A stretch of DNA of 64,000 bases from an uncultured Nitrospiraceae bacterium. GTDB taxonomy: Bacteria; Nitrospirota; Thermodesulfovibrionia; Thermodesulfovibrionales; SM23-35. This document shows positions 1 through 64,000 of this stretch, in pieces; within the stretch, counting starts at the first letter, position 1; every line of letters begins with the position of its first letter. The notes beneath the pieces are model-generated. The model did no database searches and was not told the DNA's origin. It saw only the letters and a list, made by a program, of their open reading frames with translations. A program made the position numbers and the translations under genes. Location of the stretch: the NCBI GenBank assembly GCA_937138415.1, contig CAKZPA010000034.1, positions 1 through 64,000 on the forward strand, read 5' to 3'.

Positions 1-72
1 GTCATAGCGGCGGAAGCCGGTATCCAGTGGCTTTCAAGTCCTTTCCTGGATTCCGGCCTGCGCCGGAATGAC
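1..72. repeat. Intergenic inverted repeat, copy 1
   Basis: A roughly 70-bp element that begins GTCAT and ends ATGAC, with internal complementary arms (GCCGGTATCCAG against CTGGATTCCGGC). Two further copies of the same element lie at 55080-55150 and 55301-55371. It looks like a dispersed intergenic palindromic repeat; no coding function is seen. The first copy may be truncated by the window edge. Confidence 0.8.
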
Positions 73-272
73 AACATGAAAAAGAATACGCCTCACCTGC
101 GTTAAAGATGAGGCTTGTAAGCGTAAACGGGCCCCCGCCCGCCATCAAAAAGAGGGTTGCCGCGGAGTCATTTTGTGATTCATGGTACGTACGAGGCGTG
201 CAGCCACATTGGCCCCTCATTTTGGCCAGGCACGTTAATGAACCTACTCCGAGCTGAACGGAAAGCGGTCCT

Positions 273-1280
273 CTATGGCCTGATCTCGACGATCGTCCCA
301 TCCGGCACGAGGGCGTCGATCTCCTCTATCTCCTCGTCTGTGACGGCGATACACCCCTTGGTCCAGTCGATCCGGCTGTGGAAATCTCCCACCCACGAGA
401 AACCATTTTTCAAGCCATGGATCATGATGTCCCCGCCCGGGGAAACGCCGCGTTCTTTTGCCCGCTTCTTGTCCTGCTCGTTCGGATAGGAAATGCGGAG
501 AGAGAGATGATAGTGGCTGTCCCTATTCCTCGACTCGATGATGTAGACGCCCTCGGGTGTCTTGTTATCGCCCTGGCGTTCCTTCGGACCGTCAGGATCT
601 CCGCCTAATGCGATACTGTATGTTTTGACTGCCCTCCCCTTCGAGAATAACGTCATCCGGCGCTCTTTCTTCTCGATCAGAATCCTGTCCACCGGCTCCT
701 TCCGGAGCATAAAAACCTCCCGCTGTAAGGCGAGAATCTCCTTCTCTTTACCCTCTGCCTCTCGCGCCAACGATTCATTCCTCCGTTCGAGCGCACTCAC
801 CTTTTGCTGGAGGGTCTCGATCTGCGCGTGCTGCGCCGCGATCGTTCTGTCCTTCGTGATGACGTTTTCGATTTGAAATACCATCATCTCGCTATCCTTC
901 CTGTAAGGACTCTCCGGATACTCACGCACGAGTCGCTGAAAATGCGCGAGAGCCTTTTGATAATCTTTTTGTTCATTTCCAGGATAGGAATAGACGATGC
1001 CCATCTCAAAAAGGACCCTGTCCCCCGCCGCGGGATATTTTTCGATAATCTGCTCGTATGTCCTGAGAGAGGCCTCGAATTTGCCCTCGTTGAAGAAATT
1101 ACTCGCTTCCCTGAAGAGCGCACCGGCATGCAATGCCTGACCGACGTGCCCGCATCCACACGTCAGGCTTGAAGCGAGGACGATGGCGACAAAATGAAGA
1201 ATGACGTAATTGCCGAACGTACATCGCTTCCCATCTCTCTCCCAAGTGATGCCCTTCCCCAGTCTTTTTGGTAACTCCAT
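273..1280 (-). CDS. L,D-transpeptidase (YkuD family) with TPR-like and coiled-coil regions
   Basis: 335 residues. A hydrophobic N-terminal segment ends in a cysteine cluster (SSLTCGCG), so the protein is probably a lipoprotein. It is followed by TPR-like helices (about 50-130), a coiled coil (about 145-190) and a C-terminal YkuD domain. The catalytic signature is visible as His288 in IMIHG and Cys310 in TKGCIAV. This family makes 3-3 cross-links in peptidoglycan or attaches lipoproteins to it, in the periplasm. The ATG at 1280 was chosen because longer readings precede it only with non-signal sequence; no good ribosome site marks the start. The gene immediately upstream in the same direction encodes a Lpp-like lipoprotein ending in lysines, a natural substrate for such an enzyme. 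Confidence 0.85.
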   Translation of the reverse strand: MELPKRLGKGITWERDGKRCTFGNYVILHFVAIVLASSLTCGCGHVGQALHAGALFREASNFFNEGKFEASLRTYEQIIEKYPAAGDRVLFEMGIVYSYPGNEQKDYQKALAHFQRLVREYPESPYRKDSEMMVFQIENVITKDRTIAAQHAQIETLQQKVSALERRNESLAREAEGKEKEILALQREVFMLRKEPVDRILIEKKERRMTLFSKGRAVKTYSIALGGDPDGPKERQGDNKTPEGVYIIESRNRDSHYHLSLRISYPNEQDKKRAKERGVSPGGDIMIHGLKNGFSWVGDFHSRIDWTKGCIAVTDEEIEEIDALVPDGTIVEIRP

Positions 1281-1407
1281 AGTCAAAGGTTTTCTCACTA
1301 TATACAATTCCGCGGACGACATACGAGGAAGTGGCAGGGATTGAACTCCATGCCACCTCCTCTCCACAGCATCGAACAGGAGCCAAATATCTCCAGCGAA
1401 AAAACAC

Positions 1408-1731
1408 TTACTTCTTCATGGATCTCTCGAAAAGAGATTCAGCCTGTTTCGCTTTTTCCTCCGCGATACGCTCCTTCTCCGCGGCGATTCGTTCCCTCTC
1501 CTCCGCTCTCCTGATAGCTTCTTCAGCGCGGGCAACGGCTTCGTTGGCCTTCAATGCAGCCGCATCGGCTGCCGCCTTCGCGGCCTGCGCATCCTGAGCT
1601 GCCTGGTCGGCTTTCGCGCCAATCAGCTTCTCCTGCGTTTCCACGCGGGCAAGGTCGCCCTTCGTTGCACATCCCACCGCAGCGATGACAAAAATGACCA
1701 TGAGCGAGATCAACAAAAAACCTTTCTTCAT
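1408..1731 (-). CDS. Small alanine-rich Braun-type lipoprotein
   Basis: 107 residues. An N-terminal signal with a lipobox-like AAVGC puts the lipidated cysteine near position 21. The rest is one long Ala/Glu/Arg-rich helix with heptad character, and the protein ends SMKK. This organisation (lipid anchor, trimeric helix, C-terminal lysine) matches murein lipoproteins of the Lpp/OprI kind, which tether the outer membrane to peptidoglycan through the terminal lysine. A strong ribosome site (aaaggaggtgag) precedes the ATG. The downstream neighbour is an L,D-transpeptidase, which supports this reading. Primary sequence alone cannot prove covalent attachment. Confidence 0.75.
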   Translation of the reverse strand: MKKGFLLISLMVIFVIAAVGCATKGDLARVETQEKLIGAKADQAAQDAQAAKAAADAAALKANEAVARAEEAIRRAEERERIAAEKERIAEEKAKQAESLFERSMKK

Positions 1732-2150
1732 CCTCTCTCACCTCCTTTCGTTTCATTGTACCTCATTCGACAGCACCCCCTGCGTGATTCAGAACCAACC
1801 TCTCCGCAATGTCGACTCTATCCATGAAAACACGAAGACGGTTCGAAGCACAAATGAATTTTTCTTAATAAAACACGGTAAAACAGTGCAGTGATACTGT
1901 ATAGTTCTGCAGGACGATGCGAGACAGATCGAAGACCGAAAGGGAACGTATCGTCACTTTTGGGTTGCGTCGGCCTCCGATAGCTATGGAATTTTCAGGG
2001 CCATACCCTTTGGAATGTATCGTGCCCTTGGGGACTCCTGAATTATCATTTCCCGAATGTCGCCATTACCCCACGATCTCGAGCGGGTCGCGGGGCATGA
2101 CCAAGCCTAACACCGAATACCCTAACTTATTCACTTCTCAGGAAGGATTA
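1732..2150. other. Intergenic stretch with no supported gene
   Basis: 419 bases between the lipoprotein start and the tRNA. A TACAAT hexamer on the minus strand (1755-1760), just before the ribosome site of the lipoprotein gene, could be its -10 box but has no convincing -35. A 91-codon open frame on the plus strand (1917-2192) runs into the tRNA and has no family features, so it is not called. Confidence 0.4.
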
Positions 2151-2227
2151 TGGTACCCCCTGCAGGAATCGAACCTGCGACACCAGGTTTAGGAAACCTG
2201 TGCTCTATCCTACTGAGCTAAGGGGGC
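2151..2227 (-). tRNA. tRNA-Arg (anticodon CCT)
   Basis: On the minus strand the sequence folds as a complete tRNA: acceptor GCCCCCT paired with AGGGGGT (one G-U pair), D arm GCTC...GAGC, anticodon stem CAGGT/ACCTG enclosing the loop TTCCTAA (anticodon CCT), T arm GCAGG-TTCGATT-CCTGC, discriminator A and an encoded CCA end. It reads the rare arginine codon AGG. Confidence 0.97.
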
Positions 2228-2243
2228 ACGCTCGACAAACAGT

Positions 2244-2249
2244 ATTATA
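2244..2249 (-). promoter_or_regulatory. Probable -10 box of the tRNA-Arg promoter
   Basis: A perfect TATAAT on the minus strand, 16 nt upstream of the mature tRNA 5' end. The -35 position is weak, so this rests on the -10 and its position. Confidence 0.45.
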
Positions 2250-2457
2250 CCTCAACCCTCCTAAAAACATCGTCGTCCGAGACGGAATGTACGGCGTTTA
2301 GCGCTATAGGCTCACGGGCGAGCGATGCCGGGTTCCGTGGCAATCCGGATACGTGTTCACCTGCCAGCATGCCATGGAGCATCTCCCTTCCGTGCTCGGT
2401 TTTTTTTCGGGAACGTGCCGTTTTCTCACTCCTGTAGGAAAATAATGACCGTCCGAG

Positions 2458-2486
2458 TGGACAACTTGTGCGAACGGTGATAATAT
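2458..2486 (+). promoter_or_regulatory. Sigma-70-type promoter of the P-type ATPase operon
   Basis: TGGACA, a 17-base spacer, then TAATAT, about 55 nt before the first ATG of the plus-strand operon. The rest of the 314-base gap (2228-2541) shows nothing else recognisable apart from the tRNA -10 box. Confidence 0.45.
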
Positions 2487-2541
2487 GTGCGTATTCCACT
2501 CGCGTCATAAAAAAATAAGACGATTAAGGGGGTGATCATCT

Positions 2542-2844
2542 ATGGCGCTTTTCAATAACGGACTCAAGGGAAATATCTTGACGGGCCTTGCCATAGGAAT
2601 CGGGGCTTCCGTGCTCGCTCCCGCGGTCATACCGGTTCTCGCGAACGTCGTGAAACCTTTGGCGAAAGCGATCTTGAAGGGGGGGATCGTCCTGTACGAA
2701 AAGGGTCTTGAAACGTTCGCAGAAACCAAGGAAGTCGTCGAGGACCTTATCGCGGAGGCGAAGGCGGAGCTTGCCGAAGCGAAAGCTCGGCCGGCCGACG
2801 TAGCGGAGGAGGTCGCGGAGTCTCAAGTCGCCCCGGAGAGTTAG
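2542..2844 (+). CDS. DUF5132-like small membrane protein
   Basis: 100 residues. The N-terminal half is a glycine/alanine-rich hydrophobic hairpin (LTGLAIGIGASVLAPAVIPVL), followed by KGGIVLYEKG and a charged amphipathic tail with EAKAELAEAKA. The pattern resembles DUF5132 proteins, which I recall mainly beside metal-transporting P-type ATPases. A ribosome site (aagggggtgat) sits before the ATG. It heads an operon that ends with a P-type ATPase, so a membrane accessory role is likely; no biochemical function is known. Confidence 0.7.
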   Translation: MALFNNGLKGNILTGLAIGIGASVLAPAVIPVLANVVKPLAKAILKGGIVLYEKGLETFAETKEVVEDLIAEAKAELAEAKARPADVAEEVAESQVAPES

Positions 2845-2855
2845 GATGCGCGCGT

Positions 2856-3344
2856 ATGCTGCCGGAAGCGTACATTAGCCACTCGATCCCCGGACGCCTC
2901 AGGGTGAAGATTCCGTCGAGGAAGGGCGACATGTACTTTTTCGGTGACGTGTTCAAGCAGCTCTCTCTCTGCGCAGGTGTCGAGCGCGTTGAGGTCAATT
3001 CACTGACGGGGAGTGTACTGCTGTTCCACACAGCAAATATAGGGCGCATTTCGGAATTCGCCCGCGAGAACAACCTCTTTCTGATACGGGAGGAAAAGCG
3101 GTTTGCTGGAGGTCAAACGTATCTCTCACGACGAATCTCCACGGCGTTCCGAGACCTCAACCAGAAGGTACTCGTCTCGACGAAGGGCTTCGCGAGTATC
3201 CCGGATCTGATTGTTGTCGCTCTCGTTGGATTGAGCATCTACCAGATCAGCCGGGGGAATTTTTTGGCACCAGCCTGGTACACAGCCCTGTGGTACGCCA
3301 TGAACATTTTTCTGAAGTCCCGAGCGAATCAGACCGTAGACTAA
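2856..3344 (+). CDS. HMA2-like domain protein with membrane tail
   Basis: 162 residues. The first 75 residues form a ferredoxin-like HMA2-type domain (HSIPGRLRVKIPSRKGD, then VERVEVNSLTGSVLLF) without the CxxC metal-binding motif of classical HMA domains. The C-terminal third contains hydrophobic segments around 112-130 and 137-150. The gene follows the DUF5132-like gene by 11 nt. A related domain occurs at the N-terminus of the P-type ATPase encoded downstream, so the two may interact or regulate each other; that link is inference. Confidence 0.65.
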   Translation: MLPEAYISHSIPGRLRVKIPSRKGDMYFFGDVFKQLSLCAGVERVEVNSLTGSVLLFHTANIGRISEFARENNLFLIREEKRFAGGQTYLSRRISTAFRDLNQKVLVSTKGFASIPDLIVVALVGLSIYQISRGNFLAPAWYTALWYAMNIFLKSRANQTVD

Positions 3345-3396
3345 GCATACCTCAAAGAACAGGGATCTTTAAAAACCTTCAAAGCGGAGGTGTTAT

Positions 3397-4086
3397 ATGC
3401 ACCATGAAGAGACCATGGAATCGCCGGCGGAATCAATGAAGGAAACGATCGGGAAAACCGGCATGGACGTTAAGGAAGGGATCGTCAGCAGCCTGAAAGG
3501 GATCAACGAAATAGAGGCGGAGATCGTGAGCCTCGTGCGCAATAGCGTCTCGAACGCCTTGAAAGCGACAGGATCGGTCGCCCAGGAAGGCATCAATGTC
3601 ACGCGGGACGTGATGAAAGGGGCGATCGCGGCAACGGAGGAAGTCGGCACCGGGCTCATCCTCAGCACGAAGAGCGTCGCGAAGGGGATCGTGATGGGGA
3701 TCAGCGATGTCGGGGGAGACGTGATGACCGTCTCCAGCCAGACGGTGAGAGGAGCCGTGAAGGGTGCGGCCGAGATCGGAGCGGATGTCGGCCTCGTCGC
3801 CCGCAGGGCTGTGGACGGTGTGATCGAGGCGACAAAAGAAATCGGTGGCGATGTCGAGGAAGTCGCCAAAGTTGCCGTCGGTGGCGCCATTGAAGCGGCA
3901 GGGACGATAGGCAACACCGCTGTCCGTACCGTTAAAGATATGCTTGTCGGGGTCGTCGAGGGAGTTAAGGAAGTGCTCAGCTCGGCGCTTCCGAAACGGG
4001 TTGAGGCTCGACCGCAGAGGGTTTCGCCCCAAACGGAAGAGTCCGGCGACAAGCCGCCTGCCGGCAAGAGAACGAGAAAGCGTTAA
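3397..4086 (+). CDS. Amphipathic-helix repeat protein, function unknown
   Basis: 229 residues of low-complexity helical sequence rich in Gly, Ala, Val, Glu and Lys, with recurring units such as VKGAAEIGADVG, IEATKEIGGDV and IEAAGTIGNTAV. It has no signal peptide and no cysteine. The C-terminus is strongly basic (GKRTRKR). It resembles LEA- or apolipoprotein-like proteins that lie on membranes, but I do not recognise a named family. A strong ribosome site (gcggaggtgttat) precedes the ATG. It sits between the HMA2-like protein and the P-type ATPase in one operon. The 257 bases after it, up to the ATPase start, hold nothing recognisable. Confidence 0.65.
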   Translation: MHHEETMESPAESMKETIGKTGMDVKEGIVSSLKGINEIEAEIVSLVRNSVSNALKATGSVAQEGINVTRDVMKGAIAATEEVGTGLILSTKSVAKGIVMGISDVGGDVMTVSSQTVRGAVKGAAEIGADVGLVARRAVDGVIEATKEIGGDVEEVAKVAVGGAIEAAGTIGNTAVRTVKDMLVGVVEGVKEVLSSALPKRVEARPQRVSPQTEESGDKPPAGKRTRKR

Positions 4087-4343
4087 GAATAGGCCGGGCA
4101 GACCATCCCCGGGCAATGTCGGATGACGCTGGGAGCGTAGCCGGTCGGAAACGATCGTTCTGAAGTACCGCACATAGGGAGACGTCGGCGTCTGAGGATG
4201 AGACTGACCGTGCGCTGGCCGTTTACCAACGCAGTTTGATAAGCCCGCGCGGGAGCACGAGCTTCTTCGAGGCCTGCCTTTGCGGCGTATCCCTACGAAT
4301 CGATGTTTCCATCGACATTGAGGAGAAAAGAGCGGATCGAACC

Positions 4344-7300
4344 ATGATTGAAGCAGTCCATACTGTCGTCAAAGGAAGGGCCCGCTTCCGAATACAGGAA
4401 CTCTATCGATCGGATACGTTCAAGAAGCATCTCGAGTCGAACCTCACTGCGAGGAATGGTATCCTCTCCTCATCTGCCAATACGTTGACGGGCACTGTCC
4501 TCGTACACTTCAATTCCGAGAAAACCCTTTCCGATATCGCCGCGATCCTTCGGGAGATCGTGTCCGCGCACCGAAAAAAGAACGGCAAACCCGCTCCGGC
4601 GGTTGGGCGGTTCCAGAGTCCCCGACGCACGACTGAATCGCGAAGCACGCTGAGAAAGAGCGTCCACCGGTCCGAGCCTCAGGAACAGGTTGGATGGCAT
4701 ACGGTCAGTACCCGTTCCGTGCTCGAGTACTTCGGCACGAGCAGAGACACCGGTTTGACGGCGAAGGCTGCGGCAGAGAAACGCAAGAAGTACGGACCGA
4801 ACATCCTCCCCGAATCTGTTCCGAGATCCGGCTGGAGCATCATGCTCGATCAGTTCACGTCCCTCCCCGTGACGCTCCTCGGTGCCGCGGCGATCGTTTC
4901 CGCAGCGACCGGCGGCATCGCCGACGCCATCGTTGTGATGGGGGTCGTCTGCATCAATGCGTGCATCGGCTACTTCTCGGAGAGCGGCACGGAAAAGACC
5001 ATTCATTCGCTGAAAAGCCTGGTCAGGCCATCGGCTCTCGTGCTCAGGGACGGCAGGATCCGGGAGATCAGTTCCGCAGAAGTCGTTCCGGGGGATCTTC
5101 TCGTTCTCCGGCCGGGGTCGTATGTATCGGCGGATGCTCGGATTCTCGAAGCCGACCACCTGAGCGTCGATGAGTCGGCGCTGACCGGCGAGAGCATGCC
5201 GGTCATGAAAACGACGGAGCCGCTGAAAGGAGAGGGAACATCGCTCGGGGATAGGACGAACATGGTCTACATGGGCACTCTCGTGACGGGCGGCCAAGGG
5301 ATCGCACTCGTGGTCGCAACCGGTCGCTTCACCGAGATGGGCCATATCCAGACGATTCTCGGGCAGGCGCGATCTCCGGAAACGCCCTTGGAGAAGAGAC
5401 TCGACCGGATGAGCAAGAAGCTGTTGGCGATCAGCGGTGCGATTTGCGGTATCGTGTTTCTCATCGGGTTGCTCCGCGGTTACGGCCTGCTCCAGATGAT
5501 CAAGTCCTCGATTTCGCTCGCTGTGGCCGCAGTGCCGGAGGGTCTTCCGACCGTTGCGACGACAACGCTCGCGCTCGGCATCAGAAATATGCGGAGGCAC
5601 AATGTCCTCATCCGAAGGCTCGAAGCCGTCGAGACCCTCGGTTCCGTGCAAACGATTTGTCTTGACAAGACGGGGACGCTCACGATGAACAGGATGAGCA
5701 TCCGCGAACTCTACTGCGGGATGAAGCGCATGAAAGTCCACGACGGAAAGTTTTTCACGGATAACGACTTCATCAGTCCTTACTCATGCCCGGAACTCTT
5801 CATGCTCCTCCATATTTCTGTTCTCTGTAACGAGAGTGAAATCGTCCAGAGGAACGGCGACTTCGTCGTTACCGGAACACCGACAGAGAACGCGTTCATC
5901 CATCTGGCGATCGATTGCGGTCTCGATGTCCATCAGATACGGAAGCAGACACCCCTCCTCCACGTTGTTCATCGCTCGGAAAAGAGGAACATCATGCTCA
6001 CCCTGCACGGACAAATGCAGAACGGCGAGAGGCTCTTGGCGGTAAAGGGGAGTCCGAGAGAGATTCTCGATCTCTGCTCCTGGCACATGAAGAACGGGGA
6101 AAAGACGCCGTTGACGGACGAAGACCGCATCGTCATCGAACTTGAAAATGAATTCATGGGCGGTGAATCATTTCGCATTCTCGGGCTCGCATACGCCGTT
6201 GTCGCAGCCGGTATCGAAGATGATTCCGATGGAACTCTTTTCGGACAGGAATTCATCTGGCTCGGAATCGTCGGCATCGCTGACCCTATTCGGCGCGGGG
6301 TAAAGACGCTCATGGGAGATTTCCACCGGGCCGGTATCGACACCGTCATGATCACCGGCGACCAGAGTCCGACAGCCTACGCGGTTGCGCGCGAGTTGAA
6401 CCTGAGCAATGGGCAGCAGCTCGAAATTCTCGATTCGAAGCACCTCTCGAACATACCGCCCGAGATCTTGCCCGCCCTGTGCGAGAGGGCCCACGTCTTC
6501 GCGCGCGTGACGCCATCCCACAAGCTCCAGATTGTGCAGGCACTCCAGAGAGCGGGGAAGATCGTTGCCATGACGGGTGACGGCATCAATGACGGACCCG
6601 CTCTGAAGGCGGCCGATATCGGCATCGCGATGGGTCATACGGGCACCGATGTCGCGAGAGAGGTTGCCGATGTCATTCTCGAGGACGATAACCTCCAGAC
6701 CATGATCATCGCGGTCAGTTACGGGCGGACGATATACAACAACATCAGGAAATCTCTCCACTTCCTCCTTTCGACGAATATGAGCGAGCTCATGGTGATG
6801 TTCGCAGCGATCTCCCTCGGCCTTGGTCAGCCGTTGAACGCGATGCAGCTCATCTGGATTAATCTGATCTCGGATATCTTCCCCGGTCTTGCCCTCGCGC
6901 TGGAACCGCCCGAACCCGACGTTCTGGACCATCCGCCCCGTCCGGCGAACGAAGAGATCATCAAGCCATCCGATTTCAAGAGGATGACGTTCGAATCTGC
7001 GGTCATAAGTGCAGGCGCCCTTGGCGCCTACGGATACGGTATCGCCCGTTACGGGATCGGAGCACGCGCAGGAACGATCGCCTTCACGAGTCTCACCGTC
7101 GCCCAGATTCTCCATGCCCTGAGTTGCCGCTCCGAACACATCAGTATGTTCGACCAACAGAAACTGCCGGCGAACCCTTATCTCAATGCGGCGCTCGGCG
7201 GATCGCTCGCGCTCCAGGGGTTGGCCATGGCGGTGCCAGGGCTGAGGAACCTTCTCGGCATAACGGCGGTCGGTCTCCTCGACGGCGTAGTGATCGGGAT

Positions 7301-7412
7301 CGGCGCACTCCTTCCGCTCTTCCTGAACGAGGTGACGAAGGCAGCAGGATATGGTTCCGGTGAACGGTCCCGGGGAGAGTCCCTCGCGCTGGTGTACGAG
7401 GAGCAGCCATGA
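4344..7412 (+). CDS. P-type cation-transporting ATPase with N-terminal HMA2-like domain
   Basis: 1022 residues. Domains in order: an HMA2-like domain (about 1-80), a cation-ATPase N-terminal domain (about 115-185), the actuator with TGES (281-284), membrane helix M4 with PEGLP (398-402), the phosphorylation site DKTGT (Asp441) and the hinge GDGIND (745-750), then C-terminal transmembrane helices. PEGLP is typical of P2-type (Ca/Mn/Na,K-like) pumps and unlike the CPC motif of P1B heavy-metal pumps, so an HMA2-like domain on this core is unusual and recalls mycobacterial CtpI-like pumps. The ion is unknown. A longer TTG-initiated reading starts at 4236, but ATG 4344 begins the recognisable domain. 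The stop overlaps the next start as ATGA. Confidence 0.88.
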   Translation: MIEAVHTVVKGRARFRIQELYRSDTFKKHLESNLTARNGILSSSANTLTGTVLVHFNSEKTLSDIAAILREIVSAHRKKNGKPAPAVGRFQSPRRTTESRSTLRKSVHRSEPQEQVGWHTVSTRSVLEYFGTSRDTGLTAKAAAEKRKKYGPNILPESVPRSGWSIMLDQFTSLPVTLLGAAAIVSAATGGIADAIVVMGVVCINACIGYFSESGTEKTIHSLKSLVRPSALVLRDGRIREISSAEVVPGDLLVLRPGSYVSADARILEADHLSVDESALTGESMPVMKTTEPLKGEGTSLGDRTNMVYMGTLVTGGQGIALVVATGRFTEMGHIQTILGQARSPETPLEKRLDRMSKKLLAISGAICGIVFLIGLLRGYGLLQMIKSSISLAVAAVPEGLPTVATTTLALGIRNMRRHNVLIRRLEAVETLGSVQTICLDKTGTLTMNRMSIRELYCGMKRMKVHDGKFFTDNDFISPYSCPELFMLLHISVLCNESEIVQRNGDFVVTGTPTENAFIHLAIDCGLDVHQIRKQTPLLHVVHRSEKRNIMLTLHGQMQNGERLLAVKGSPREILDLCSWHMKNGEKTPLTDEDRIVIELENEFMGGESFRILGLAYAVVAAGIEDDSDGTLFGQEFIWLGIVGIADPIRRGVKTLMGDFHRAGIDTVMITGDQSPTAYAVARELNLSNGQQLEILDSKHLSNIPPEILPALCERAHVFARVTPSHKLQIVQALQRAGKIVAMTGDGINDGPALKAADIGIAMGHTGTDVAREVADVILEDDNLQTMIIAVSYGRTIYNNIRKSLHFLLSTNMSELMVMFAAISLGLGQPLNAMQLIWINLISDIFPGLALALEPPEPDVLDHPPRPANEEIIKPSDFKRMTFESAVISAGALGAYGYGIARYGIGARAGTIAFTSLTVAQILHALSCRSEHISMFDQQKLPANPYLNAALGGSLALQGLAMAVPGLRNLLGITAVGLLDGVVIGIGALLPLFLNEVTKAAGYGSGERSRGESLALVYEEQP

Positions 7413-8608
7413 AAAAGGACTTCATGTTTACCTCCGAATCGGTTACGGAAGGTCACCCCGACAAACTCTGCGACCAGATCAGCGATGCGATCGTCGACCA
7501 GTTTCTCGAACATGACCCTCATGCGAGGGTCATCGCCGAGTGCGCGGTATCCACGGCGATCATTTTCATCGCCGCCCGCTTCGTTTCGGACGTCACGGTG
7601 GACTTCCCTGCCGTTGCCCGCAAAGTCATCAACCAGATCGGGTACGACAGCCACTCGTTCAGCGGAAAAACGTGCAGCGTCGTCACGAGTTTGAGAGAAC
7701 TTTCCCACGATGAGCACTATCACTTCGACGAGAGGACGATGTCGGACGAGGAGATCGAGAGGATACCGGTCAAGAACCAGGTGACCGTCTTCGGGTTCGC
7801 CTGCACTCAGACGTCTTCGTGCATGCCGCTCCCGATATGGCTCGCCCACAAGCTCGCTCGTAGACTCACCTCCGTGAGACTCCAGAAAGTCCTCCCCTAC
7901 ATCGCTCCCGACGGCAAAAGTCAGGTCGGCGTGGAATTCAGGAACAGACAACCGTACCGAATCCATTCCGTGACGGTCATCGCCAGCCAGCACAGGCAGG
8001 GGGAGCCCAGTCTGCAGCGCCTCCGGGATGATGTCATGGAGGAGGTAATCGTCCCGGTCTTCCGCGACGAGAAGATATCGCCGGACGAGAAGACGAGAAT
8101 GTTCATTAATCCAGACGGCCCATTCATAACAGGCGGACCGGCGGTACATTCGGGACTGACCGGCAGAAAGAACGCCATCGACACGTACGGTGAGTACTCG
8201 AGGCACAGCGGCGCCGCACTGAGCGGAAAGGATCCCCTTCGCATCGACAGGGTCGGGGCGTACGCTGCTCGCTACGCGGCGAAGAACATCGTCACGGCGG
8301 GACTCGCAGACGAGTGCGAGGTGCAGCTCAGCTATTCAATCGGCATGTCGAGACCGGTGAGCATTCAGGTGGAGACCTTCGGGACCGGCAGGGTGTCGGA
8401 TGAGCAGATCGCTCAGCTCATCGAAAGATACTTCGACTTTCGCATCGCCGCAATCGTGCGGCAGTTCAATCTGAAATACCTGCCCGCTGTCGTGAAGGGA
8501 GGCTTTTACCGGAAACTCGCCGCATACGGTCACATGGGGCGAATGGATATCGGACTTCCCTGGGAGATAACCGACAAGGCACAGATTCTCCGGGAAGCCC
8601 TTTCATGA
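7409..8608 (+). CDS. metK: Divergent S-adenosylmethionine synthetase (MetK family)
   Basis: 399 residues, full family length. The MetK frame is clear: TEGHPDK near the N-terminus, PDGKSQV, GLTGRK, SGKDP and RYAAKNIV. Two conserved active-site stretches are altered. The family GAGDQG motif reads VKNQVT, with Asn123 where the catalytic-site Asp normally lies, and the GGPMGD stretch reads GGPAVH, with His247 replacing the second Asp. From memory both aspartates contact methionine in the E. coli enzyme, so activity or substrate may differ. Start: gaggagcagcc before the ATG, which overlaps the ATPase stop by 4 nt. Translational coupling to a cation pump is not normal context for a housekeeping metK. 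Confidence 0.85.
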   Translation: MKKDFMFTSESVTEGHPDKLCDQISDAIVDQFLEHDPHARVIAECAVSTAIIFIAARFVSDVTVDFPAVARKVINQIGYDSHSFSGKTCSVVTSLRELSHDEHYHFDERTMSDEEIERIPVKNQVTVFGFACTQTSSCMPLPIWLAHKLARRLTSVRLQKVLPYIAPDGKSQVGVEFRNRQPYRIHSVTVIASQHRQGEPSLQRLRDDVMEEVIVPVFRDEKISPDEKTRMFINPDGPFITGGPAVHSGLTGRKNAIDTYGEYSRHSGAALSGKDPLRIDRVGAYAARYAAKNIVTAGLADECEVQLSYSIGMSRPVSIQVETFGTGRVSDEQIAQLIERYFDFRIAAIVRQFNLKYLPAVVKGGFYRKLAAYGHMGRMDIGLPWEITDKAQILREALS

Positions 8609-8628
8609 CGATGTGCTCGAGGTGACGA

Positions 8629-8877
8629 ATGGTTGCAATGATGTTGTATGAAAATGAGTTGGACAAGCGCCAGCACCGCTCCGCGATCCACTTTCTTGCC
8701 TCGCATGCTGGGGTATCGGAAGAATTTGTCAGGCAGCTCTATGAGCTCGAACTCGAATCGCTCATCCGACGTGCACGGATCAGGGATTTCCTGCCGGTTC
8801 TCGTCGTTCGGCGGTTGAAAGAAAAGATCACACCAGAAAAAGCCTCAGAATCGCGGGCGATGGACAGAGGAGGATGA
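8629..8877 (+). CDS. DUF3562-like small protein
   Basis: 82 residues, cytoplasmic. It reads AIHFLASHAGVSEEFVRQLYELELESL, then RIRDFLPVLVVRR, the pattern I recall for DUF3562 proteins. The N-terminal half looks like a helix-turn-helix-sized helical domain, but DNA binding is unproven. A good ribosome site (gaggtgacga) precedes the ATG. It is the last gene of the plus-strand operon, 20 nt after the MetK-like gene. Confidence 0.65.
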   Translation: MVAMMLYENELDKRQHRSAIHFLASHAGVSEEFVRQLYELELESLIRRARIRDFLPVLVVRRLKEKITPEKASESRAMDRGG

Positions 8878-8891
8878 GGTCTTCCCGACGT

Positions 8892-8905
8892 CCCCGTTGA
8901 CGGGG
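8892..8905. terminator. Weak stem-loop between convergent operons
   Basis: CCCCG-TTGA-CGGGG lies between the DUF3562-like stop and the minus-strand stop at 8912, with only a short T-rich tail. It may terminate transcription from the plus strand. Confidence 0.3.
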
Positions 8906-8911
8906 GGGTTG

Positions 8912-10039
8912 TTATGTCGTTGAACGATTCACGACGAAACCGAGCATTTTGTCACTCGGAATGAATTGGAGCGCCTTCGCCACGTCGTCCACCCGGGCCT
9001 TGCCGGCCTGCACGACGACAATGACATGGTCGACGAGAGAGGCGAGCGTCAGGGCGTCTGCTCCTGCGAGAACCGCTGGGGCATCGAAGATGATGTACCG
9101 GTTGGGGTACCGGCTCCTGACATCCGCCACGAACTCTCGCATGCGCGGCGAACCGAGGAGTTCCGCGCTTTCCTCTACCGCCTGTCCGCCGGAAATGATC
9201 GTCATTTTTTCGATCCCTGGCCAGATGATCAGTTCGGATATTGGCGTCTCCTCGGTGAGGTAGTGTATCAACCCCCTGTCGCTCGCGAATCCGAGAGACT
9301 TGTGGATGCTCTGCGTGCGCAGATCGCCATCCACGAGCAGGACCGTATGCTGAAATTCCCTCGAAAGGCTGAAGGCGAGATTGATTGCCGTGACCGTTTT
9401 TCCTTCACGGGGCAAGGCGCTCGTGATCATGATCGTGTTCTTCCCCAGCCCACTCGTCTTCTGGAGAATGTGCGTGCGGAGCATACGGTACGCCGCGCCG
9501 GGCGAGCTGTCCAGATAGGCAAGACACCGGTTCTCCGCAAGGTGCGCCGGATTCAACTGCACGGCACGACATCGCGCGTAGACAGGTGACATCCAGCCCG
9601 GTTTTGTTCTCACGGCATCGTCAGGCGCTTCTCGCGCTGGAGATTGCGGGAAAACCTCTGAAGGATCATGCGCCGATGCGAGGTGCGAGCTTTCCATGCG
9701 ACCGGCCGACGCGCATTCGGCGAGAACATCGTGAGGAGGCGCTGCTGCGACAGGAGCCGCAGGAGACGCATCTGCACACACATCCTGCTCCGGTTCTCCG
9801 GTTACCGTCGCGACCTCTTCAGACGAGTCAACGTCGGAGGTTGGCTCGCCCCCGTTACCGTGCCGCTGCTTGAAGTACCGTATCGCCTTCTCCCATTTGT
9901 CACGGCCCGCGTTCCCTGAAACCGTTTCCTGCAGAGCCGTTTCCTTCGCCGTCCCTTCAGGCCTGGGATCGGGGTCCCGACCGCTCTTGATGAGTTTCCG
10001 GTTCCAAAGAGCGATTGCGCCTTTTATTTTCGCCTTCAT
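8912..10039 (-). CDS. Exopolysaccharide tyrosine-kinase-like ATPase (CpsD/CapB type)
   Basis: 375 residues. A charged, Pro/Ala-rich N-terminal region of about 150 residues precedes the BY-kinase ATPase core: AAYRMLRTHI, Walker A in PREGKTVTAIN, Walker A' VLLVDGDLR and Walker B YIIFDAP. The C-terminus ends VVNRSTT without the tyrosine cluster of classical BY-kinases, so autophosphorylation there is doubtful. Members pair with a Wzz protein to control polysaccharide export, and the gene lies directly downstream of a Wzz-like gene. ATG 10039 was chosen because aaaggagtgaatc stands just before it. It is the last gene of the prsT operon. Confidence 0.85.
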   Translation of the reverse strand: MKAKIKGAIALWNRKLIKSGRDPDPRPEGTAKETALQETVSGNAGRDKWEKAIRYFKQRHGNGGEPTSDVDSSEEVATVTGEPEQDVCADASPAAPVAAAPPHDVLAECASAGRMESSHLASAHDPSEVFPQSPAREAPDDAVRTKPGWMSPVYARCRAVQLNPAHLAENRCLAYLDSSPGAAYRMLRTHILQKTSGLGKNTIMITSALPREGKTVTAINLAFSLSREFQHTVLLVDGDLRTQSIHKSLGFASDRGLIHYLTEETPISELIIWPGIEKMTIISGGQAVEESAELLGSPRMREFVADVRSRYPNRYIIFDAPAVLAGADALTLASLVDHVIVVVQAGKARVDDVAKALQFIPSDKMLGFVVNRSTT

Positions 10040-10079
10040 TGATTCACTCCTTTTCCCCCAGACACGCATGTCGAAATCC

Positions 10080-11648
10080 TTATAGCCTCCTCATGACGCG
10101 CGCCCACAGTATGTCGAGGTCCATGATGAAAAAATGGACCACGAGCGCGAGGATCGTCAGCGAGATGACCGAAACTCCCATGATTATTTTCAAGCGCTTC
10201 CTGCTCTTCAATTCGTCTTTTAGGGTCACAATCTCCGGAACCTCTGCGAGGACCGGCAGAGGAAAGGAGCGCGTGAGGTCCTCGGACTGGCGCACCGACC
10301 GGTCGGATGCTTCCTGAATCGATGCGCTGCCGATGCCGGCCCCAAGACCGAGCATGATCCCGAGGAGCAGGATGAGCGGTCTATTCGGCCTGACCGGCTT
10401 TTCCGGAAGCCTCGCGGGGTCTATGAGAGTAAAACGGGTACCCATCTGCTCCCGTTCGAGTCCCCGAGCTACCTTCGCCTCCATGACTTTCTTCATGAGA
10501 TCATCGTATTTTGCCTGGGTGTTGTTCCGCTCGACCATGAGGTTCATGTATCCCTCCGCCACCCGCGGATACATCTCGAGGCGTCTCCGATACTCGTTTC
10601 GCTTCCGATCGATTTCCTCGATCTGCTGCTTTGCCGATGAGATTTTGGACTGCACGCTGGCCAACTCGGAAGCGAGCGCAATGTAGGCAGGGTTGTCCGG
10701 TTTTGCGGGGACCTCCGACTGTTCATTCGCCTGTGTCCGAAGTTTCTTCTCGAGTTCGGCGATCTCCGCTTTCGTTTTTCTGACGTCGGGATACTCGTCC
10801 GAATAACGAGCCTTCAGGCTCACCAACAAAACCCTCAGTTCCTTCAACCGTTCTTTGTCCTGATTGATCGTGTCGGGTGCGACCGTCGCGAGCTGAGTCT
10901 GCAGGTAACTTTCCCGCTCCTGAAGGGCCCTCAGTTCGTCCTTCAACTGGTCGTAATTCCTCTCGCTCCAGTCGAGCGTTTGCAGATTGAACTGCAAGAG
11001 TTCCGGGAGAGCGCGCGTATTTCGCTCTTTATACGCAGCTATCCGTTTCTCGAGTTCAGCGAGGGTTGCCTGGACAGCCCTCATCTCCTCCTCGAGAAAT
11101 TTCGTCGCGCTCTCCGTCTGTTGGCCGACGACTTTGATGTTCTCCTCGAGATAGAGTGACGCGAGAGCGTTCGCCACCTGCTGCACGATCACCGGATTTC
11201 TCCCCTCATAGGAAACGGTGAAGGCAATCGTTGCCTCGGTCGGCTTCCCCGTCCGGGGGTCGACGACGTCTGCCGTGACCGTCTCGAACGTGATGTCTTT
11301 CGTCCGCATCTCCTCGATAATCTCCTCGGTCGTGAGCCGTTTTCGTTCATCGGCGTAGAGGTCGAATCGGTTGATCAGTTCCATGAGTCGTGACGCGCTC
11401 ATGATCCGCTGGTGGATCGTCTGCAGCCGCTGTTCGGCGTAGCTTGTCAACGTTGGCGTGACGTACTCCCTCGGCATCTCCTGATCCTCGATGAGGATCG
11501 TGCACGTCGAACGGTAGACGGGTTTCCAAACGATCACGACGATGACGGAGAGGAGGAATACCGTCACCGCCGGAATGGCGATTGCGAGCGCGCGCCGTTT
11601 TGCTACGGCGACGAGATCTTTGACGCTCATCCTTATTTCCTCTCCCAT
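10080..11648 (-). CDS. Wzz/GNVR chain-length determinant protein
   Basis: 522 residues. An N-terminal transmembrane helix (about 20-42) is followed by a Wzz domain with YRSTCTILIE, a long periplasmic coiled coil (about 165-390), the GNVR-type region, PEKPVRPNRPLILLLG leading into a second membrane helix (about 425-445), and unusually a third hydrophobic segment near the C-terminus (about 488-508). Such proteins set exopolysaccharide chain length and contact the cytoplasmic kinase encoded next. A good ribosome site precedes ATG 11648; a second in-frame ATG at 11630 also has one. Confidence 0.88.
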   Translation of the reverse strand: MGEEIRMSVKDLVAVAKRRALAIAIPAVTVFLLSVIVVIVWKPVYRSTCTILIEDQEMPREYVTPTLTSYAEQRLQTIHQRIMSASRLMELINRFDLYADERKRLTTEEIIEEMRTKDITFETVTADVVDPRTGKPTEATIAFTVSYEGRNPVIVQQVANALASLYLEENIKVVGQQTESATKFLEEEMRAVQATLAELEKRIAAYKERNTRALPELLQFNLQTLDWSERNYDQLKDELRALQERESYLQTQLATVAPDTINQDKERLKELRVLLVSLKARYSDEYPDVRKTKAEIAELEKKLRTQANEQSEVPAKPDNPAYIALASELASVQSKISSAKQQIEEIDRKRNEYRRRLEMYPRVAEGYMNLMVERNNTQAKYDDLMKKVMEAKVARGLEREQMGTRFTLIDPARLPEKPVRPNRPLILLLGIMLGLGAGIGSASIQEASDRSVRQSEDLTRSFPLPVLAEVPEIVTLKDELKSRKRLKIIMGVSVISLTILALVVHFFIMDLDILWARVMRRL

Positions 11649-11687
11649 TATGGTTCTCCCGCGTTCTTTTCCCTATCGACTCCGCAT

Positions 11688-13070
11688 TTATTTGCAGAAG
11701 GCGTGCTGGACCGAAAAACGAACCGAGAACAGGTGCCTGTCCGCGTCCGCACCGGCACACGCACTCGAGGTGCCGGATCGCGCGGACGAACAGCTCGTCA
11801 CCCACGCGTATCCGTACGAGGCCTCGAGTGACGTGTCCCTCGTGAAATCGTATCGGACGCCGGGGTTGATGAACACGTTCTTTTGATCGATGCGGTACAA
11901 GGACTCGTCGATGTCCGCGGACCGATACGCATAGTAACCGGTCGTCACAATCGCCGAGAATTGACGGGTAACCCGGTATCGCCCACTCACGGCGAGCGCA
12001 TCGCGCACCGATGAACCGTTGAGACCCGATGCCGCCGCAAAACTCCGGCTATAGGAAACGGTCGACGTGAAGTACTCCCCCGTATAGCTCATCGAGATCC
12101 CCCCAAGCCAGTCCCACGCGTCGTCGGACAGGTTTCTTCTCACCACTTGGCACGGCAGGGGATCGGGGGGATTGAGCGGAATGCACGCCGTCGCCCATGC
12201 CTCCGTGGACGTGTGACGGATACCCGCATCGACGGATACCGTCCAGAGTTCGTTTAAGGCGCGCGTGAGACCGACGCCGCCGTAGACCGTCGTATCCTGG
12301 GAAGACTCGAAATCGTATGCGCTGAACCCGGCGTGAATCCTCCCCTTCGCGAGGGGCAGGTACTGGCTGAGATCGTATTCGAAGCCGGCTCTCACGTCGT
12401 GCGCCTCGTCATCCGCGTACCGCTCCTCAGAGTAATAGTTCTTGTCGTACGTGTAGGCGACGTTCGTCGACGCCTTTTCCGTGAGCTGCAGATCCGCCGT
12501 GAGTGCACCGCTCATCGTGTTGCGGGGAACCGCGATCACGGGGAGCGGGGCCTCCGCACCCGGCGGGGTCGGCTGCCCGCCGCCGGGGGTTCCCGGTCCT
12601 CCCGGAGTTCCGGGAGGGGGCGTCGGCGGAGGGAATATGATCGTGCCCGGTGGCACCTGGAACGGCATACCGTAATCGATCGCCGGATTGGTCCTCTTTT
12701 GATACCCCGCCCTGCCGGAGACGGATAGGAGCGGGGTCACGCGGTAACGGAATCTGCCGCGATACGACAAGTCGGTGTCGCTCAGATCCCTGTTGTCGAA
12801 GTACTCGAGACGATCTATCCGCGCGACGACATTCGCTTCGAATCGCTCGGTCCGGTTGTTCATCTCGACGCCGGCCGAGGCGATGGTGATAAAATCGCTC
12901 TCCGAGAATCCCGTCGTGAGTACCTCGTCGGTATTGAGCAGAATGTTGCTGTTGTACTGACCCTGAATCCACGCCGACGGCGTGACGCAGAACTCGTTCG
13001 CCTCGAGTCCCGGCGGGCCCAGCGACAGAACGACAACGACGATGAGAATGGAAAAAAGCATCGCGCGCAT
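11688..13070 (-). CDS. Exopolysaccharide-system outer-membrane beta-barrel protein
   Basis: 460 residues. A signal peptide ending near LEA is followed by alternating aromatic/polar strands (YNSNILLNTDEV, FRYRVTPLLSVSGRAGYQ) and a C-terminus VRFSVQHAFCK. This suits the outer-membrane proteins that accompany exosortase/EPS loci. A low-complexity Pro/Gly stretch (about 140-172, rich in PPP and PGG) interrupts the barrel and probably forms a surface loop. The ATG at 13070 overlaps the stop of the Wza-like gene by one base (TGATG), indicating coupling. Confidence 0.8.
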   Translation of the reverse strand: MRAMLFSILIVVVVLSLGPPGLEANEFCVTPSAWIQGQYNSNILLNTDEVLTTGFSESDFITIASAGVEMNNRTERFEANVVARIDRLEYFDNRDLSDTDLSYRGRFRYRVTPLLSVSGRAGYQKRTNPAIDYGMPFQVPPGTIIFPPPTPPPGTPGGPGTPGGGQPTPPGAEAPLPVIAVPRNTMSGALTADLQLTEKASTNVAYTYDKNYYSEERYADDEAHDVRAGFEYDLSQYLPLAKGRIHAGFSAYDFESSQDTTVYGGVGLTRALNELWTVSVDAGIRHTSTEAWATACIPLNPPDPLPCQVVRRNLSDDAWDWLGGISMSYTGEYFTSTVSYSRSFAAASGLNGSSVRDALAVSGRYRVTRQFSAIVTTGYYAYRSADIDESLYRIDQKNVFINPGVRYDFTRDTSLEASYGYAWVTSCSSARSGTSSACAGADADRHLFSVRFSVQHAFCK

Positions 13071-13678
13071 CACGGCACGACGACAACGTCTCCACGTTTC
13101 AGATAGATATTCTGTTCGAGCCGCTTTCCCTCGATGACATCGTCGTACTGGAACGGGAATATCGTCGTCTCTTCAACCCCCTGCCGGAAAACCTTGATAT
13201 CGTTCCTGTTCGCGAAGGGATTCAATCCACCAGCGGCCGCAAGGGCCTGCAAGACATTGATGTCTGTCGCGAGGAGAAATCGGCCGGGATTGTTCACCCT
13301 GCCGATGACATACACCACAAGGCTCCTGATCTCCCGTATCTCCACGGAGAGCGTGAGCTCCGGCACGTACCGGCGGAGCTTGTTCTCTATGTCAGCCTTC
13401 AGTTCGGATGCCGTTCTGTCGGCTGCCCGAACCGTGCCGATGAGCGGGAACGAGATGGAGCCGTCAGGCCTGACGACGCACGTTCGAGTCAGGGACTCGT
13501 CCTTCCATACGGAAATATCGAGCACGTCTCCCGGTCCGATGAGATAGAGATCTTCTCCCGTCTCGGCTTCGGCACAGCCGATCTGAATAACGAAGAGGAG
13601 GGCACTTAAACATCCGATCATCCCAGCGAGGATGCGCAGTCCTTGTCTTCGTCGCGCGCTATCCGCGTTTCGCGCCAT
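13070..13678 (-). CDS. Wza-like polysaccharide export protein (Poly_export/SLBB)
   Basis: 202 residues. An export signal with a Cys at IQIGCAEAE suggests a possible lipoprotein. Then come the Poly_export signature YLIGPGDVLDISVWKDE, VRPDGSISFPLIG and an SLBB domain (VYVIGRVNNPGRF, LQALAAAGGL). It forms the outer-membrane or periplasmic exit channel for exopolysaccharide together with the Wzz protein encoded downstream. ATG 13678 was chosen because gcaaggaggaatgtg precedes it; an earlier in-frame start adds an unsupported extension. Confidence 0.88.
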   Translation of the reverse strand: MARNADSARRRQGLRILAGMIGCLSALLFVIQIGCAEAETGEDLYLIGPGDVLDISVWKDESLTRTCVVRPDGSISFPLIGTVRAADRTASELKADIENKLRRYVPELTLSVEIREIRSLVVYVIGRVNNPGRFLLATDINVLQALAAAGGLNPFANRNDIKVFRQGVEETTIFPFQYDDVIEGKRLEQNIYLKRGDVVVVP

Positions 13679-13701
13679 CGAAATCACATTCCTCCTTGCT
13701 G

Positions 13702-13956
13702 TTAGGGATACTTCGACATGTCGTTCGTGACGACGAAACACCATGCCGACACCTTGTGACATTCCTCCACACCCGCGTGCGGGATGAGGCTTGCCATGAC
13801 ATTATCCCGTCGATCCATGGTGTTTATGAGGTATCCAGCCGCACCGGTTCCCTCATCCTGGAAAGACATGACGTTACGCCTTTTGACGAAGCGTTCATCG
13901 AGCAGCATCGGCACCCTTTTTCTGACAGACGGGATGGAAACCGTTTCGCCGCCCAT
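13702..13956 (-). CDS. Small hypothetical protein inside the EPS export operon
   Basis: 84 residues, not recognised. The start ATG is preceded by ccggagctgacgg and lies 4 nt after the prsT stop, so it looks translationally coupled. It fills the otherwise empty gap before the Wza-like gene. Composition is polar (LDERFVKRRNVMSFQDE, NTMDRRD) with no signal peptide or membrane segment and two cysteines. It could be a non-coding leader, but start position and fit in the operon favour a real gene. Confidence 0.5.
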   Translation of the reverse strand: MGGETVSIPSVRKRVPMLLDERFVKRRNVMSFQDEGTGAAGYLINTMDRRDNVMASLIPHAGVEECHKVSAWCFVVTNDMSKYP

Positions 13957-13959
13957 CCG

Positions 13960-15948
13960 TCAGCTCCGGTTGCCGGAAAGAATCCTTTCCGCCTCATCTT
14001 TTCCCGGGAACCGGAGAGGGGAAGAAACGGCGACGCGGAGATACTCCTTCGCCTTTTCCTGGTTGCCGGCACGATACAGCGCCATCCCAAGGTGATAGTT
14101 AAAGATAGGGTTGCCCACGGCCTTTGCTCGTGCCTTTTCGAGCCAGTGAATAGCCCGATGCATATCACCCTTTCGGTAATAAATCCAGCCTATTGTATCC
14201 ATGATGTTCGGGTTTTCCGGGTTAAGGGACAGTGCCCGTTCGGCGAGGGTGACAGCCCGTTCGAGGTCTTTCGGACCCGAGCCGAATTCGCCGAGAAGGA
14301 CGGCTAAATCATTCATGACTGACCACTCCTGAGGCAGATTTTTCAAGGCGCTCTCCAGCTCGGCGATTGCCCTGTCCCACCGCTTCTGAGACATATAGAG
14401 CCCGCTGAGCTTGACAAAGCCGAGTGGGTGATTCGGGGCCAGTCTCTTGATCTCACGGAATTCGGCCTCGGCCCGTCCGAGGTCGCCTTCGGCAACTCTG
14501 AGATCCCCGAGGTCTGCCCGAATTTCTCGGTCATGCGGATCTCTCTCGAGGAGCTTCCTGTACTGGAGTTCGGCGCTCCGAAAATCTTTCTGTCTCACCG
14601 CAAGGCGGGCCATCGAACGGATGATCTCCCTCGATTCCGGATGCGCTTTCAAGGCGTTCTGGAGCGTATCGAAAGCGAGGTGCGGTTCATTATTCACCGC
14701 GTGTGCCTCGGCAAGGCTGATGTGGCCCTGAATGAAGTGCGGACTCTCGTTCACGACCGTCCTGAAGGCGGAGACGGCCTCTCCGCCTTCCTGTTTTCTC
14801 AGGTGGATCAAACCCTTGGTATAGTTGGCGTCGATATTCTTCGGGCTCTCTTTAATCACTTCATCGACGTACTGCCTTGCTTTGTCGATCTCCTGGCGGG
14901 ACAGGTAGAACTGCGCGAGAGAGTTCTTCGCGTGGAGGATGTTCGGATCGGCGGGATCCTTCTTCAGCGTGAGACACTCTTCGAGCACGGAGCGAGCTTG
15001 ATCCGTACGGCCTGTCGTCATATAGAGCGCGCTCAGTGCAAACCGGATCTTGAAGCTCTTGGCGTTCTCGCGAAGGCCTTCCTTCAGCTTCTGCTCCGCC
15101 TCAGCCGGCCGGTTCCTGACGAGGTAAAAGTCGGAGGCATCTACCCACCGTTCTTCCTTCTTCGGATCGCGCGACAAGAATTCCCGGAGCGTGTCGCCCG
15201 CCTCCTTCTCGCGTCCCGCGTTCCAGTAAATCCCGGCGAGGACCATGCGATACTGACCGGCATCCGGGTCGATCTCGATAATCTCCCTCAGAACGGCAGT
15301 TGCATCGCCCGCCCGTTTCTGCCGGAGATAGAGGTCGGCAAGCATCAGGTAGAGTTGGGGGGACTGTTCGTTCCGCTTTATGCCCTCCCGCAACATTTTC
15401 TCGGCCATCGCCACTTCCCCGTTTTCCGCGTAGATGGACGCCAGGAGCAGGTAGCCGTCCGCTCCCCGCACTTCTCCCCCCACGACAGATTCGAGGAAGC
15501 GACGAGCGCCGTCGTTATCCTTCTTCGCGAGGAGAACGGCCCCCTTGAGCACGAGCGCATCCTCATTCTTCGCGTCCTCCCGAAGGACGAGTTCAGCCTT
15601 TTCCATCGCCTCGTTCGCTCGACCGGCCGCGAGCAGGAACTTCCCTATCTGAACGTGGGCGTCCCAATATCGGGGATTCAGCTCGACGACTTTCGAGAAG
15701 TTCTCGTATGCAGCCTGGGGGCTGCCCGTCTTGAGCGCGATCATGCCGAGCATAAAGAGGGCGTCGGCATATTTCGGGTCAATCTGCAGCGCGTTCTTGA
15801 TCTCGAGCTTCGCTTTTACGTAGTCGCCCTTGCCGTAGAGAGCCTTGCCTCTGTTGAAGAAGGTGACCTTCTTTTCTTCCGGACCGCTACAAGAGAAAAC
15901 GGCAAGAACGATCCAGAGAATGCATAGTCCAGAGATCCTGCGCTTCAT
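13960..15948 (-). CDS. prsT: PrsT-like TPR lipoprotein of the exosortase/EPS system
   Basis: 662 residues. A lipoprotein signal (VLAVFSC) places the anchor cysteine near 20. The remainder is about 16 consecutive TPR units, for example YVKAKLEIKNALQIDPKYADALFMLG and AIHWLEKARAKAVGNPIFNYHLG. PrsT proteins are standard partners of PEP-CTERM/exosortase EPS loci; this one is shorter than the usual 900-residue form. It probably scaffolds export or sorting components at the membrane. It is the first gene after the Pho-box-like promoter at 16042-16096 and heads the wza-wzz-kinase operon. Confidence 0.85.
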   Translation of the reverse strand: MKRRISGLCILWIVLAVFSCSGPEEKKVTFFNRGKALYGKGDYVKAKLEIKNALQIDPKYADALFMLGMIALKTGSPQAAYENFSKVVELNPRYWDAHVQIGKFLLAAGRANEAMEKAELVLREDAKNEDALVLKGAVLLAKKDNDGARRFLESVVGGEVRGADGYLLLASIYAENGEVAMAEKMLREGIKRNEQSPQLYLMLADLYLRQKRAGDATAVLREIIEIDPDAGQYRMVLAGIYWNAGREKEAGDTLREFLSRDPKKEERWVDASDFYLVRNRPAEAEQKLKEGLRENAKSFKIRFALSALYMTTGRTDQARSVLEECLTLKKDPADPNILHAKNSLAQFYLSRQEIDKARQYVDEVIKESPKNIDANYTKGLIHLRKQEGGEAVSAFRTVVNESPHFIQGHISLAEAHAVNNEPHLAFDTLQNALKAHPESREIIRSMARLAVRQKDFRSAELQYRKLLERDPHDREIRADLGDLRVAEGDLGRAEAEFREIKRLAPNHPLGFVKLSGLYMSQKRWDRAIAELESALKNLPQEWSVMNDLAVLLGEFGSGPKDLERAVTLAERALSLNPENPNIMDTIGWIYYRKGDMHRAIHWLEKARAKAVGNPIFNYHLGMALYRAGNQEKAKEYLRVAVSSPLRFPGKDEAERILSGNRS

Positions 15949-16041
15949 GCGCTCCGTTCAGCCTCCGCACACGAATGAAAAATGACCCTGCGAGGGGTTT
16001 TGCGTATAACGTATCAGGGATAGGGTTAAACCTACCGTGAT

Positions 16042-16096
16042 AGTCTAATAAGGCCGTGTTACGCCGACGTTACAATTGTGTGAACTTTTGATGAAA
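16042..16096 (-). promoter_or_regulatory. Pho-box-like promoter of the prsT operon
   Basis: On the minus strand four 5-bp half-sites lie at exact 11-bp spacing: TTTCA (16092-16096), GTTCA (16081-16085), TGTAA (16070-16074), CGTAA (16059-16063). After an 11-nt gap comes TAGACT (16042-16047) as -10. The prsT ATG is 94 nt further on. The same architecture occurs at five other promoters in the window. Confidence 0.65.
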
Positions 16097-16145
16097 ACCG
16101 ACTCGGCGTTCTCGCTCGCCTGGATGCAGTCTGATACGGGAACCC

Positions 16146-17789
16146 TTATGACGGGATTAATCCCCTCACCCCGGACACGATGAGTGTGACGAAGGTGACA
16201 GCGACCACGAGGTCCAGCTTCTCCCGCAGTTCCTTGATGAGTACTTCGCAACCGAACAGCAGAACCACGATCTCGACCGCCAGCCTGCCGAGTTGAAAGC
16301 TCTGAATCGAGCGATCCGGCAGATTTGGCACGACGACGGCGATGAACACGATGAGAAAGTCCATCGGCGTCGCTTTGAATCCCGTCTTCCTGCGCGAGTA
16401 CTTCACGACGAGAAACACGAGGAACGCAATCACGCCGTAAGAAGCGTGGTACGCCGATACGAGCTCGTTACGCATCCAAGCAGCCCTGCCTTGTTCGACG
16501 AGGTAGAGGAGCAACGGGATGGTGAGAAAGAGGATGCACCGAAGGCACAGCCCCAGATGGGCCCTCGCGAAGAGGCGCACGATGAGCAGCGCCGCGACGA
16601 AGAGGAGGGAGATGACGGCCGCGTATCCCGGAACGTGCGAAAGCTGCAGCGAGGACCACACGAGCACCGCGGGCACCGCGATCTTCGATAACGCGAACGA
16701 GAGACGAATGATCACGTTTCGATCTTTGATCTTCCTCAACGTTCCCTTCACGTTCGTATCGATGAGAGAAGATCGTTTGACGGTAAAGCCCGTCCGGTCC
16801 GCAACGGCAAATGACCCGATAACGGCGCCGGCGAAGAGGACATACGCCATGACGAGCATCCAGTCGCTGTGATACTTGAACAAAATGGCGGCGATGATCA
16901 TGGCCGCCTGGATGGCATAGATAATGAAGACCGCCTCGGTGTGATAGAGGCCGAAACGGACGAGGCGGTGGTGGAAGTGATTCGTGTCAGGAGAAAAAGG
17001 CGATCTCCCGGAACGGATCCGCTCGACCATAACGGTGAGCGTATCGAGCACCGGGAAACCGAGGATGAGGAGCGGCAAGACTGGGCTAAGTGGCGTACTG
17101 GCCTGGGTAACGCGGATCGCAAGGACGATAGCAGAAAAACCGAGGAGCTGGCTTCCCGTATCGCCCATGAACAGGGTGGCGGGATAGGTGTTATACCGGA
17201 GAAATCCGAAAATCGCACCGGCGAGCGCCAGCGAGAGGAAGAGAGCCGACGTGTCTCCCGTAAGATACGCGAGATAGCAGATACAGCAGAAACCGAGGAG
17301 AGATATTCCTCCCGCGAGGCCGTCCAGGCCATCGGACAAGTTGATCGCGTTCGTGACCCCGACGATCGCCACAATCGAAAGTGCGATGGCGAACCCCTCC
17401 GGTATCTCAAGGCAACAAGGGAGCAATCCCCCGAGAGAATCGATCCTCACCCCGCCGGGCACGACGACGATCACGGCCGCCGCGATCTGCCCGGCAAACT
17501 TCGCCTTGTACCCCAGCCCTCTCAGGTCGTCAAGCAGGCCGAAGATGACCAGAACGGCCGCCGCGATTAGATATGACCGCACGAAATCGTCGACCGATGT
17601 CCAGAGGACGATCGGGACGAATGCGCCGAGTGCCATGGCGAACCCGCCGATCCTCGGCACCGGACGCGTGTGGACCTTCCTCGGGTTCGGGACATCGACG
17701 AACTGGAAACGTTCCGCCAGCTTCGTCATCATCGGGATGAGGCTGACGGTGAGGAACACGGAGAGGAGAACCGTCGAGATGTAGAGCAT
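16146..17789 (-). CDS. WecA/MraY-type undecaprenyl-phosphate sugar-1-phosphate transferase
   Basis: 547 residues. The first 320 carry the polyprenyl-phosphate HexNAc/Hex-1-P transferase signatures: PRKVHTRPVPRIGG, FGLLDD, NAINLSDGLDGLAGG, FMGDTGS and HFHHRL. The protein initiates glycan assembly on the lipid carrier at the inner membrane. It continues for about 220 residues with six or more extra transmembrane helices, beyond the usual 350-residue family length. ATG 17789 was preferred over an upstream TTG; no clear ribosome site is visible. It is the last gene of the long glycan operon, after the exosortase gene. Confidence 0.88.
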   Translation of the reverse strand: MLYISTVLLSVFLTVSLIPMMTKLAERFQFVDVPNPRKVHTRPVPRIGGFAMALGAFVPIVLWTSVDDFVRSYLIAAAVLVIFGLLDDLRGLGYKAKFAGQIAAAVIVVVPGGVRIDSLGGLLPCCLEIPEGFAIALSIVAIVGVTNAINLSDGLDGLAGGISLLGFCCICYLAYLTGDTSALFLSLALAGAIFGFLRYNTYPATLFMGDTGSQLLGFSAIVLAIRVTQASTPLSPVLPLLILGFPVLDTLTVMVERIRSGRSPFSPDTNHFHHRLVRFGLYHTEAVFIIYAIQAAMIIAAILFKYHSDWMLVMAYVLFAGAVIGSFAVADRTGFTVKRSSLIDTNVKGTLRKIKDRNVIIRLSFALSKIAVPAVLVWSSLQLSHVPGYAAVISLLFVAALLIVRLFARAHLGLCLRCILFLTIPLLLYLVEQGRAAWMRNELVSAYHASYGVIAFLVFLVVKYSRRKTGFKATPMDFLIVFIAVVVPNLPDRSIQSFQLGRLAVEIVVLLFGCEVLIKELREKLDLVVAVTFVTLIVSGVRGLIPS

Positions 17790-17807
17790 GGGCAACGCGT
17801 GAATTGC

Positions 17808-19379
17808 CTACGCCTGCAGTTGCTTCTCTTTCAGAAACTGCAGCAAAACGGGCATCATATCGCGGACGAATCCGTCCATACGCCGTTCTGTGCTGTCGAT
17901 GGTTTCCGTCGGCGCGACCGGTGCGATGGGGCGGACGAACAGATCGTACGTGTTATCCCTCCGAAGGGCATGGAGAGATAAGTGGAACCGGTTGATGTTT
18001 TTATCGTGCGTCGTCATGTCTTTCGTCTGGAACCAGAAGTACACGATCTGGCGGCTTCCCATCCGTTCGATGACCATCCTCGTGACCATCAGAGAGCCGA
18101 AACGCTCGACGCCCTGTATCGTCTTCCTCGTTTCTTCCTCTACGACCCAGCCTGCAGACGGTATGCACACGGTCGGGCTATGGAAAAAATTCTCGTTCGA
18201 GAGGAAAGCCGTGCTCCTGTAGCCGATGTAGAGCGACACTTCGCCCCCTGTGCCGTCTCGGAAGACTCCGCTGAACGCCTCCTCCGCGCCGGACGCCCTT
18301 ATGATTTCCGGGTCTATGGTCTCCTGTCTCCCCGTCCACTGCCCGAACGACAGGGGGAAACTCTGGATACCGCCATCGAGTTTTACGGCGGGGAGGGCGC
18401 CCGTACTGAAACTGAGCGCCGCAATGAGAGAGAGCGCCGAGGCCGAGACGAGGAATGCTGCGGTTGTCCGGCCATGCCGCCTGCTCTGCTCGCCGTGCGC
18501 ACGAACCTCCTCGTGCGCACGGGCTGCACCGCTTGCTCGCACGGGGACGACGATGGAAAGCAGACGACCGAACAGGAAGAGGATCACGAAAGCCACGAGG
18601 AAGAGCAGCCATCCTGAAAATCCGTGGAAGAACCCTTCGGCGACGTCGCGCCCGACCTTATCGGTCAGGACCCCCGTGACCCCAATCCGCACGGCGTTGA
18701 TGACAACCCCTATTGGTATCGTGATGAACACGCAGAGGAGCCGCCTCCAGAGGTCCCGTTGAAAGTAGTACGCATAGAGGACACCGAGGGCAAGGAGGGG
18801 GAAGATATACCGGAGACCGCTACAGGCATCGATGACCTGGAGTTGGGTTACGCCGAGGTCGAGGACGTTGCCACTGATGTGAACAGGGATGTCGAACATG
18901 CTGATAAAAGAGCCCCCAAGTCTGGTCGAAACCGCCTTCAGGTGAAGGCTGACGTGCCTCTCGATGAAAGCGGGGACGGGCACCATGAAGAAGAGAAACC
19001 CGAGAGGGACGATGAGCAGCTTCAACGCCTCTACGCCGAAACAGAACAAGGTGATGAGCACGAGCAGCAAGGGGACGGACGGCATCGAGATGTTGCCGCT
19101 CGATCCGAGAATTCCGTAAAGAGAAAGGAGGAGGAAGAAGAGCACGGCAGGCAGAACCGGCCAGAAACTCCGCACCGGAACGCCGCTCAGATGCTTCCGC
19201 TTTTCCCACAGAAGGTATGCCGAGGCGAGGGGGATCAAGAAGCCGTAAGAGTAGTCGTCGTTATCGAGCCATATGTTCACCATAGATTTGAGTGGCACGA
19301 AATAAGCGGCGAAAAAGAGTATTGACAAGACGATTACCTGTACCCGCACATTTCCCATCGAACGTGTCAGCGTGTTCAT
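17808..19379 (-). CDS. xrtD: Exosortase fused to EpsI domain (XrtD type)
   Basis: 523 residues. The N-terminal 280 form a polytopic exosortase with the catalytic triad visible: Cys186 in DACSGLRY, Arg231 in NAVRIG and His252 in FFHGFSGW. After a basic linker, a second region (about 300-520) is EpsI-like, with IQSFPLSFGQWTG and SPTVCIPSAGW. Exosortases cleave and anchor proteins carrying a C-terminal sorting signal; this fused form is the kind that goes with VPLPA-CTERM substrates, which are found here at 57859, 56800 and 59314. Good ribosome site (gtgaggaccgc). Located between the radical SAM gene and the WecA-like gene. Confidence 0.9.
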   Translation of the reverse strand: MNTLTRSMGNVRVQVIVLSILFFAAYFVPLKSMVNIWLDNDDYSYGFLIPLASAYLLWEKRKHLSGVPVRSFWPVLPAVLFFLLLSLYGILGSSGNISMPSVPLLLVLITLFCFGVEALKLLIVPLGFLFFMVPVPAFIERHVSLHLKAVSTRLGGSFISMFDIPVHISGNVLDLGVTQLQVIDACSGLRYIFPLLALGVLYAYYFQRDLWRRLLCVFITIPIGVVINAVRIGVTGVLTDKVGRDVAEGFFHGFSGWLLFLVAFVILFLFGRLLSIVVPVRASGAARAHEEVRAHGEQSRRHGRTTAAFLVSASALSLIAALSFSTGALPAVKLDGGIQSFPLSFGQWTGRQETIDPEIIRASGAEEAFSGVFRDGTGGEVSLYIGYRSTAFLSNENFFHSPTVCIPSAGWVVEEETRKTIQGVERFGSLMVTRMVIERMGSRQIVYFWFQTKDMTTHDKNINRFHLSLHALRRDNTYDLFVRPIAPVAPTETIDSTERRMDGFVRDMMPVLLQFLKEKQLQA

Positions 19380-19386
19380 GCGGTCC

Positions 19387-20334
19387 TCACTTTCTGTGTC
19401 TCCACTTGCTCCGCGCGATCCAGAGGAGCGGCACCCACACCCGCTGCCTCATGAGGTGCCCCACGCTCCCGATCATCCAGCAGTTGCGGGTGCAGGCGTC
19501 GACGCACCGTCGGGCACGTTCCGCCTCGGGACTGTTCCAAACATCCTCGAAAGACGCATTCCTGATGTTCCCGAAAGGCATGTCCATGACGTTGCACGGG
19601 CGGACCGTGCCGTACGGGTCGATGAAGAACGAGTCGGTCGCCATCGTGCATTTCAGTTCGCGTGGTTTCCCGAACATGTGGTCTACGATGCCTTTGGTGA
19701 AATATGCGCGAAACCAGTCCTTCGGGTGGGAAGAGCGCAGGTATTCCCGGACAAGATTCCCGACCTCCCGTTCGACGTTTCTTTTATGGATGATCTCATT
19801 GTCTTCCTTGTGAAAGTAGTAGGCATTGTGGAGGATCGACGTCGCGAGCTCGACGCCGTGCTCGCAAGCTAACCTGTAGAGGGGAACGAGGTCCTGGGCA
19901 TTCTGATCCGAAATGGTCACTGCGATGCCGAGGTCCTTCACGCCGAGCCCCTTCAGCTCGCGAAGGGTACCCAGCGCGCGCTGGTGGGCTCGTGTCACCC
20001 CTCGTATTCGGTCGTGGGTCTCGCCGATGCCGTCGAAGCTTATGCGGACTCCGACGTCGCGGTGCTGCTTCATCACATCGACGATTGTCCGCGTCAGGAA
20101 CCCATTCGTACTGATGACGACGCGCTTCGCTCTCTTTTTGACGACAGCGAGAATATCGGTCAGGTCCTGTCTGAGGAATGGCTCGCCGCCGGTGATATTG
20201 AGCCTTACCATCGGAGGGAGGTTCACCAGATCCGCAGGTTTTATCTCGCGTCGGCGATCGCTCGGGAATTGCCACGTATGGCACATGATGCAGCGGCTGT
20301 TACAGCGGTAGGTTACTGCCACTATGCCGTCCAT
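19387..20334 (-). CDS. Radical SAM protein with C-terminal cysteine (SPASM-like) region
   Basis: 315 residues. The radical SAM motif is CNSRCIMC near the N-terminus (iron-sulfur cluster and SAM binding), followed by NITGGEPFLR. The C-terminal part has FIDPYGTVRPCNVMDMPFGNI and DACTRNCWM, a SPASM-like auxiliary cluster region. Comparable proteins occur in glycan clusters, but the reaction cannot be read from sequence. Strong ribosome site (ttgaggtgacgg). Eight nt separate its stop from the exosortase start. Confidence 0.85.
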   Translation of the reverse strand: MDGIVAVTYRCNSRCIMCHTWQFPSDRRREIKPADLVNLPPMVRLNITGGEPFLRQDLTDILAVVKKRAKRVVISTNGFLTRTIVDVMKQHRDVGVRISFDGIGETHDRIRGVTRAHQRALGTLRELKGLGVKDLGIAVTISDQNAQDLVPLYRLACEHGVELATSILHNAYYFHKEDNEIIHKRNVEREVGNLVREYLRSSHPKDWFRAYFTKGIVDHMFGKPRELKCTMATDSFFIDPYGTVRPCNVMDMPFGNIRNASFEDVWNSPEAERARRCVDACTRNCWMIGSVGHLMRQRVWVPLLWIARSKWRHRK

Positions 20335-20369
20335 CCGTCACCTCAAAACGCGGGATGATAGAAGGTCGC

Positions 20370-21476
20370 TCACGAGGCCTTCTGCACGAGCGTCAAGTAT
20401 AGTGCTTCCATCTCATCCGTCACCCTATCCCATGAGTAATGGCGCCGCACGTGCGACCGTGCGAGACCTTTCATCGCGAACACCTCATCAGAATGCCGAA
20501 GAAGATGCTCCAATACCCGTTTGAGATCGTGCGTGTCCCTGTTTCGAAATGTAAAACCAAAGCGGTCGAGCACTTCGAGGTTCTCCGGTATGTCGCTCGA
20601 TAGGCAACAGTTCCCGTAATTCATCGCCTCGAGGAGGGCAACGGGCAATCCTTCCACCGTCGACGGCAAACAGAACACGTACGCGTTGCTGTAAAGCTCC
20701 CCGAGCGGTCGGCCTGTCACGAATCCGAGAAAGCGGATCCTCGGATCTCCTCCCGCGAGGCTCTTCAAACGCCCTTTATATGCGTCGGCATGCGCGGCGT
20801 CCCCCGCGATGACCAGCGTCATGTCCGTCTTCAACTCCCTGAACGCCTCGATCAAAAAGTGGGCGCCCTTCTCTTCGACGAGACGCGCGGCAAACAGGAT
20901 GTAACGATTCGGCTCGAGACCCTGTTCGAGAATCCACTGCGGAGCGCACGACTCGACAGGGCCGATACCGTTCGGAACGAACACGATCTCTTTCCCGAAC
21001 CGTTTTTCGTAGTACCGCTTCTGGACTTTGGAGACAGCCGTGGCTTTATTCGGGAAATAGGCGACGCTCACGTCCGCTATGAGGAAAAAAGCCTTGCCGA
21101 CGACTCCCCATTTGTCTCGCTTCCACTCGATGCCGTGGGTCTGGACAACGGTCGGGATACCTCTCGCGCGCGGTACAATCGAAAACAGAGACGGACCCAC
21201 CGCGTGATAGTGCACGAGGTCGACGTGCTTCTTCTCGAGGATGTCCCGTGTGGCATGGTAGCAGATGGATAACTTATGGAGCGCCTTCGTATTGATCGAT
21301 GGGACGGTTTGGATATGCATCCCCTTATAGATGCCGTCCGACGTTCCGTAGTCACGGCTTGAATAGACGACGACCTCATGCCCCTTTGCAACGAGCCGCG
21401 AGCCCACTTCCTCCGTTACTTTTTCGATACCGCCGCCGATCGGCATGCCTTTGACCGCTACAAAAGCAATCCTCAC
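20370..21476 (-). CDS. Glycosyltransferase family 4 (GT-B)
   Basis: 368 residues. N-terminal GGGIEKVTEEVG acceptor-side loop; C-terminal GT4 signature ARLVEEKGAHFLIEAF and the EGLPVALLEAMNYGN nucleotide-sugar site. Cytoplasmic, retaining GT-B enzyme adding a sugar to the lipid-linked repeat unit; sugar unknown. Starts at GTG with a strong ribosome site (ggaggagacgatag). One of five GT4 genes in the operon. Confidence 0.88.
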   Translation of the reverse strand: MRIAFVAVKGMPIGGGIEKVTEEVGSRLVAKGHEVVVYSSRDYGTSDGIYKGMHIQTVPSINTKALHKLSICYHATRDILEKKHVDLVHYHAVGPSLFSIVPRARGIPTVVQTHGIEWKRDKWGVVGKAFFLIADVSVAYFPNKATAVSKVQKRYYEKRFGKEIVFVPNGIGPVESCAPQWILEQGLEPNRYILFAARLVEEKGAHFLIEAFRELKTDMTLVIAGDAAHADAYKGRLKSLAGGDPRIRFLGFVTGRPLGELYSNAYVFCLPSTVEGLPVALLEAMNYGNCCLSSDIPENLEVLDRFGFTFRNRDTHDLKRVLEHLLRHSDEVFAMKGLARSHVRRHYSWDRVTDEMEALYLTLVQKAS

Positions 21477-21501
21477 CTATCGTCTCCTCCGCTCCCTCGC
21501 G

Positions 21502-22746
21502 TCATCTTGGTGATCCCTCGAGAACACGCCTGTACGTCTTCATAAGCGCCTCGTAGTGGCGCTCTGCGCTATAGGACCGCTCGACAGTGAGCCTGGCCGA
21601 CCGACCCATCTCCTTGAGTCGTCCATCGGGAAGCGATACGAGAGCTCTCAGCTTTTCCCGAAGGTCATCCACGTTACTCGGTTCGAAGAGATAACCGTTC
21701 ACCCCATGTTCGACCATCTCCGGAATGCCGCCAATATTCGCACCGATCACGGGTCTACCGCTGCTGAACGATTCGAGGATGGCCATGGGCGCATTCTCGT
21801 AGCATTCGGAAGGAACGATGACAGCACGTGCCGATTTCAGCGCTTCGGCGAGAGTGTTCGAATCGAGATAACCGGTGAACGTTATGCGAGAAAGGTTCGC
21901 CCGCCGAACGACACCTTCGAGGTTTCGCCGTTCCGGTCCATCGCCCGCTATGAGGAGAGGCACGTCAAGACCAGCCCTTCGATAGGCCTCGATGAGCGTC
22001 ATGATCCCCTTTTCTCGCGAGATTCGCCCGAAATAGAGCAAGTGTTCCCCGGGACGGTCCTCAGCGCCGCCGTTCATGAGCCGCACCGGATTTGGGATGT
22101 GAACCATTCTTTCCGCATCGAACCCGAACTCGACGTGCTTATCGAGCAGGAACCTGCTCGGACAGATGAAGAACTTCACGACCTCATATTTTTTTAAAGA
22201 ATGGCTGAAGTAAGATTCGGCTGCGTACACAGCGGAGGCGAGGATACTGTCTTTATGGCATCTCGCCAGAATAGCCTGATGGAACCGCCGGCCTTTACAG
22301 CGCTCGCAGACGTTTCCTCGATTCACCATAAGGTAGCTCGGACAGATCAGTTTATGGTCGTGGAGCGTCATGAGGACGGGCACCTTCGCCTCTTTCACTG
22401 CGTCGAGCACCGCGGTGCTCAACCCTCCGTAAATATTGTGCGCGTGCACGACATCGGGCGTGAAGACCTCGACCATTCGCCTCAATCCTTCACGAGCCGT
22501 CGAAGAGTAGAATATCTCCCTGACGGTCTTTAGCCCGTCGATGGAAAGTGTGTATCGATCCCTCTGCATCTCGGGCGGAAAGAATCTTTCATATGGAGAA
22601 GATTGGTTGAGGGGATACGCCCTCGTGAAAACGGCAACGCGGTGGCCGGCTTCCTTCAGCAGCCGCATCTCCTCGAACATCACCCGCTCGGAGCCGCCGC
22701 GGAGATAGAAAAAATTGTTGAGGAAGAGCACGTTAAGGGTTTTCAT
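21502..22746 (-). CDS. Glycosyltransferase family 4 (GT-B)
   Basis: 414 residues. LRGGSERVMFEEM at the N-terminus, then HNIYGGLS and a cysteine-bearing insert (ICPSYLMVNRGNVCERCKG) that recurs in a GT4 subgroup. C-terminal FGRISREKGIMTLIEAYR and YENAPMAILESFSSGRP. Retaining GT-B transferase in EPS repeat-unit assembly; donor and acceptor not predictable. ATG start with a modest ribosome site. Confidence 0.88.
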   Translation of the reverse strand: MKTLNVLFLNNFFYLRGGSERVMFEEMRLLKEAGHRVAVFTRAYPLNQSSPYERFFPPEMQRDRYTLSIDGLKTVREIFYSSTAREGLRRMVEVFTPDVVHAHNIYGGLSTAVLDAVKEAKVPVLMTLHDHKLICPSYLMVNRGNVCERCKGRRFHQAILARCHKDSILASAVYAAESYFSHSLKKYEVVKFFICPSRFLLDKHVEFGFDAERMVHIPNPVRLMNGGAEDRPGEHLLYFGRISREKGIMTLIEAYRRAGLDVPLLIAGDGPERRNLEGVVRRANLSRITFTGYLDSNTLAEALKSARAVIVPSECYENAPMAILESFSSGRPVIGANIGGIPEMVEHGVNGYLFEPSNVDDLREKLRALVSLPDGRLKEMGRSARLTVERSYSAERHYEALMKTYRRVLEGSPR

Positions 22747-22770
22747 TGTGCTCTCGCGTTCGCTTCTCTA

Positions 22771-25626
22771 TCATTCCAGCAGTGTGATGCCGACGAGAGC
22801 AATCTGTGCCCCCTTCACTTCATCACCTATGGAAAGAGTGATGCGCTCAATCGCCCTGTCAGGATGGGGATTGCTCCACAAGAAAAGCTGCATATTGAGC
22901 GGTACGCCGGCCAGGGAGTACCCACACCACGCGGTCTTCGCTCCGATCAAAACATCCGGACGCCGCGTAAATGCCCACGCGTTCTTTCGCACGCCCTGTC
23001 CGCTCCGGATATCGGTAATATTCCAGTTAGTAACAATGTCAATCGTTTCCGATCGGCCATCGACGTAAGTGACCACATACGTACCCAGCCTCATCGGTGT
23101 CATGGACGGCTCCTCGATAAATGCTGTGTGGAGAAACGCCAGTGCCGAGGCCTTTGCGCCTCCGACGTGGACTTTGAGAGATCTCTGCATGTCGCCCCCT
23201 CTGTCACCCGCATTCGATACGATGACGGCGCCGCTCGGGTTTTCTCCCTCTCCTCCAGAAAGGTCGAAGAGAATGCCCCCTATTCTCTGCTTCCCCTTTT
23301 GAAATTGTTGCGCGTCGAGAAAAGTACCGATGCCAAACGTCGTTCGAGACGGTCGTCCTCTATCGAATTCCGTTACCCGGCCTGTCGCGCGACGAAGCTC
23401 GATCGGGGTATGATGCCCGAACGTTCTCGCATACATCGGTGCACGCAGGGACTCTGCGAATACCCGTGTATCGTTATCCGTGCTATCGATGCCACACTGG
23501 AGAGACCATGCGCACAAAAGAGTGTACAGTGTCGTCGCAGCCGGCGAAAGAGTCGACCAGAAACCCCAATCCGACAAAAACATCCCGTAACCTCCGTATT
23601 GTTTCACGCTGCGAGCGAATGATTGTGCTGCCTTGGGGTCATGCCACGAAGTGCCTGCAACACGAAACCCCTGTTTACGGAAGTACGCTATGCTGTCATA
23701 GCTCGCCGCGTAACGATAATGCCAATCCAAGATGAATATATCCCTGGGCAACAAAGGCAATGCACGATGTGTCTCGCCGGAGTCGAAACGAGGACTTCCC
23801 CCATGCGCAGAGCCGACTTTCCTCTCCCATGTTTCGCTGTCGAGGAGCATATCTCCCCAGAGAGCCGTTCGTATCCCGCGCGCGCCCAGCCACGTATAGA
23901 TCTTCTTTACGTCACTGGCCAATATCTCCGCCGTCCGGTCCCCCGATAACGCGGCATAGACAGACAAGCCCTGTATTTCGTCACGGCCGATCAGGAAAAT
24001 CGTAGGCTCGTAGGTCGACAGAATCTCGCCGTAGAGGGCGAAAAGCGCACGGTAGTTTTTTTCGTCGGATGGGTCGTAGATATTCGATCCGTTCCGTATT
24101 GTCATTTCGGGGAATTTTTGCGGATCGAACGCAGAACCCATACCGCCCCAGACGTCCATATGAAGCCACCGCGCGTACTCGACGATCTCTCTTACCTGTT
24201 CTTTTGTCCATCCTCCGTCATCTTTTTTGTGCAACCACGAGCGAACGTGAACCGGGTCGTGGAGAAAGAGAACCGTGTTGGCGCGTGCCTTCGACAGTAC
24301 ATCGAGATATCGCTTCATGAGTTGAACGTCACGGACAGCGGGCCTCAGCAGTTCGATGCAGGCTCCGCGAAGGGAGAGATCCGGCCAATCGCCCATCCGC
24401 ACGCACCCGAACTGCCATTGTCCGTTGTCTCGGCGGAGGCGTCCCATGAGAGCGTACGCGCCGTAGAGGCATCCTCTTTCATCCGGTCCGCGGATGACGA
24501 TTCGAGTCGGGGATACATCGAGTTCAAAGGCTTCCGCCGGAAGACGTCCATCCGAAATCCTCTCGATTACGATGGCACCCGGTTTCTCAGATAGGTTCTT
24601 TGTTCTCACAGGAACGCTTAAAGAAGTCATCGCATGTATTTCGCGGGCGAGTATTGCTTCTGCGGTACGGCCAGGTACCCCTGCTATGAAAGTGTCAGTC
24701 GTCAGCGGAAATACACCGAATTCCTCCACCTCTTTTTTTGCGGGAGGGTTATAGAACTGCCACGGGTCGGTATGATTCACACACTCTCGGGACGTGACCG
24801 AATAGATTTTCTTCGCGCTGGTCGGTTCGAGGCATTTGATCACATATTTGAACGTGTACTCTGTGCCAGCTCGGAGCATCCCCGGCTGCGCAGCGATAAT
24901 AATACTTTTTCTTTTGTCCCAGGGGAGGTCGCGACCATCTGCGGCATAGAGCGTTTTTCGGTTCATCGAGTCCGTGATTTCGATATCACAGAACGTGCCC
25001 CTGACACGAATCCAGTTTTTATTTCTCACCAACGTCGTATTCGGATGAGGGAGAGGCTCCATGGTAACCACCGAAGCGTCTGACATTGATGCTGGTGCGG
25101 ATTCGAGATGTGCGCCGAGGAATAAATCGCCCGATACCTTTACGACATCGAACCCGAGCTCGCACGGCTCGGAGGGTAACGTAAAACGAAACAGTACCGC
25201 AATCGTGCTTGCATCGACTTGGGTCAACCCAATACTGTACGCTGCGCCCGAAATGGGGTCATTTCCGGTCAGTGTATAGTCTCCGGGTGAGTTTTCGATG
25301 ACTCGGCTGTTCCAGGGGCCGTCGAAAATACGATTCCTGTTGCCCAGGAGATCCCGACGGAAGAACTCGACGTAGTCAGCGATGCCCACCAGAACCTCGA
25401 GACCATTGAAATGGGCACGCCCCCGATTCCGACTATCGACGCGCAGCTCGAGATGAAGCGCATCGTTCGTGCGGTCAGCGCGTGGCGGGACATATGTCGT
25501 ACCGACGGACGGTGGCATGTCATTCCTCGGAAGAAAAATGACCACAAGGAATGCACCAGCGAGAGCAAGGACCGAAAGAATCCGACCGGAAGATTTTGTC
25601 AACAATGTTCTGATGACTTCTATCAC
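22771..25626 (-). CDS. Membrane-anchored GH20-like (beta-hexosaminidase-type) protein
   Basis: 951 residues. One N-terminal membrane helix (about 15-33, ILSVLALAGAFLVVIFL), an N-terminal beta-rich region, a GH20b-type domain (about 315-400: AILAREIHAMTSLSVPV, RGPDERGCLYGAYALMGRL), a TIM-barrel part with FLIGRDEIQG resembling the GH20 Asp-Glu catalytic pair, and a C-terminal beta domain. Probable role: trimming a HexNAc-containing glycan on the periplasmic side. GTG 25626 was chosen because it overlaps the upstream stop as GTGA; a TTG at 25707 would overlap by 85 nt. Divergent, so family assignment is moderate. Confidence 0.65.
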   Translation of the reverse strand: MIEVIRTLLTKSSGRILSVLALAGAFLVVIFLPRNDMPPSVGTTYVPPRADRTNDALHLELRVDSRNRGRAHFNGLEVLVGIADYVEFFRRDLLGNRNRIFDGPWNSRVIENSPGDYTLTGNDPISGAAYSIGLTQVDASTIAVLFRFTLPSEPCELGFDVVKVSGDLFLGAHLESAPASMSDASVVTMEPLPHPNTTLVRNKNWIRVRGTFCDIEITDSMNRKTLYAADGRDLPWDKRKSIIIAAQPGMLRAGTEYTFKYVIKCLEPTSAKKIYSVTSRECVNHTDPWQFYNPPAKKEVEEFGVFPLTTDTFIAGVPGRTAEAILAREIHAMTSLSVPVRTKNLSEKPGAIVIERISDGRLPAEAFELDVSPTRIVIRGPDERGCLYGAYALMGRLRRDNGQWQFGCVRMGDWPDLSLRGACIELLRPAVRDVQLMKRYLDVLSKARANTVLFLHDPVHVRSWLHKKDDGGWTKEQVREIVEYARWLHMDVWGGMGSAFDPQKFPEMTIRNGSNIYDPSDEKNYRALFALYGEILSTYEPTIFLIGRDEIQGLSVYAALSGDRTAEILASDVKKIYTWLGARGIRTALWGDMLLDSETWERKVGSAHGGSPRFDSGETHRALPLLPRDIFILDWHYRYAASYDSIAYFRKQGFRVAGTSWHDPKAAQSFARSVKQYGGYGMFLSDWGFWSTLSPAATTLYTLLCAWSLQCGIDSTDNDTRVFAESLRAPMYARTFGHHTPIELRRATGRVTEFDRGRPSRTTFGIGTFLDAQQFQKGKQRIGGILFDLSGGEGENPSGAVIVSNAGDRGGDMQRSLKVHVGGAKASALAFLHTAFIEEPSMTPMRLGTYVVTYVDGRSETIDIVTNWNITDIRSGQGVRKNAWAFTRRPDVLIGAKTAWCGYSLAGVPLNMQLFLWSNPHPDRAIERITLSIGDEVKGAQIALVGITLLE

Positions 25627-26930
25627 GATGCTCGCTCTTGTGAAGGGGGTGGAGCAACCGATGCCGTGTGATAGGCCGTGGCGATCTCTTGCGCCTTCAC
25701 GTCCCAACTCAAGGCGACGGCTCGCCGAAGGGCGCCCTCCGATAACTGCCCGACGCGCTCCGGTTTATCCAGAAGACTCACTATCGCATCACGGAATCCA
25801 ATGATGCTGCGCGATGCATTCTCGAAAGGAACTGTAATGCCGCACGTTTCATTGACTGCTATCTTCATGCCGTACGCATCGTGACAGATCACGGGCATGC
25901 CCAAGCCGAGCGCCTCGAGAATGACCATCGACGTCGCCTCGCGAAAACTGGGGTGCACGAGGACGTCGCACTTCCCCATCGCCTGCAGTGCGTCCTCGTA
26001 TGACAATCGGCCTTCCCAGGAGATATTTCTCAGCCCCAAAACGCTCGCCAGCGTCATCCATTTTCTGCGTTCCGGGCCGTCCCCAAGAACCGTGAGATGC
26101 ACGGCCTCTCTCTTTGGGAGCTGAGCGAGTGCGTGCAACAAGAGCGGAAGAGCTTTGTGAACCATGTGTTCTCCGGAAAAACACAGTCGAAGAGGCTTGT
26201 CGCCGACAAACGTGCGGACGTACCCTTTGAGGTGGGAAGGCGGTGCCGCGTCTATCATCGTTACGGCCTTGCCCGGAGAAATCTCGTTCATGATACGACA
26301 TTCCTCGCCCGTGACGGCCCAGATGCGGGCTGCAGATGAAACCACCTCCCTCAAGCGCGGCGACCGAATGTCCTTCACTATGCTCAGCGATCGGAGTTTT
26401 TCAAAGACGTGCGATTTCCACCCGCCCACACGAGCAAGTGCGACAGGCACGTGACTCATTCCGCCCACGGGGCCCCAGAAAAAGGGGCGGCCACTCCTGA
26501 AAAAGAATCCCGGACGTCGAAAGCTGATTGGCGTAAGTTGGTGGACAACATCGAAGGAGGATAATCCTAACCGTCTGGCGACATCAAAAGCCGCCTTGTG
26601 CCATGCGTCAAGACCGATGTAATAGAGCACCTGCCAGCCGATCCCTCCGGTCATCTGCATCGCGAGCCGGTTCGCACGGGCGAGGCGAACAGTTGTCTCC
26701 GGCTGCGCAACGAAAACGACGTTCAATCCGGGAATCCTTCCGTGTGTCTCCAAATAATGCGACACGGCATTCCGATAGGCGTCGCGATGGCCTGCAGGTC
26801 CGTCGGCGCATAAAACGGTCACGTCATGATAGGCCGCGAGCCGCGTCGCGATATTCCATCCGACCGCGCATTCCGATCCCTGATACGGTGAAAATTCATG
26901 GGAGGAGATGAGCACGCGCAGGCGTTTCAA
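25623..26930 (-). CDS. Glycosyltransferase family 4 (GT-B)
   Basis: 435 residues. N-terminal RVLISSHEFSPYQGSECAVGWN, a hallmark of one GT4 subgroup; C-terminal FSGEHMVHKALPLLLHAL and SFREATSMVILEALGLGMP. Start taken as TTG 26930, whose TTGA overlaps the stop of the preceding gene and gives the usual short N-terminus; a reading from 27008 would add an unrelated extension. Coupled on its other side to the GH20-like gene by a 4-nt overlap. Confidence 0.85.
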   Translation of the reverse strand: MKRLRVLISSHEFSPYQGSECAVGWNIATRLAAYHDVTVLCADGPAGHRDAYRNAVSHYLETHGRIPGLNVVFVAQPETTVRLARANRLAMQMTGGIGWQVLYYIGLDAWHKAAFDVARRLGLSSFDVVHQLTPISFRRPGFFFRSGRPFFWGPVGGMSHVPVALARVGGWKSHVFEKLRSLSIVKDIRSPRLREVVSSAARIWAVTGEECRIMNEISPGKAVTMIDAAPPSHLKGYVRTFVGDKPLRLCFSGEHMVHKALPLLLHALAQLPKREAVHLTVLGDGPERRKWMTLASVLGLRNISWEGRLSYEDALQAMGKCDVLVHPSFREATSMVILEALGLGMPVICHDAYGMKIAVNETCGITVPFENASRSIIGFRDAIVSLLDKPERVGQLSEGALRRAVALSWDVKAQEIATAYHTASVAPPPSQERAS

Positions 26931-28027
26931 TTCGACGACCGCGAGAACACGCGCAGATAGAATTCTTTCAGCTTCGTGCAGTGCTGATCGATCGTGTAGC
27001 GTCGGCAAAAAAGATCATGGGCACCGCCGCCGACTTTTTTTCGAAAGAGATCGTCCCGCAGCATGCGCACAATCGCCTCCGAGAGACGTTTGGGATCGTC
27101 GGGTGGCACCAAGATACCCGTTTCACCGTCATGAATGACTTCATGATTGCAGCCGACCCGTGTGGCGATGATCGGCACACCGTGGGACATCGCCTCGAGC
27201 AATGTCATGGGCAACCCCTCACAACGAGAAGAATTGACGTATAAATCGCACACTGCCAGCACCTCATGGACGTCACGGATCATGCCGGCGAAACGGATGC
27301 GATCACCGCAGTGCGAGGACCTTGCCATTCTCTCAAGAGTTGCACGTTCTTCACCGTCTCCACCGATGAGCAAAAACGCATCAGGTACACTATGTGCCAC
27401 CTCAGAAAAAGCACGGAGCAAGACGTCGATTCCCTTCTGCCGCGTGAGACGTCCGAGCGTCAGGAGTATCCGGCTCCCCGGTCTGATGCCGAATTTGCGC
27501 ACGATATCCGCACGCCGCAGATCTCTTTTTTCCGGCATCCGAATCGCGTTATCAAGCCTCGCAATTTTCCCCGGGGGGATGAATCGACCGACGTTTTCCG
27601 AAACCCGCTGGCCACAGGCCAGCACCAAATCGCTCAAGGCGAGGACAACCCTTTCGACCGCGCTATACTGTTTATCAGAATGTGCAGTCGCCAGGACCCG
27701 TACGCCGGCCAATTTCCCAACGAGAGGACCTATCCCATCCAGCAGATGACTGTGGAGAATATGATATTTGTTCGCCCGGATGTGACGGATGATCGCCGCA
27801 TACTGCCCGAGCATTCGCACAGATTTATGCGGAGCGTCCCAAACAAAAAACGGCAATCCGAGCGAACGAAGTGTTTCGAACATCAGCCCTTTCTCGAAAA
27901 CGAGATGCACTGCGAACGAGAATTGAGGATCATTCTTGAGCCATGCAAGCTCTTCGATGACGAGGCGCTCCGCGCCCCCGACATTGAGTGACGGAAGCAG
28001 GACTGCGATTTTTATTGGCCCATTCAT
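26927..28027 (-). CDS. Glycosyltransferase family 4 (GT-B)
   Basis: 366 residues. N-terminal LPSLNVGGAERLVIEEL, HSHLLDGIGPLV in the middle, C-terminal LGRLTRQKGIDVLLRAF and SRCEGLPMTLLEAMSHGVP. Retaining GT-B sugar transferase; specificity unknown. ATG start lacks a clear ribosome site but is 9 nt from the preceding stop. Its stop overlaps the next GT gene. Confidence 0.88.
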   Translation of the reverse strand: MNGPIKIAVLLPSLNVGGAERLVIEELAWLKNDPQFSFAVHLVFEKGLMFETLRSLGLPFFVWDAPHKSVRMLGQYAAIIRHIRANKYHILHSHLLDGIGPLVGKLAGVRVLATAHSDKQYSAVERVVLALSDLVLACGQRVSENVGRFIPPGKIARLDNAIRMPEKRDLRRADIVRKFGIRPGSRILLTLGRLTRQKGIDVLLRAFSEVAHSVPDAFLLIGGDGEERATLERMARSSHCGDRIRFAGMIRDVHEVLAVCDLYVNSSRCEGLPMTLLEAMSHGVPIIATRVGCNHEVIHDGETGILVPPDDPKRLSEAIVRMLRDDLFRKKVGGGAHDLFCRRYTIDQHCTKLKEFYLRVFSRSSN

Positions 28028-28036
28028 CGACGCAGC

Positions 28037-29194
28037 TTAGGCACTCGTTTTAAGAAGTTGCGCACAGAGTGCCCGGACTTTTTCTGCGTTCGCCTTCCAT
28101 GTGTAACGTGACTCTGCTCTTCTCCGCGCATTCGCCCCTAAGGTGCATCGGTAGTCTTCATCCGCATGCATGCGGGCGATTTCTTGGACTATCGCGGTGA
28201 CATCCTCTGAATAGATCAGCCGCCCGGATTCCCCGTCTGCGATGAGTTCAGATATCTGGCCCAAAGGCGGCGCTATAATCGCCTTCGCCATGGCCATGTA
28301 TTCGAATATCTTGAGCGGCGAAAAGAAGAAACCGCCCGCTGTTTCGTACCACTCTTTCGGATAAGGAGCGAGTACGACATCCATGAGGGCAAGATACTCT
28401 CTGATGCGCACGTGCTGCACAAATCCGGTGAAAAAAAACAGACCTGAGAGACCTTTTTTTTCGAGCACGGCTTCGAAGTTGCTTCTTTCTTTCCCGTCGC
28501 CCACAATCAGAAAGGCAACGCTCGGACAACGTGCAACGAGCCTCTCCGCGACTTCGGAAAGAGTGTGAATGCCGTGCCAGGGTTTGAAGCTGCCCACAAA
28601 CCCTATCACAAATCGCCCATCGAGTCCGAGGTTCTTTCGTAACTGGCGGCAGGGTCGCGTCGGTGCAAACAGATCTGTGTCCACCCCATTTTCTACAACC
28701 GCCACTCGGTCAGGCTCCAACCGAAAACGGGCGAGGAGGTAATCTCGCATGGCGTTCGAAACGACAAAACATTTCCTCACTTTCAACAGGGTGAGGCGAT
28801 CCAAGAGAGCGATCACCCAACTCGATCGACCGGGATGATCCATGGCGCGCACCGCATTGATCTCGAGCAGCACCGGGTACACCGACGAGAGAACAAAAAT
28901 AGGGAAAAAAAGCTGGTGATTCGGCATGAAGCGAAATATCAGCACATCGGCTCGAGCCCGCCAGGCCTTGCGAAGGACATGAAAAAACATCGTCAGGTTC
29001 AGTTTCAGCCATGGCAGATGCGCCCAGACCCTTCGGGCAAGCGTCCATTCGGACTTATTCCCGGTAAATTCAGGTGTGACAATGCCGGCATCGATCAAGG
29101 ATTCGCCGAGAGCCGTGAACGCTCTCATGAAGCTGTCAATGTGGACCTTCGATCCGTCAGTCGCCGACGTTATATAGCAGTACACAGCGGTCAT
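28037..29194 (-). CDS. Glycosyltransferase family 4 (GT-B)
   Basis: 385 residues. FMRAFTALGESLI near the N-terminus, VLLEINAVRAMDHP, then FVGSFKPWHGIHTLSEVAERL and SPLKIFEYMAMAKAIIAPPLGQISELI. Typical GT4 with the donor-site glutamate in the last block. The ATG directly follows the TGA of the O-antigen-ligase-like gene, so the two are coupled. Confidence 0.87.
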   Translation of the reverse strand: MTAVYCYITSATDGSKVHIDSFMRAFTALGESLIDAGIVTPEFTGNKSEWTLARRVWAHLPWLKLNLTMFFHVLRKAWRARADVLIFRFMPNHQLFFPIFVLSSVYPVLLEINAVRAMDHPGRSSWVIALLDRLTLLKVRKCFVVSNAMRDYLLARFRLEPDRVAVVENGVDTDLFAPTRPCRQLRKNLGLDGRFVIGFVGSFKPWHGIHTLSEVAERLVARCPSVAFLIVGDGKERSNFEAVLEKKGLSGLFFFTGFVQHVRIREYLALMDVVLAPYPKEWYETAGGFFFSPLKIFEYMAMAKAIIAPPLGQISELIADGESGRLIYSEDVTAIVQEIARMHADEDYRCTLGANARRRAESRYTWKANAEKVRALCAQLLKTSA

Positions 29195-30709
29195 TCAGTC
29201 GTATGCGGGGGTCGGTGCGAAGCGAACGGCGCTGCTCCCTTGGGATGACTCGTTGCGGACGATACGCTCGCTGCGCGACAGCCCCAGAATAGCCCAGAAC
29301 GCGAGGAATATCTGGGGGTTATTCAACTCGGTGCCGAAACTCGCATGTATGAGAACCGCTATCGCAGCGCAGGTGCCGCCGATACGCAAAAGCGCCATAT
29401 TGTCGATGGGGGCTGACGGTTTGATTCTGCGGCATGCGGAGCGTACCAAGGAAATCGTGATGAGAAGAAATAGAAATAAGGCGGGGATACCCGACTCGAT
29501 GGCGATCTGGAGCTGACTATTGTGCACCTGATTTTCGAGATTCACGTCGGGGAGAGCTTTTTTGACATATTTTCGGTGGTCATTCCACCGTCCGAAAAAC
29601 TCTGTTATGCCGGGGCCTATGCCGGTCAACGGATAGTTCTTCACCACGTCCCATGCCTTCTCCACTTGCGTCAACCGCCCAGTCGCGGATTGAATCGCTT
29701 CTCGGCTTTGGAAACGATCCACTATTTGGTCATGATAGGCCACGACGCCCACGAAGAACACCAGACAGCAGAAGAATGAAACCATGAGCCACCGCGTGAA
29801 CTTCAGCATGCCGGCGCGCATCATCATCACGACGGCGAGAAGACTTCCGATCGAGAAACTGAGCCAGCCAGCCCGAGACAATGACAGCATCAACGCTATG
29901 CAACCGAGACCGTATCCGAAGAAGAGAAGCGGCTTGCGGTAAACGAATAAAAAAGGCAGCAGAAATACCAACATGAGCGTGATATACCCCGCAAAACTGT
30001 TCGTTCCGGTGATGGTACCGGAGACCCGGACGTTTCCCTTTACCAGATACCCCCTGCTCACGTCCTGCGACACTTCCCCGATTATGTCGAGACCGATCGG
30101 ACTGCCCTTGACAAGCTGGGCGAGGGCGAGGATCGATTGGACCACGACGATGATCACGACCCCATGAAACAGGCGGCGCACGAGGGCATCGTTTATCTGA
30201 GTATTGACAGCAAGGCCGTAGAGAACGAGAAACTTGAACTGTCCCAGAAGAAAAATCAGGCTGCGGTGGTAATGAGCCGACGTGAGCGTCGCAAGAGCGG
30301 ACCAGAGCAAGAGCGCCAGAAACAGCCAGCCGAGCGAATCAAGACGAAAACGAACCCCCTCTTCGATCGCCATAAGAACCAATGCGATGAGCAGGACGTC
30401 ACTAAAAAAGATCTGCAATTTCACGGGCGGATTCAAATCGATAGAATGCAGCGAAAGATAGAACTGAGAGAGAACGACGGTAGCGATGAGGAGGGCTTCG
30501 TACTTTTTCCGCTGGAAGAAGAGAACGGCGAGGGCAATCGCCGCGCCGACCGCGGCGAGCTGGCGAGCCATCGATTCAGGCCAGAGAATAACGACAGTAA
30601 AGAACACCAGCGGTACGGAAAGAACAGCAACGAACGCCATGACCGCTGAGATGCCAGATTCAGGTCGTGTGTTCGCGTTCAACGGGAGAGACTTTTTAGA
30701 GGACATCAT
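29195..30709 (-). CDS. O-antigen ligase/polymerase family membrane protein
   Basis: 504 residues with about 11-12 transmembrane helices. The Wzy_C region is recognisable by a periplasmic loop with NYPLTGIGPGITEFFGRW and NQVHNSQLQIAIESGIPALF. It joins or polymerises lipid-linked glycan on the periplasmic face; ligase and polymerase activities cannot be separated from sequence. Nine nt after the flippase gene. Confidence 0.85.
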   Translation of the reverse strand: MMSSKKSLPLNANTRPESGISAVMAFVAVLSVPLVFFTVVILWPESMARQLAAVGAAIALAVLFFQRKKYEALLIATVVLSQFYLSLHSIDLNPPVKLQIFFSDVLLIALVLMAIEEGVRFRLDSLGWLFLALLLWSALATLTSAHYHRSLIFLLGQFKFLVLYGLAVNTQINDALVRRLFHGVVIIVVVQSILALAQLVKGSPIGLDIIGEVSQDVSRGYLVKGNVRVSGTITGTNSFAGYITLMLVFLLPFLFVYRKPLLFFGYGLGCIALMLSLSRAGWLSFSIGSLLAVVMMMRAGMLKFTRWLMVSFFCCLVFFVGVVAYHDQIVDRFQSREAIQSATGRLTQVEKAWDVVKNYPLTGIGPGITEFFGRWNDHRKYVKKALPDVNLENQVHNSQLQIAIESGIPALFLFLLITISLVRSACRRIKPSAPIDNMALLRIGGTCAAIAVLIHASFGTELNNPQIFLAFWAILGLSRSERIVRNESSQGSSAVRFAPTPAYD

Positions 30710-30718
30710 TCACGCACA

Positions 30719-32161
30719 CTATGAAGCGCGCACATAGGAGAGAAATTGGGCTATTTGATCACGGCTCAGAAGGAGAAGAACGCTGACGTAGGTAACGGCG
30801 CCGAAAGAAATGCACGTGGCGATTCGAGGGATGATATTCCATTGCTGAACTTCGCTCTGGAGCACTATGACGACGATCATCATAGCGCAAGAGGCCACCA
30901 GACTGCCACGATGATTCTTCACATAGAGTGACAACGACAAACGGAACGAACGCTTCGCGGACCACAAGAATGCGAGAAAACGATAGGAAAATGCGGCCAG
31001 ATATGCCCAGAGGACACCGGCCATGCCCCACTGCAATGCCCCGATGTAGTACGCGGCCGGGAAAAAGGTGACCGCGACGAGATTGATGAGGGTGTTGACG
31101 CCCGGGCGGCCGACGGCGTTCAACGAGGCGGTCAGAACCCATGTGACGGTCTCGATCGCCGCCGCGATCGAGAGCATTTGGAGCGGGAAAACCGCAGCCT
31201 GCCAGCCGGGACCGAACAACATGTCAATGATATCCGGTGCGACCGCCGCCATACCGAGAAAGAGCGGGAGACTCACAAGCGAGAGAAAAGAGCTTGCGTG
31301 TGTCACGATGCGCCCGAGTTCCTGAGAGTCTTGATAGCGCGCAAAGAGAGGATAGAGAATGCGATGCCACGTGGAAGGCACGAAACGAGCGATCGTCTGA
31401 GGGAACTGAGCAGCGATCGTGTAAGCCCCCAGCAGCTCGGTTCCGAGTATCCTGCCGATGACAAAGACGTCCGCCTTGGTATAGATATACCAGAGCATGC
31501 TACTCACGGTAACCTGCGATCCGAACGAGAAAAGATGCCTCAACGTCGACCCCTCGAACTCGAAACGAGGCGTCCATCGGGTTCTTAAAACGCAACCGGC
31601 TGTCAGCAGCATCCTCTCGAAAATAAAACTGATGACCAAACTGAGAACCCCGAACCCGAGCATTGCCAGGAAGATCGAAACCGCCATCTTCGACAAACTT
31701 GCAATGAGCTCGATTTTTGCGAGCGCATCGATGCGAAGCTCTCGGGACAGAATCCCTTTGCCCACGATTTGAAAGGGCGACAAGAGAAACAGAGGAGCTA
31801 ACCACGGGATGAACGATTCGATACGCCGTGCGCCAAAAGCATCCGCAATGAGCGATGCGGAAAGCAGCGTCAGAAGTGTGAGTATCCCGGAGAAAGCCAT
31901 CAAAACCCAGAAGCAGCTCGAAAGCTGAGTGCGACGAATGTCTTTCGCTTGGATGATCGCAGAAAGGAATCCGATGTCGATGAACGTGTCGATCAATCCG
32001 ACGAAAGCGATAGCCATCGCCATTAATCCGAAATCTTCTCGCGCGAGAAGGCGCGCCAAAATCAGGGTCGTCACGAGGCCGAGCGCCTGCGAGACAATCT
32101 TGCATTTCGTGGTCCAGAAGGTAGACCGGAGAATTTTTGCGCGGGTTTCGTCGACTGTCAT
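30719..32161 (-). CDS. Wzx-like flippase (MOP superfamily)
   Basis: 480 residues and about 12-14 transmembrane helices; GLVTTLILARLLAREDFGLMAMA is the polysaccharide-transport family N-terminus. It flips the undecaprenyl-linked repeat unit to the periplasm. First gene of the glycan operon, following a 386-nt gap after the NusG-like gene. Ribosome site acaggtggc precedes the ATG. Confidence 0.88.
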   Translation of the reverse strand: MTVDETRAKILRSTFWTTKCKIVSQALGLVTTLILARLLAREDFGLMAMAIAFVGLIDTFIDIGFLSAIIQAKDIRRTQLSSCFWVLMAFSGILTLLTLLSASLIADAFGARRIESFIPWLAPLFLLSPFQIVGKGILSRELRIDALAKIELIASLSKMAVSIFLAMLGFGVLSLVISFIFERMLLTAGCVLRTRWTPRFEFEGSTLRHLFSFGSQVTVSSMLWYIYTKADVFVIGRILGTELLGAYTIAAQFPQTIARFVPSTWHRILYPLFARYQDSQELGRIVTHASSFLSLVSLPLFLGMAAVAPDIIDMLFGPGWQAAVFPLQMLSIAAAIETVTWVLTASLNAVGRPGVNTLINLVAVTFFPAAYYIGALQWGMAGVLWAYLAAFSYRFLAFLWSAKRSFRLSLSLYVKNHRGSLVASCAMMIVVIVLQSEVQQWNIIPRIATCISFGAVTYVSVLLLLSRDQIAQFLSYVRAS

Positions 32162-32547
32162 GCCACCTGTTGACGTAGCCTGAGAGCGATACAGCGTATC
32201 ATCGAATTATCCGGGAAACGGTAGTGACGATCTATCCCAGATTATTCGCATCTGCGATGACAGGACACGGCATTCTCGCTCATTCTTGCCCTGATGGAGA
32301 TCGGGGGGCCCGCGGGGCGATTTTCCCTCGTTATCAGTGAATACACTGCGTTTGACTGTCGGCACATGAAGCCGCTTTCACGTTCAATAAGCCGTTTCTG
32401 CGCACCGAGAGGTGGATCCAACCGTTCCCGATTTGCCGTGCTTCCGGCAATGCTCCGCCCTCTCGGTTACATCTCTTGAAAACCGCAACCGAGAAGGTGC
32501 AATAACGTCCGCGCCTCACGCGCGGGGGGATGCCCCGCGGACTCCGC
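32162..32547 (-). other. 386-nt leader between NusG-like gene and glycan operon
   Basis: No gene is supported. A short hairpin-forming motif (GCCG-GAAGCA-CGGC, minus strand) lies in the middle. About 70 nt before the wzx ATG is a block (32228-32266) that matches sequence upstream of the ParA-like gene. No JUMPstart/ops core (GGCGGTAG) was found on the coding strand. A leader of this length beside a NusG paralogue is where antitermination would act. Confidence 0.4.
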
Positions 32548-33051
32548 TTACGCCGCTTCCAGGTCGTCGGCGTGAATCGGTACGCCCACACTCTTGCCGA
32601 GGAGCGTAATGCCGACGATGAAGAGGCACACATCCTTCCTCTTCACGAGCACGCCCTCGGCACCTTCGAAGACGCCTCGTTTCACTCGGACACGGAGCCC
32701 TTCTCTCAACCCTGGATAAATGTCAAGCGGTTGCCCGCTTTCGAGCATGATTCTGAGAGACTGAATCTCTGCCGGATCGACCGGCGTCGGGATTCCGGGA
32801 TTCAGCGAGACGAATGAAACCGTTCCCCTCGTTTTTATGACACGCGCGAATTCATCCGGGTGAGGCCGCACAGAGGTGAAGACGTAGCCCGGGAAGAGCG
32901 GAAACGAAACCTCCTTCTTCCTGTCTTTCCACTGGCGCAGCTTCATCACGGACGGCAAAAACGTGTCGATCCCTTTCCGCCGCAGCTCTGCGGATACGAC
33001 GAATTCATGCCGCGGTTTCACGTAGAGGGCAAACCACTGTGCACTCGACAT
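32548..33051 (-). CDS. NusG/RfaH-like transcription antitermination factor
   Basis: 167 residues. NGN domain (AQWFALYVKPRHEFVVSAEL, FPLFPGYVF) and a C-terminal KOW domain (GLRVRVKRGVFEGAEGVLVKRK). The size and the position before a 16-kb polysaccharide operon fit a specialised NusG paralogue of the RfaH/UpxY/LoaP kind that lets RNA polymerase read through long glycan operons. Its target sequence is not evident. It sits 24 nt after the PPIase gene. Confidence 0.85.
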   Translation of the reverse strand: MSSAQWFALYVKPRHEFVVSAELRRKGIDTFLPSVMKLRQWKDRKKEVSFPLFPGYVFTSVRPHPDEFARVIKTRGTVSFVSLNPGIPTPVDPAEIQSLRIMLESGQPLDIYPGLREGLRVRVKRGVFEGAEGVLVKRKDVCLFIVGITLLGKSVGVPIHADDLEAA

Positions 33052-33075
33052 ACGACTCTCGTCACGAACGGCTCG

Positions 33076-34089
33076 CTACGGCTTTGCCGACGTGACCTCC
33101 TCGCTCAGAAGGATCCGCACATCCGCTTTCTCCCGGAGTACCTTCGCCTGCCGGTCGGCCTCTTGCTTCGCCTTTTCTTCGAAGAGGAATTGCCGTATCT
33201 TCTCTTTTACGTCTTCGTACGCCAGGATCGTCTCCGGTTTCTTCTCCACGACCTTGAAGAGGTGGAAGCCGTTGTCCGTTTCGATTATGTCCGACACCTC
33301 TCCCACCTTCAGCGCGAACACCTTGCTCTCGAACTGCTTGTCGAGCTGCCCCGGCCTGATGTACCCGAGGTCACCGCCGTTCGTCCTCGTCGGGCCATCC
33401 GAATGCTCCCGCGCGAGCGCCGCGAAGTCGCGATTCTTCTTGAGGTCGTTCAGGATCTCCTCGACCTTTTTCCGTGCGTCCCGTTTGCGGGAGGCGTCCC
33501 ACGAGGGATCCGACTGGACGAGGATGTGGCTGACCCGCACCTGGAGCGGCTGCTTGAACACGTCGAGCTGGTTCTCGTAGTACGAGACCATTTCACTGTC
33601 GGTCACGGTCACCGTCGAGGCATACTGCCGTTCGATATACTGTTGGATCGCGCTGTTCTTCTGCAGCCGTTGCCGGAGCATATCCTCGGTAATATTCCTC
33701 CGGCTCAATTCGTTCCTGTAGTCATTCTCGTTCGAGAACTGATTTCTGAGCGCCTTGATCTCTCTGTCGACCGCTTCTTCGTCGGGTTTAATCCCCGCCT
33801 TCTTGCTCTCCTGGTAGATGAGTTCCCGCCGGATCAGGCTCTCGAGAACGTCCGTGTGGACCGCTGATATCTGGTTACACGTGAGCGGCTTGCCGAAGCC
33901 GAGAAGAGCCTTCTGGATACGCAACACTTCGCCGTCGAACTCCGCCTTGTCGATCGGTGCGCCATTCACGAGCGCAACCTTGTCCGCCGTTTCCGCCTTC
34001 TTGCTCTGTCCGTACGCGGGACCGGCAACGCCCGCACATCCGATCACAGTGAGCAGGACAAGAACGTATATCTTGATCTTCCGCATCAT
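33076..34089 (-). CDS. Parvulin-type peptidylprolyl isomerase (SurA/PpiC-like)
   Basis: 337 residues. Signal peptide (VIGCAGVAGPAYG), a SurA-like N-terminal helical region (ALVNGAPIDKAEFDGEV), and a rotamase domain with QVRVSHILVQSD, GGDLGYIRPGQL and GFHLFKVVEKKP. It is a periplasmic chaperone, likely serving the porin and secreted proteins encoded in the same operon; EpsD-like proteins of exosortase loci look similar. Strong ribosome site (gggaggatgaa). Confidence 0.88.
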   Translation of the reverse strand: MMRKIKIYVLVLLTVIGCAGVAGPAYGQSKKAETADKVALVNGAPIDKAEFDGEVLRIQKALLGFGKPLTCNQISAVHTDVLESLIRRELIYQESKKAGIKPDEEAVDREIKALRNQFSNENDYRNELSRRNITEDMLRQRLQKNSAIQQYIERQYASTVTVTDSEMVSYYENQLDVFKQPLQVRVSHILVQSDPSWDASRKRDARKKVEEILNDLKKNRDFAALAREHSDGPTRTNGGDLGYIRPGQLDKQFESKVFALKVGEVSDIIETDNGFHLFKVVEKKPETILAYEDVKEKIRQFLFEEKAKQEADRQAKVLREKADVRILLSEEVTSAKP

Positions 34090-34101
34090 TTCATCCTCCC
34101 A

Positions 34102-34794
34102 TCACTTGGTGGTCACTTTCTTCTGCCTGATCTGATCCAGATACTTCTGGGCCGCCTGTTCCAGCTTGACCCTGTTTATCTGCGTGAGGGGCTCCTTCTG
34201 CAGGATGACGGATCCCAATCCCTTGCTCTTGTATTTCTCGACCAGTTCCTCGGCGATCAGGCATAAATCCGCGTTATACGATTTGCACTGCTCCAGTTCC
34301 TGCTGCTTCTTCTTCAGATCCGCGAGGACCCCCTGCTTCTCGCCCGCGACCTGTTTCATTTCCTGATCGAGAACTTTATTCCGCTGCTCCGCGTCTTGGA
34401 GATCTTTCCTGGCCTTCTCTTTCGCCTGGTCCGCTTCCCGAAGCTGCGTCTCGAACTTTTTCGCCTGCGCTGCCGCCTCCGCACACTCGCGTACCTGTAG
34501 CTCGCATGCACGGGCCTGATCTTTGAGTTTCCCGAGCTGGATCACGAGGGCATCCTTCTCATCCTCGAGTTTCGCGAGCTTTTCCGCATCCAACTGACAC
34601 TGCTGCAGAGCGGTCCGCGTCTCCTCGGCCGACGCATCGGCCTTTTTCTGGAGAAAGACGATTTTCCTGTTCGCCTCCTTCATTTTCGCTTCGAACTGTT
34701 TCTGTTCCTCAGATACTCGCAGTTGACCGATCCCGAGCCCGACGAGCAGGCCGATCGCGAGGAGGACAACACGCGGGAGCATGTTCTTCGTCAT
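34102..34794 (-). CDS. Membrane-anchored coiled-coil protein, function unknown
   Basis: 230 residues. One N-terminal membrane helix (about 8-24), then an almost continuous coiled coil (30-170) with regularly placed cysteines, then a compact C-terminal motif (LCLIAEELVEKYKSKGLGSVILQKEPLTQINRV). I recall similar small proteins beside putative porins and TonB-system genes in other bacteria, but no function. It lies between the porin and the PPIase. Confidence 0.7.
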   Translation of the reverse strand: MTKNMLPRVVLLAIGLLVGLGIGQLRVSEEQKQFEAKMKEANRKIVFLQKKADASAEETRTALQQCQLDAEKLAKLEDEKDALVIQLGKLKDQARACELQVRECAEAAAQAKKFETQLREADQAKEKARKDLQDAEQRNKVLDQEMKQVAGEKQGVLADLKKKQQELEQCKSYNADLCLIAEELVEKYKSKGLGSVILQKEPLTQINRVKLEQAAQKYLDQIRQKKVTTK

Positions 34795-34824
34795 GGGCGT
34801 TCTTCACATCCGCGAGCGGGCATC

Positions 34825-36405
34825 TCAAAAACGCGCGTTCAGATCGAGGAAGAACACGTCGATGGCGAGCGGCGGTCCGCCGATTTCATCGGCCGTCAAC
34901 CACCGCAACGAGAGCCAACAGTTCTTTAAGAGACCGATTTCCGACCCGATGATCCAGCCCTTCGCGTTCGTCCCGCCGAGGTGAAAGTCCGAGTCGGTAA
35001 ACGCATCGACGACGGCGTCTGCCTCGATGTACCTGTACTGGAGGTACGCCCTCCACGCTCCCCACCTGTCCACTTTCGCGTGCCCGACGGACAGGCCCAT
35101 CTGGTACCCGATCGTATCCTCCGGCTGCTCGGGATTACCCGTCCTCTCCGCGACGTCTGCCCTGTCGAAGCCGATGTTCTTCACGTAGTCGCCGAAGATG
35201 ACGATGTGGTAGGGGTCCCAGAATCCGACGTCGAGGCTCGCGGACAGAGCGACTTCCCGGAATTCCGCGGCGAGCGCCGTCTTGATGTCACCCGGGGTCG
35301 CGCTGATGTTGAAGAGGGTGTTCCCTTTCTGCTGGTACTGGGGAGCCGTCCAGTCGGTTTCGCCCGGCCTCAGGGGATCGTTGAGTCTGCCCGTGATGTT
35401 GCTGAAATGGTAATACGCCGCGCCCACGCCGAACGAGAGACCCTTGTCCTCCGCCCGGTCGATCCCCGCCTGCATCCCGACCATCCACTTGTCGCGCTTC
35501 GAGAATTCATAGCTGTCGAGCGGGAACGCGCCAGCGATGAAGAAAGGCGTCCACGATCTCCAAATGCGTTTCCTCACGTCCAGGGCGATCCCCTCGAAAT
35601 TGAGATCGTCGTCCCAGACGAGCGTGGTCGGCGAGAACCACGGGTTCGGGATCCGTCCGGCCGACAGGGTAAAGATGTCCCGATGCCATGCGAGGTAAGC
35701 CAAATCGATCACGACGTTGTCCTTGTTCAGATAGTCGCCGAGGAGTGTGTTCGTCGAGATGGGCGTATTGATGTTGCCGGAGGAGAGGAGGATGACGGCA
35801 TCTAACTGTTCGTTGACCTGAATCTGGGCACCGAAGCGGAGCCTGTATTTCAGCCGATCCTGATCGATCTTCGTGTTCATGAGTTCCGTCGGCTTCTCCG
35901 GTTTGAGAAAATCGGCGTTATTCTTGTCGAAGAGGTCTTTCTCGTATCTGAGGCGAATATCCCCGCGGAGCGTGATTCTCTTCGTCCACTCCGGCGCCGC
36001 AGCCTTCTCGATCGCCTTCGGAACCTCTTCTCCCATCTCCTTTCTCACCGTTTCCACGACCTGCTTTTTCTCCAACCCCGCCTGCTTCTCCGATGTCTCT
36101 ATGATGCGTTTGCCCTCGTCGGGACTGATCAGATTCTTCGCCTCGAGAAGGGAGACGAGTGCAGCGATCCCTTCATCCGGCGGCATCTTCGTTTCCTTCG
36201 TTTCCTTCGTTTCCTGCTTTCCCTTCTGTTTCAGGGAAACAGCCTGACCCATCGACGGTATCGGCGCGTGCTTGATGGTCACGGGCTGGCGAGGCGCGCT
36301 CGCACACCCGAGGAAAAAAGAGACCGTAACGACAACGATGACGGCGCATCCGTACCTCATTGCCCGTAAACGAGCAGACGATTCCGCGCTCTGAAGTCTA
36401 TTCAC
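34825..36405 (-). CDS. Putative porin, 526 residues
   Basis: The N-terminal signal FFLGCASAPRQP looks like a lipobox, which is unusual for a porin. It is followed by a Lys/Glu/Thr repeat (KETKETKE, from three 9-bp units at 36188-36214), a helical region (about 85-145) and a beta-barrel of about 350 residues (RITLRGDIRLRYEKD, LRFGAQIQVNEQLDAVI, AWRAYLQYRYIEAD) ending FLDLNARF. It resembles the putative-porin family with an N-terminal coiled coil. GTG 36405 has a weak ribosome site and lies 36 nt from a Pho-box promoter; ATG 36360 is an alternative start. Confidence 0.8.
   Translation of the reverse strand: MNRLQSAESSARLRAMRYGCAVIVVVTVSFFLGCASAPRQPVTIKHAPIPSMGQAVSLKQKGKQETKETKETKMPPDEGIAALVSLLEAKNLISPDEGKRIIETSEKQAGLEKKQVVETVRKEMGEEVPKAIEKAAAPEWTKRITLRGDIRLRYEKDLFDKNNADFLKPEKPTELMNTKIDQDRLKYRLRFGAQIQVNEQLDAVILLSSGNINTPISTNTLLGDYLNKDNVVIDLAYLAWHRDIFTLSAGRIPNPWFSPTTLVWDDDLNFEGIALDVRKRIWRSWTPFFIAGAFPLDSYEFSKRDKWMVGMQAGIDRAEDKGLSFGVGAAYYHFSNITGRLNDPLRPGETDWTAPQYQQKGNTLFNISATPGDIKTALAAEFREVALSASLDVGFWDPYHIVIFGDYVKNIGFDRADVAERTGNPEQPEDTIGYQMGLSVGHAKVDRWGAWRAYLQYRYIEADAVVDAFTDSDFHLGGTNAKGWIIGSEIGLLKNCWLSLRWLTADEIGGPPLAIDVFFLDLNARF
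36188..36214. repeat. 9-bp tandem repeat in the porin gene
   Basis: Three perfect copies of TTCGTTTCC, coding Lys-Glu-Thr repeats just after the signal region. Copy-number change would keep the frame. Confidence 0.85.
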
Positions 36406-36440
36406 GATTTTTTGCTCACCGAAGAGATACCTGACGTTCT

Positions 36441-36495
36441 ATAGTACGGGGGCACTATTACAGCAGTATTACAGTTCCATTGCAATTCGATGAAA
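36441..36495 (-). promoter_or_regulatory. Pho-box-like promoter of the porin operon
   Basis: Minus-strand half-sites at 11-bp period: TTTCA (36491-36495), TGCAA (36480-36484), TGTAA (36469-36473), TGTAA (36458-36462). After 11 nt comes the -10 TACTAT (36441-36446). The porin start is 36 nt downstream. Confidence 0.75.
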
Positions 36496-36646
36496 AAATG
36501 ATCGGCGCTTGCGCGCGTCGCCCGCGTTTTCCCGAAGCGTGAATCGAAACCGAGGCGACCGAATACCCGGCGTGCCGGTGGAACCGCGGAAGCACGTTAT
36601 GGCCTGGTCAGAGGAGTGTCGAAATTGCCCGGAGCATATCATCGAT

Positions 36647-38230
36647 CTATTCCGAGAGGACAAAACTCTTTAGCTCGGTCCTGCTGTGCCGTTTCACCCC
36701 GTCCCAGGATTCAACGTACCAGTAAACCGTCGCGCCGGGTTCATCTCCCACGAGCCGCCGTATCGCCCTCCACTGCCCCATCGTGAGCGTCTTCGAAAAT
36801 ACCCCTTCGTTCCGGAGGGGATCTTTGATGGTAAATGTCAGCGCTTTTTTCTTCACCCCGGGAACGGTGAAATCCGGACCGTTCCCGAACCACGCCCTGA
36901 ACTTGATATTGTTCCGATTTGCCCAGGAGAGCGCCGGAGGGGGCTGGAGCGTTCTGCTCGCATGGTCGATCCGAGGTTCCCCGACGCCCTCTGCAGCCGT
37001 GACCGTAAAAGCATGAACGGCGCTCTGCACCGTGCTCCCGTCTTTGCGAATGCCGACAACACGCCACGAAACGGTTCCGCCCTCGCTCCCCGGCAGTTTC
37101 AGGATCTTCTTCCAAATCCCGGGCGAAATAGACGCTTCGGTGGCACCCCCCTTCATTCCGACCTTCACGGGAGACCTGGCGCCATTGTCCGCCCAGAACT
37201 GGAGCTCCACCTTCGCAAATGTTTCGGCAGAACTCCACGAAAACAGTATGGGTCTGTAAAGCGACGCGGCATCGACCGTCGCCCCGTCAGCGGGGGATAA
37301 GAGCAAAACGACGTCGTTCCGTGGCGAGAAGGTCGCGATCACCGACCTATCTTCGTTCATGTCGAGTGCGCAATTTCCCGTTCCGGTGCAGTCGCCCGAC
37401 CACCCCGTGAAGAGGGAACCCGCACCCGCGAGCGCGGTAAGGTACACCGCCGCCCCTTTCGGGTACTCGCGCGAACAGTTGGAACTACAGTCTATCAGCC
37501 CGTCACTGCTCGTTACCGTTCCGTTTCCCACCGTCGAGACCGCGAGCAGACAAGGCTGAGCCGGGTCGGGAGGAGCCTGTGGCTCACCGATTTCCGTCGC
37601 CCCGTCTGCGTATGTCCTGATGGCAAAGACCGGTAGGCCGTCATATGTGTTTCTTGAATTCGTAGGAGTGTCAAAGAAGTAAAGATACTGTGTGACCGAA
37701 CCTCCGGTGACGAGTGCTGCGAGGTTTGCCTCACCGGTCGGTGTCGTCAGAAACCCCATGAAGGTGCCGGCAACGCCAGAACCGAAAAGGCCTGCGAATG
37801 AAGTGGAGCTACTCTGGAGGTTGACATTCTGGGAGAAGCCCGTTTGCATATTCGCTCCCGCCAGGTCACCAATCTTACTGATGAGAGCATTGCCGCCACT
37901 CCCCTTAGCACTCTGTGCTCCCGACGTATCGCCGCTCACCCATACGAAAACGCTCCCCCCCTGGACGTACCTCATGACATAGGCGACGTACACGTCGTCC
38001 CAGCTCGTCGCGTCCAGGTCGGCCAGGGTGAAGGTCACGGGTACCCGTACCACGGGACCGCTGTAAGGGCTCGTCATGTCGAACGCACCGAGATCGGTCA
38101 CGATCTCCTTCGTTCCGCCCCTCTCGTAGACGACTCTGATCAAATGGCCTTCCTCGAAGTACGCGGCGCCCTCTCTCCCCGTGATGAGCACGAGGAGGGC
38201 GACGGCGAGAAAAAGTATCACGTTCCTCAT
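36647..38230 (-). CDS. Secreted multidomain protein sharing an N-domain with a CTERM protein
   Basis: 527 residues. Signal peptide, then a domain of about 190 residues (YFEEGHLIRVVYERGGTKEIVTD, FVWVSGDTSG, GGNALISKIGDLAGANMQTG) closely matching the CTERM protein at 56800-57558. It continues with a disulphide-bearing bacterial repeat (TVTSSDGLIDCSSNCSREYP, FTGWSGDCTGTGNC) and two Ig-like beta modules ending SFVLSE, without a sorting tail. ATG 38230 has a perfect ribosome site (aaaggagg). It is the last gene downstream of the ton genes and is probably a surface or secreted partner of this system. Confidence 0.75.
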   Translation of the reverse strand: MRNVILFLAVALLVLITGREGAAYFEEGHLIRVVYERGGTKEIVTDLGAFDMTSPYSGPVVRVPVTFTLADLDATSWDDVYVAYVMRYVQGGSVFVWVSGDTSGAQSAKGSGGNALISKIGDLAGANMQTGFSQNVNLQSSSTSFAGLFGSGVAGTFMGFLTTPTGEANLAALVTGGSVTQYLYFFDTPTNSRNTYDGLPVFAIRTYADGATEIGEPQAPPDPAQPCLLAVSTVGNGTVTSSDGLIDCSSNCSREYPKGAAVYLTALAGAGSLFTGWSGDCTGTGNCALDMNEDRSVIATFSPRNDVVLLLSPADGATVDAASLYRPILFSWSSAETFAKVELQFWADNGARSPVKVGMKGGATEASISPGIWKKILKLPGSEGGTVSWRVVGIRKDGSTVQSAVHAFTVTAAEGVGEPRIDHASRTLQPPPALSWANRNNIKFRAWFGNGPDFTVPGVKKKALTFTIKDPLRNEGVFSKTLTMGQWRAIRRLVGDEPGATVYWYVESWDGVKRHSRTELKSFVLSE

Positions 38231-38259
38231 GTGTGCAATCCTCCTTTTTCTGTCGAATT

Positions 38260-38964
38260 TCAGCTCTGATAAGTGAGCCGTATGTCCATAGTCTTTGGCA
38301 TACCGTCCGGAGGGGGGAGGCTGATTTTGAACTGATCGAGGGCTCTCCGGATCGTGTTGTCCATGGCGTGATTGCCCGAGGAACCGATGATCCTGCACTC
38401 GAGGATCACGCCGTTCTTATCCACGCTGACCCGTGCGATCGCCTGAAGCTTTCCTCTCGGTATCCCTGTCTGCTCCTCGAGGTGCCTCATCACCTGCTTT
38501 CTTACCTCAGCTTGCATGACCTGCGTGTATCCGGCGTATTTGCTGAGGAGGGAGAGTTTCTCCATGCCGCCTCCCTCTCCGGCAAGGATGCTCCTCCCGC
38601 CCTTTTTGCCGATCAGCCCGAATGCGTCGCTACCGGCGCCGCCTTCGGCATCCAACCCTAAACGGTCACCTGCCGGTGTATTGTCCTGATTGTCAGCCTG
38701 CGGTGTTGGATCGTTCCGCTCCACGGGACTGACAATCTCTTCCTTCTGCTGGATCTCCTTCGGCGGTTCGGGCGGTTTTTCCCTGACCTGCGGAGGCGGA
38801 GGCGTCTTCATCAGCGTCACGATCGCGATCGGTTTCTTTTTGCGGGCACCCTCATCGGAGAGGACCATTTTCACGAAGGACGCGATCGCACCCAGCGCCA
38901 CGACCAGCAGCGCCATCAGCGCCCACGTGAGGGCGGACATCTTTTTCACCTGCCTCGCGGACAT
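38260..38964 (-). CDS. TonB-like energy transducer
   Basis: 234 residues. One N-terminal membrane helix (about 8-30, SALTWALMALLVVALGA), a proline-rich stretch (KTPPPPQVREKPPEPPKE) and a C-terminal TonB-type domain (about 150-234: VRKQVMRHLEEQTGIP, GVILECRIIGSSG, LPPPDGMPKTMDIRLTY). It couples the inner-membrane motor to an outer-membrane partner. ATG 38964 was chosen; a GTG at 39039 overlaps the exbD stop and would add 25 residues. Gene order exbB-exbD-tonB is preserved. Confidence 0.82.
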   Translation of the reverse strand: MSARQVKKMSALTWALMALLVVALGAIASFVKMVLSDEGARKKKPIAIVTLMKTPPPPQVREKPPEPPKEIQQKEEIVSPVERNDPTPQADNQDNTPAGDRLGLDAEGGAGSDAFGLIGKKGGRSILAGEGGGMEKLSLLSKYAGYTQVMQAEVRKQVMRHLEEQTGIPRGKLQAIARVSVDKNGVILECRIIGSSGNHAMDNTIRRALDQFKISLPPPDGMPKTMDIRLTYQS

Positions 38965-39035
38965 CCTGATACCACCGCTAGAGGGGGGAAATGATTCCTC
39001 AATGGTATTTTCACCGCCTGCATGAAGACATTGGG

Positions 39036-39449
39036 TCACTTCACGAGTTTTTGAGTGACGAGTCCAAGCTGGGTGATCTCGAGCCTCTGAAGGATGTCGA
39101 GAACTTCGATCACGTTCCTGTACTGGATTGTTTCATCCCCCCTCACGACGACCGGAAAGTTCGGATCGACCGCCTTGTACTGGCGGAGCCTGTCTTCCAG
39201 TTCGCCGAGGGTCATCGGGAAACTGTCGAGATAAATGGTCCCGTCCGCCGTGATAGTGATCGCTTTCGTCGTCGGTTTCACATTGCTCGCCGCGGCGCTC
39301 GCCTTCGGGAGGTTCACGCTTATTCCCTGCACGGAAGCCGTGACGACGATCATGAAGACGAGGAGGAGGTTCCACGCGAGATCCAGCATCGGGATCACGT
39401 TGAGTTCATCGTGCTCTTCGTACTCCTCGTAAGGGTTCTTTTTCCTCAT
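39036..39449 (-). CDS. exbD: ExbD/TolR-like biopolymer transport protein
   Basis: 137 residues. It has one membrane helix near 22-44 with the conserved Asp in NVIPMLDLAWNLLLVF, the proton-path residue of ExbD. A periplasmic domain with ITITADGTIYLD and VVVRGDETIQYRNVIEVLDIL follows. Its ATG overlaps the ExbB-fusion stop (ATGA), so the two are coupled. Confidence 0.9.
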   Translation of the reverse strand: MRKKNPYEEYEEHDELNVIPMLDLAWNLLLVFMIVVTASVQGISVNLPKASAAASNVKPTTKAITITADGTIYLDSFPMTLGELEDRLRQYKAVDPNFPVVVRGDETIQYRNVIEVLDILQRLEITQLGLVTQKLVK

Positions 39450-41227
39450 GGTGTACCCCCCGCCTCTTCTTCGAACCGTCGGATGAAATCATCGAGGAAT
39501 AGATTCATGTCTGCGTTTACGTCCTTGATCTGGCTCGTAAGGTACGAACTGCCGAACAGTGACGGGATCGCCACGAGGAGGCCGCCCAGCGTGCACGAGA
39601 GGGCGGACGCGACACCGGGCGCGATCGCCGTGAGGCTCGCCTCGCCGCTCTCGGCCAAACTCGCGAATGTATTCATGACGCCCCACACCGTTCCCAAGAG
39701 ACCGAGGAACGGGCCACCCGAAATGCTCACATTCATGATCACGAGTCCCGCGGATAACTTGCGGCTCTCGACGATGGCAGCCTTTTCGATGGCTGACCGC
39801 ACCCCGTTCACGATGGCGTCCGAGACCTTCTTGCTCGCCCCGAACGCGTCGCCCTTCCGCTCCATGAGGAGCGCAAGCTCCTCGCATCCGGCACGGTAAA
39901 CGCGGTAGAGAGGAGACATCGGAAATTCTTCGTTCTGCTCGATCATGGAGAAGAGGTGTTCGCTGGAGCGGAATGACTGGGCAAACGTGCTGTTGGCCTT
40001 CTTCGACTCTCGGATCAGGGTGATCTTCCTCCCGAAGATGTACACCGCGGATGCCCCCATGATGAAGAGGACACCGATGATGATCCAGGCGTCGAGCGTG
40101 ATCGTGCGGATAACGACTTTCAAGAGTTCGATCGTGAGCGATTCGCCTCCCGAACCAGCCTCGGGCTCTCCGAGCGATGTCAGCAGACCATCTGGCCCCT
40201 GGCCCCGGTACAAGGCTCGAATCCATCCTAATGGCCGGACGATCGTGGACAGATGCAGCTCGTCAAGATCCCCCACAAAGCCGTCCGCCCCGCCGGCAGC
40301 CGAACCGATGAATATGTCCGATGAGGGCGACGGCGCGGGGCCCGTCAGAGGGCTTGACGCGACCTCGGTCCCATTGACGAAAAGGGAAATCTGACTCTGA
40401 GGATCAACCGTAACAGCGAGGTGATACCATATGTTCGGCACGAGCCCATCGGCTCCTTTTGCCATCACCGTCCGGCCCTTGCCGGAGTATACGCTGCCAT
40501 AGGGACGGGAATCAGCCAATCCGACAATGACGGACTGGGTCCCGTCATCCCACGAGAAAATGCAGGACGTACCCGACGGTTGGGTCAGGCGAATCCACGA
40601 CGCAAAGGTGAACCCCTTCGCAAAGTTCAACGACGAAGATCTGCCGACCTTCATATAGGACGCTCCATTGAACTGGACCCCTGATCCCGAGACGCTCGGA
40701 AGACCGAGCTTGCCGGTAAACACAATTCCGTGATTCGCGTAGGATGTCGAGTCCCTGGGACTCCCATCTTTTTCCGAGAAATGGAAGACGGCCACCTGGC
40801 TCACGTCGTACGTCCCCCCTGGATCCTGGCCATCCGGCGCAGTGGGGTTGCCATAGTACATCCACACGGCGTCCTGCGCGGAGCCTCCGCCAATCCGCGG
40901 AACTTTCACCCAGATGAGCGCGATATCCTCCGCCGGATCGAATTTCTCGATATGGAACTTCAGCGGCGACTTATCATCCAAGCTCACGAACCGGATATCG
41001 GACCCATCCTCCTTTGCGTCCGCGAAGCTAAAGTTTCCTCCGTGTAGGCGCACGAGAACGGGCACATCGGAGAGGGTATCCTTTACGTCAGCCCCCGCGG
41101 GGGACGCGTCGAACTGTACCTTCATCCTGTACTTCCATTTGCCGTCCCACCACGCGTCGGCATCCGGGAGGCAGAGGATGCCAAGAAAAAGAACAAGTGC
41201 CACCGCAACACAAACAGCTGTTCTCAT
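39446..41227 (-). CDS. DUF2341-LamG-MotA/TolQ/ExbB fusion protein
   Basis: 593 residues. Signal sequence (to ADAWW), a DUF2341 domain (about 28-130, WWDGKWKYRMKVQFDAS, ALIWVKVPRI, YYGNPTA), a concanavalin/LamG domain (about 145-330, NGASYMKVGRSSSLNF, FVGDLDELHLS), a membrane helix, then an ExbB/TolQ core (about 385-590; SGGPFLGLLGTVWGVMNTF, PGVASALSCTLGGLLVAIP). The ExbB part conducts protons at the inner membrane; the fused lectin-like part must lie in the periplasm. ATG 41227 begins the signal sequence; upstream starts are unsupported. Ninety nt after the TpsA gene. Confidence 0.88.
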   Translation of the reverse strand: MRTAVCVAVALVLFLGILCLPDADAWWDGKWKYRMKVQFDASPAGADVKDTLSDVPVLVRLHGGNFSFADAKEDGSDIRFVSLDDKSPLKFHIEKFDPAEDIALIWVKVPRIGGGSAQDAVWMYYGNPTAPDGQDPGGTYDVSQVAVFHFSEKDGSPRDSTSYANHGIVFTGKLGLPSVSGSGVQFNGASYMKVGRSSSLNFAKGFTFASWIRLTQPSGTSCIFSWDDGTQSVIVGLADSRPYGSVYSGKGRTVMAKGADGLVPNIWYHLAVTVDPQSQISLFVNGTEVASSPLTGPAPSPSSDIFIGSAAGGADGFVGDLDELHLSTIVRPLGWIRALYRGQGPDGLLTSLGEPEAGSGGESLTIELLKVVIRTITLDAWIIIGVLFIMGASAVYIFGRKITLIRESKKANSTFAQSFRSSEHLFSMIEQNEEFPMSPLYRVYRAGCEELALLMERKGDAFGASKKVSDAIVNGVRSAIEKAAIVESRKLSAGLVIMNVSISGGPFLGLLGTVWGVMNTFASLAESGEASLTAIAPGVASALSCTLGGLLVAIPSLFGSSYLTSQIKDVNADMNLFLDDFIRRFEEEAGGTP

Positions 41228-41317
41228 GGATAGTCGAGCGCTCCCTTCGAACTGTGTCGTTCCGGCGCATACGGATTTTCTTTTTGAAATCGATCTGCGT
41301 ACTCTCACCGCGTTCTG

Positions 41318-44300
41318 TTATTCCTCCTTGTCCTTCTCGTCTAGTACGAAATCTATGACCTTTACGTCCAGCCACCGGGCCATGATATCTTCGATAACCT
41401 TGGATGCCTCGGCAGCGCGCGAGACAGCGAGACTCGATGCCTCGCTCGTGAGCTGGCTCGCTTGTGCCAGCGCTCCCGAACCCGAGATCGTTCCGATTCC
41501 CACTGCACCGGTGGACGGCTGCGGGACGCCGATGGATCCGGCGGAGAAGATGATGTTCTGGACGTTCAGAACCTGCAAGGCTGCCAGCACGATCTTGCTG
41601 CCCGATATTTCGGCTTCGCCGGCATCGATGATGCCGCTCGGGGCAAAGAGGTGGATGTTGCCGGGTTCAGGTGCGTTGTCGCCATAGGTGACGGCTCGGA
41701 TTCCGCTTCCGATCGCGGGCGGGCTGAACACTTTCGTCCCGTCGTCCAACACCTTCGGAGGAGACGCGCTCACCGCGGTCCGCGAGCCTCTCCCGGCGTT
41801 GATATTGCCGTCGTCGCTCCAGATGGTGATGTCCCCGCCCAGGAAAGTCATCACCCTTGATTCGTTCACATTGACATCCTTCCGGGCAAAGATGTTGATC
41901 GCGCCCCCGCCCCCTGTCGTGATACCCGTCTTCTTGTTCACCGTGCCCGATACCGGCAGGGCGGTCTGGCCGAGGTTCATGTTGCCGGCGGCGATGATGA
42001 AGATGTCGGACCGACCGATCGACGTCGCGATCTGCGAAGAGGTCATATTGATGTCCCCGTCGCCCGATGGATTCCTGAGGAACGGCTTGATCACCTCATC
42101 GCGTGTCTCCTTGAGAAGAGCTTCTCCCTCGTCCACCTTCCCCTCGGCGAGGAGTTCCGCGTACTTGTCCCCGGCGGATCTGATCTTCGTAAAGAACGAT
42201 GAGATCACTTCATGTGTCTCATCGAACGTGTAGCCGGAGACGATGAACAAGGCGCTCCGTTCCGTTCCGAGCTGAGCATAGCGGCCGTTGCCAATGGTCT
42301 GAATGCCATCCCGGAGGGTTCCGAGGTCGATCGAACCACCCGACTGGACGAAGAAGATTCCTGGCCCGCCCTGGACGATGCCCTCGAGTTGGTTGTTCAG
42401 GATGGCGGCGGCTTCATCGGACCTCACGTACGCCATCGAGATGTCGCGTCCGGCCTGTATCTTCGATATGTCAGTCGCGTTGTTGTTCTGCCCTTCGTAC
42501 ATGACGTTCTCGATGCGCCCGCGGGCGGTTATTTCCGCCCTCTTCGGCAGGTAGAGTTTCAGAGTCTTGATATCCCCGCCGGCGCTGATTTCGATCGGTC
42601 TCGTTTTGAGCGCTTTCACCTCCTCGCTGTCCCTCTCCTGGACAGCGTGAATCGGCCTCGTGCTCGCCTGCTTTTCTGCATCCTTGTAAAAGCCGTGCTT
42701 GTTGTTCGCGATTGTGTCATTGACGGTCCTCTCCGCAATCCACGTCCGCCCCGTTTCAGGGGTGCCGTAAATCTGGAAGAGTCCGTACCAGTACTCCGGC
42801 GCGATGTCGGATACGAGGAGCATGTGATACTGGTCGGAGCCGTCTGGTGCGACACCCCGAATATCCCTGCCTGCGACGAGCCGCAAATTCCCTGTCGGGG
42901 AAGAGGTGAGCGTATGGTAGCTCAGGAGGTTGATACTACCGCCCGCTTCGATATCCACCGTCGGCGGGAGAATGGTCTCCTCGATCGCTTCCTGCTGCCG
43001 ATAGAACGGGGATTTCCCTGTGAGAACCGCGTCCGTGCCGGCTCTCATGGATACCGCCGTATTCAACGAATAGGAACAGTCGATGAAATTATCGCGGTAC
43101 TGCCGGTTCTTGTCGCTCGCCAGCGTCGGATTCAGCACGGCGGCGAGTTGGACTTCTCCCGCCGCGGTCATATCCATGCGGCTGCCGAAGAGTTCGATCT
43201 GCTGGCGTTCCGCGGCGCTGCCGATGTTCCCCGCTGCATGGAGTTCTCCCGACCCCGACCGGACGAGGAACCTCCCTCGTATATCTCCTCCTGCGACGAT
43301 GGAAAGGTCACCCGCGCCGAAGGTACCCGCCTGCGCGAGGAAATGCCCGCCGGACCTGACCGAGAGGCTCCCGCCACCCATCGTCGCCAGTCCCGACGTC
43401 GGCGTCATCGATGTACTGAAAGACTGCTCGTAGCTTGCCGAGAAGAGGCCGTAGCTGATCTCGGTCGGCCTCGTCTGCCCCGGCTGCAGCGGGAGAACGA
43501 CGGTCTTCTTCGCGAAAGCATCCCACGCATATCCATCCAGGGCTGTCACCCACCGCCCCTGTTGGTACCAGCCCACGTACCGACCCACATCGATGGAGAT
43601 GTCGCCTCCGTCCCGATAGGTCCAGTACTGCCCGAGGTCCTGCACCTGCGCGCCCACTTCGTTCGTGATCGTCGCCGCGGTCTGTCCCGTCGTGCGCACG
43701 GAGCCCACGTAACTGAGCCTGTCCCTGAACAGGTTGAGCTGTAGATCCCTCCCGACCGTCAGAGCGATATCTCCTGTCGCAGTCTGGATCGCGCCGCCGG
43801 TAATCACGAGATCCCTGCCCACCTGCCCGCGCACCGAGCCGGCGTACGACGCAAGAGAGTACCTCATATCGCGATTGATCATGTGCCCGGCGTCCAGACC
43901 GGACCCGATGATCGTGTCGCTGCCCGAAGCGAATCGGATAGGCGCGTTCTCCGAATAAACGACGACCGTGTTCGGTACCGAAAGAGTTCCCCTGCCTCGC
44001 ACGACGGAAAGGGGATCGGCGGCGCCGATATCCGCTCCCGCGACGAGCGCGTATGACCAGGTGGGACGGGCCGTCGCCGTATTCAGAACTTCCCGAGGTG
44101 TCGGATTGTCCGACATGCTGCGGCCGATATTCAGATTCCCCGCCGCCCGAAGGGTGAGAGCGCCGGGCTCCCGAACGCCGTCACCGTCGAAACGTGTCGT
44201 GAGGAAATCCGTTTTACCCACCGAAATATCTCCGGTTTCGTTGACGACTTCGATTCCCGGCAGGAGGCGCATGACGGATGCCACGGCGGGCGCCTCGGCC

Positions 44301-47300
44301 TTCAGGCGCGAAAGGGCGCTCGTGGTCGCATAGTACGAAGACGCCTCGCTCAGGTATTCCGAGGCGACGCCGCGGATTGTGCTTCCGCTGGCAAATCCAA
44401 ACTGCGCCGGCGCCGAAAAATTCAGGATATCTGAATCGTTCGGAGAAACGTTCCTGATGGACAATCGCCCGGGGACTGTCTTCCCGTAATCGACGGCGAA
44501 CAGCGCCCCGGCGAGCGGCACGAGCGAGCCATCGTTCTCGAAGTCGGTGTACGATGCCGTATTCAGCGCCGTCTCGAGCGCCGACGCGAGTTCGTCCCCG
44601 CTCGCATGCGCGCGCGCCTCCAGGGTCGCCGTGTAGAGACGGCCATCGTAAACGAACGATACCCGGTTCCCCTCGCTGATCGAAAAGCTGGAGATCCCGG
44701 TCGATGCCGTGAGGACGGTGTCCACGAGTTCGAAATCGAGACCATCCCTCAGACGAAAGGTATAGTACTTCACCGCTTCTGCCGTCACCGCGGAAGCCCC
44801 TCTCACCGCTCCATTCAATCTGATTTTCACATCCTGATCATCGCGCTCCGCCCGCAGGTAGACCGTACCGCCCGGAACGTCCATGATGCCGCCGGCTTTG
44901 AGGTCGACCCAGCCCCGGGAAGAACCCAGAATGACGGATCCTCCGTCGGCAGAGGCGGACGCTACCCCCGTCAGAATCTTGCCGCTCTGTTCGATGACGA
45001 GATCGTTGGCTGCGTAAAGTTCGACCCTCCCGCTGCGAGAACCGGATGCGGTGTCGAGCGTTCCCGCAACGGTAATCCGCCCCTCGCCCTGATCGTCCGC
45101 CTGAAGCTTAATATGATTGGCGGTCATCGTAAGCGTGTCGGGTACGCTGATAGCACCCCTCCGCGCCCTCAGATCGATGGCGCCAGTAAATCCGCCGGAG
45201 ACGAGTTCGCCCTGATCGTCGAACCGCGCCGTCAGCTTTTTGTTCAGCTCGGTCACGTCGCCGATCTCCTTAGCGTCGAGGATGAACGAGCCCCCGGTTC
45301 CCGATCCATGGGAGGAACCTTTGAGAATACCGCCTATCGTCACGACCCGCTCAGGAGCTGTCAAGCTCACCATCCCCGCGTCGCCCTGACCGCCGGCGGA
45401 TACATCGACGAGCGAACCCTCTTCGAGGAGAATGTTGCCGCTCTTCCAGCCGCCCGACGCGTCGGCGTACCCGGTTGAGAGTATCACCTTCCCGCCCGGG
45501 GTGCGGTCGGTTCCCCGTGCATAAATCGCCGCTCCGCTCCTGAGGACGATGCCGTCGTCAGTGCTGTCCGGCGATCCCACCGTCCTCAAGGTCAGGGTTC
45601 CCGAATCCATCTGCAGAATCGTCGATACCTCGATACTCCGTCCGGAGAGTTCGAGGATGCCGCCGGCAGCCGGAGAAACGCCCGCGGTACCGACGCTCTT
45701 TTCGAGTTTGAGAACACCCGAACCCGCTTCGATATGGAAGTGGGGTGCGCGCACAGGCGTCGTCAAGATGCCGCCCGTGCCCGCATTCTCGACAGGTGCA
45801 TGAGCCGTCTTCACCCGCGCCGTCGTTATCGTGAGATCCGCATTCCCCGTGCAGAGGCTTCCCGCACCCCGCAGGATCACCTCGCCCGCGGTGTTCAGGT
45901 GCACATCCGCGAATCCTCCGATGAGCACGCTGCCTTCACCGACAGAGATGGTGTCTCCCGCGAACGTAATGGATCCTCCATTCCGGGCAGGGAGTGTCGC
46001 GGAGGCTGATCCTGAATTCGAAAGACGGATCGAGGGGGCGTTCACCCCCACGACGGTCCCGTTCTCCTTGAGGCCGACGATCCGCGCCGCATCTATCGAA
46101 ATGCTCGAGGCTGCCGTCACGTCGAAGTCGTCCATGAAGGAGACGTCCGAACCGCTCACGAGTGATATGTCTTCGCACCCGCTGAACCTGCTCCAGAGGC
46201 CCTCGGTGATGGCGAGACCCCCGCCCGTGTAGCGTTCCTTATCCTTCACGAAAACGATTTCTCTCGCCTGCAGCATGAGGGCGCTACTGTCAACCTCGAG
46301 ATCTCCCTCGAGGTTGGGCCTGCCGACGTTCAGATTGAACGCGTGGGACGCGTGAACGAGGGCGCCCTGCTGCAGCACAGCGCTCCCCGAAGGCGAGGAG
46401 AGGGTGACCGACCCGTTCCCGCTCTGCGAAACACCGTGTATTTCAGCCCCCGTCTCGATCATGATCATCCGGCTGGCGGCACAGGTGACAAGAGGAGCTT
46501 CGAGGACGGCCTTGCTGCCGACGGTAATCGTTTCGGTCGTATTCGCATCTCCAATCTTTATTTCGTGGAACCCCTGACCCGCGACCCCCGATGCGGTCAC
46601 TCTGAAGACGCCTCTCATCTTGTCCGGCAGCGGCGTCGCGAAGCCGAATCCCCCCGCCAATGACTCTGGCGCCGCCTGAATAGAGATCGTTCTGCCGCTC
46701 AGGTGGAGCACACCGCCTTCGTATCCCGTCAGGGGCGATGCGCGCACTATGCCATTTATGATCGCGGAACCGCCTTTTACGGTGACACTCCCGCCGTCGC
46801 CGGATTGCAGCGGTTCCGGCAGGACGAAGTACCCTTCGGACAGAACGTCGGCCGCCGTTCGCACCGCGAAGACACGCGGGCGCGTCCCGATGATGTCCGT
46901 GTCCGCCACCGCGGAATATCCGACGGTGAGAGGGTATCCCAACGTGCCATACGCCTGCTGCCCGGATGTCGGGATTAGAGTCCCCTTCTGCGCCTCGAGG
47001 ATGCACGCGCCGGGCAGGAACGCATACCTCGCGTTCTGCGGGTTGCTCGCGTCAAGGGGGAGGATGGTGTACAGCCCTTCGCGGAGACCGCCGCCTTCCC
47101 TGAGGTAAATGGCCGATCCCGGCAACGGAAACGACGTCTCTTTCAAAACGACGTATCGGCCGGCCTTCGAGAGCGGGTCGTTCGAGCCCTCGATGCCGGG
47201 GAGGAACTTGAACGCGAAGACGGAGCCGCCTCCTGACACATCGACGACCGCTCCGTCCATGACAATTGCCGTATCCGCATTCACCGTGACACTCTTCCGG

Positions 47301-50300
47301 GGCATCTGTTCCTGACCGATGAGCACCGCGTTCTGAATGCTTATCTTGTCGTCGGTTATCCACAGATTGCTATTATCGATGATGCCGTACGTGATGGGAA
47401 CGTGGGGATTCCCCGTCGTCGTGATCGTACTTCCGCCGGCGAGGAGGATGCGTTTTCCAGGAGCATCGAGGCTGATCGTTCCCATCGGAGCGGCGAGGCA
47501 GACGCCTCTCATGAGTTCTATCCCTTCGCCCGCCTGAACGGTGAGGCTGCCGCCCGCCGAGTAGATGGGCCCTTCCGCGGCGCTCTCCGAGGAGTTACGG
47601 ACGGTCAGTTTCCCGCCGGCGAACATGGTGAAGTCGGAATAGACGCCGGTCGATATAGCCGTACGGCCCCCTTTGTACGTGTAAAAGCTGGAGGGGTAGA
47701 TCCGGTCGGCATCGAGCGTCAGATTGCGAGACGTGAACAGGGTGCCGCCCCGTATATTATCGTTATAGAGTGCTTCGCTCAGTCTGATGTCCTTCCCCGC
47801 CTTGAGGGTGACACTCTCGAACCCGGTGAAACGAGTGGAGCCGATCACGTCGATCCACTCCCCGGAAATCGAGAGGGATCCCTTCGATGCGCTGCCCGAT
47901 GTCGTCACCGGCTGCGTTCTGTTGGTGAGGACCACCCAGGGCGCGTGCAATTCCACCGTGTTCGAGGCACCGTCGATCACCGGAGCGTCCAAGGTCAGCT
48001 TGCGCCCGATCCGCCCGGTCGCGGCGTCTATCGAACCGGTGAAGCGAATCGTATCCAAGCTTCTGAGAGTAATATCATCGAACCCGGCGCTCTGGTACAT
48101 CTTCATCTCCTTCTGGCCGATGTGCAGCACGGCCTCCTCCTGCCCGAGTTCTGTCTTGGTTATGGAAAGCGTCCCACCCCGTAACCGGTCGCGTTGAGAA
48201 GATGCCCTCTCGACCTTCACGGTGCCAGACCACGAAAGGTTGCCGCCGTACGATAAAGAAAGGCTTCCCGGGTCCCCCGCGTCGAAGAAAGTAAAGAGGG
48301 AGCCGTCTGTAGAGCGCATGTTCACCTGGACTTCTTCGGATCCGGAAATGTCGATGACCGCCTTGGATGCGAGGATGAGATCCGTGTGCGCGGACAGACT
48401 GACGGAACCGGCAGCGACCGGCTGGTAGTTTACCGGGAACCCCTTCGGCGTCGATGCGGGATCGGGCCGGTTATACCCCCCTGCGAAGATTCTGGTATCC
48501 GGACCTGTCTTCACGTGGGTGTGCGTCGCCTCGACGCGAACGGTACCGGCCGGGGACTCGAGAATTCCCTGAACGTCGACCGACGGTCCTTCGAGGACAA
48601 TACCTGTCCGGACAGGACCGAGGGTGCTCACGACGTCATTGGCGATCCTCGTCGCGGAGGAACCGCCGGGAAACGTTCTCAGCGTGGCGCCCTGAGAAAC
48701 GACAACTTTCGCCTTCGTATCGACGTCCGGTTCCTTCAGATTGCCCGTAAAGCCGGGGACAGAACCATCGAATTTTTCCCCCGCGACCGCAACGAGCGAC
48801 GATGGACCGGCCATGTAGGCAAGCGCATCGTCGAGCCTCACGAGATCCGGCGCGACCGACTCATCAGCCGAGCGCGTGACCTTATCCCCCGCGCGGACGA
48901 GATTGACGGGGCTCTTCAGCCTGACGAGCGACGGTGCGAGGATCGTCTTCGGCTCTATGACGGTATCGTTGAAGCTCAAGAGTTTGATCTGCGTGAAGCC
49001 GGTATTTCTGAAACGGTCTCCCGCGAGCACGAAGGCGTCCTTGAGTGCGTATGATGTCGGGGCTACCCTGATGTTCACCGACCGTATGGAGACCGAACCA
49101 CCGAGTATCGAGCCGTTTTCGTCGCTCAGGGCGTAGCCCCGGAGGTCGCCGTCGAGGAGAATGTTCGCACCCTGAATATCGAGGAGACCGGCGCTCCCGC
49201 CCGCGACCGTTCCGTTCGGATTGATAACGTAGCCGCCGCTCACGTCGACGACTGCGCCGGATTGGATGAAGACGCCCTTCCCGTGGTCGGTCTGATCCTT
49301 TATGGCGATGCTCCCGCCGGTGGTGTGCGCGAAACCCAACGTGTCGAGTCCCTTGATCGCGGCATTCCTATTGTCGATCCTCTCGCCGGACACATCGAGA
49401 CGACTCTTCGGTCCGAGGACGATCTTCTCCTCGAGCTGGATGACCTGTTCCGGAGGATTCTCGTGCCCCCTACTGTCCTTTTCGGTCGTGAGGTTCTGGT
49501 TCGCGATCAATCGGACGGAGCCGCCGGGGACCGTGATCTCTCCCAGGTGCTCGACGCGGCGCGCCTTCGCAGAGAACGAGCCGCCCGGTTCGAGACCGAT
49601 CGCCGCATCTTCTTCGATCGAAATCGTCAGGTTCGCGGCGAGATTCAGCGTGCCGAGACCGGCCGAGTTCAGGATCTCTGCGGAGATCCTCGTCGGCTCA
49701 TCGAGTGTAGGGCTGTCGGGTAAGAGTTCGCTCCTCGGCCTCCTCTCGGAGACAATGGCGATTTCCCGCGGATAGTGTGTGACTTCGTTTCGATCGAACG
49801 GCACGATCTCGAGCGTTCCCGTCCGGGGCACCTCGAGGCCGCGACGCTCCGAGAGGGCCATCGCGAGGTCGAAGTCGCTCCCGGCGTTTTTGCCCGAGAA
49901 GGATCCCCTCATGGTCCACGACTTCTGGAAAACGCCCCTCTCGACGCCGCCCACAATGGTGCCGTCCAAAACGATCGTCGAGGCCGAGAGCGACAGCTTG
50001 CCCGCGTCCCCGCCCTTCACGTAGCTGTCCACGTATGTCTTGAGCGGGGAAGACCCGCCATAGTAGAGACCGTTGTATTCCTCGCGGATGCCGAACTTCT
50101 CGAACGTCCTCTTGTACTGACCCATGAGCTTGTCGTACCGGATCGACAGGGGAGCGCTGCTGATGTCGTAGATCTTCGTGCCCGCCAGGAGCATCGTGCT
50201 ATCGACGAAGCCGCTCCGGTAGTGAATCGCTCCACCGGAAAAATCGAGTATAGCCCCCTGCTTGACGATGACGTCGCCGTCCGCGGCAAGAATGTTTATC

Positions 50301-51793
50301 TGACCGATTTGCGGGTTGTTGTAGGTGATGACGCCGGTCGTCTCGTCGACGCGCGTTCTCGTCGCCCCGCCGACGCACCGCTCGACGGCGGTCCTGTCCT
50401 GTGTGAGGATCGCCTGCGAGAGATCGCCGATCGTCGAGCCCGCGATGAGCGGCGTCGTAATCTTCTGGCCCTGCAGAACGCCGCCCTTCTGCCCGTACGC
50501 GTCCCTCAGCTCGACCGTGTTCAGCTTGAAGTCCGCTATGACCGGCGCCGGGAGATCCGCCACGACTCCCTTGACGTCTATCCTGCTTCCTGTTTCCAGA
50601 AAGACCCGATCTGCAGCGTGAAGCGTAACGTACCCGGTCGGCGCCACGATCGTCCCCCGGTGCTCGATCCATCTCGCGTATGCGGTGTCGACGATCGAGT
50701 CCGTCGAGGACCATGCGTGCAGCCCTCTCATTGTCACTTCGGGCTGGATATCGAACGTGTCGCTGATCGTCCTGATTTTTCCCGTCTCCGGATCGAGAGA
50801 GACATCGACAGGAAGAGAGATGACGCTCTCCTCTCCGGTCGCTACCCTGTTGGCGGCCCTGAGCTCGACGACGCCTTTCTTATTCTTGAAGGCGGTCGTC
50901 GAACGGATGACGCCCCACTGATCGACGTTGTTCCCGTACATGCCGACCATGCCGCCGTCGGCAGACATCCTGCCGGACTGGCGGTTCACCGACTGCCCGA
51001 ACGTCGCGTCCGCTCCGGAAGAATTCGGGAACTCGTCCGCGATCAGAACGTAATATCCCGATCGGGACAGGTCATTGGCGTCAGGTTGCGCGAGCGTCAC
51101 TTCGGTGCCCGCCGCGAGACCTATTTGACCGGCCGGGGCATCGATCACGCCGGCGTTTTCGACACGGGGTGCGATGAAGAAGATAGATCCGCCCCGGAGC
51201 GCGACGATCTCGCCCTCGTTCGAAACCGCCGCCAGTCTGTCGGCATCCTCCGTCTGTTTGAATACGAGGATTCTGTTCTTGTTCCTGAAAATGTCTTTCA
51301 GGAAGTTTTCGTCGGTTATGGTGAGGGCGGACGCGATGAGGCTGTGCACGTTTACCTTCGAACCGGGGCCGAAGAGGATGCCGTTCTGATTAATGAGATA
51401 GATCTTGCCGTCGGCGGTCAGCTTGCCGTAGATAAGGCTCGGCTTGCTGTCCCAGATCCGATTGAGCGCGACCCACGTCGCGTTGCCCTGCTGGTCGAAC
51501 TGCGTCCACGCGTCCGCCCCGATGTCGAACGAGGACCAGTCGATGATCGCCTTCGGCTGGTTCTGCCGGATGACGAGGTGGTTTTTCGCCGGATTCGTCT
51601 CGATGCCTGAGATACCGGGGATGGCGACCGAAGGTTGTTTCAGTTGGGGGAGCTGAAGCGGCGCGGGAGGCCTGATGGCGGACGTCCCGTAAAAACCGGG
51701 GATGTTCGCCTGCCCGGCGTTCGAATAAAAAGGAAAAAGAACGAGCGCACAGGCAATCAGCCGGAAAAGAACGGAGCAAATTGTATAGTGCAT
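41318..51793 (-). CDS. Giant filamentous-haemagglutinin-like TpsA exoprotein (3491 residues)
   Basis: Signal peptide ending SNA (about 25). The TPS secretion domain (about 55-330) is marked by NHLVIRQNQPKAIIDWSSFDIG and NQNGILFGPGS (136-146). About 2900 residues of right-handed beta-helix repeats follow, with many GGSV/ISL turns. A C-terminal region matches the DUF3739-type haemagglutinin end (ARKDVNVNESRVMTF, GDITIWSDDGNINAG), and the tail is acidic. It is secreted through the TpsB protein encoded just upstream and is probably an adhesin or surface filament. ATG 51793 is preceded by cgaggtgtat. Downstream are private ExbB, ExbD and TonB genes. It is one intact frame without internal stops. 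Confidence 0.9.
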   Translation of the reverse strand: MHYTICSVLFRLIACALVLFPFYSNAGQANIPGFYGTSAIRPPAPLQLPQLKQPSVAIPGISGIETNPAKNHLVIRQNQPKAIIDWSSFDIGADAWTQFDQQGNATWVALNRIWDSKPSLIYGKLTADGKIYLINQNGILFGPGSKVNVHSLIASALTITDENFLKDIFRNKNRILVFKQTEDADRLAAVSNEGEIVALRGGSIFFIAPRVENAGVIDAPAGQIGLAAGTEVTLAQPDANDLSRSGYYVLIADEFPNSSGADATFGQSVNRQSGRMSADGGMVGMYGNNVDQWGVIRSTTAFKNKKGVVELRAANRVATGEESVISLPVDVSLDPETGKIRTISDTFDIQPEVTMRGLHAWSSTDSIVDTAYARWIEHRGTIVAPTGYVTLHAADRVFLETGSRIDVKGVVADLPAPVIADFKLNTVELRDAYGQKGGVLQGQKITTPLIAGSTIGDLSQAILTQDRTAVERCVGGATRTRVDETTGVITYNNPQIGQINILAADGDVIVKQGAILDFSGGAIHYRSGFVDSTMLLAGTKIYDISSAPLSIRYDKLMGQYKRTFEKFGIREEYNGLYYGGSSPLKTYVDSYVKGGDAGKLSLSASTIVLDGTIVGGVERGVFQKSWTMRGSFSGKNAGSDFDLAMALSERRGLEVPRTGTLEIVPFDRNEVTHYPREIAIVSERRPRSELLPDSPTLDEPTRISAEILNSAGLGTLNLAANLTISIEEDAAIGLEPGGSFSAKARRVEHLGEITVPGGSVRLIANQNLTTEKDSRGHENPPEQVIQLEEKIVLGPKSRLDVSGERIDNRNAAIKGLDTLGFAHTTGGSIAIKDQTDHGKGVFIQSGAVVDVSGGYVINPNGTVAGGSAGLLDIQGANILLDGDLRGYALSDENGSILGGSVSIRSVNIRVAPTSYALKDAFVLAGDRFRNTGFTQIKLLSFNDTVIEPKTILAPSLVRLKSPVNLVRAGDKVTRSADESVAPDLVRLDDALAYMAGPSSLVAVAGEKFDGSVPGFTGNLKEPDVDTKAKVVVSQGATLRTFPGGSSATRIANDVVSTLGPVRTGIVLEGPSVDVQGILESPAGTVRVEATHTHVKTGPDTRIFAGGYNRPDPASTPKGFPVNYQPVAAGSVSLSAHTDLILASKAVIDISGSEEVQVNMRSTDGSLFTFFDAGDPGSLSLSYGGNLSWSGTVKVERASSQRDRLRGGTLSITKTELGQEEAVLHIGQKEMKMYQSAGFDDITLRSLDTIRFTGSIDAATGRIGRKLTLDAPVIDGASNTVELHAPWVVLTNRTQPVTTSGSASKGSLSISGEWIDVIGSTRFTGFESVTLKAGKDIRLSEALYNDNIRGGTLFTSRNLTLDADRIYPSSFYTYKGGRTAISTGVYSDFTMFAGGKLTVRNSSESAAEGPIYSAGGSLTVQAGEGIELMRGVCLAAPMGTISLDAPGKRILLAGGSTITTTGNPHVPITYGIIDNSNLWITDDKISIQNAVLIGQEQMPRKSVTVNADTAIVMDGAVVDVSGGGSVFAFKFLPGIEGSNDPLSKAGRYVVLKETSFPLPGSAIYLREGGGLREGLYTILPLDASNPQNARYAFLPGACILEAQKGTLIPTSGQQAYGTLGYPLTVGYSAVADTDIIGTRPRVFAVRTAADVLSEGYFVLPEPLQSGDGGSVTVKGGSAIINGIVRASPLTGYEGGVLHLSGRTISIQAAPESLAGGFGFATPLPDKMRGVFRVTASGVAGQGFHEIKIGDANTTETITVGSKAVLEAPLVTCAASRMIMIETGAEIHGVSQSGNGSVTLSSPSGSAVLQQGALVHASHAFNLNVGRPNLEGDLEVDSSALMLQAREIVFVKDKERYTGGGLAITEGLWSRFSGCEDISLVSGSDVSFMDDFDVTAASSISIDAARIVGLKENGTVVGVNAPSIRLSNSGSASATLPARNGGSITFAGDTISVGEGSVLIGGFADVHLNTAGEVILRGAGSLCTGNADLTITTARVKTAHAPVENAGTGGILTTPVRAPHFHIEAGSGVLKLEKSVGTAGVSPAAGGILELSGRSIEVSTILQMDSGTLTLRTVGSPDSTDDGIVLRSGAAIYARGTDRTPGGKVILSTGYADASGGWKSGNILLEEGSLVDVSAGGQGDAGMVSLTAPERVVTIGGILKGSSHGSGTGGSFILDAKEIGDVTELNKKLTARFDDQGELVSGGFTGAIDLRARRGAISVPDTLTMTANHIKLQADDQGEGRITVAGTLDTASGSRSGRVELYAANDLVIEQSGKILTGVASASADGGSVILGSSRGWVDLKAGGIMDVPGGTVYLRAERDDQDVKIRLNGAVRGASAVTAEAVKYYTFRLRDGLDFELVDTVLTASTGISSFSISEGNRVSFVYDGRLYTATLEARAHASGDELASALETALNTASYTDFENDGSLVPLAGALFAVDYGKTVPGRLSIRNVSPNDSDILNFSAPAQFGFASGSTIRGVASEYLSEASSYYATTSALSRLKAEAPAVASVMRLLPGIEVVNETGDISVGKTDFLTTRFDGDGVREPGALTLRAAGNLNIGRSMSDNPTPREVLNTATARPTWSYALVAGADIGAADPLSVVRGRGTLSVPNTVVVYSENAPIRFASGSDTIIGSGLDAGHMINRDMRYSLASYAGSVRGQVGRDLVITGGAIQTATGDIALTVGRDLQLNLFRDRLSYVGSVRTTGQTAATITNEVGAQVQDLGQYWTYRDGGDISIDVGRYVGWYQQGRWVTALDGYAWDAFAKKTVVLPLQPGQTRPTEISYGLFSASYEQSFSTSMTPTSGLATMGGGSLSVRSGGHFLAQAGTFGAGDLSIVAGGDIRGRFLVRSGSGELHAAGNIGSAAERQQIELFGSRMDMTAAGEVQLAAVLNPTLASDKNRQYRDNFIDCSYSLNTAVSMRAGTDAVLTGKSPFYRQQEAIEETILPPTVDIEAGGSINLLSYHTLTSSPTGNLRLVAGRDIRGVAPDGSDQYHMLLVSDIAPEYWYGLFQIYGTPETGRTWIAERTVNDTIANNKHGFYKDAEKQASTRPIHAVQERDSEEVKALKTRPIEISAGGDIKTLKLYLPKRAEITARGRIENVMYEGQNNNATDISKIQAGRDISMAYVRSDEAAAILNNQLEGIVQGGPGIFFVQSGGSIDLGTLRDGIQTIGNGRYAQLGTERSALFIVSGYTFDETHEVISSFFTKIRSAGDKYAELLAEGKVDEGEALLKETRDEVIKPFLRNPSGDGDINMTSSQIATSIGRSDIFIIAAGNMNLGQTALPVSGTVNKKTGITTGGGGAINIFARKDVNVNESRVMTFLGGDITIWSDDGNINAGRGSRTAVSASPPKVLDDGTKVFSPPAIGSGIRAVTYGDNAPEPGNIHLFAPSGIIDAGEAEISGSKIVLAALQVLNVQNIIFSAGSIGVPQPSTGAVGIGTISGSGALAQASQLTSEASSLAVSRAAEASKVIEDIMARWLDVKVIDFVLDEKDKEE

Positions 51794-51972
51794 ATACACC
51801 TCGTTGATCTGCTCAGTGGCTTATTGCTCGACGCCAGCGGTACTTGAAAATGATCACTTTCTCATGTGCGATATTGCGAGCACCGGAAACATGCGGCAAC
51901 CCCCCTGAAAAGATGAGATTGCTTTGCTCGCAATGACGATCCTTTCGATGAATATGAGTTCCTACTGCTCAT

Positions 51973-53565
51973 TTAGAACACCGTCTGCAGTTTGAAATGG
52001 GTCCTCCAGTCGCCTCCCTTGATCCTGCCCGTCGAGGCGAGGGCTACCGCGACGGCGAGTTCGTACTCGATATTCTTGAACATCGAACCCCTCAGTCCGA
52101 ACCCCGCGCCCTGGAGCGTGACACTCCGGTCCTGCTCCGGCAGAGGCTCGTAAATCGTGAGTTTCGCGACATCGTAGAAGACGTACGGCGTGAGGTGGAG
52201 CCACGCGACGAGGCCGGATGCCTCCACCGGGTCCGGGAACGATATCTCGACGGTCAGGTGAGCGGCGTTGTCGCCGAGAGCCTCGCTCTCCTTGTAACCC
52301 CGAACGCTCTCCATTCCTCCGGCCGGGTACTGCTCGTTGTTGACGAGTGGGCCGTCCGCGATCTGCGCGGACGCCTTCACGAGCAGGCCCATATCGAGAG
52401 GCAGTTTCTGCGTGCGCTGGACGCCGAGCGTAGCGAACAGATAGTTCGCGTCCGCCTTGTACCGCTTGAGTTCGAACTCGGACTGTCTCGAGACGAGCCC
52501 GCGTATCGAAAGGTTGAGTCCGCCGTTGAACTGGGTGACGCCGCCCCACATGTCGGGGAGCGACGCGTTGTACGAGAGGCTGAAAGGGAGATACGAGACG
52601 GGCGTCCTCGTTGTCTCGCCGCCTTCCCCCGCGAAACCGACGTCTTCCCGGAAATGCTTGTAGTCGACTCCCACCGTTAAGGTGTGATTGTAGAGTCGGT
52701 GCGGCGGCAGAGGGACGACATAGCGCAGACCGAATATCTCGCCGCTCCCGACAACGGTGAACCCCTCGCCAAACGCCGTGTCGCTGTCCGTCCATATACC
52801 GTAGAGAGCCACGAGGTGGTCGTCCGACCAGGGCGATGGGAGGACGTAGGAGAGGCCGATCACCTGCACCTCCGAGAAAGCCTGCGGAGACGTCTGGTAC
52901 TGGAGCGCGATGGAATGTTCTTTCTGCCAGAGGTTGTCGTAGCGGATCATCGAGTTCAGCCTCAGCTCGGTCGTATCGTGGCTGGACCTGTTGTTCAGCT
53001 CCACGTACCCGTGGAGGGGCAACCTATCCTCGACCTTCAGTTCCACGTCGATCGTTCCCACCTCTTTCCCGGGCGAGATGACCGGCTCGACCTTGATGTC
53101 CTGGCTCCGGTTCAGGCGTCCGATCTCCTCCTGCACCTTCGGGAGGTAGAGCATGCCTCCCGGCGTGAAGGATGGCAATTTCGCCATCACCTTTTCCATC
53201 GTGAAGTAGCGGTTGCCGGTGATCTTCACATTCCCGATCCTGCTCTCGATCACTTGGAGTTTGATGATGTTGTCCGTGAGGGTCTGTTCCGGTATGTTCA
53301 CCATCACGGTGGGGTACCCCGCTTCATGGTAGAGCTTTTCGAGGGCGTCCCGCGCCTGTTCGACGTCGGTGGCCGTCTTGCCAGAACCCGTGAACGGCAT
53401 GACGACGTGCTGGAGCCTTTCCGTACTGAAGAGCGTGTTGCCCGTTATCTCGAACCCGCGGATATCGAAGCCGACGTCCGCGGAGCCGTCGCCGCCGAAA
53501 GATACCCCTACAGGGGCAGAGAGCATCAACAGGACGAGGACCGACACACAACGAATCGCCTTCAT
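51973..53565 (-). CDS. TpsB outer-membrane transporter (ShlB/FhaC family)
   Basis: 530 residues. Signal peptide, POTRA domains (about 28-180: FDIRGFEITGNTLF, VIESRIGNVKITGNRYF), then a 16-stranded barrel with YVELNNRSSHDTTELRLNSMIRYDN and AGGMESVRGYKESEALG, the VRGY loop that plugs the pore. It secretes the TpsA protein encoded downstream. Ribosome site gaggagcag lies at the end of the preceding FKBP gene, 3 nt between stop and ATG. The 179 bases down to the TpsA start are empty. Confidence 0.93.
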   Translation of the reverse strand: MKAIRCVSVLVLLMLSAPVGVSFGGDGSADVGFDIRGFEITGNTLFSTERLQHVVMPFTGSGKTATDVEQARDALEKLYHEAGYPTVMVNIPEQTLTDNIIKLQVIESRIGNVKITGNRYFTMEKVMAKLPSFTPGGMLYLPKVQEEIGRLNRSQDIKVEPVISPGKEVGTIDVELKVEDRLPLHGYVELNNRSSHDTTELRLNSMIRYDNLWQKEHSIALQYQTSPQAFSEVQVIGLSYVLPSPWSDDHLVALYGIWTDSDTAFGEGFTVVGSGEIFGLRYVVPLPPHRLYNHTLTVGVDYKHFREDVGFAGEGGETTRTPVSYLPFSLSYNASLPDMWGGVTQFNGGLNLSIRGLVSRQSEFELKRYKADANYLFATLGVQRTQKLPLDMGLLVKASAQIADGPLVNNEQYPAGGMESVRGYKESEALGDNAAHLTVEISFPDPVEASGLVAWLHLTPYVFYDVAKLTIYEPLPEQDRSVTLQGAGFGLRGSMFKNIEYELAVAVALASTGRIKGGDWRTHFKLQTVF

Positions 53566-53568
53566 GGG

Positions 53569-54465
53569 TTACTGCTCCTCCTCCGCAGGCACCTCGGTCC
53601 CTGCTTCTTCCGACTCGCTGACGGCAATGACCTGGATGTCGCAGATCAGTTCCTCGTAGCCGAAGGGGTGTCGGTAGTCGATGACGATGACCCTGTCGTC
53701 CACCTTCGTGATGCGGCCGATCTTGTTGCCCGTGCGGACGAGCGTCCCTTCTTTCGCGTCTATGTCCACCTTGTACCTGTCCGCTTCTTCGCGGACGCGG
53801 CCCGTGCCGAAAGGCGTCTCGATCGTATCCCCGCGCTTCGAGAAGGCGATGGTCACGTCCGTTTCGGTCACGGAGGTCACCCGTCCGGGGAATGCCGGAT
53901 CGTAGGAGTACTCCTGCCCAACCTCCGGTGCCTTCCGGGCGCGGAACTCGTAGTCGCCCTTCGGCATCGTCATCTCCTTCGGACGCGTCCGGACCCGCGA
54001 GAGGTACGCGAAGCCCTCCTGTTCGTTCTTCGGCATCACCATCGAGGCCGAGAGGTTCACGCGCTGCGTTTCTCCTTCCTTCATGCCGGTGACCTGGCGC
54101 GCCAGCCGGTGCTCAATTTCCAGCTCGAAGGGGCCGGGATAGAGCTGTTCCGGGTATGGATCGTCCGGAGCCACCGCACCAAGTGACACAGCGCCCGACC
54201 GCTTCCCCGGCGCGAAAACCGGAGATTTCCGCTCTGCATCCGCGACCGCGCCTGTCGATGCGACCACCTCGCCGGTTTTCAGGCGGCACAGGTAATCGAG
54301 CGTCGCGACGTCCCCCGGCTCCACCATCCGCGCGTCCCGGGTTCGAACGTCGCCGGCGGAAGGAGCCTTTTCGACAGCGCCGAGGGAAAGATTCGTCGAG
54401 ACGACGAGGATTGCCAGGAACGCGAAGAGGCCCGAGCACTTCGCTCGTGCGCGGAAACTACGCAT
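53569..54465 (-). CDS. SlyD-like FKBP peptidylprolyl isomerase, exported
   Basis: 298 residues. Signal peptide (about 1-30), then an FKBP/SlyD fold: VEPGDVATLDYLCRLKTGEVVAST, a long insert with VTGMKEGETQRVN, and the closing strands DYRHPFGYEELICDIQVIAV that match the SlyD DFNHPLAG block. A central part appears duplicated or expanded relative to the roughly 190-residue family length. It is probably a periplasmic folding helper for the TpsA-TpsB pair encoded downstream. It overlaps the DUF2292-like gene by 8 nt. Confidence 0.75.
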   Translation of the reverse strand: MRSFRARAKCSGLFAFLAILVVSTNLSLGAVEKAPSAGDVRTRDARMVEPGDVATLDYLCRLKTGEVVASTGAVADAERKSPVFAPGKRSGAVSLGAVAPDDPYPEQLYPGPFELEIEHRLARQVTGMKEGETQRVNLSASMVMPKNEQEGFAYLSRVRTRPKEMTMPKGDYEFRARKAPEVGQEYSYDPAFPGRVTSVTETDVTIAFSKRGDTIETPFGTGRVREEADRYKVDIDAKEGTLVRTGNKIGRITKVDDRVIVIDYRHPFGYEELICDIQVIAVSESEEAGTEVPAEEEQ

Positions 54466-54646
54466 TCTTTTCGAAAGCCATCCTTTCGTCTCCGTCGTCG
54501 GGGTGCACGAAAGACGGCTCTTCGATCTCCTCGAACTTCTCGACCCTCCCGATGCTCCCCTGGCTGAAGTTGATCTTGATGTACCCGCTGAACTGCCCGT
54601 CGGCGAGAGACCGGATGGTCTCGGCGAGTCTTTTCATCCTGTCCAT
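54458..54646 (-). CDS. DUF2292-like small protein, copy 1
   Basis: 62 residues; IRSLADGQFSGYIKINFSQGSIGRVEKFEEI matches the beta-rich core of DUF2292 (YezD-type) proteins, followed by an acidic tail. Cytoplasmic; function unknown. It is the first gene of the TPS operon and lies 64 nt after a Pho-box -10. A second copy is at 60095-60292, also directly behind a Pho-box-like promoter. Confidence 0.7.
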   Translation of the reverse strand: MDRMKRLAETIRSLADGQFSGYIKINFSQGSIGRVEKFEEIEEPSFVHPDDGDERMAFEKNA

Positions 54647-54709
54647 GCCCCACCCCTCGCTGTTTTTTTTGGTTTTGGAAAAAGAGTGTCGCGTGAGCGT
54701 TGCTGGGAT

Positions 54710-54764
54710 ATGTTAGAGCAGATTTATTACAGGAGTATTACACGAATGTTTCGAATGGATGAAA
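54710..54764 (-). promoter_or_regulatory. Pho-box-like promoter of the TPS/Ton operon
   Basis: Minus-strand half-sites at 11-bp period: TTTCA (54760-54764), CGAAA (54749-54753, weak), TGTAA (54738-54742), TGTAA (54727-54731), 11-nt gap, -10 TAACAT (54710-54715). Confidence 0.7.
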
Positions 54765-55018
54765 TGATGACGTCATCTCCGTGCGCGGGGAAGTGAATTC
54801 GACGGCATTGTCACTCCGATCAACTCTTTGCGATGTCTCCCCTCTGTCATGCCGGGACGCGATCCGGCATCCAAGGACGTAGCGACGGCAGTTTTTTGCG
54901 CCGTGTTGTCAGTGCGAGGTGTCCCGCATTCCGCGGGCGACGAAGCACTATCCGCCGTGGGGATGGGATTGCCGCGCTCCCTCCGGTCGATCGCAATGAC
55001 ACGATATCTCAAACGGAG

Positions 55019-55150
55019 GTCATACCGGTCCTGTCTTGTGTATGGCGTGAACTCCCGTCGGCGTCCGGTGACCCTGTCTGTCATACCGGCGAAAGCCGGT
55101 ATCCAGTGACTTTCAAAGCCTTCCTGGATTCCGGCCTGCGCCGGAATGAC
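55019..55150. repeat. 132-bp repeat unit A containing intergenic inverted repeat copy 2
   Basis: GTCATACCGGTC followed by ACTCCCGTCGGCGTCCGGTGACC and then the same palindromic element as at 1-72 (55080-55150). An equal-length, near-identical unit lies at 55240-55371. The 922-base gap (54647-55568) otherwise holds a promoter, T-rich spacers and a terminator but no gene; a 146-codon frame through it is composed of repeat sequence. Confidence 0.85.
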
Positions 55151-55239
55151 GGCCTATGAATACCAAGCTCCTGCTGGTCTTATCCATGCTCTTTTTTGTC
55201 TTGCCGTCTTTTTCTTTTGTCTTGCCGTTTTCTTTTTTC

Positions 55240-55371
55240 GTCATACCGGTCCCGTATCGTGTACGGGATGAACTCCCGTCGGTGTCCGGTGACCCTGTCT
55301 GTCATACCGGCGAAAGCCGGTATCCAGTGACTTTCAAAGCCTTCCTGGATTCCGGCCTGCGCCGGAATGAC
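55240..55371. repeat. 132-bp repeat unit B containing intergenic inverted repeat copy 3
   Basis: Second copy of the unit at 55019-55150 with scattered substitutions; its palindromic part is 55301-55371. Between the copies is a T-rich spacer with two CTTGCCGT motifs. Confidence 0.85.
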
Positions 55372-55513
55372 GGCACAATGAACTCCTGGATTCTCGTCTC
55401 AGGCGAGTCACCGAGGAGACCGGGTCACGCCCGGAATGACACCGCGGAGAGTAGCGTCTCTCCGGTCGTATACGCCGTCCAAGGAATTCTTTTAAACAGG
55501 TTTGATTTTCCCC

Positions 55514-55542
55514 CAAAAAAAAGGGCCCCCGGAGGGGCCCTT
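55514..55542 (-). terminator. Rho-independent terminator of the PstS-like gene
   Basis: Minus strand: AAGGGGCCC-type stem of 9 bp (AAGGGCCCC against GGGGCCCTT, 4-nt loop) followed by a run of eight T, 30 nt after the PstS-like stop. Confidence 0.93.
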
Positions 55543-55568
55543 AATAGTGGATACGTCAGGTCAAACGG

Positions 55569-56774
55569 CTACGGACAGGCGACTCCCGTCCACTGAAGGG
55601 GGAACGCGTCGCACGGCCTCGCCCTCTCGTAGACCATCTTGCACTTCGCGACCCAGAGGGGGTTCGCGATGTTCGCGGGGTTCTTCGCGAACGCGCAGAG
55701 CGGGCTTCCGTCCGTGATGCCGTAGAGATGCTGGAGACTGTAGAAGTTGTAGTTCCCGCCCGCGATGGCGCCGGCGCTCGCCACGACGCCGTTGAGGGCT
55801 ATTTGGGTGGTGTTCGGATACGACGTCAGGATCTGGTCGGCGTCGGCGTAGCCGATCGCGCCCGCGCCGCTCCATGAGCCTGAGCCGTTCACGCACCTCA
55901 TCATGTCGGTAGATCCGTCATTGAAGTAGTACTTGTAGGTGCTGGCCGAGTCTTGAACGGTGATCATCGGGCTCTCCAGATAGCCGTCGATCGCCGCCTG
56001 GGTGCCGGATCCGGCGTGCCTCATGCAGACGGCGATGGGCTTTGCGTCATACGACGTGCCGTCGCTGTCGACCATGTCGGACCAGTCCTGGATCTGCCCC
56101 GAGAAGATGAGTTCCGCGTTGTCCTTGGTGATGTTCGTGATGGTGTTGCCGAGCTTTGTGACGGATTTGTTCACGAAGAAGGCGAACGGCACCGCCATCG
56201 GCTTACAGGGCTCGGCGCCGGTCCAACTGATCGGGTTCGTCTTGAAGTTCCTGTCCGTCCAGCTGCCGCCGAGGGGCCCTCTCAGGTTGCCGTGGGATTC
56301 CTGCGTGAAGCACTGGACCGGCACGTCGGAGGCGCCGACCGTCACGTTCATGCACCTTGTCGCCGAGCACTGCCCGGTGGCCCAGTTGCACGTCGCCTCG
56401 TCGATCATCCTCCGCTGGAAGGGCGACGTACACTCGGTGACGCGGAAGGGGTTCGTGGTGTTGCCCTGGATGGCGAGGATGCCGTCGTAGGAGGCCTTTG
56501 CAGAGGTGCGGAAATACCTGACCGTGCCGCCGCAGGTGCCCCTGGTGATCGCGTTCCTCCCGTCCGGCGCGCCGCCGACATAGAGCTGCGCCGACGCGAT
56601 GTCCGTGCAGCCCTGTGATGCCATGAATGCGGCGGCGTTGTCCCTCCACACGATGAACTGGGCCGACGCGCCGTAGACGTTGATGTCCGAGGTGATCTGC
56701 GCCGACGACGTCCCGGCGACGGCGAAGAGGGCGAGGGCGGCGACGGCCACCATGATAATGTTCTTGAATTTCAT
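55569..56774 (-). CDS. Cysteine-rich PstS-like substrate-binding protein
   Basis: 401 residues. Signal peptide (to TSSAQ), then a type-2 periplasmic-binding fold like phosphate-binding PstS: INVYGASAQF at the N-terminus, AVPFAFFVNKSVT, NAELIFSGQIQDWSDM, CMRHAGSGTQAAIDGYL and GAGAIGYADAD. About 14 cysteines, rare for PstS, suggest a disulphide-stabilised exported protein. No pstC, pstA or pstB genes are present, so ABC import is not supported here; phosphate or another anion may be captured at the surface. Good ribosome site (aaaggagac). Downstream of a CTERM gene in one operon, with a strong terminator after it. Confidence 0.75.
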   Translation of the reverse strand: MKFKNIIMVAVAALALFAVAGTSSAQITSDINVYGASAQFIVWRDNAAAFMASQGCTDIASAQLYVGGAPDGRNAITRGTCGGTVRYFRTSAKASYDGILAIQGNTTNPFRVTECTSPFQRRMIDEATCNWATGQCSATRCMNVTVGASDVPVQCFTQESHGNLRGPLGGSWTDRNFKTNPISWTGAEPCKPMAVPFAFFVNKSVTKLGNTITNITKDNAELIFSGQIQDWSDMVDSDGTSYDAKPIAVCMRHAGSGTQAAIDGYLESPMITVQDSASTYKYYFNDGSTDMMRCVNGSGSWSGAGAIGYADADQILTSYPNTTQIALNGVVASAGAIAGGNYNFYSLQHLYGITDGSPLCAFAKNPANIANPLWVAKCKMVYERARPCDAFPLQWTGVACP

Positions 56775-56799
56775 CTCGATAGTCTCCTTTCCGTGATTG

Positions 56800-57558
56800 T
56801 TAGTGAGCGTTCTTTACCGTCCTGCGGCGGATCCCAACGAGCCCGAGGAGCCCCGCCCCGAGGAGGTACGCGGTCGCCGGTATCGGCACCGGGCTCACTA
56901 CCGCCTTGTTCGTGAACGTTTCAGCCGTCAGAACTGCCACCCCGTTGTAAGTGAGCCGCGCGTTGGTCGGCGCATTATAGTAGTAGAGGTACTGTTTCAC
57001 CGATGCGCCCGGAGTGGCGAGTGCCGCGAGGTTCGCCTCGCCGGTCGGCGTCGTGAGGAAGCCCTCGAAGGTGCCGGGCGTGCCGCGGCCGAAGAGGCTC
57101 GCGAAGGACGTGGGGCTGCTCTGGAGGTTGACGTTCCGGGCGGAGCCGGTCTGCATGTTCGCTCCGGCCAGGTCGCCGATCTTGGAGATGAGGGCGTTGC
57201 CGCCACTCCCTTTGCCGACCTGAATACCCGTCGTATCGCCGCTCACCCACACGTAGACGTTGCCTCCGACAATGTACCGCATGAAGTAGGCGACGTAGAC
57301 GTTCTCCCAGCTCGTCGCGCCGAGGTCCGCCAGATTGATGTCCGTCGGTCTCGTCACGACCGGCCAAAATCTCGGTGTTACGAGACCCCCAACGGGGTCA
57401 ATCCCCAACCTGTTGCCGAGGTCGGTCACGATCTCCTTCGTCCCGCCCCTCTCGTAGACCACCTGGATGAGGTGGCCTTCCTCGAAGTAGGCCATCGCCT
57501 GCCCGCTCATACCGAACAGGAGCAGGGCGGCCATGAGAAGCATCACGACTCTCTTCAT
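56800..57558 (-). CDS. Exosortase-sorted protein with VPIPA-CTERM tail
   Basis: 252 residues. Signal peptide, a domain of about 190 residues almost identical in layout to the N-terminus of the protein at 36647-38230 (YFEEGHLIQVVYERGGTKEIVTDLG), then the sorting signal PVPIPATAYLLGAGLLGLVGIRRR: motif, membrane helix and basic end. It is expected to be processed by the XrtD-like enzyme. Ribosome site aaaggagag. Fifteen-odd nt before the PstS-like ribosome site, so co-transcribed. Confidence 0.85.
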   Translation of the reverse strand: MKRVVMLLMAALLLFGMSGQAMAYFEEGHLIQVVYERGGTKEIVTDLGNRLGIDPVGGLVTPRFWPVVTRPTDINLADLGATSWENVYVAYFMRYIVGGNVYVWVSGDTTGIQVGKGSGGNALISKIGDLAGANMQTGSARNVNLQSSPTSFASLFGRGTPGTFEGFLTTPTGEANLAALATPGASVKQYLYYYNAPTNARLTYNGVAVLTAETFTNKAVVSPVPIPATAYLLGAGLLGLVGIRRRTVKNAH

Positions 57559-57858
57559 CTTCTTTCTCTCCTTTCATTGTTCATTAGTTTCTTTTCCCTC
57601 CCTCAGTCAGTCCGGCCGCGCGGTGCACACCCAAAAGCGCCGGATGTATGCTGAAGGCAGATTGCCGTTGCTACCGGCTTCATCCCATTGTCGCGTAACG
57701 GATACCCTGTTTCCCTATCACCCCCTTTTCCCTTCGGATTTTTTTGAGCGTTCCCGGCACTCTGCGCACAACCCTCTCTCGTCCGGAAAGCTCGCACTGC
57801 AGGTTCCCTGGTACCCGAAACGGGTCAGCCAAATCCCTGTGAAAACGCGCATCCATGG
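57559..57858 (-). other. Leader A upstream of the VPIPA-CTERM gene
   Basis: 300 bases without a supported gene or a Pho box. Its 5' part (about 57795-57850) shares GGGATTTGGCTGACCC and ACCAG-GAACCTGC with leader B (58985-59045), upstream of the other CTERM gene. The shared block could be read as HRDLADPF, but the two frames diverge afterwards. Confidence 0.5.
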
Positions 57859-58680
57859 CTACGACCCCTTCCTCCTCAGGCCGAGCAGGCCGATCAGCCC
57901 CGAACCGAGGAGCCATGCCGTCGCCGGGAGGGGGACGGCGGAAGCGGCGTCGGTGATTTCATACCGCCCGGCTATCGCTCCGCCGGAGGTGGGGATGCCG
58001 GTAATGTTTGCGACCTTCGTTTGCGTTAAGGACGCCGTGTCGATGCGGTAGAGCTCGAAGTGGTTGTTCCCCGCCCTGCGGACGCCGTAGAGGGTTCCGC
58101 CGTCGAACCCGAGCCCGACGTAACGGTTCAGCGCCGCTTGCGTGTAGCTGAGCGTCGCCATGTCGAACTTTAGGAGGGCGTTATCGTAGGAGAGATATCC
58201 CATACCGCCGCTCACCGCGAGGTCCCCCATCGCGCTCATCGCGCTCAGGAACGGGACACACGAAACCGTCTGGGTTCCCGGCGCCCCGAAGATAGTGCCG
58301 ACCGTGACGAGGTCGCCCGTGTGCCGGTCGACGAAATAGAATGTGTCGCCCGCCGCGTCGCCGTTCGCGATGTTGTACGGATCGGCCGCGGGGATCGTCG
58401 TGAGGGCCGTTCCGTTCCGGTAGAGCGTGTCGGGTCCCCGAACGTTGAAATTGGTGAAGAAATACACCCCCCCGCTCACCCCCAGCCCGTTCGGGGAATA
58501 CTGCTCCTGCCTCGATCCGCCCGGGTCCGGGAACTTCACGGCGAGGCGCGCCTCTCCGGTGGCGGTATCGAGGGTGAATACGCTCCCGTCTTCGCCCAGC
58601 AGGGAAATGAATCCGGCGTGCGCGGTGCCCGCCGGCAGGAAGAGCACCGACAAGAGGGCGAGGCAGAACATTTTCTTCAT
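57859..58680 (-). CDS. Exosortase-sorted protein with VPLPA-CTERM tail
   Basis: 273 residues. Signal peptide (to AHA), then a domain with repeating beta motifs (GEDGSVFTLDTATGEARLAVKF, FYFVDRHTGDLVTVGTIFG) resembling beta-propeller blades, and the tail AVPLPATAWLLGSGLIGLLGLRRK, the canonical VPLPA-CTERM signal. ATG 58680 was preferred to ATG 58686 because aggag lies six bases before it. Function of the exposed domain unknown. Confidence 0.87.
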   Translation of the reverse strand: MKKMFCLALLSVLFLPAGTAHAGFISLLGEDGSVFTLDTATGEARLAVKFPDPGGSRQEQYSPNGLGVSGGVYFFTNFNVRGPDTLYRNGTALTTIPAADPYNIANGDAAGDTFYFVDRHTGDLVTVGTIFGAPGTQTVSCVPFLSAMSAMGDLAVSGGMGYLSYDNALLKFDMATLSYTQAALNRYVGLGFDGGTLYGVRRAGNNHFELYRIDTASLTQTKVANITGIPTSGGAIAGRYEITDAASAVPLPATAWLLGSGLIGLLGLRRKGS

Positions 58681-58763
58681 GCGCATCTCCTTTTACGGGG
58701 GCAGGCATTTTCCCCTTTCTCCTCATTGCCTGCCACCTTTCTCACCTGATGTGTTCCCCATTC

Positions 58764-58848
58764 CCTCAGGCAACCCGTCCATCCCCTGTTTTTCCGGGAT
58801 ACGTCGGCTTTCCGTCGCCCGGTTTCCCGGGCTTTGGCTTTCTTCTGA
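58764..58848 (-). promoter_or_regulatory. GEMM-I-like (cyclic-dinucleotide) riboswitch candidate, degenerate
   Basis: Minus strand reads CAAA-GCCCGG-GAAA-CCGGGC-GACGGAAAGCC and later GGATGGACGGGTTGCC. This follows the c-di-GMP-I layout (CAAA, hairpin closed by a GAAA tetraloop, GACGCAAAGCC, GGGTTGCCGA) with the hairpin pairs preserved. Deviations: one base in GACGCAAAGCC, one in the 3' block, and the guanine that contacts the ligand appears to be a C. About 85-170 nt before the CTERM start. Confidence 0.35.
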
Positions 58849-58984
58849 AGGCCGGATGCGGGCTCGCGCCGCACCCTCCTCATCCTCTTCTATGCGTTTC
58901 CCTCCGCATCACCTCCCTCGCCCCGAAAAGTTTTCTTCGAGCCTGCCGATTCCTTCCCGCTTCGGTTTCTCCGGATGATCAGCA

Positions 58985-59045
58985 CGCCCATGGGCAGGTT
59001 CGCTGGTGCCGCGCGAATGGGTCAGCCAAATCCCTGTGTAAAGAA
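58985..59045 (-). repeat. Leader element shared by two CTERM genes (copy B)
   Basis: CACAGGGATTTGGCTGACCC, then CACCAGCGAACCTGC; copy A is at 57795-57850. Each lies 240-360 nt upstream of a CTERM start codon on the minus strand. Confidence 0.6.
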
Positions 59046-59047
59046 AT

Positions 59048-59078
59048 AGCCCGAACCGAGATCGACTCGGTTCGGGCT
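59048..59078. terminator. Strong 13-bp hairpin, bidirectional terminator or attenuator
   Basis: AGCCCGAACCGAG-ATCGA-CTCGGTTCGGGCT, perfect 13-bp stem with 5-nt loop. T-rich sequence follows on both strands (TTTCT on plus, ATTTCTTT on minus). It lies about 130 nt after the Pho-box promoter at 59210-59264 within the CTERM leader. Confidence 0.7.
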
Positions 59079-59209
59079 TTCTGGTGCCTCAGCGGCGTCC
59101 GCCGCCGGTCAGCAAAGTACCCTTACGTTCACCCGAAAAGCGCGGACATCCGTCCGCACTTTCCACATCTGTTCATCGCGTTAGAAGGGGTGTTCGTTGC
59201 TTCCCCGTT

Positions 59210-59264
59210 ACTCTACCAACTGAATGCTACATTTTTATGAAAGCAGAATTACAAATCGATGAAA
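59210..59264 (-). promoter_or_regulatory. Pho-box-like promoter before the VPLPA-CTERM leader
   Basis: Minus-strand half-sites at 11-bp period: TTTCA (59260-59264), TGTAA (59249-59253), TTTCA (59238-59242), TGTAG (59227-59231), 11-nt gap, -10 TAGAGT (59210-59215). It would give a leader of about 520 nt before ATG 58680. Confidence 0.6.
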
Positions 59265-59313
59265 TTTTTCGTGCCGAAAAAATTCTTCCAATCGACGATC
59301 GCGGATTGAGACT

Positions 59314-60051
59314 TTATCCCCGAGGCGCGCGGCCACTCTGCCGCCTCCGGTATCTGAGCGCGATCGACGCGGCGAGCCCTGAGCCGAAGAGCCACGCCGC
59401 GCCCGGAATGGGGATCGGCACAACGCCGGCCGATATCTGGACCTTGCTCCTATCCTCAGGCCGAAACCGCCCGCCGGCTTCGTTCAGTACGATCTTTCCG
59501 CTCATCTCGAAGCCGCCGCTCAAATCGTATCCCCCGAGATACCAGGTGAGCGTGCCCGAACTCGCTGGCAGTGACCGGAAACTGCCGAGAGATTCGCCGT
59601 TCAAAACGACATCTTCGAGAGCGACCGATATGCCGGCGGCCTGGGTCTCGATCATAATCTTGATCGTATTCAGGTTATTCAGCAGATCAGGGTTCGCAAA
59701 CCGTGAAGAGACACCGTCGAATGTGACGGTGCGGGATCCCGATACCGGGCTCACGACTGTCGTCGTCAGCCGGTCTTCCCCGGGAAGGTAGGTGAAGAAA
59801 AAGGTGTTCGCACTCTCGCCATAGCTCCACTGTTTTACGTGCCCGGCGGAACGGTCTCTTCCCCTGAGAAGATCGCCGTAACCGAGCCATATCTCCTTCT
59901 GTCCCGAAGGGTTGCCGAAGGAGTGGTAACGAACAGAGAAATACTCCGGGTTCATGGTGTCCTGCGGTCCCTCGTTTGCGAGAGAGGCCAGTGCGGTGTC
60001 AGCAGACAACGCCATAAGTGCGATCGCGATGGCCATCGATATCTTTTTCAT
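59314..60051 (-). CDS. Exosortase-sorted protein with IPIPG-type CTERM tail
   Basis: 245 residues. Signal peptide (to ALA), then a beta-sandwich-like domain (EIWLGYGDLLRG, FFFTYLPGEDRLTTTV, LTWYLGGYDLSGG) and the tail VPIPIPGAAWLFGSGLAASIALRYRRR, a variant of the VPLPA sorting signal with a helix and an Arg-rich end. Ribosome site ggagagatcgggggg. Downstream of the DUF2292-like copy 2 and probably under its Pho-box promoter. Confidence 0.83.
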   Translation of the reverse strand: MKKISMAIAIALMALSADTALASLANEGPQDTMNPEYFSVRYHSFGNPSGQKEIWLGYGDLLRGRDRSAGHVKQWSYGESANTFFFTYLPGEDRLTTTVVSPVSGSRTVTFDGVSSRFANPDLLNNLNTIKIMIETQAAGISVALEDVVLNGESLGSFRSLPASSGTLTWYLGGYDLSGGFEMSGKIVLNEAGGRFRPEDRSKVQISAGVVPIPIPGAAWLFGSGLAASIALRYRRRQSGRAPRG

Positions 60052-60094
60052 CGTCCCCCCGATCTCTCCTTTGAGTAGGCGTAGCGAGATGCGC

Positions 60095-60292
60095 CTACTT
60101 CTTCAGAATCTCCTCGAATTTCTCGATCTTCCCGATCTCCCCGTGCCGGAAGTTGATCTTGATGAACCCGGTGAATTTCCTGCCGGACAGCTCCTTGATC
60201 ATCCGAATCGCCGATGCCGATTTCTCAACGATCCGCCGTTCGGCTTTCCTGCCGGATGTGTATGCCTTTTCTTCTCTCTTTTGCTCGCGCAT
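60095..60292 (-). CDS. DUF2292-like small protein, copy 2
   Basis: 65 residues: IRMIKELSGRKFTGFIKINFRHGEIGKIEKFEEI closely parallels the copy at 54458-54646. Basic N-terminus. ATG 60292 lacks an evident ribosome site, and an earlier TTG is unsupported. First gene behind the promoter at 60346-60400, followed by a CTERM gene. Confidence 0.68.
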   Translation of the reverse strand: MREQKREEKAYTSGRKAERRIVEKSASAIRMIKELSGRKFTGFIKINFRHGEIGKIEKFEEILKK

Positions 60293-60345
60293 GGGTGCAG
60301 TGAGAACAATGCGTGCCGGCCGCTGCAACCGAACGGATAGAATAA

Positions 60346-60400
60346 AGTATAAAAATTCAGTATTACATCCGCATGACAGGAATGTTACGAAACGATTAAA
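60346..60400 (-). promoter_or_regulatory. Pho-box-like promoter of the DUF2292-CTERM operon
   Basis: Minus-strand half-sites at 11-bp period: TTTAA (60396-60400), CGTAA (60385-60389), TGTCA (60374-60378), TGTAA (60363-60367), 11-nt gap, -10 TATACT (60346-60351, five of six consensus bases). Confidence 0.75.
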
Positions 60401-60413
60401 TTTGCGCCGCGCC

Positions 60414-61127
60414 TCAGCCCGTGGAGATGTTCTGCTCGAAGTAGTAACCGATGCCCCTCAGTGTTTTGATGTACTTCGGTCGGGCAGGATTGCTCTCCAG
60501 AGCGGTTCGCAGCCTCCGGATGTGGACATCGACTTTACGTTGTTCGACGGCGTCATCGTCGTTCCAGACGGCGTCGAGGAGCTGACTCCTCGTGATCACC
60601 TTCCCCTTCCGCTCGGCGAGGTAGAGGAGGATTTTGAACTCCGTCGACGTCAACTGGACCGGCCGTCCCCTCAACATGACCTTGTACCGTTCCGTGTCTA
60701 TCTCGAGTTCCCCGAACGTGAGGGTCGTGCTGGGCGGTTTCCTGTTCGACCGCCTGAGGAGGGCCTTGATCCTCGCAATGAGTTCGCGGGGGCTGAACGG
60801 TTTCGTGACGTAATCGTCTGCTCCCATTTCGAGTCCGATCACCCGATCGATCTCTTCTCCTTTGGCCGTCAGCATGATGATCGGCACCGTTGCCGTCCTC
60901 GGGTCTTCCCGCAGCATGCGGCAGAATTCGATCCCCTGAATCCCGGGGAGCATCAGATCGAGCGAAACGAGATCGTAGTGCTTGCTCCTCAGCATCACGA
61001 GGGCGGATTCGGCGTCCGGTGCGGCGTCGACCGCGAACCCCTCTTTCATCAGATGATAAGAGACGAGTTCGACGATATCGGGCTCGTCGTCGATGACGAG
61101 AATCTGTTTCGCACAATCCTGGGACAT
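60414..61127 (-). CDS. phoB: PhoB-like OmpR-family response regulator
   Basis: 237 residues. Receiver domain with acidic pocket (VIDDEPD), phospho-acceptor Asp57 in SLDLML, Thr87 and Lys109 (DDYVTKPF); winged-helix DNA-binding domain with LTSTEFKILLYLAERKGKVITRSQLLDAVW and VDVHIRRLRTALE, very close to PhoB. No sensor kinase (PhoR) is adjacent, so it is an orphan in this window. ATG start without an evident ribosome site. Its promoter carries its own four-site Pho-box array, implying autoregulation. It is the likely regulator of the other five arrays. Confidence 0.85.
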   Translation of the reverse strand: MSQDCAKQILVIDDEPDIVELVSYHLMKEGFAVDAAPDAESALVMLRSKHYDLVSLDLMLPGIQGIEFCRMLREDPRTATVPIIMLTAKGEEIDRVIGLEMGADDYVTKPFSPRELIARIKALLRRSNRKPPSTTLTFGELEIDTERYKVMLRGRPVQLTSTEFKILLYLAERKGKVITRSQLLDAVWNDDDAVEQRKVDVHIRRLRTALESNPARPKYIKTLRGIGYYFEQNISTG

Positions 61128-61276
61128 ATGGACAAGTGGTCGACGTTCCGAAACGGGGGCTACCGCAGCGCCACTAACGATGCTTCGCTTTCCATCGGCA
61201 CCGATGCCGGCGACCGCCCTCCGCGAGCGGTGGGTGAGCTTTGCGTTAGAACGCGCGTCCTGCCACCGCTCCGTTA

Positions 61277-61331
61277 TTTAGACCATAAAGATGTTAAGAA
61301 TGCGTTACAGGATCATGACAGAGAGATTAAA
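61277..61331 (-). promoter_or_regulatory. Pho-box-like promoter of the phoB-like gene
   Basis: Minus-strand half-sites at 11-bp period: TTTAA (61327-61331), TGTCA (61316-61320), TGTAA (61305-61309), CTTAA (61294-61298), 11-nt gap, -10 TCTAAA (61277-61282). The start codon is 150 nt further on. Confidence 0.65.
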
Positions 61332-61551
61332 TTTTTCGGGCGACTGCCTGCAGGTACATCAGTCCGCCGGGAATCATGCGATACGAGAAATTCATCGGTA
61401 CGTAACATTGCATTCATCACCCCGTAATATTCACTCCATACAATGAATCGGCGAATTGGGCAATGCTTCCCCACGGTCGTTCGATCCGAAGAGAAGCGGG
61501 CTCGGCATGGAAACAGCGGAAAATACGGCGTTCAGCAGTGAGGAGGCAATG

Positions 61552-61752
61552 ATGCGCATGACTCGATGCATGGAGTGCGGGATACTCACCTACCAGAAAG
61601 ACCAGCAGTGCGTCATTTGCAAGATCGGCCTCAGGCAGATGCACAGCGAACTGCTGATGCTCCTGCTCGAAGACGGAAACATCGGTCTGCGCCTCGCTGC
61701 GCAGAAGCAGTCCATCCACTCGTCATTCGCGGCGACAGCCCCGCCCTGTTAA
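61552..61752 (+). CDS. Small zinc-ribbon-like protein
   Basis: 66 residues. CMECGILTYQKDQQCVICKIG supplies two CxxC pairs, a rubredoxin/zinc-ribbon knuckle; the rest is helical (HSELLMLLLEDGN). Cytoplasmic; function unknown. Start chosen at ATG 61552 because gaggagg precedes it; ATGs at 61507, 61549 and 61558 are alternatives. The region 61332-61551 upstream shows nothing else. Confidence 0.5.
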   Translation: MRMTRCMECGILTYQKDQQCVICKIGLRQMHSELLMLLLEDGNIGLRLAAQKQSIHSSFAATAPPC

Positions 61753-62121
61753 GGATTGCCTGTCCGTTCGTGCCCCCTCAGAGCCGAACGATCAGACAGC
61801 GCCCACCAGGATATCGGCCTCGCATCTGTCCCTCTCCGGGGAAGAATCACCGGAATCGCCCATGCCATTAAATAAATTCCGGGCGATAGCGATGGGACAC
61901 CGTATTCGAGCAGGTTAAGCGCGCAGACAGTCAGACACTGTGCATTCGATGATAATGAGGCACGTCCGCATCTCAGGCCAAAGACCGGGAACGAGCGAGA
62001 ACAGTATGTCCTGTCACTTGAACACAAGAATAATCTGGGCTATAATCGTTGGGGCGTCGCGACGGATTCCCTCCGTGCGGTAGGTTCACCGCCCGATGCG
62101 GGGACACTCAGAGGAGGTTGC
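61753..62121 (+). other. Intergenic stretch before the ParA-like gene
   Basis: 369 bases. No gene is supported. It contains the promoter at 62018-62046 and, overlapping it, the GTCCTGTCA...AATAATCTGGG block (62008-62039) that recurs upstream of the flippase gene. Confidence 0.4.
62018..62046 (+). promoter_or_regulatory. Sigma-70-type promoter of the ParA-like gene
   Basis: TTGAAC, 17-base spacer, perfect TATAAT, 76 nt before the GTG start. Confidence 0.7.
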
Positions 62122-62862
62122 GTGCGGCAGGTTGTCTCGATCGTAAATCACAAAGGCGGCGTCGGGAAGACAACGTCGGTCGTCAACATCGCCGCCTGCC
62201 TGGGTGAACTCGGGGAAAAGGTCCTCGTCATCGACCTCGATCCGCAGGGGAGCGCCAGTTTGTCGTACGGCGTGGCTGATGATAGAAACGCCCTCCTCCA
62301 GTCTCTCCAGAAGACGACCGCGTTGCCCGTTCTCCCAACAAAAGCTCCGCGCGTCGACATCGTGCCCGCAGGGCCGAAACTCGCCGAGGCACGGCAGAGA
62401 TTTTCAGGGAGCATCGGGAACGAACTCCTGAGGAGGTGCTTCACCTATACGGACGGCGATTGGGCGTACGTCATCATCGACTGCCCGCCGAGCTTGGGCA
62501 TATTCACGATAAATGCCCTCACGGCGTGCGCCCACGTGCTCATCCCCGTCGAAGCGAACTTCCTCTCCTTCAGCGGCCTGCGCCAGATGATCGATGCAGT
62601 GCAACAATTCACGTCCCGGAATCCGGCGCTCACGATCCGTGGGATCATCCCCTGCAGGGCCCGGACCCGCCGGCGCATCCACGAGGCGTTCCTCGAAAAG
62701 ATCGAGGAACTTCTCCCCGGTGGGGTCACTCCCACGGTGCGCGAGAACGTCTCACTCGCCGAGGCGCCGCAGAGTGGATTGCCGGTTATCCTCTACGCTC
62801 CGAATTCGAACGGAGCGTACGACTACCGTCGGGTCGCGCAATGGCTTCTGGACAAGCTCTGA
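62122..62862 (+). CDS. ParA/Soj-family ATPase
   Basis: 246 residues. Deviant Walker A KGGVGKTT at the N-terminus, Walker A' VLVIDLDPQGSAS, Walker B YVIIDCPPSLG. Typical length for chromosome or plasmid partition or cell-positioning ParA proteins. No parB gene or parS-like palindrome is visible next to it, so it may position another cargo. GTG start with gaggagg five bases upstream. Confidence 0.88.
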   Translation: MRQVVSIVNHKGGVGKTTSVVNIAACLGELGEKVLVIDLDPQGSASLSYGVADDRNALLQSLQKTTALPVLPTKAPRVDIVPAGPKLAEARQRFSGSIGNELLRRCFTYTDGDWAYVIIDCPPSLGIFTINALTACAHVLIPVEANFLSFSGLRQMIDAVQQFTSRNPALTIRGIIPCRARTRRRIHEAFLEKIEELLPGGVTPTVRENVSLAEAPQSGLPVILYAPNSNGAYDYRRVAQWLLDKL

Positions 62863-63048
62863 TCGTAGACATCATAGGAAAGCGCGGACGGTCGAAACTG
62901 TTTTTGCCCCTCCCCTCGCCTGCTGCGCATCTCCGCGATCGGGGCGAGGCACCTCTCCTGTATCCCCCGACCCACGTCCGGCGAAGGAAAACAATGTTCC
63001 GTTCGCGCGGCACTTCATTTCAGTGCCGCCTCTTTCGATGGACGGCTC

Positions 63049-63597
63049 TCAGAGTTCCGGGAGAAATTTGAGGGCCGCCCCTATGAACGCCGCCTGCTCT
63101 TTGCTCAGCTCTCCGATCTGACCGCGCCGTTCGGCCATCCGACGGAAGCGGGTGAAGTCTGTCGGTAAATCTTCGGTATCGACCAGATACGCGAGTCTCT
63201 GGATGATGCTCCGTATGTGCTCCGGCGATTTCACGCGTCCTTTCGACTTCGCAAAGTAGAGGACCTTGATTTTCCCCCGCAACCGGTCGTATTCGACGTC
63301 GGTCACCCGGTGAACCGCGAGAACGATGTAATCCCCGAGCGCCTGCCAAAAAACCTCGTCGTACCCCTGCCATTTGGGCAGGAAGAATCTGAGCACGGCA
63401 GGTTTCAGCTTCCCGTTTTGCGGGAAGCTCTTGTAGAGGATGACCGGGAACTTCTCGACCGTTTCCTCCTCGAGGCTTTCCAGCATCTCGAACAGGATGA
63501 TCCTCTGCTGTTTGCGGAGGAGTTTGTCGATCTGTTCGAGCGTGCTGCCCTGACCCGGAACCGAGCCCAATTTCTGCAAGACTTTCAGAATTTCCAT
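63049..63597 (-). CDS. Hypothetical protein, 182 residues
   Basis: Not recognised. Cytoplasmic, no signal peptide or membrane helix. It begins MEILKVLQKLGSVP and contains LRKQQRIILFEMLESLEEE, KPAVLRFFLPKWQGYDEVFW and RVTDVEYDRLRGKIKVLYF. Good ribosome site (tggagggatcgcgac). It converges with the ParA-like gene; the 186-base gap between them has no obvious terminator. Confidence 0.75.
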   Translation of the reverse strand: MEILKVLQKLGSVPGQGSTLEQIDKLLRKQQRIILFEMLESLEEETVEKFPVILYKSFPQNGKLKPAVLRFFLPKWQGYDEVFWQALGDYIVLAVHRVTDVEYDRLRGKIKVLYFAKSKGRVKSPEHIRSIIQRLAYLVDTEDLPTDFTRFRRMAERRGQIGELSKEQAAFIGAALKFLPEL

Positions 63598-63794
63598 GTC
63601 GCGATCCCTCCAAGCATCCGGACCATTATACCAAGTTGGGACACCCGTGGTCGTGGCGGCCGAGCGACCCTTGGCGCAGGCGCACCTTCAGGCTATACTA
63701 CCCCTATGGCGATCACCGTGGACCTTTCCCATTGCTTTGCCGGGAGGACCCGATGTTCCCTGCCGCATCGGGTGCCGGGCGTGGGGGCTGCATC

Positions 63795-64000
63795 ATGACA
63801 CGTGCGTTGGGAATCCTCCTCAATATCCTCCTTTTTGCCGTCGCGACCTTCGGAACCTCGCTCATGATAGAGAAATATTATCGGGGCGGAATGAAATGGA
63901 TCCTCGTCCCCGCTCTTACCCTCCTGTCGGGAATGCTGCTCGTGACGACGGATTTCGTCGTGCAGGTGCTCACCTCGTTGACGGCTCCCTTTTCCCTGCG
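63795..64000 (+). CDS. Start of a membrane protein, truncated by the window end
   Basis: 68 residues visible: an N-terminal hydrophobic segment (LGILLNILLFAVATFGTSLM), a short polar loop with EKYYRGG, and a second hydrophobic segment (WILVPALTLLSGMLLV). The frame stays open to the edge. A weak ribosome site (gtgggggc) precedes the ATG. No family recognised. Confidence 0.45.
   Translation, partial: MTRALGILLNILLFAVATFGTSLMIEKYYRGGMKWILVPALTLLSGMLLVTTDFVVQVLTSLTAPFSL

Follow-up and report, generated by a model that had tools for sequence, protein, structure and literature searches.

PhoB replaces the -35 box at its promoters, the E. coli pstS promoter has a four-repeat layout, and direct-repeat geometry is general to sites of the OmpR family. 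The Pho box consists of 7-bp direct repeats with an 11-bp period (PMC4415409). A c-di-GMP riboswitch adjoining a PEP-CTERM gene has been described in a region with exopolysaccharide genes (PMC12530212). In Desulfovibrio vulgaris, PEP-CTERM genes are targets of DVUA0057, and PhoB targets pst and HD/EAL genes (PMC3333781), while in Pseudomonas fluorescens phosphate and c-di-GMP jointly set the surface adhesin LapA (PMC3032545); all four papers are drawn on here in part. Among publications judged by title and abstract, none was found that places PEP-CTERM or exosortase genes under PhoB.

Here these systems are compared with a window of 64 kb, the whole stretch of DNA that was analysed, from an uncultured Nitrospiraceae bacterium (Table 1). 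As in the E. coli pstS type of Pho box, its arrays are 7-bp direct repeats with an 11-bp period and the same kind of array stands before pst, whereas the half-sites are TGTMAY/TTTMAT-like and the predicted regulon includes an EPS/TPS/Ton surface locus. The window also shares with the riboswitch systems a c-di-GMP riboswitch beside a PEP-CTERM/VPLPA-CTERM gene in an exopolysaccharide region; unlike the systems in the available part of that paper, the riboswitch is preceded in 5/5 genomes by a Pho array and a second conserved RNA element (PMC12530212). PEP-CTERM genes would be controlled by a response regulator, as in D. vulgaris, but the promoters are PhoB-type, and the available part of that account does not name PEP-CTERM genes under PhoB (PMC3333781). 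Phosphate and c-di-GMP would be inputs on a surface protein as for LapA of P. fluorescens, where, according to the portion of the paper at hand, a phosphodiesterase is involved and the adhesin is lost from the surface, whereas here one promoter and a leader RNA would be used (PMC3032545).

Table 1. Predicted features of the 64-kb window (model scores in bits)
Feature	Coordinates	Strand	Remarks
Pho array 1	16042..16097	-	four half-sites, 11 bp; -10 TAGACT; upstream of PrsT/EPS export genes
Pho array 2	36441..36496	-	-10 TACTAT; upstream of Porin_5 gene
Pho array 3	54710..54765	-	-10 TAACAT; upstream of FKBP-like, TPS-B, giant TPS-A genes
Pho array 4	59210..59265	-	-10 TAGAGT; upstream of leader RNAs and PEP-CTERM/PstS-like operon
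Pho array 5	60346..60401	-	-10 TATACT; upstream of gene 59314-60051
Pho array 6	61277..61332	-	-10 TCTAAA; upstream of orphan phoB-like gene
Pho array 7	61389..61444	+	-10 TACAAT; divergent from phoB-like gene; upstream of small Cys-rich ORF
Polysaccharide export protein	13070..13762	-	PF02563
PrsT-like TPR protein	13960..15948	-	TIGR02917 304, cut-off 312.2
Exosortase, nearest XrtD (VPLPA-CTERM-specific)	17808..19379	-	PF09721
UpxY-family gene	32548-33051		NF033644 110.1, cut-off 100
Porin_5 porin	34825..36405	-	in-frame ATG at 36360
TonB-like	38260..39039	-	
ExbD/TolR-type protein	39036..39449	-	PF02472
ExbB/TolQ-type channel fused to DUF2341 and LamG domains	39446..41308	-	
Giant TPS-A exoprotein, 3493 aa	41318..51799	-	TPS domain, DUF3739
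TPS-B transporter	51973..53565	-	ShlB/POTRA_2
FKBP-like protein, superlocus marker	53569..54465	-	NF011676 far below cut-off
PstS-like protein, relative of phosphate-binding proteins	55569..56774	-	PF12849
VPLPA-CTERM protein CT56800	56800..57558	-	TIGR03370 26.6, cut-off 25.35
Leader RNA element copy 3	57797..57842	-	upstream of CT56800
PEP/VPLPA-CTERM-like protein	57859..58686	-	PF07589 20.4 vs 20.7; TIGR03370 24.4 vs 25.35
c-di-GMP-I riboswitch aptamer	58766..58848	-	RF01051 55.3, gathering 35
Leader RNA element copy 2	58992..59039	-	no terminator found
Intrinsic terminator	59040..59078	-	5' arm overlaps P1 3' strand of copy 1
Leader RNA element copy 1	59070..59126	-	model R3; terminator follows
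Exosortase-target-like surface protein	59314..60051	-	choice_anch_W 25.1, cut-off 45
Orphan PhoB-like response regulator, 237 aa	60414..61127	-	Response_reg and Trans_reg_C
Small Cys-rich ORF after array 7	61558..61752	+	upstream in-frame ATG at 61507

The preliminary description had reported six minus-strand arrays with four half-sites each at 11-bp steps, and all six were recovered at its positions and strand, upstream of ORF starts with 36-524 nt between hexamer and ORF; its count was one short, as it had overlooked the plus-strand array. The -10 hexamers of the six match TATAAT at 4, 4, 4, 4, 5 and 4 positions, and the 11-nt gap claimed after a 5-mer half-site equals 10 nt after the 7-mer half-site. 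As far as the sequence goes, the seven arrays are PhoB-type promoters, with the repeats over the -35 region and the -10 element about 10-11 nt downstream. This offset is supported by 17 matches ending before a hexamer, 12 of which fit TATAAT at no fewer than 4 positions at that one offset, while only 0-5 of the 17 reach this level at the other 16 offsets.

Two array models were used, R1 built from the six window arrays only and R2 trained partly on sites found by R1. An independent scoring of half-sites, with four TGTMAT-like copies spaced 11 bp apart and a maximum of 24, placed exactly the six minus-strand arrays at the top of the window with scores of 22-23, and 20 third-order Markov shuffles contained 0.0 sites per strand at a score of at least 21 and 0.1 at 20. 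When left out of the model in turn, the arrays ranked 10, 5, 6, 6, 6 and 8 among 127,922 window positions, where the sites ranking above can be the other five arrays or registers shifted by 11 bp. The R2 matches of this genome have a GC fraction of 0.25-0.44 vs 58% GC in the window, which would suit chance matches or an artefact of AT-rich intergenic DNA. However, neither the Markov shuffles nor the column-shuffled decoys and period controls reproduced the arrays; chance, a wrong period and an AT-rich artefact were rejected by these controls, leaving this explanation with practically no credit, and the arrays are indeed hard to explain by chance, as had been argued.

Genome-wide statements rest on model searches across the 2.11-Mb genome. 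R1 gave nine additional matches at E <= 10, namely four on the window's contig, no more than about 6.5 kb from the phoB-like gene, three at 0.05-0.8 kb in front of pstS, and two on the phoBR contig, with none elsewhere. Hence, the expectation that a matrix from the six sites would find pst/pho genes was borne out by pstS and the phoBR contig, and random hits do not account for it: with register shifts counted, R1 had 11 hits (8 arrays), and 60 column-shuffled versions of the model averaged 0.37. Outside the window, three arrays lie 1.2-3.5 kb past its end; pstS is preceded by another three, and the phoBR contig carries three as well. In an alignment of the 15 arrays of this genome, 14 have four in-register half-sites and C11:2327 has three; C34:67491 is readable as six. 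The pstS, pstC and phoU genes of the genome exceed their NCBIfam cut-offs, and the same site precedes pst/pho genes here. EPS export, porin, TPS/Ton and CTERM genes do lie under arrays, as first proposed, but the regulon is more than local, because pst and the phoBR contig have the same arrays.

The phoB-like gene of the window is an orphan second copy, a paralogue, with no PhoR-like kinase within 1500 nt downstream. The other copy, on contig C10, forms a pair with an adjacent kinase that passes the PnpS cut-off (NF046044, 405.3, cut-off 400) and stays below that for PhoR (TIGR02966, 284.7, cut-off 334.2). The window protein has the receiver and winged-helix domains of PhoB. Both PhoB-like proteins are below the TIGR02154 cut-off of 296.2 bits (273.4 in the window, 279.3 on C10), which was passed in 2 of 14 control genomes, 12 of them being matched; hence, the regulator is named from its best match, its gene context and its targets. 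The window, C10 and E. coli proteins share an unchanged motif VDVHIRRLR, which we take to be the recognition helix of PhoB, and the residue directly before it is K in the window protein vs T in the other two. The lack of such a kinase in the 1500 nt downstream, this K and the long branch of the window copy in the tree would fit a scheme in which the orphan protein, instead of the kinase-linked PhoB, is reserved for activating the surface locus and responds to something other than phosphate, and it also fits that the superlocus contig of G092 carries a PhoB-like gene and that G035 and G031 have kinase-less copies behind arrays. However, VDVHIRRLR and the array sequences are the same at the surface locus and at pst, hence the two proteins should share sites. 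Furthermore, the tandem phoB pair of G035 is on a different contig from the surface genes examined, and the window copy groups firmly neither with the G035/G031 orphans (AU p 0.056) nor with the PhoB of its own genome (AU p 0.178). A separate role of the orphan is regarded as unlikely.

Of 395 genomes sampled from one phylum, presumably Nitrospirota, five carry the FKBP-like superlocus marker. Superlocus DNA of the four other genomes contains 35 sites at 13 bits or above vs a decoy mean of 1.08, and 34 of them fall outside long ORFs; in the period test (threshold 11), the period of 11 gave 35 sites and periods of 10, 12, 9 and 13 gave 3, 3, 9 and 1. An array precedes the PEP-CTERM/PstS-like operon in 5/5 marker genomes and the FKBP-like/TPS operon likewise in 5/5, that of G369 being weak (14.0 bits in R2). 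The EPS-export array is present in three of four genomes, G000 (before PrsT), G035 (33751) and G369 (1463), and was not seen in G092. A porin array is present in two of four (G000 and G035); in G092 and G369, whose porin comes after TonB, none was seen, and the expected conservation of this array thus failed, and no porin gene was found in the G367 DNA examined.

In fetched stretches, picked mostly around strong R2 matches among the matches listed, 102 arrays were assigned to targets: 64 have an ORF matching a labelled reference within 450 nt, led by PstS (28), PHP (12), porin (7) and PstC (5), and 38 are without a labelled ORF. The proposed scan of relatives thus revealed many arrays upstream of pstS, pstC, porin, PHP or phoB genes. 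R1 matched the E. coli pstS promoter (E 0.0024), and so did R2 (E 0.027, in a shifted register); in the same 34 kb, a weak control, phoA and phoB gave no R1 or R2 match. These targets bear on whether the arrays might instead serve a different regulator of the OmpR/PhoB family whose operators repeat similarly at 11 bp, the link to pst being incidental. Further OmpR-family regulators are encoded on C24 and C3, and their family generally shares the geometry, but in relatives the same models mark pst, porin, PHP and phoB genes, and they also find the E. coli pstS promoter, which makes such a regulator very improbable.

Among the genes behind the arrays, the ShlB/POTRA_2 transporter adjoins the TPS-domain exoprotein, as in two-partner secretion. 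The PstS-like protein scores 45.9 bits with TIGR02136, below the cut-off of 206.6, and its pair profile matches PstS entries in the PDB; the mean pLDDT in AlphaFold was 43.8 for five sequences, and this model was set aside. The FKBP-like protein has no Pfam match. The exosortase reaches 387.5 bits with TIGR04152, below the cut-off of 400, and its gene is situated upstream of array 1 and not downstream of any array.

The earlier definition of the regulon captured the arrays and overlooked the leader RNAs of the PEP-CTERM/PstS-like operon. The c-di-GMP-I aptamer exceeds the Rfam gathering threshold in 5/5 PEP-CTERM leaders. The second element (GGGUnCUUnGCUGACC ... ACCAGAAAGCCC) is a tandem element whose P1 strand is often reused by a terminator fused to it, and among the 395 genomes its model R3 finds it in five, namely those that carry the FKBP-like marker. 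In the leaders searched, it matched no Rfam 15 family at gathering score; at E <= 5, the only matches of the window leader, c-di-GMP-I apart, were to miRNA, lncRNA and two bacterial sRNA models, all far below the family thresholds. Covariation is slight (double changes in 2 of 11 pairs), pair types show no excess over shuffles, and folding of three terminator-less copies gave no unusual stability. Tentatively, and with somewhat more doubt than confidence, we suggest that the element represents a novel class of regulatory RNA, either a riboswitch or a protein-bound antiterminator. With the PhoB promoter and the c-di-GMP riboswitch it would make up a gate with three inputs, controlling a conserved surface system for phosphate scavenging (exosortase, two-partner secretion, Ton). 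It might be possible that the element is instead the target of a NusG paralogue of the UpxY/RfaH type in processive antitermination and not a ligand-sensing riboswitch. The UpxY-family gene of the window, its homologue in the G092 superlocus, and the position of the element, often before terminators and seen only in genomes with the locus, point in this direction. However, in the DNA examined, where other contigs end at this place, only G000 and G092 showed UpxY, and the P1/terminator overlap is also compatible with a riboswitch; this variant is rather doubtful.

Very probably, the arrays are PhoB-type operators that switch pst together with a surface regulon and, in one operon, have leader RNAs downstream. 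The analysis demonstrates the layout of the sequence with its statistics, genomic targets and conservation; PhoB binding and activation, as well as the sense of each RNA switch, are inferred here. Four half-sites at 11-bp steps would give room for two tandem PhoB dimers, and phosphorylated PhoB and/or the orphan paralogue, whose own gene lies behind an array, would take the place of the -35 box at a promoter of the sigma-70 type, with the -10 element starting 10 nt past the last half-site. One regulon would thereby be turned on, comprising pst, porins, a PHP-domain enzyme and the large exosortase/EPS/two-partner-secretion/Ton surface locus. The PEP-CTERM/PstS-like transcript would then pass the tandem RNA element, the first copy of which may compete with the intrinsic terminator, and next the c-di-GMP-I riboswitch, so that phosphate starvation would set transcription while c-di-GMP and a second signal would decide on surface-protein production. 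The system is thus likely one of phosphate-starvation transcription gated by leader RNAs.

Relatives sharing the surface genes appear to keep Pho-type switches and, at one operon, two RNA control elements in addition. A precise promoter code would in this way link an EPS/PEP-CTERM and two-partner-secretion surface system to phosphate starvation, and the same transcript is predicted to read c-di-GMP and one further signal. This gives a reason to seek phosphate-dependent matrix or aggregate formation, and it yields testable promoters and a short RNA with a defined putative terminator switch.

The six arrays of PhoB-type half-sites that the preliminary description had placed on the minus strand, one of them ahead of the phoB-like gene, were found at their claimed positions, and the accompanying -10 hexamers indeed agree with TATAAT at four or five positions. 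In register, each array consists of four half-sites separated by 4 nt each, with 10 nt between the last of them and the -10 hexamer; the Pho box was defined according to the relevant section of PMC4415409. When the window was ranked by a half-site score built without the six sites, the top six were exactly these arrays (22-23 of 24), and third-order Markov shuffles (n=20) yielded no site scoring at least 21 and 0.1 sites per strand with a score of 20. A seventh array, absent from the preliminary description, was also detected (see the table). The EPS export, porin, TPS/Ton and CTERM genes claimed to follow the arrays do occur there, namely PrsT-like, polysaccharide export, Porin_5 porin and PEP-CTERM plus PstS-like genes as well as an FKBP-like/TPS-B/giant TPS-A series continuing into ExbB-ExbD-TonB, while an exosortase gene is located on the upstream side of array 1.

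The own genome comprises 2.11 Mb on 57 contigs, and the window belongs to contig C34. A sequence-only model trained on the six window sites (R1) gave 15 matches at E <= 10, i.e. the training sites and nine more: four on C34 (the seventh array and three at 65.2-67.5 kb), three on C11 at 1.77, 2.33 and 2.48 kb ahead of pstS (ATG at 2558), and two on C10, the PhoB/kinase contig. Hence, the expectation that a matrix of the six sites would find pst/pho genes was borne out. By NCBIfam profiles C11 encodes pstB (TIGR00972), and PstS (TIGR02136), PstC (TIGR02138) and PhoU (TIGR02135) each scored above their own cut-off. The C10 PhoB reached 279.3 with TIGR02154, under the cut-off, and its kinase is above the NF046044 PnpS but under the TIGR02966 PhoR cut-off; other C10 genes encode a PHP-domain protein and, divergently, a PHO4-type phosphate transporter accompanied by a PhoU_div protein. 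Four half-sites in common register are present in 8/9 extra matches, the exception being C11:2327 with a poor first half-site; C34:67491 can by eye be read as six in-register half-sites. The second model, R2, was built from 14 of the 15 sites, because the MAFFT alignment had shifted site 61277 by one period, and gained C10:23766 as a further own-genome match.

Coordinates of features in the window and in related DNA stretches (L numbers)
Feature	Location	Strand	Remark
Leader RNA element, first copy	window 59070-59126	-	fused to terminator
Leader RNA element, second copy	window 58992-59039	-	
Leader RNA element, third copy	window 57797-57842	-	
c-di-GMP-I aptamer	window 58766-58848	-	between array 59210 and PEP-CTERM gene
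Seventh array	window 61389-61444	+	divergent from phoB-like gene; followed by small Cys-rich ORF
ExbB/TolQ-type channel	window 39446-41308	-	fused to DUF2341 and LamG domains; kept with TPS and TonB in the surface locus
Extra c-di-GMP-I-GGC aptamer	L231 7182-7260	-	opposite strand, between PstS-like and FKBP-like genes
Extra c-di-GMP-I-GGC aptamer	L232 8730-8808	-	as preceding; these two belong to G369 and G367
PhoB-like gene, other-class genome	G092:C21:4400-5077		on surface-locus contig; weak array match upstream at 3860
HMA_2-type and InsA-like zinc-ribbon small proteins at Pho arrays	L042 (C34 65.2-65.6 kb)		by resemblance
Same	L041 1811-2143		by resemblance
Same	L185 17649-18367		family matches

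The alternative that the matrix matches random DNA equally often is not consistent with the controls. Beyond the window, 129,335 bases of own DNA contained 11 matches of at least 14 bits, at 8 arrays, to a 40-column matrix built from the six sites, versus a mean of 0.37 (maximum 3) for 60 column-shuffled decoys. Similarly, a 14-site matrix found 35 matches of at least 13 bits in 229,158 bases of surface-locus contigs from four other genomes, 34 of them outside long ORFs, and 50 column decoys gave a mean of 1.08 and a maximum of 3. With the half-site blocks alone (threshold 11), period 11 yielded 35 matches and periods 10, 12, 9 and 13 yielded 3, 3, 9 and 1. Among 17 non-own matches ending short of the -10 columns, 12 showed at least four matches to TATAAT at one offset, compared with 0-5 at the other 16 offsets (-8 to +8); the favoured offset is one base further out than at the own sites, hence the gap in those matches is 11 nt. 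In 34 kb of E. coli DNA around pst and phoA-phoR, the sole match below E 0.1 was the pstS promoter (R1 0.0024, R2 0.027), and none was reported for phoA and phoB.

At E <= 0.5, R2 gave at least one match, many of them weak, in 41/41 genomes (own and 40 others), and many of the strong matches lie on phoB- or pst-bearing contigs. In a sample of 102 arrays (101 non-own), from stretches picked mostly around strong R2 matches, 100 have an ORF of at least 50 aa within 450 nt and 64 a labelled-reference ORF: PstS 28, PHP 12, C10-type porin 7, PstC 5, Porin_5 3, PhoB 2, kinase 2 and others 5, where neighbouring arrays may count one gene twice and some PstS matches are just 20-30% identical. Small ORFs with at least four Cys (33, at 24/102 arrays, in stretches including L193, L194, L201, L205, L212, L219 and L224) comprise recurrent types, e.g. 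CPY..CxASLSSM..CPIFLSKVLR, and some are probably chance reading frames; three representatives had no match in Pfam at E <= 0.1 or in NCBIfam at E <= 0.01.

The best named relatives of PhoB and the PhoB tree suggest that the lineage is Nitrospirota. The surface locus itself is rare. Its marker, the FKBP-like protein, was found at E <= 1e-8 in 5/395 genomes of the phylum: G000 (own), G035 and G367 from other families of the own order, G369 from a different order and G092 from a different class. In all five, homologues of the VPLPA-CTERM protein CT56800, PstS-like, TPS-B and TPS-A adjoin it in conserved order; ExbB-ExbD-TonB, porin and EPS export genes were found in 4/5 and the exosortase with its GT4 neighbour in 3/5, counts in which the G367 contig stops after TPS-A and the G369 contig starts near the export genes. 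G035 carries its porin, EPS and exosortase genes on a separate contig. Arrays precede the PEP-CTERM/PstS-like operon and the FKBP-like gene in 5/5 each (the FKBP array of G369 is weak by R2, 14.0 bits, and scores 27.2 by the 40-column matrix), the EPS export genes in 3/4 and the porin gene in 2/4 genomes covering that region.

The window PhoB-like protein best matches TIGR02154 PhoB (273.4 bits, under the cut-off of 296.2). It shares VDVHIRRLR, which we take to be the recognition helix, with E. coli PhoB and retains the aspartate that is presumably the receiver site. No PhoR-like kinase was found in 1500 nt downstream, and such a kinase is present downstream of the C10 copy. The window protein has a long branch in the PhoB tree, and neither its grouping as sister to the kinase-less G035/G031 copies (AU p 0.056) nor that with the C10 copy (AU p 0.178) is firm. 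The window protein is therefore an orphan paralogue whose gene is itself preceded by an array. The E. coli regulators with an upstream Pho box include phoB, according to the relevant part of PMC3465305.

The PEP-CTERM leaders of all five genomes contain a c-di-GMP-I aptamer above the gathering score. Upstream of it, a conserved tandem RNA element was found (P1 GGGU/GCCC, P2 CUGACC/GGnnnCAG) without a family match in Rfam 15; unaided RNAalifold recovered 9/11 of the manually drawn pairs, and covariation is slight. Its covariance model R3 gave 21 matches in the five genomes at E <= 1, and at E <= 0.001 a 395-genome survey with stricter filters found matches confined to these five, on which R3 had been trained. 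A same-strand Pho array, in some cases weak, lies within about 350 nt upstream of 16/21 matches, the others being 57797, before CT56800, G035 C97:24534, G035 C2:40494, G092 45135 and G035 C2:44, which lies at the edge of a contig. A second DUF2341-ExbB-type gene on G035 C97, homologous to the window protein as read, is preceded by an element copy. A short leader ORF, MEKLAKI..MIK..KKFTGxIKINF.RGTV.KVEKFEEILKK, was seen by eye near Pho array and element in L298, L231, L232 and L230; the L298 copy had no significant Pfam or NCBIfam match.

Intrinsic terminators were called by script at 12/20 element copies (C2:44 excluded) and by eye at one more, G369 9831. In 9/12 the P1 3' strand GCCC falls fully within the terminator 5' arm; this scoring covers GCCC strands, and in the remaining three the strand is ACCC. 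Given this overlap, P1 formation should prevent termination, an attenuator logic suggested by the sequence. In G035, G367 and G369, 35-39 nt separate the aptamer from the probable start codon after it, and the spacing is longer in G000 and G092. Judged by eye, the CCTGAG of the aptamer's 3' strand in G035 and G369 complements the CTCAGG ahead of the start, hence c-di-GMP is predicted to open the site there.

According to the relevant parts of PMC3333781, PhoB of D. vulgaris targets pst and HD/EAL genes and DVUA0057 targets PEP-CTERM genes, whereas here PEP-CTERM genes stand behind PhoB-type arrays. The section of PMC12530212 on c-di-GMP riboswitches describes them next to PEP-CTERM and VPLPA-CTERM genes, so that this pairing alone is not new. 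By title or abstract, no publication was found that combines PhoB, the Pho regulon or phosphate starvation with PEP-CTERM/exosortase and a c-di-GMP riboswitch.

Binding of phospho-PhoB and recruitment of sigma-70 are established for PhoB generally. Under low phosphate, phospho-PhoB would probably occupy the four half-sites and recruit sigma-70, the transcript would clear the attenuator only when the attenuator's signal is present, and the aptamer would then probably control translation. The products would be the PstS-like protein, PEP-CTERM proteins, TPS exoproteins and porins. The PstS-like protein keeps RHAGSGT in 5/5 homologues, and the PstS-like pair profile matches phosphate-binding proteins of the PDB. 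Collectively, the regulon products likely serve phosphate capture and matrix building.

What the first reader, a model, noticed from the sequence alone, without database searches (positions are those of the whole stretch)
32548..60292. Candidate phosphate-starvation surface system: TPS exoprotein, private Ton motor, porin and PstS-like protein
One co-oriented block encodes a SlyD-like FKBP, TpsB, a 3491-residue TpsA, an ExbB fusion, ExbD, TonB, a putative porin, a coiled-coil protein, a PPIase, a Cys-rich PstS-like protein and CTERM surface proteins, under Pho-box-like promoters. TPS secretion does not normally need a Ton motor. A dedicated exbB-exbD-tonB set directly behind tpsA suggests energised work at the outer membrane: release or movement of the giant protein, or gating of the porin. 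The PstS-like protein without pstCAB could capture phosphate outside the cell. The functional model is inference.
Basis: partly seen in the sequence, partly recalled or inferred. Interest (0 to 1): 0.8.

Follow-up and report, generated by a model that had tools for sequence, protein, structure and literature searches.

The report
Phosphate-starvation giant exoprotein with private motor
This gene block encodes a giant secreted surface protein, its exporter, a dedicated proton-driven outer-membrane motor, a porin and a phosphate-binding-type protein, predicted to be switched on by phosphate shortage; the same kit recurs in distant bacteria, including Pseudomonas aeruginosa, and nobody knows what its motor drives.

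Summary
The block is real and its parts are named almost correctly. It is not a chance neighbourhood. The core (TpsB, giant DUF3739 TpsA, ExbB fused to DUF2341/lectin-like domains, ExbD, TonB, Porin_5, coiled-coil protein, PpiC-type PPIase) recurs, complete or nearly so, in about a dozen loci from several phyla. The full twelve-gene order, with the PstS-like, FKBP-like and CTERM genes, recurs in a second family of the same phylum (G111). Phosphate control is well supported in silico: a motif trained on this genome's pst, phoB and PHP-gene promoters ranks the block's own promoters top in the window, and a strict form occurs 7 times in the 2.1-Mb genome, 4 of them here. By order and description the locus matches P. 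aeruginosa PA0690-PA0699 (pdtA/pdtB, exbB2-exbD2-tonB4, porin PA0696 to PpiC PA0699), where PhoB dependence is shown by experiment and PstS/DING-like proteins lie alongside. So this is a new variant of a known, functionally unsolved locus. The private Ton motor is genuine: a third motor in the genome, apart from the one near a TonB-dependent receptor. What it energises is open. My best model: a phosphate-scavenging outer-membrane system whose motor acts on its own exoprotein, exporter or porin.

The parts
60414..61127 (-). PhoB-type response regulator (OmpR family)
   Evidence: TIGR02154 PhoB 273 bits, E 1e-81, just under its cut-off of 296; its own promoter has a Pho box
61304..61331 (-). Pho box array upstream of phoB (TTTAATCTCTCTGTCATGATCCTGTAAC)
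   Evidence: one of three training sites of the motif
60362..60400 (-). Pho box array upstream of the 60095-60292 small ORF and the CTERM-type gene at 59314
   Evidence: genome-wide pattern hit; held-out PWM 27.9 bits against a best shuffle score of 16.3
60095..60292 (-). 65-aa ORF, paralogue of the 62-aa ORF (FTGFIKINFRHGEIGKIEKFEE)
   Evidence: translation; coordinates worked out from that frame
59314..60051 (-). choice-of-anchor-W-like surface protein with C-terminal sorting-like tail
   Evidence: NF041928 25 bits, below its cut-off of 45
59226..59264 (-). Pho box array upstream of the CTERM gene at 57859
   Evidence: PWM 21.1 bits
58765..58847 (-). c-di-GMP-I riboswitch-like aptamer upstream of the CTERM gene at 57859
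   Evidence: Rfam RF03167 48.4 bits, E 1.4e-8, below the gathering score of 59
57859..58686 (-). PEP/VPLPA-CTERM surface protein
   Evidence: PF07589 20.4 bits (cut-off 20.7), TIGR03370 24.4 bits (cut-off 25.35)
56800..57558 (-). VPLPA-CTERM surface protein (CT1)
   Evidence: TIGR03370 26.6 bits, over its cut-off; conserved beside the PstS-like gene in G035 and G111
55569..56774 (-). PstS/DING-like substrate-binding protein with 14 Cys
   Evidence: PF12849 E 1.6e-10; ptsS_2 E 4e-12; RxxxSGT anion-ligand motif invariant in 8 relatives; family profile finds DING and PstS structures
54726..54764 (-). Pho box array upstream of the FKBP-tps operon
   Evidence: 20.1 bits
54458..54646 (-). 62-aa conserved small ORF, overlaps the FKBP start by 8 bases
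   Evidence: same position and near-identical core in G035 and G111
53569..54465 (-). FKBP/SlyD-like secreted protein (divergent)
   Evidence: weak FKBP hits; 42-43% identical in G111 and G035
51973..53565 (-). TpsB (ShlB/FhaC family, POTRA + barrel)
   Evidence: PF03865, PF08479
41318..51799 (-). TpsA, 3493 aa: N-terminal TPS domain, C-terminal DUF3739
   Evidence: PF05860 E 1.6e-21, PF12545 E 7.5e-28; the only TPS domain found in the genome
39446..41308 (-). ExbB/TolQ-type motor subunit with N-terminal, probably periplasmic, DUF2341 + LamG-like (ConA) domains
   Evidence: PF10102, PF13385, PF01618
39036..39449 (-). ExbD, keeps the channel Asp (NVIPMLD)
   Evidence: PF02472 E 1e-27; motif
38260..38964 (-). 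TonB-like energy transducer (start corrected from 39039 to the Met at 38964)
   Evidence: PF13103 E 2e-12; no SxxxH motif in the first 110 residues in any of 14 module TonBs
36647..38230 (-). CT1 paralogue with InlB-type repeat, found between tonB and the porin gene in this genome only
   Evidence: absent at this place in G111
36457..36495 (-). Pho box array upstream of the porin gene
   Evidence: 20.5 and 18.3 bits
34825..36405 (-). Porin_5 'putative porin' with N-terminal helical segment and no plug domain
   Evidence: PF16930 E 3e-123; alignment
34102..34794 (-). coiled-coil envelope protein (PA0697-like by position)
   Evidence: conserved C-terminal block in 9 plasmid loci and present in G111
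33076..34089 (-). SurA/PpiC-type peptidyl-prolyl isomerase
   Evidence: PF00639 E 8e-28
32548..33051 (-). UpxY/RfaH-type antiterminator, last gene of the conserved block
   Evidence: NF033644 110 bits, over its cut-off; same place in G111

Best explanation
The block is a PhoB-controlled outer-membrane system of the Pdt/PUMA3 type. Steps supported by sequence evidence: under phosphate limitation PhoB acts at Pho-box arrays in front of the small-ORF/FKBP/tps operon, the porin operon and the CTERM genes; TpsB exports a 3493-residue TpsA; folding helpers (FKBP-like, SurA/PpiC-like) are made with it; a separate ExbB-ExbD-TonB motor and a porin without plug come from the same block. Inferred steps: the PstS/DING-like protein is released and binds phosphate outside the cell; the porin admits phosphate or small phosphorylated compounds; the motor, whose ExbB carries a lectin-like domain towards the periplasm, works on the block's own outer-membrane parts, most likely the conserved C-terminal DUF3739 end of TpsA or its TpsB/porin partner, to place, retain or release the giant protein at the surface. 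The purpose is scavenging of scarce phosphate at or beyond the cell surface.
For: Gene content. Conserved core in plasmid loci from Alpha-, Beta- and Gammaproteobacteria (split in Methylomagnum), in Syntrophorhabdus (short contig) and in G035 and G111. In 72,556 plasmid records, 11 carry the fusion and 15 the TpsA C-terminus; 10 are the same records, and the 11th (Aquabacterium) has a diverged TpsA beside the fusion. Pho boxes: a matrix trained on the pst, phoB and PHP promoters ranks block promoters top; genome-wide strict pattern 7 hits against 1 in the control, 4 in this block and 1 before pstS. A separate motor lies near a TonB-dependent receptor. PstS/DING-like genes lie next to the system in window, G035, G111, Methylomagnum, Methylosinus and two Burkholderia; in P. 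fluorescens SBW25 a secreted DING protein lies next to a 4083-aa haemagglutinin-type gene (PMC2225411). P. aeruginosa PA0690-PA0699 is PhoB-dependent with PhoB-DNA binding shown (PMC4971064).
Against: No experiment in this organism. P. aeruginosa tpsA, tpsB, tonB4 and PA0696 mutants showed no loss of sigma-VreI-induced virulence in zebrafish (PMC2729926), and no phosphate-uptake defect of these genes is on record in the papers I read. PdtA is described as a virulence factor in nematodes, not as a phosphate protein. TPS export can run without added energy (PMC5422565). Phosphate binding by the PstS-like protein rests on remote homology and a motif. Orthology with the P. aeruginosa genes rests on order and product descriptions, because PAO1 sequences were not in reach.
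Confidence: 0.5

Rival explanations
1. A phosphate-regulated adhesin/biofilm system: TpsA is an adhesin that fixes the starved cell to surfaces or neighbours, and the Ton motor controls its retention or shedding; phosphate uptake as such is not its job.
For: TPS proteins of the filamentous haemagglutinin type are commonly adhesins (PMC5422565). The window lies beside an EPS/XrtD exosortase cluster and VPLPA-CTERM surface proteins, with a c-di-GMP riboswitch-like element. phdA in the P. aeruginosa locus affects biofilm (PMC7035377).
Against: Recurrent linkage to PstS/DING-like genes and, in single cases, phosphatases or type II secretion genes points to phosphorus acquisition; the CTERM genes were seen beside the module only in the window's lineage and once in Aquabacterium.
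Confidence: 0.27
2. The Ton set energises the porin as an active nutrient channel, so that phosphate or phosphorylated compounds are pumped in; TpsA is a capture device outside.
For: tonB and the porin gene are neighbours in nearly all loci; the porin has its own Pho box array in the window; HxuABC is a precedent for a TPS capture protein working with a TonB-dependent transporter (PMC5422565, PMC4873976).
Against: The porin has no plug domain, only a short N-terminal helical segment before the barrel, and no TonB box was recognised. Porin_5 is not known to me as TonB-dependent. The structure prediction failed.
Confidence: 0.15
3. A cluster of independent Pho-regulon genes without functional coupling, held together by co-regulation and joint transfer.
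For: In some replicons parts are dispersed (Methylomagnum keeps tps, motor and porin in separate operons), and tpsA occurs in extra copies or on replicons without the motor.
Against: Order tpsB-(tpsA)-exbB-exbD-tonB-porin-coiled coil in most loci across phyla, and 10 of 11 fusion-bearing plasmid records detected with the same TpsA family.
Confidence: 0.08

Closest known systems
Pseudomonas aeruginosa PUMA3/sigma-VreI locus PA0690-PA0699 (pdtA, phdA, pdtB, exbB2, exbD2, tonB4, PA0696 putative porin, PA0697, PA0698, PpiC-type PA0699)
   Same: Same set and order of tpsB, exbB, exbD, tonB, porin, unknown protein and PpiC-type PPIase with a giant TpsA; PhoB-dependent; DING/LapA-type PstS-like proteins alongside (PMC2729926, PMC4971064, PMC7035377, PMC2225411).
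   Different: No vreAIR (ECF sigma, anti-sigma), no Hxc type II secretion genes, no YbjN protein or LysR regulator in the block; instead a PhoB-type gene at its head, direct Pho boxes, an FKBP-like gene, a 62-aa ORF, CTERM surface proteins and an UpxY antiterminator. Sequence identity to the PAO1 proteins was not measured.
Same module on Klebsiella, Burkholderia, Cupriavidus, Variovorax, Aquabacterium, Methylosinus and Methylomagnum replicons
   Same: Full-length ExbB fusion (33-38% identical), ExbD, TonB in most, Porin_5, coiled-coil protein and PPIase in most, TpsB, DUF3739-type TpsA.
   Different: Several carry vreAIR-like genes and YbjN; the place of tpsA varies.
DING / LapA / Psp extracellular phosphate-binding proteins
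   Same: PstS fold family; lie next to the giant TPS gene in P. fluorescens SBW25 and P. aeruginosa; induced by low phosphate (PMC2225411).
   Different: The window protein has 14 cysteines, only remote sequence similarity and no DINGGG N-terminus; no type II secretion genes beside it.
HxuCBA haem system of Haemophilus influenzae
   Same: A TpsA working together with TonB-energised outer-membrane import (PMC4873976, PMC5422565).
   Different: There the partner is a TonB-dependent receptor in a three-gene operon without a motor; here a motor and a plugless porin.

Membership tests
Pdt/PUMA3-type TPS-Ton locus | tpsB + giant DUF3739-type tpsA + DUF2341-ExbB fusion + exbD + tonB + Porin_5 + coiled-coil protein + PPIase clustered | tested here: met
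Pdt/PUMA3-type TPS-Ton locus | PhoB control through Pho boxes at tps/motor promoters | tested here: met
   sequence prediction only; experimental in P. aeruginosa (PMC4971064)
Pdt/PUMA3-type TPS-Ton locus | ECF sigma/anti-sigma/VreA signalling genes | tested here: not met
   none seen in the block; present in L034-L036, L039, L050, L052, L053; so the signalling arm of the P. aeruginosa type is absent here
Pdt/PUMA3-type TPS-Ton locus | direct sequence orthology to PA0690-PA0699 | not testable with these tools
   no PAO1 chromosome could be reached in the collections; order and descriptions taken from papers
Two-partner secretion (type Vb) | TpsA with TPS domain and TpsB with POTRA + barrel | tested here: met
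   PF05860, PF03865, PF08479; NQNGI motif in translation
Ton system (TonB-ExbB-ExbD) | ExbB/TolQ core, ExbD channel Asp, TonB C-terminal domain | tested here: met
   PF01618, PF02472, PF13103; Asp conserved
Ton system (TonB-ExbB-ExbD) | TonB transmembrane SxxxH motif | tested here: not met
   absent from the first 110 residues of all 14 module TonBs, present in another TonB-like protein of this genome; the motif as a feature of TonB is from general knowledge
Ton system (TonB-ExbB-ExbD) | plug-bearing TonB-dependent receptor as partner in the locus | tested here: not met
   none in the block; the four in the genome are on C33 and C36, and one motor lies about 6 kb from the C36 receptor
DING/PstS phosphate-binding proteins | PBP family similarity with Arg...Ser-Gly-Thr phosphate ligands | tested here: met
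   PF12849 over cut-off; motif invariant; profile to DING structures E 3e-30, though the Burkholderia DING members drive that score
DING/PstS phosphate-binding proteins | phosphate binding | not testable with these tools
   needs binding assay
FKBP/SlyD | FKBP domain score over curated cut-off | tested here: not met
   no Pfam hit; NCBIfam 18 bits against a cut-off of 125; PDB profile E 0.03

The most novel reading that the evidence does not exclude
A type V (two-partner) secretion system whose giant exoprotein is exported, moved or released with proton-motive force from its own ExbBD-TonB motor, through the conserved DUF3739 C-terminus and the lectin-like domain on ExbB; that would be an energised type Vb system, dedicated to phosphate scavenging.
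Probability: 0.22. Interest if true: 0.88.

Novelty: new variant of a known kind. Interest (0 to 1): 0.6.

Why it matters
Type V secretion is taught as needing no energy source, yet a giant two-partner exoprotein here travels with its own proton motor across several phyla. In P. aeruginosa the corresponding proteins are among the strongest phosphate-starvation responses, and the exbB2-exbD2-tonB4 set was still called uncharacterised in 2020 (PMC9769906, PMC7035377). The conserved core, the module-wide TonB and TpsA C-terminal conservation, and a version without the VreI signalling arm give a defined parts list, so that the open question (what does this motor drive?) can be tested in a tractable Pseudomonas.

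Tried and rejected
A genome-contig scan with the ExbB fusion found only a Syntrophorhabdus contig. A general Pho-box model, partly from E. coli sites recalled from memory, gave suggestive but not significant hits in the plasmid loci (Methylomagnum PhoX, porin and PstS, Burkholderia tpsB). In G111 the best Pho-box score only just exceeds shuffles (17.4 against 16.9). Weak partial DUF3739 hits in 13 genomes of the phylum belong to shorter proteins and were not pursued. The search for porin relatives of solved structure gave nothing firm. Chance clustering is rejected. The idea that the motor is the cell's only Ton system is rejected. Literature searches found no paper that describes a DUF2341-ExbB fusion together with TPS as a system.
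Full report
OBSERVATION. On the minus strand, from 61127 down to 32548, lie a PhoB-type regulator, three sorting-signal-type surface proteins, a PstS-like protein, a divergent FKBP-like protein, TpsB, a 3493-aa TpsA with a TPS domain and a C-terminal DUF3739, an ExbB fused to DUF2341 and LamG-like domains, ExbD, TonB, a surface-protein paralogue, a Porin_5 porin, a coiled-coil protein, a SurA/PpiC-type PPIase and an UpxY-type antiterminator. The FKBP label is weak. The TPS domain and Porin_5 were found once each in the genome.

CO-OCCURRENCE. A tblastn search of 72,556 plasmid records with the ExbB fusion gave 11 records with a full-length match. Their surroundings carry TpsB, ExbD, Porin_5 and mostly TonB, the coiled-coil protein and the PPIase, with a DUF3739-type giant protein on the replicon. 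One replicon, Methylomagnum, has the parts in separate operons. Independent searches with the Klebsiella TpsA C-terminus and the Klebsiella ExbB periplasmic part hit 15 and 11 records; 10 are shared, and the eleventh, Aquabacterium, has a diverged TpsA directly before the fusion. In the window's own phylum only three of 296 genomes have the full-length TpsA type, and all three have the module. G111, of another family, has the complete twelve-gene order from CTERM protein to antiterminator. G035, same order, has CTERM-PstS-FKBP-TpsB-TpsA-ExbB-ExbD-TonB but no porin directly behind. None of the 19 other same-family genomes searched has the fusion. In a tree of the ExbB fusions the window, G035 and G111 form one clade with Syntrophorhabdus as neighbour, apart from the proteobacterial copies.

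PHOSPHATE CONTROL. Nine loose Pho-box matches occur in the window against 3.5 expected, and five of them lie between genes in front of block genes. The strict pattern TGTAATN5TGTAAT with one mismatch occurs 7 times in 2.1 Mb (1 in the reversed control): four are in this block, two of them overlapping, and one stands before the pstS gene of the pst operon on another contig. A matrix trained only on the pst, phoB and PHP-gene promoters was then applied to the window. After phoB itself, a training site, its best scores fall on the promoters of the CTERM genes, the porin and the FKBP-tps operon (17 to 28 bits; best of five shuffles 16.3). In G035 the two best hits also precede these genes; in G111 the signal is marginal. 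This is sequence evidence, not expression data.

PRIVATE MOTOR. The genome has three ExbD-type motors: this one; one at C39 with a TolA/TonB_2-type protein beside it, probably Tol; and one at C36 about 6 kb from a TonB-dependent receptor. G035 and G111 likewise have a separate motor close to a receptor. The module's ExbD keeps the channel aspartate. None of 14 module TonBs has the SxxxH motif in its first 110 residues, whereas another TonB-like protein of this genome does. All module TonBs share a glycine-rich stretch of the type LDAxGGAGSDAFGLxGxxGG before the C-terminal domain (by eye).

OUTER-MEMBRANE PARTS. The porin family has a short N-terminal helical segment, then the barrel, and no plug. 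The TpsA C-terminus is the best conserved part of TpsA in this phylum (71% identity around residues 3200-3400 against 25-55% elsewhere) and is recognisable in the proteobacterial relatives although lengths run from 3.4 to 4.6 thousand residues. That end is therefore the natural candidate for contact with shared parts of the system. This is inference.

PHOSPHORUS CONTEXT. PstS/DING-like genes lie near the system in the window, G035, G111, Methylomagnum, Methylosinus and two Burkholderia replicons; the Burkholderia member tested is a clear DING protein. Methylomagnum also has PhoX and another phosphatase nearby. The window protein keeps the Arg-x-x-x-Ser-Gly-Thr motif shared by all eight relatives. 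In P. fluorescens SBW25 a low-phosphate-induced, secreted DING protein is encoded next to a 4083-aa haemagglutinin-type gene, and its authors proposed extracellular phosphate scavenging (PMC2225411).

KNOWN COUNTERPART. P. aeruginosa PA0690-PA0699 encodes pdtA, phdA, pdtB, exbB2, exbD2, tonB4, a putative porin, two unknown proteins and a PpiC-type PPIase (PMC7035377). Its promoters need PhoB and sigma-VreI, with PhoB binding shown (PMC4971064), and PdtA, PA0696 and PA0698 are among the proteins most raised at low phosphate (PMC9769906). PUMA3-like clusters with TPS, ExbBD and PA0696 were already noted in other Proteobacteria (PMC2729926). The exbB2-exbD2-tonB4 set was called uncharacterised in 2020. 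A 2025 survey mentions DUF2341 appendages on ExbB-type subunits as of unknown function (PMC12505986). So the window is a new variant of a known kind: predicted PhoB control without the VreI arm, tied to a VPLPA-CTERM/XrtD surface system. I could not align the PAO1 proteins directly.

MECHANISM. Shown by sequence: parts, order, conservation, predicted PhoB control, private motor. Inferred: extracellular phosphate capture by the PstS-like protein; porin-mediated entry; motor action on TpsA, TpsB or porin. Reconstituted type V export needs no added energy (PMC5422565), so a direct role of the motor in export itself is a minority reading, and placement or release of the giant protein is more likely. 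Classical TonB gating of the porin is disfavoured by the missing plug.

Noticed in passing
window 58765-58847 (-): c-di-GMP-I-GGC riboswitch-like aptamer (48.4 bits, E 1.4e-8, below gathering score) in the leader of the CTERM gene at 57859; a similar stretch is visible by eye in G035 L041 before its CTERM gene. It would couple surface protein output to c-di-GMP as well as phosphate.
   Followed up: partly
window 17808-19379 (-): VPLPA-CTERM-type exosortase XrtD (387.5 bits, cut-off 400) inside the EPS cluster, matching the VPLPA-CTERM proteins of the block.
   Followed up: partly
window 54458-54646 (-) and 60095-60292 (-): Two paralogous small ORFs (62 and 65 aa) with the core F(S/T)G(Y/F)IKINF..G.IG(R/K)(V/I)EKFEE, each directly behind a Pho box; the first is conserved at the same place in G035 and G111. 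No Pfam hit for the two stretches tested; YezD/DUF2292-like by eye only.
   Followed up: partly
window about 54950-55400: Two near-identical copies of a repeat rich in CCGTCATTCCGGCG...CGCCGGTATGAC inverted arms between the PstS-like gene and the Pho box; probably a dispersed genomic repeat.
   Followed up: no
window 36647-38230 (-): CT1 paralogue (67% identity over 200 aa) with an InlB-type repeat instead of the CTERM tail, inserted between tonB and the porin gene in this genome only.
   Followed up: partly
G035:C97:24631-27859: A second copy of the ExbB fusion, ExbD and TonB in G035 (ExbB 55-59% identical to the other copies) without a tps gene in front; the contig ends behind TonB.
   Followed up: no
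G000:C10:21706 (L064): Strong Pho box array in front of a PHP-domain-like gene, probably another Pho-regulon member; a sensor kinase, PhoR-like by eye, lies upstream.
   Followed up: no
L033/L048 (Methylomagnum plasmid): tps genes near PhoX, another alkaline phosphatase and a 'Cys-every-fifth' RiPP cluster with radical-SAM maturases.
   Followed up: no
L036 (Klebsiella quasipneumoniae plasmid): The module with vreAIR-like genes sits on a plasmid typed as conjugative (IncFIB) with an arsenic operon nearby, so it may travel between enterobacteria.
   Followed up: no
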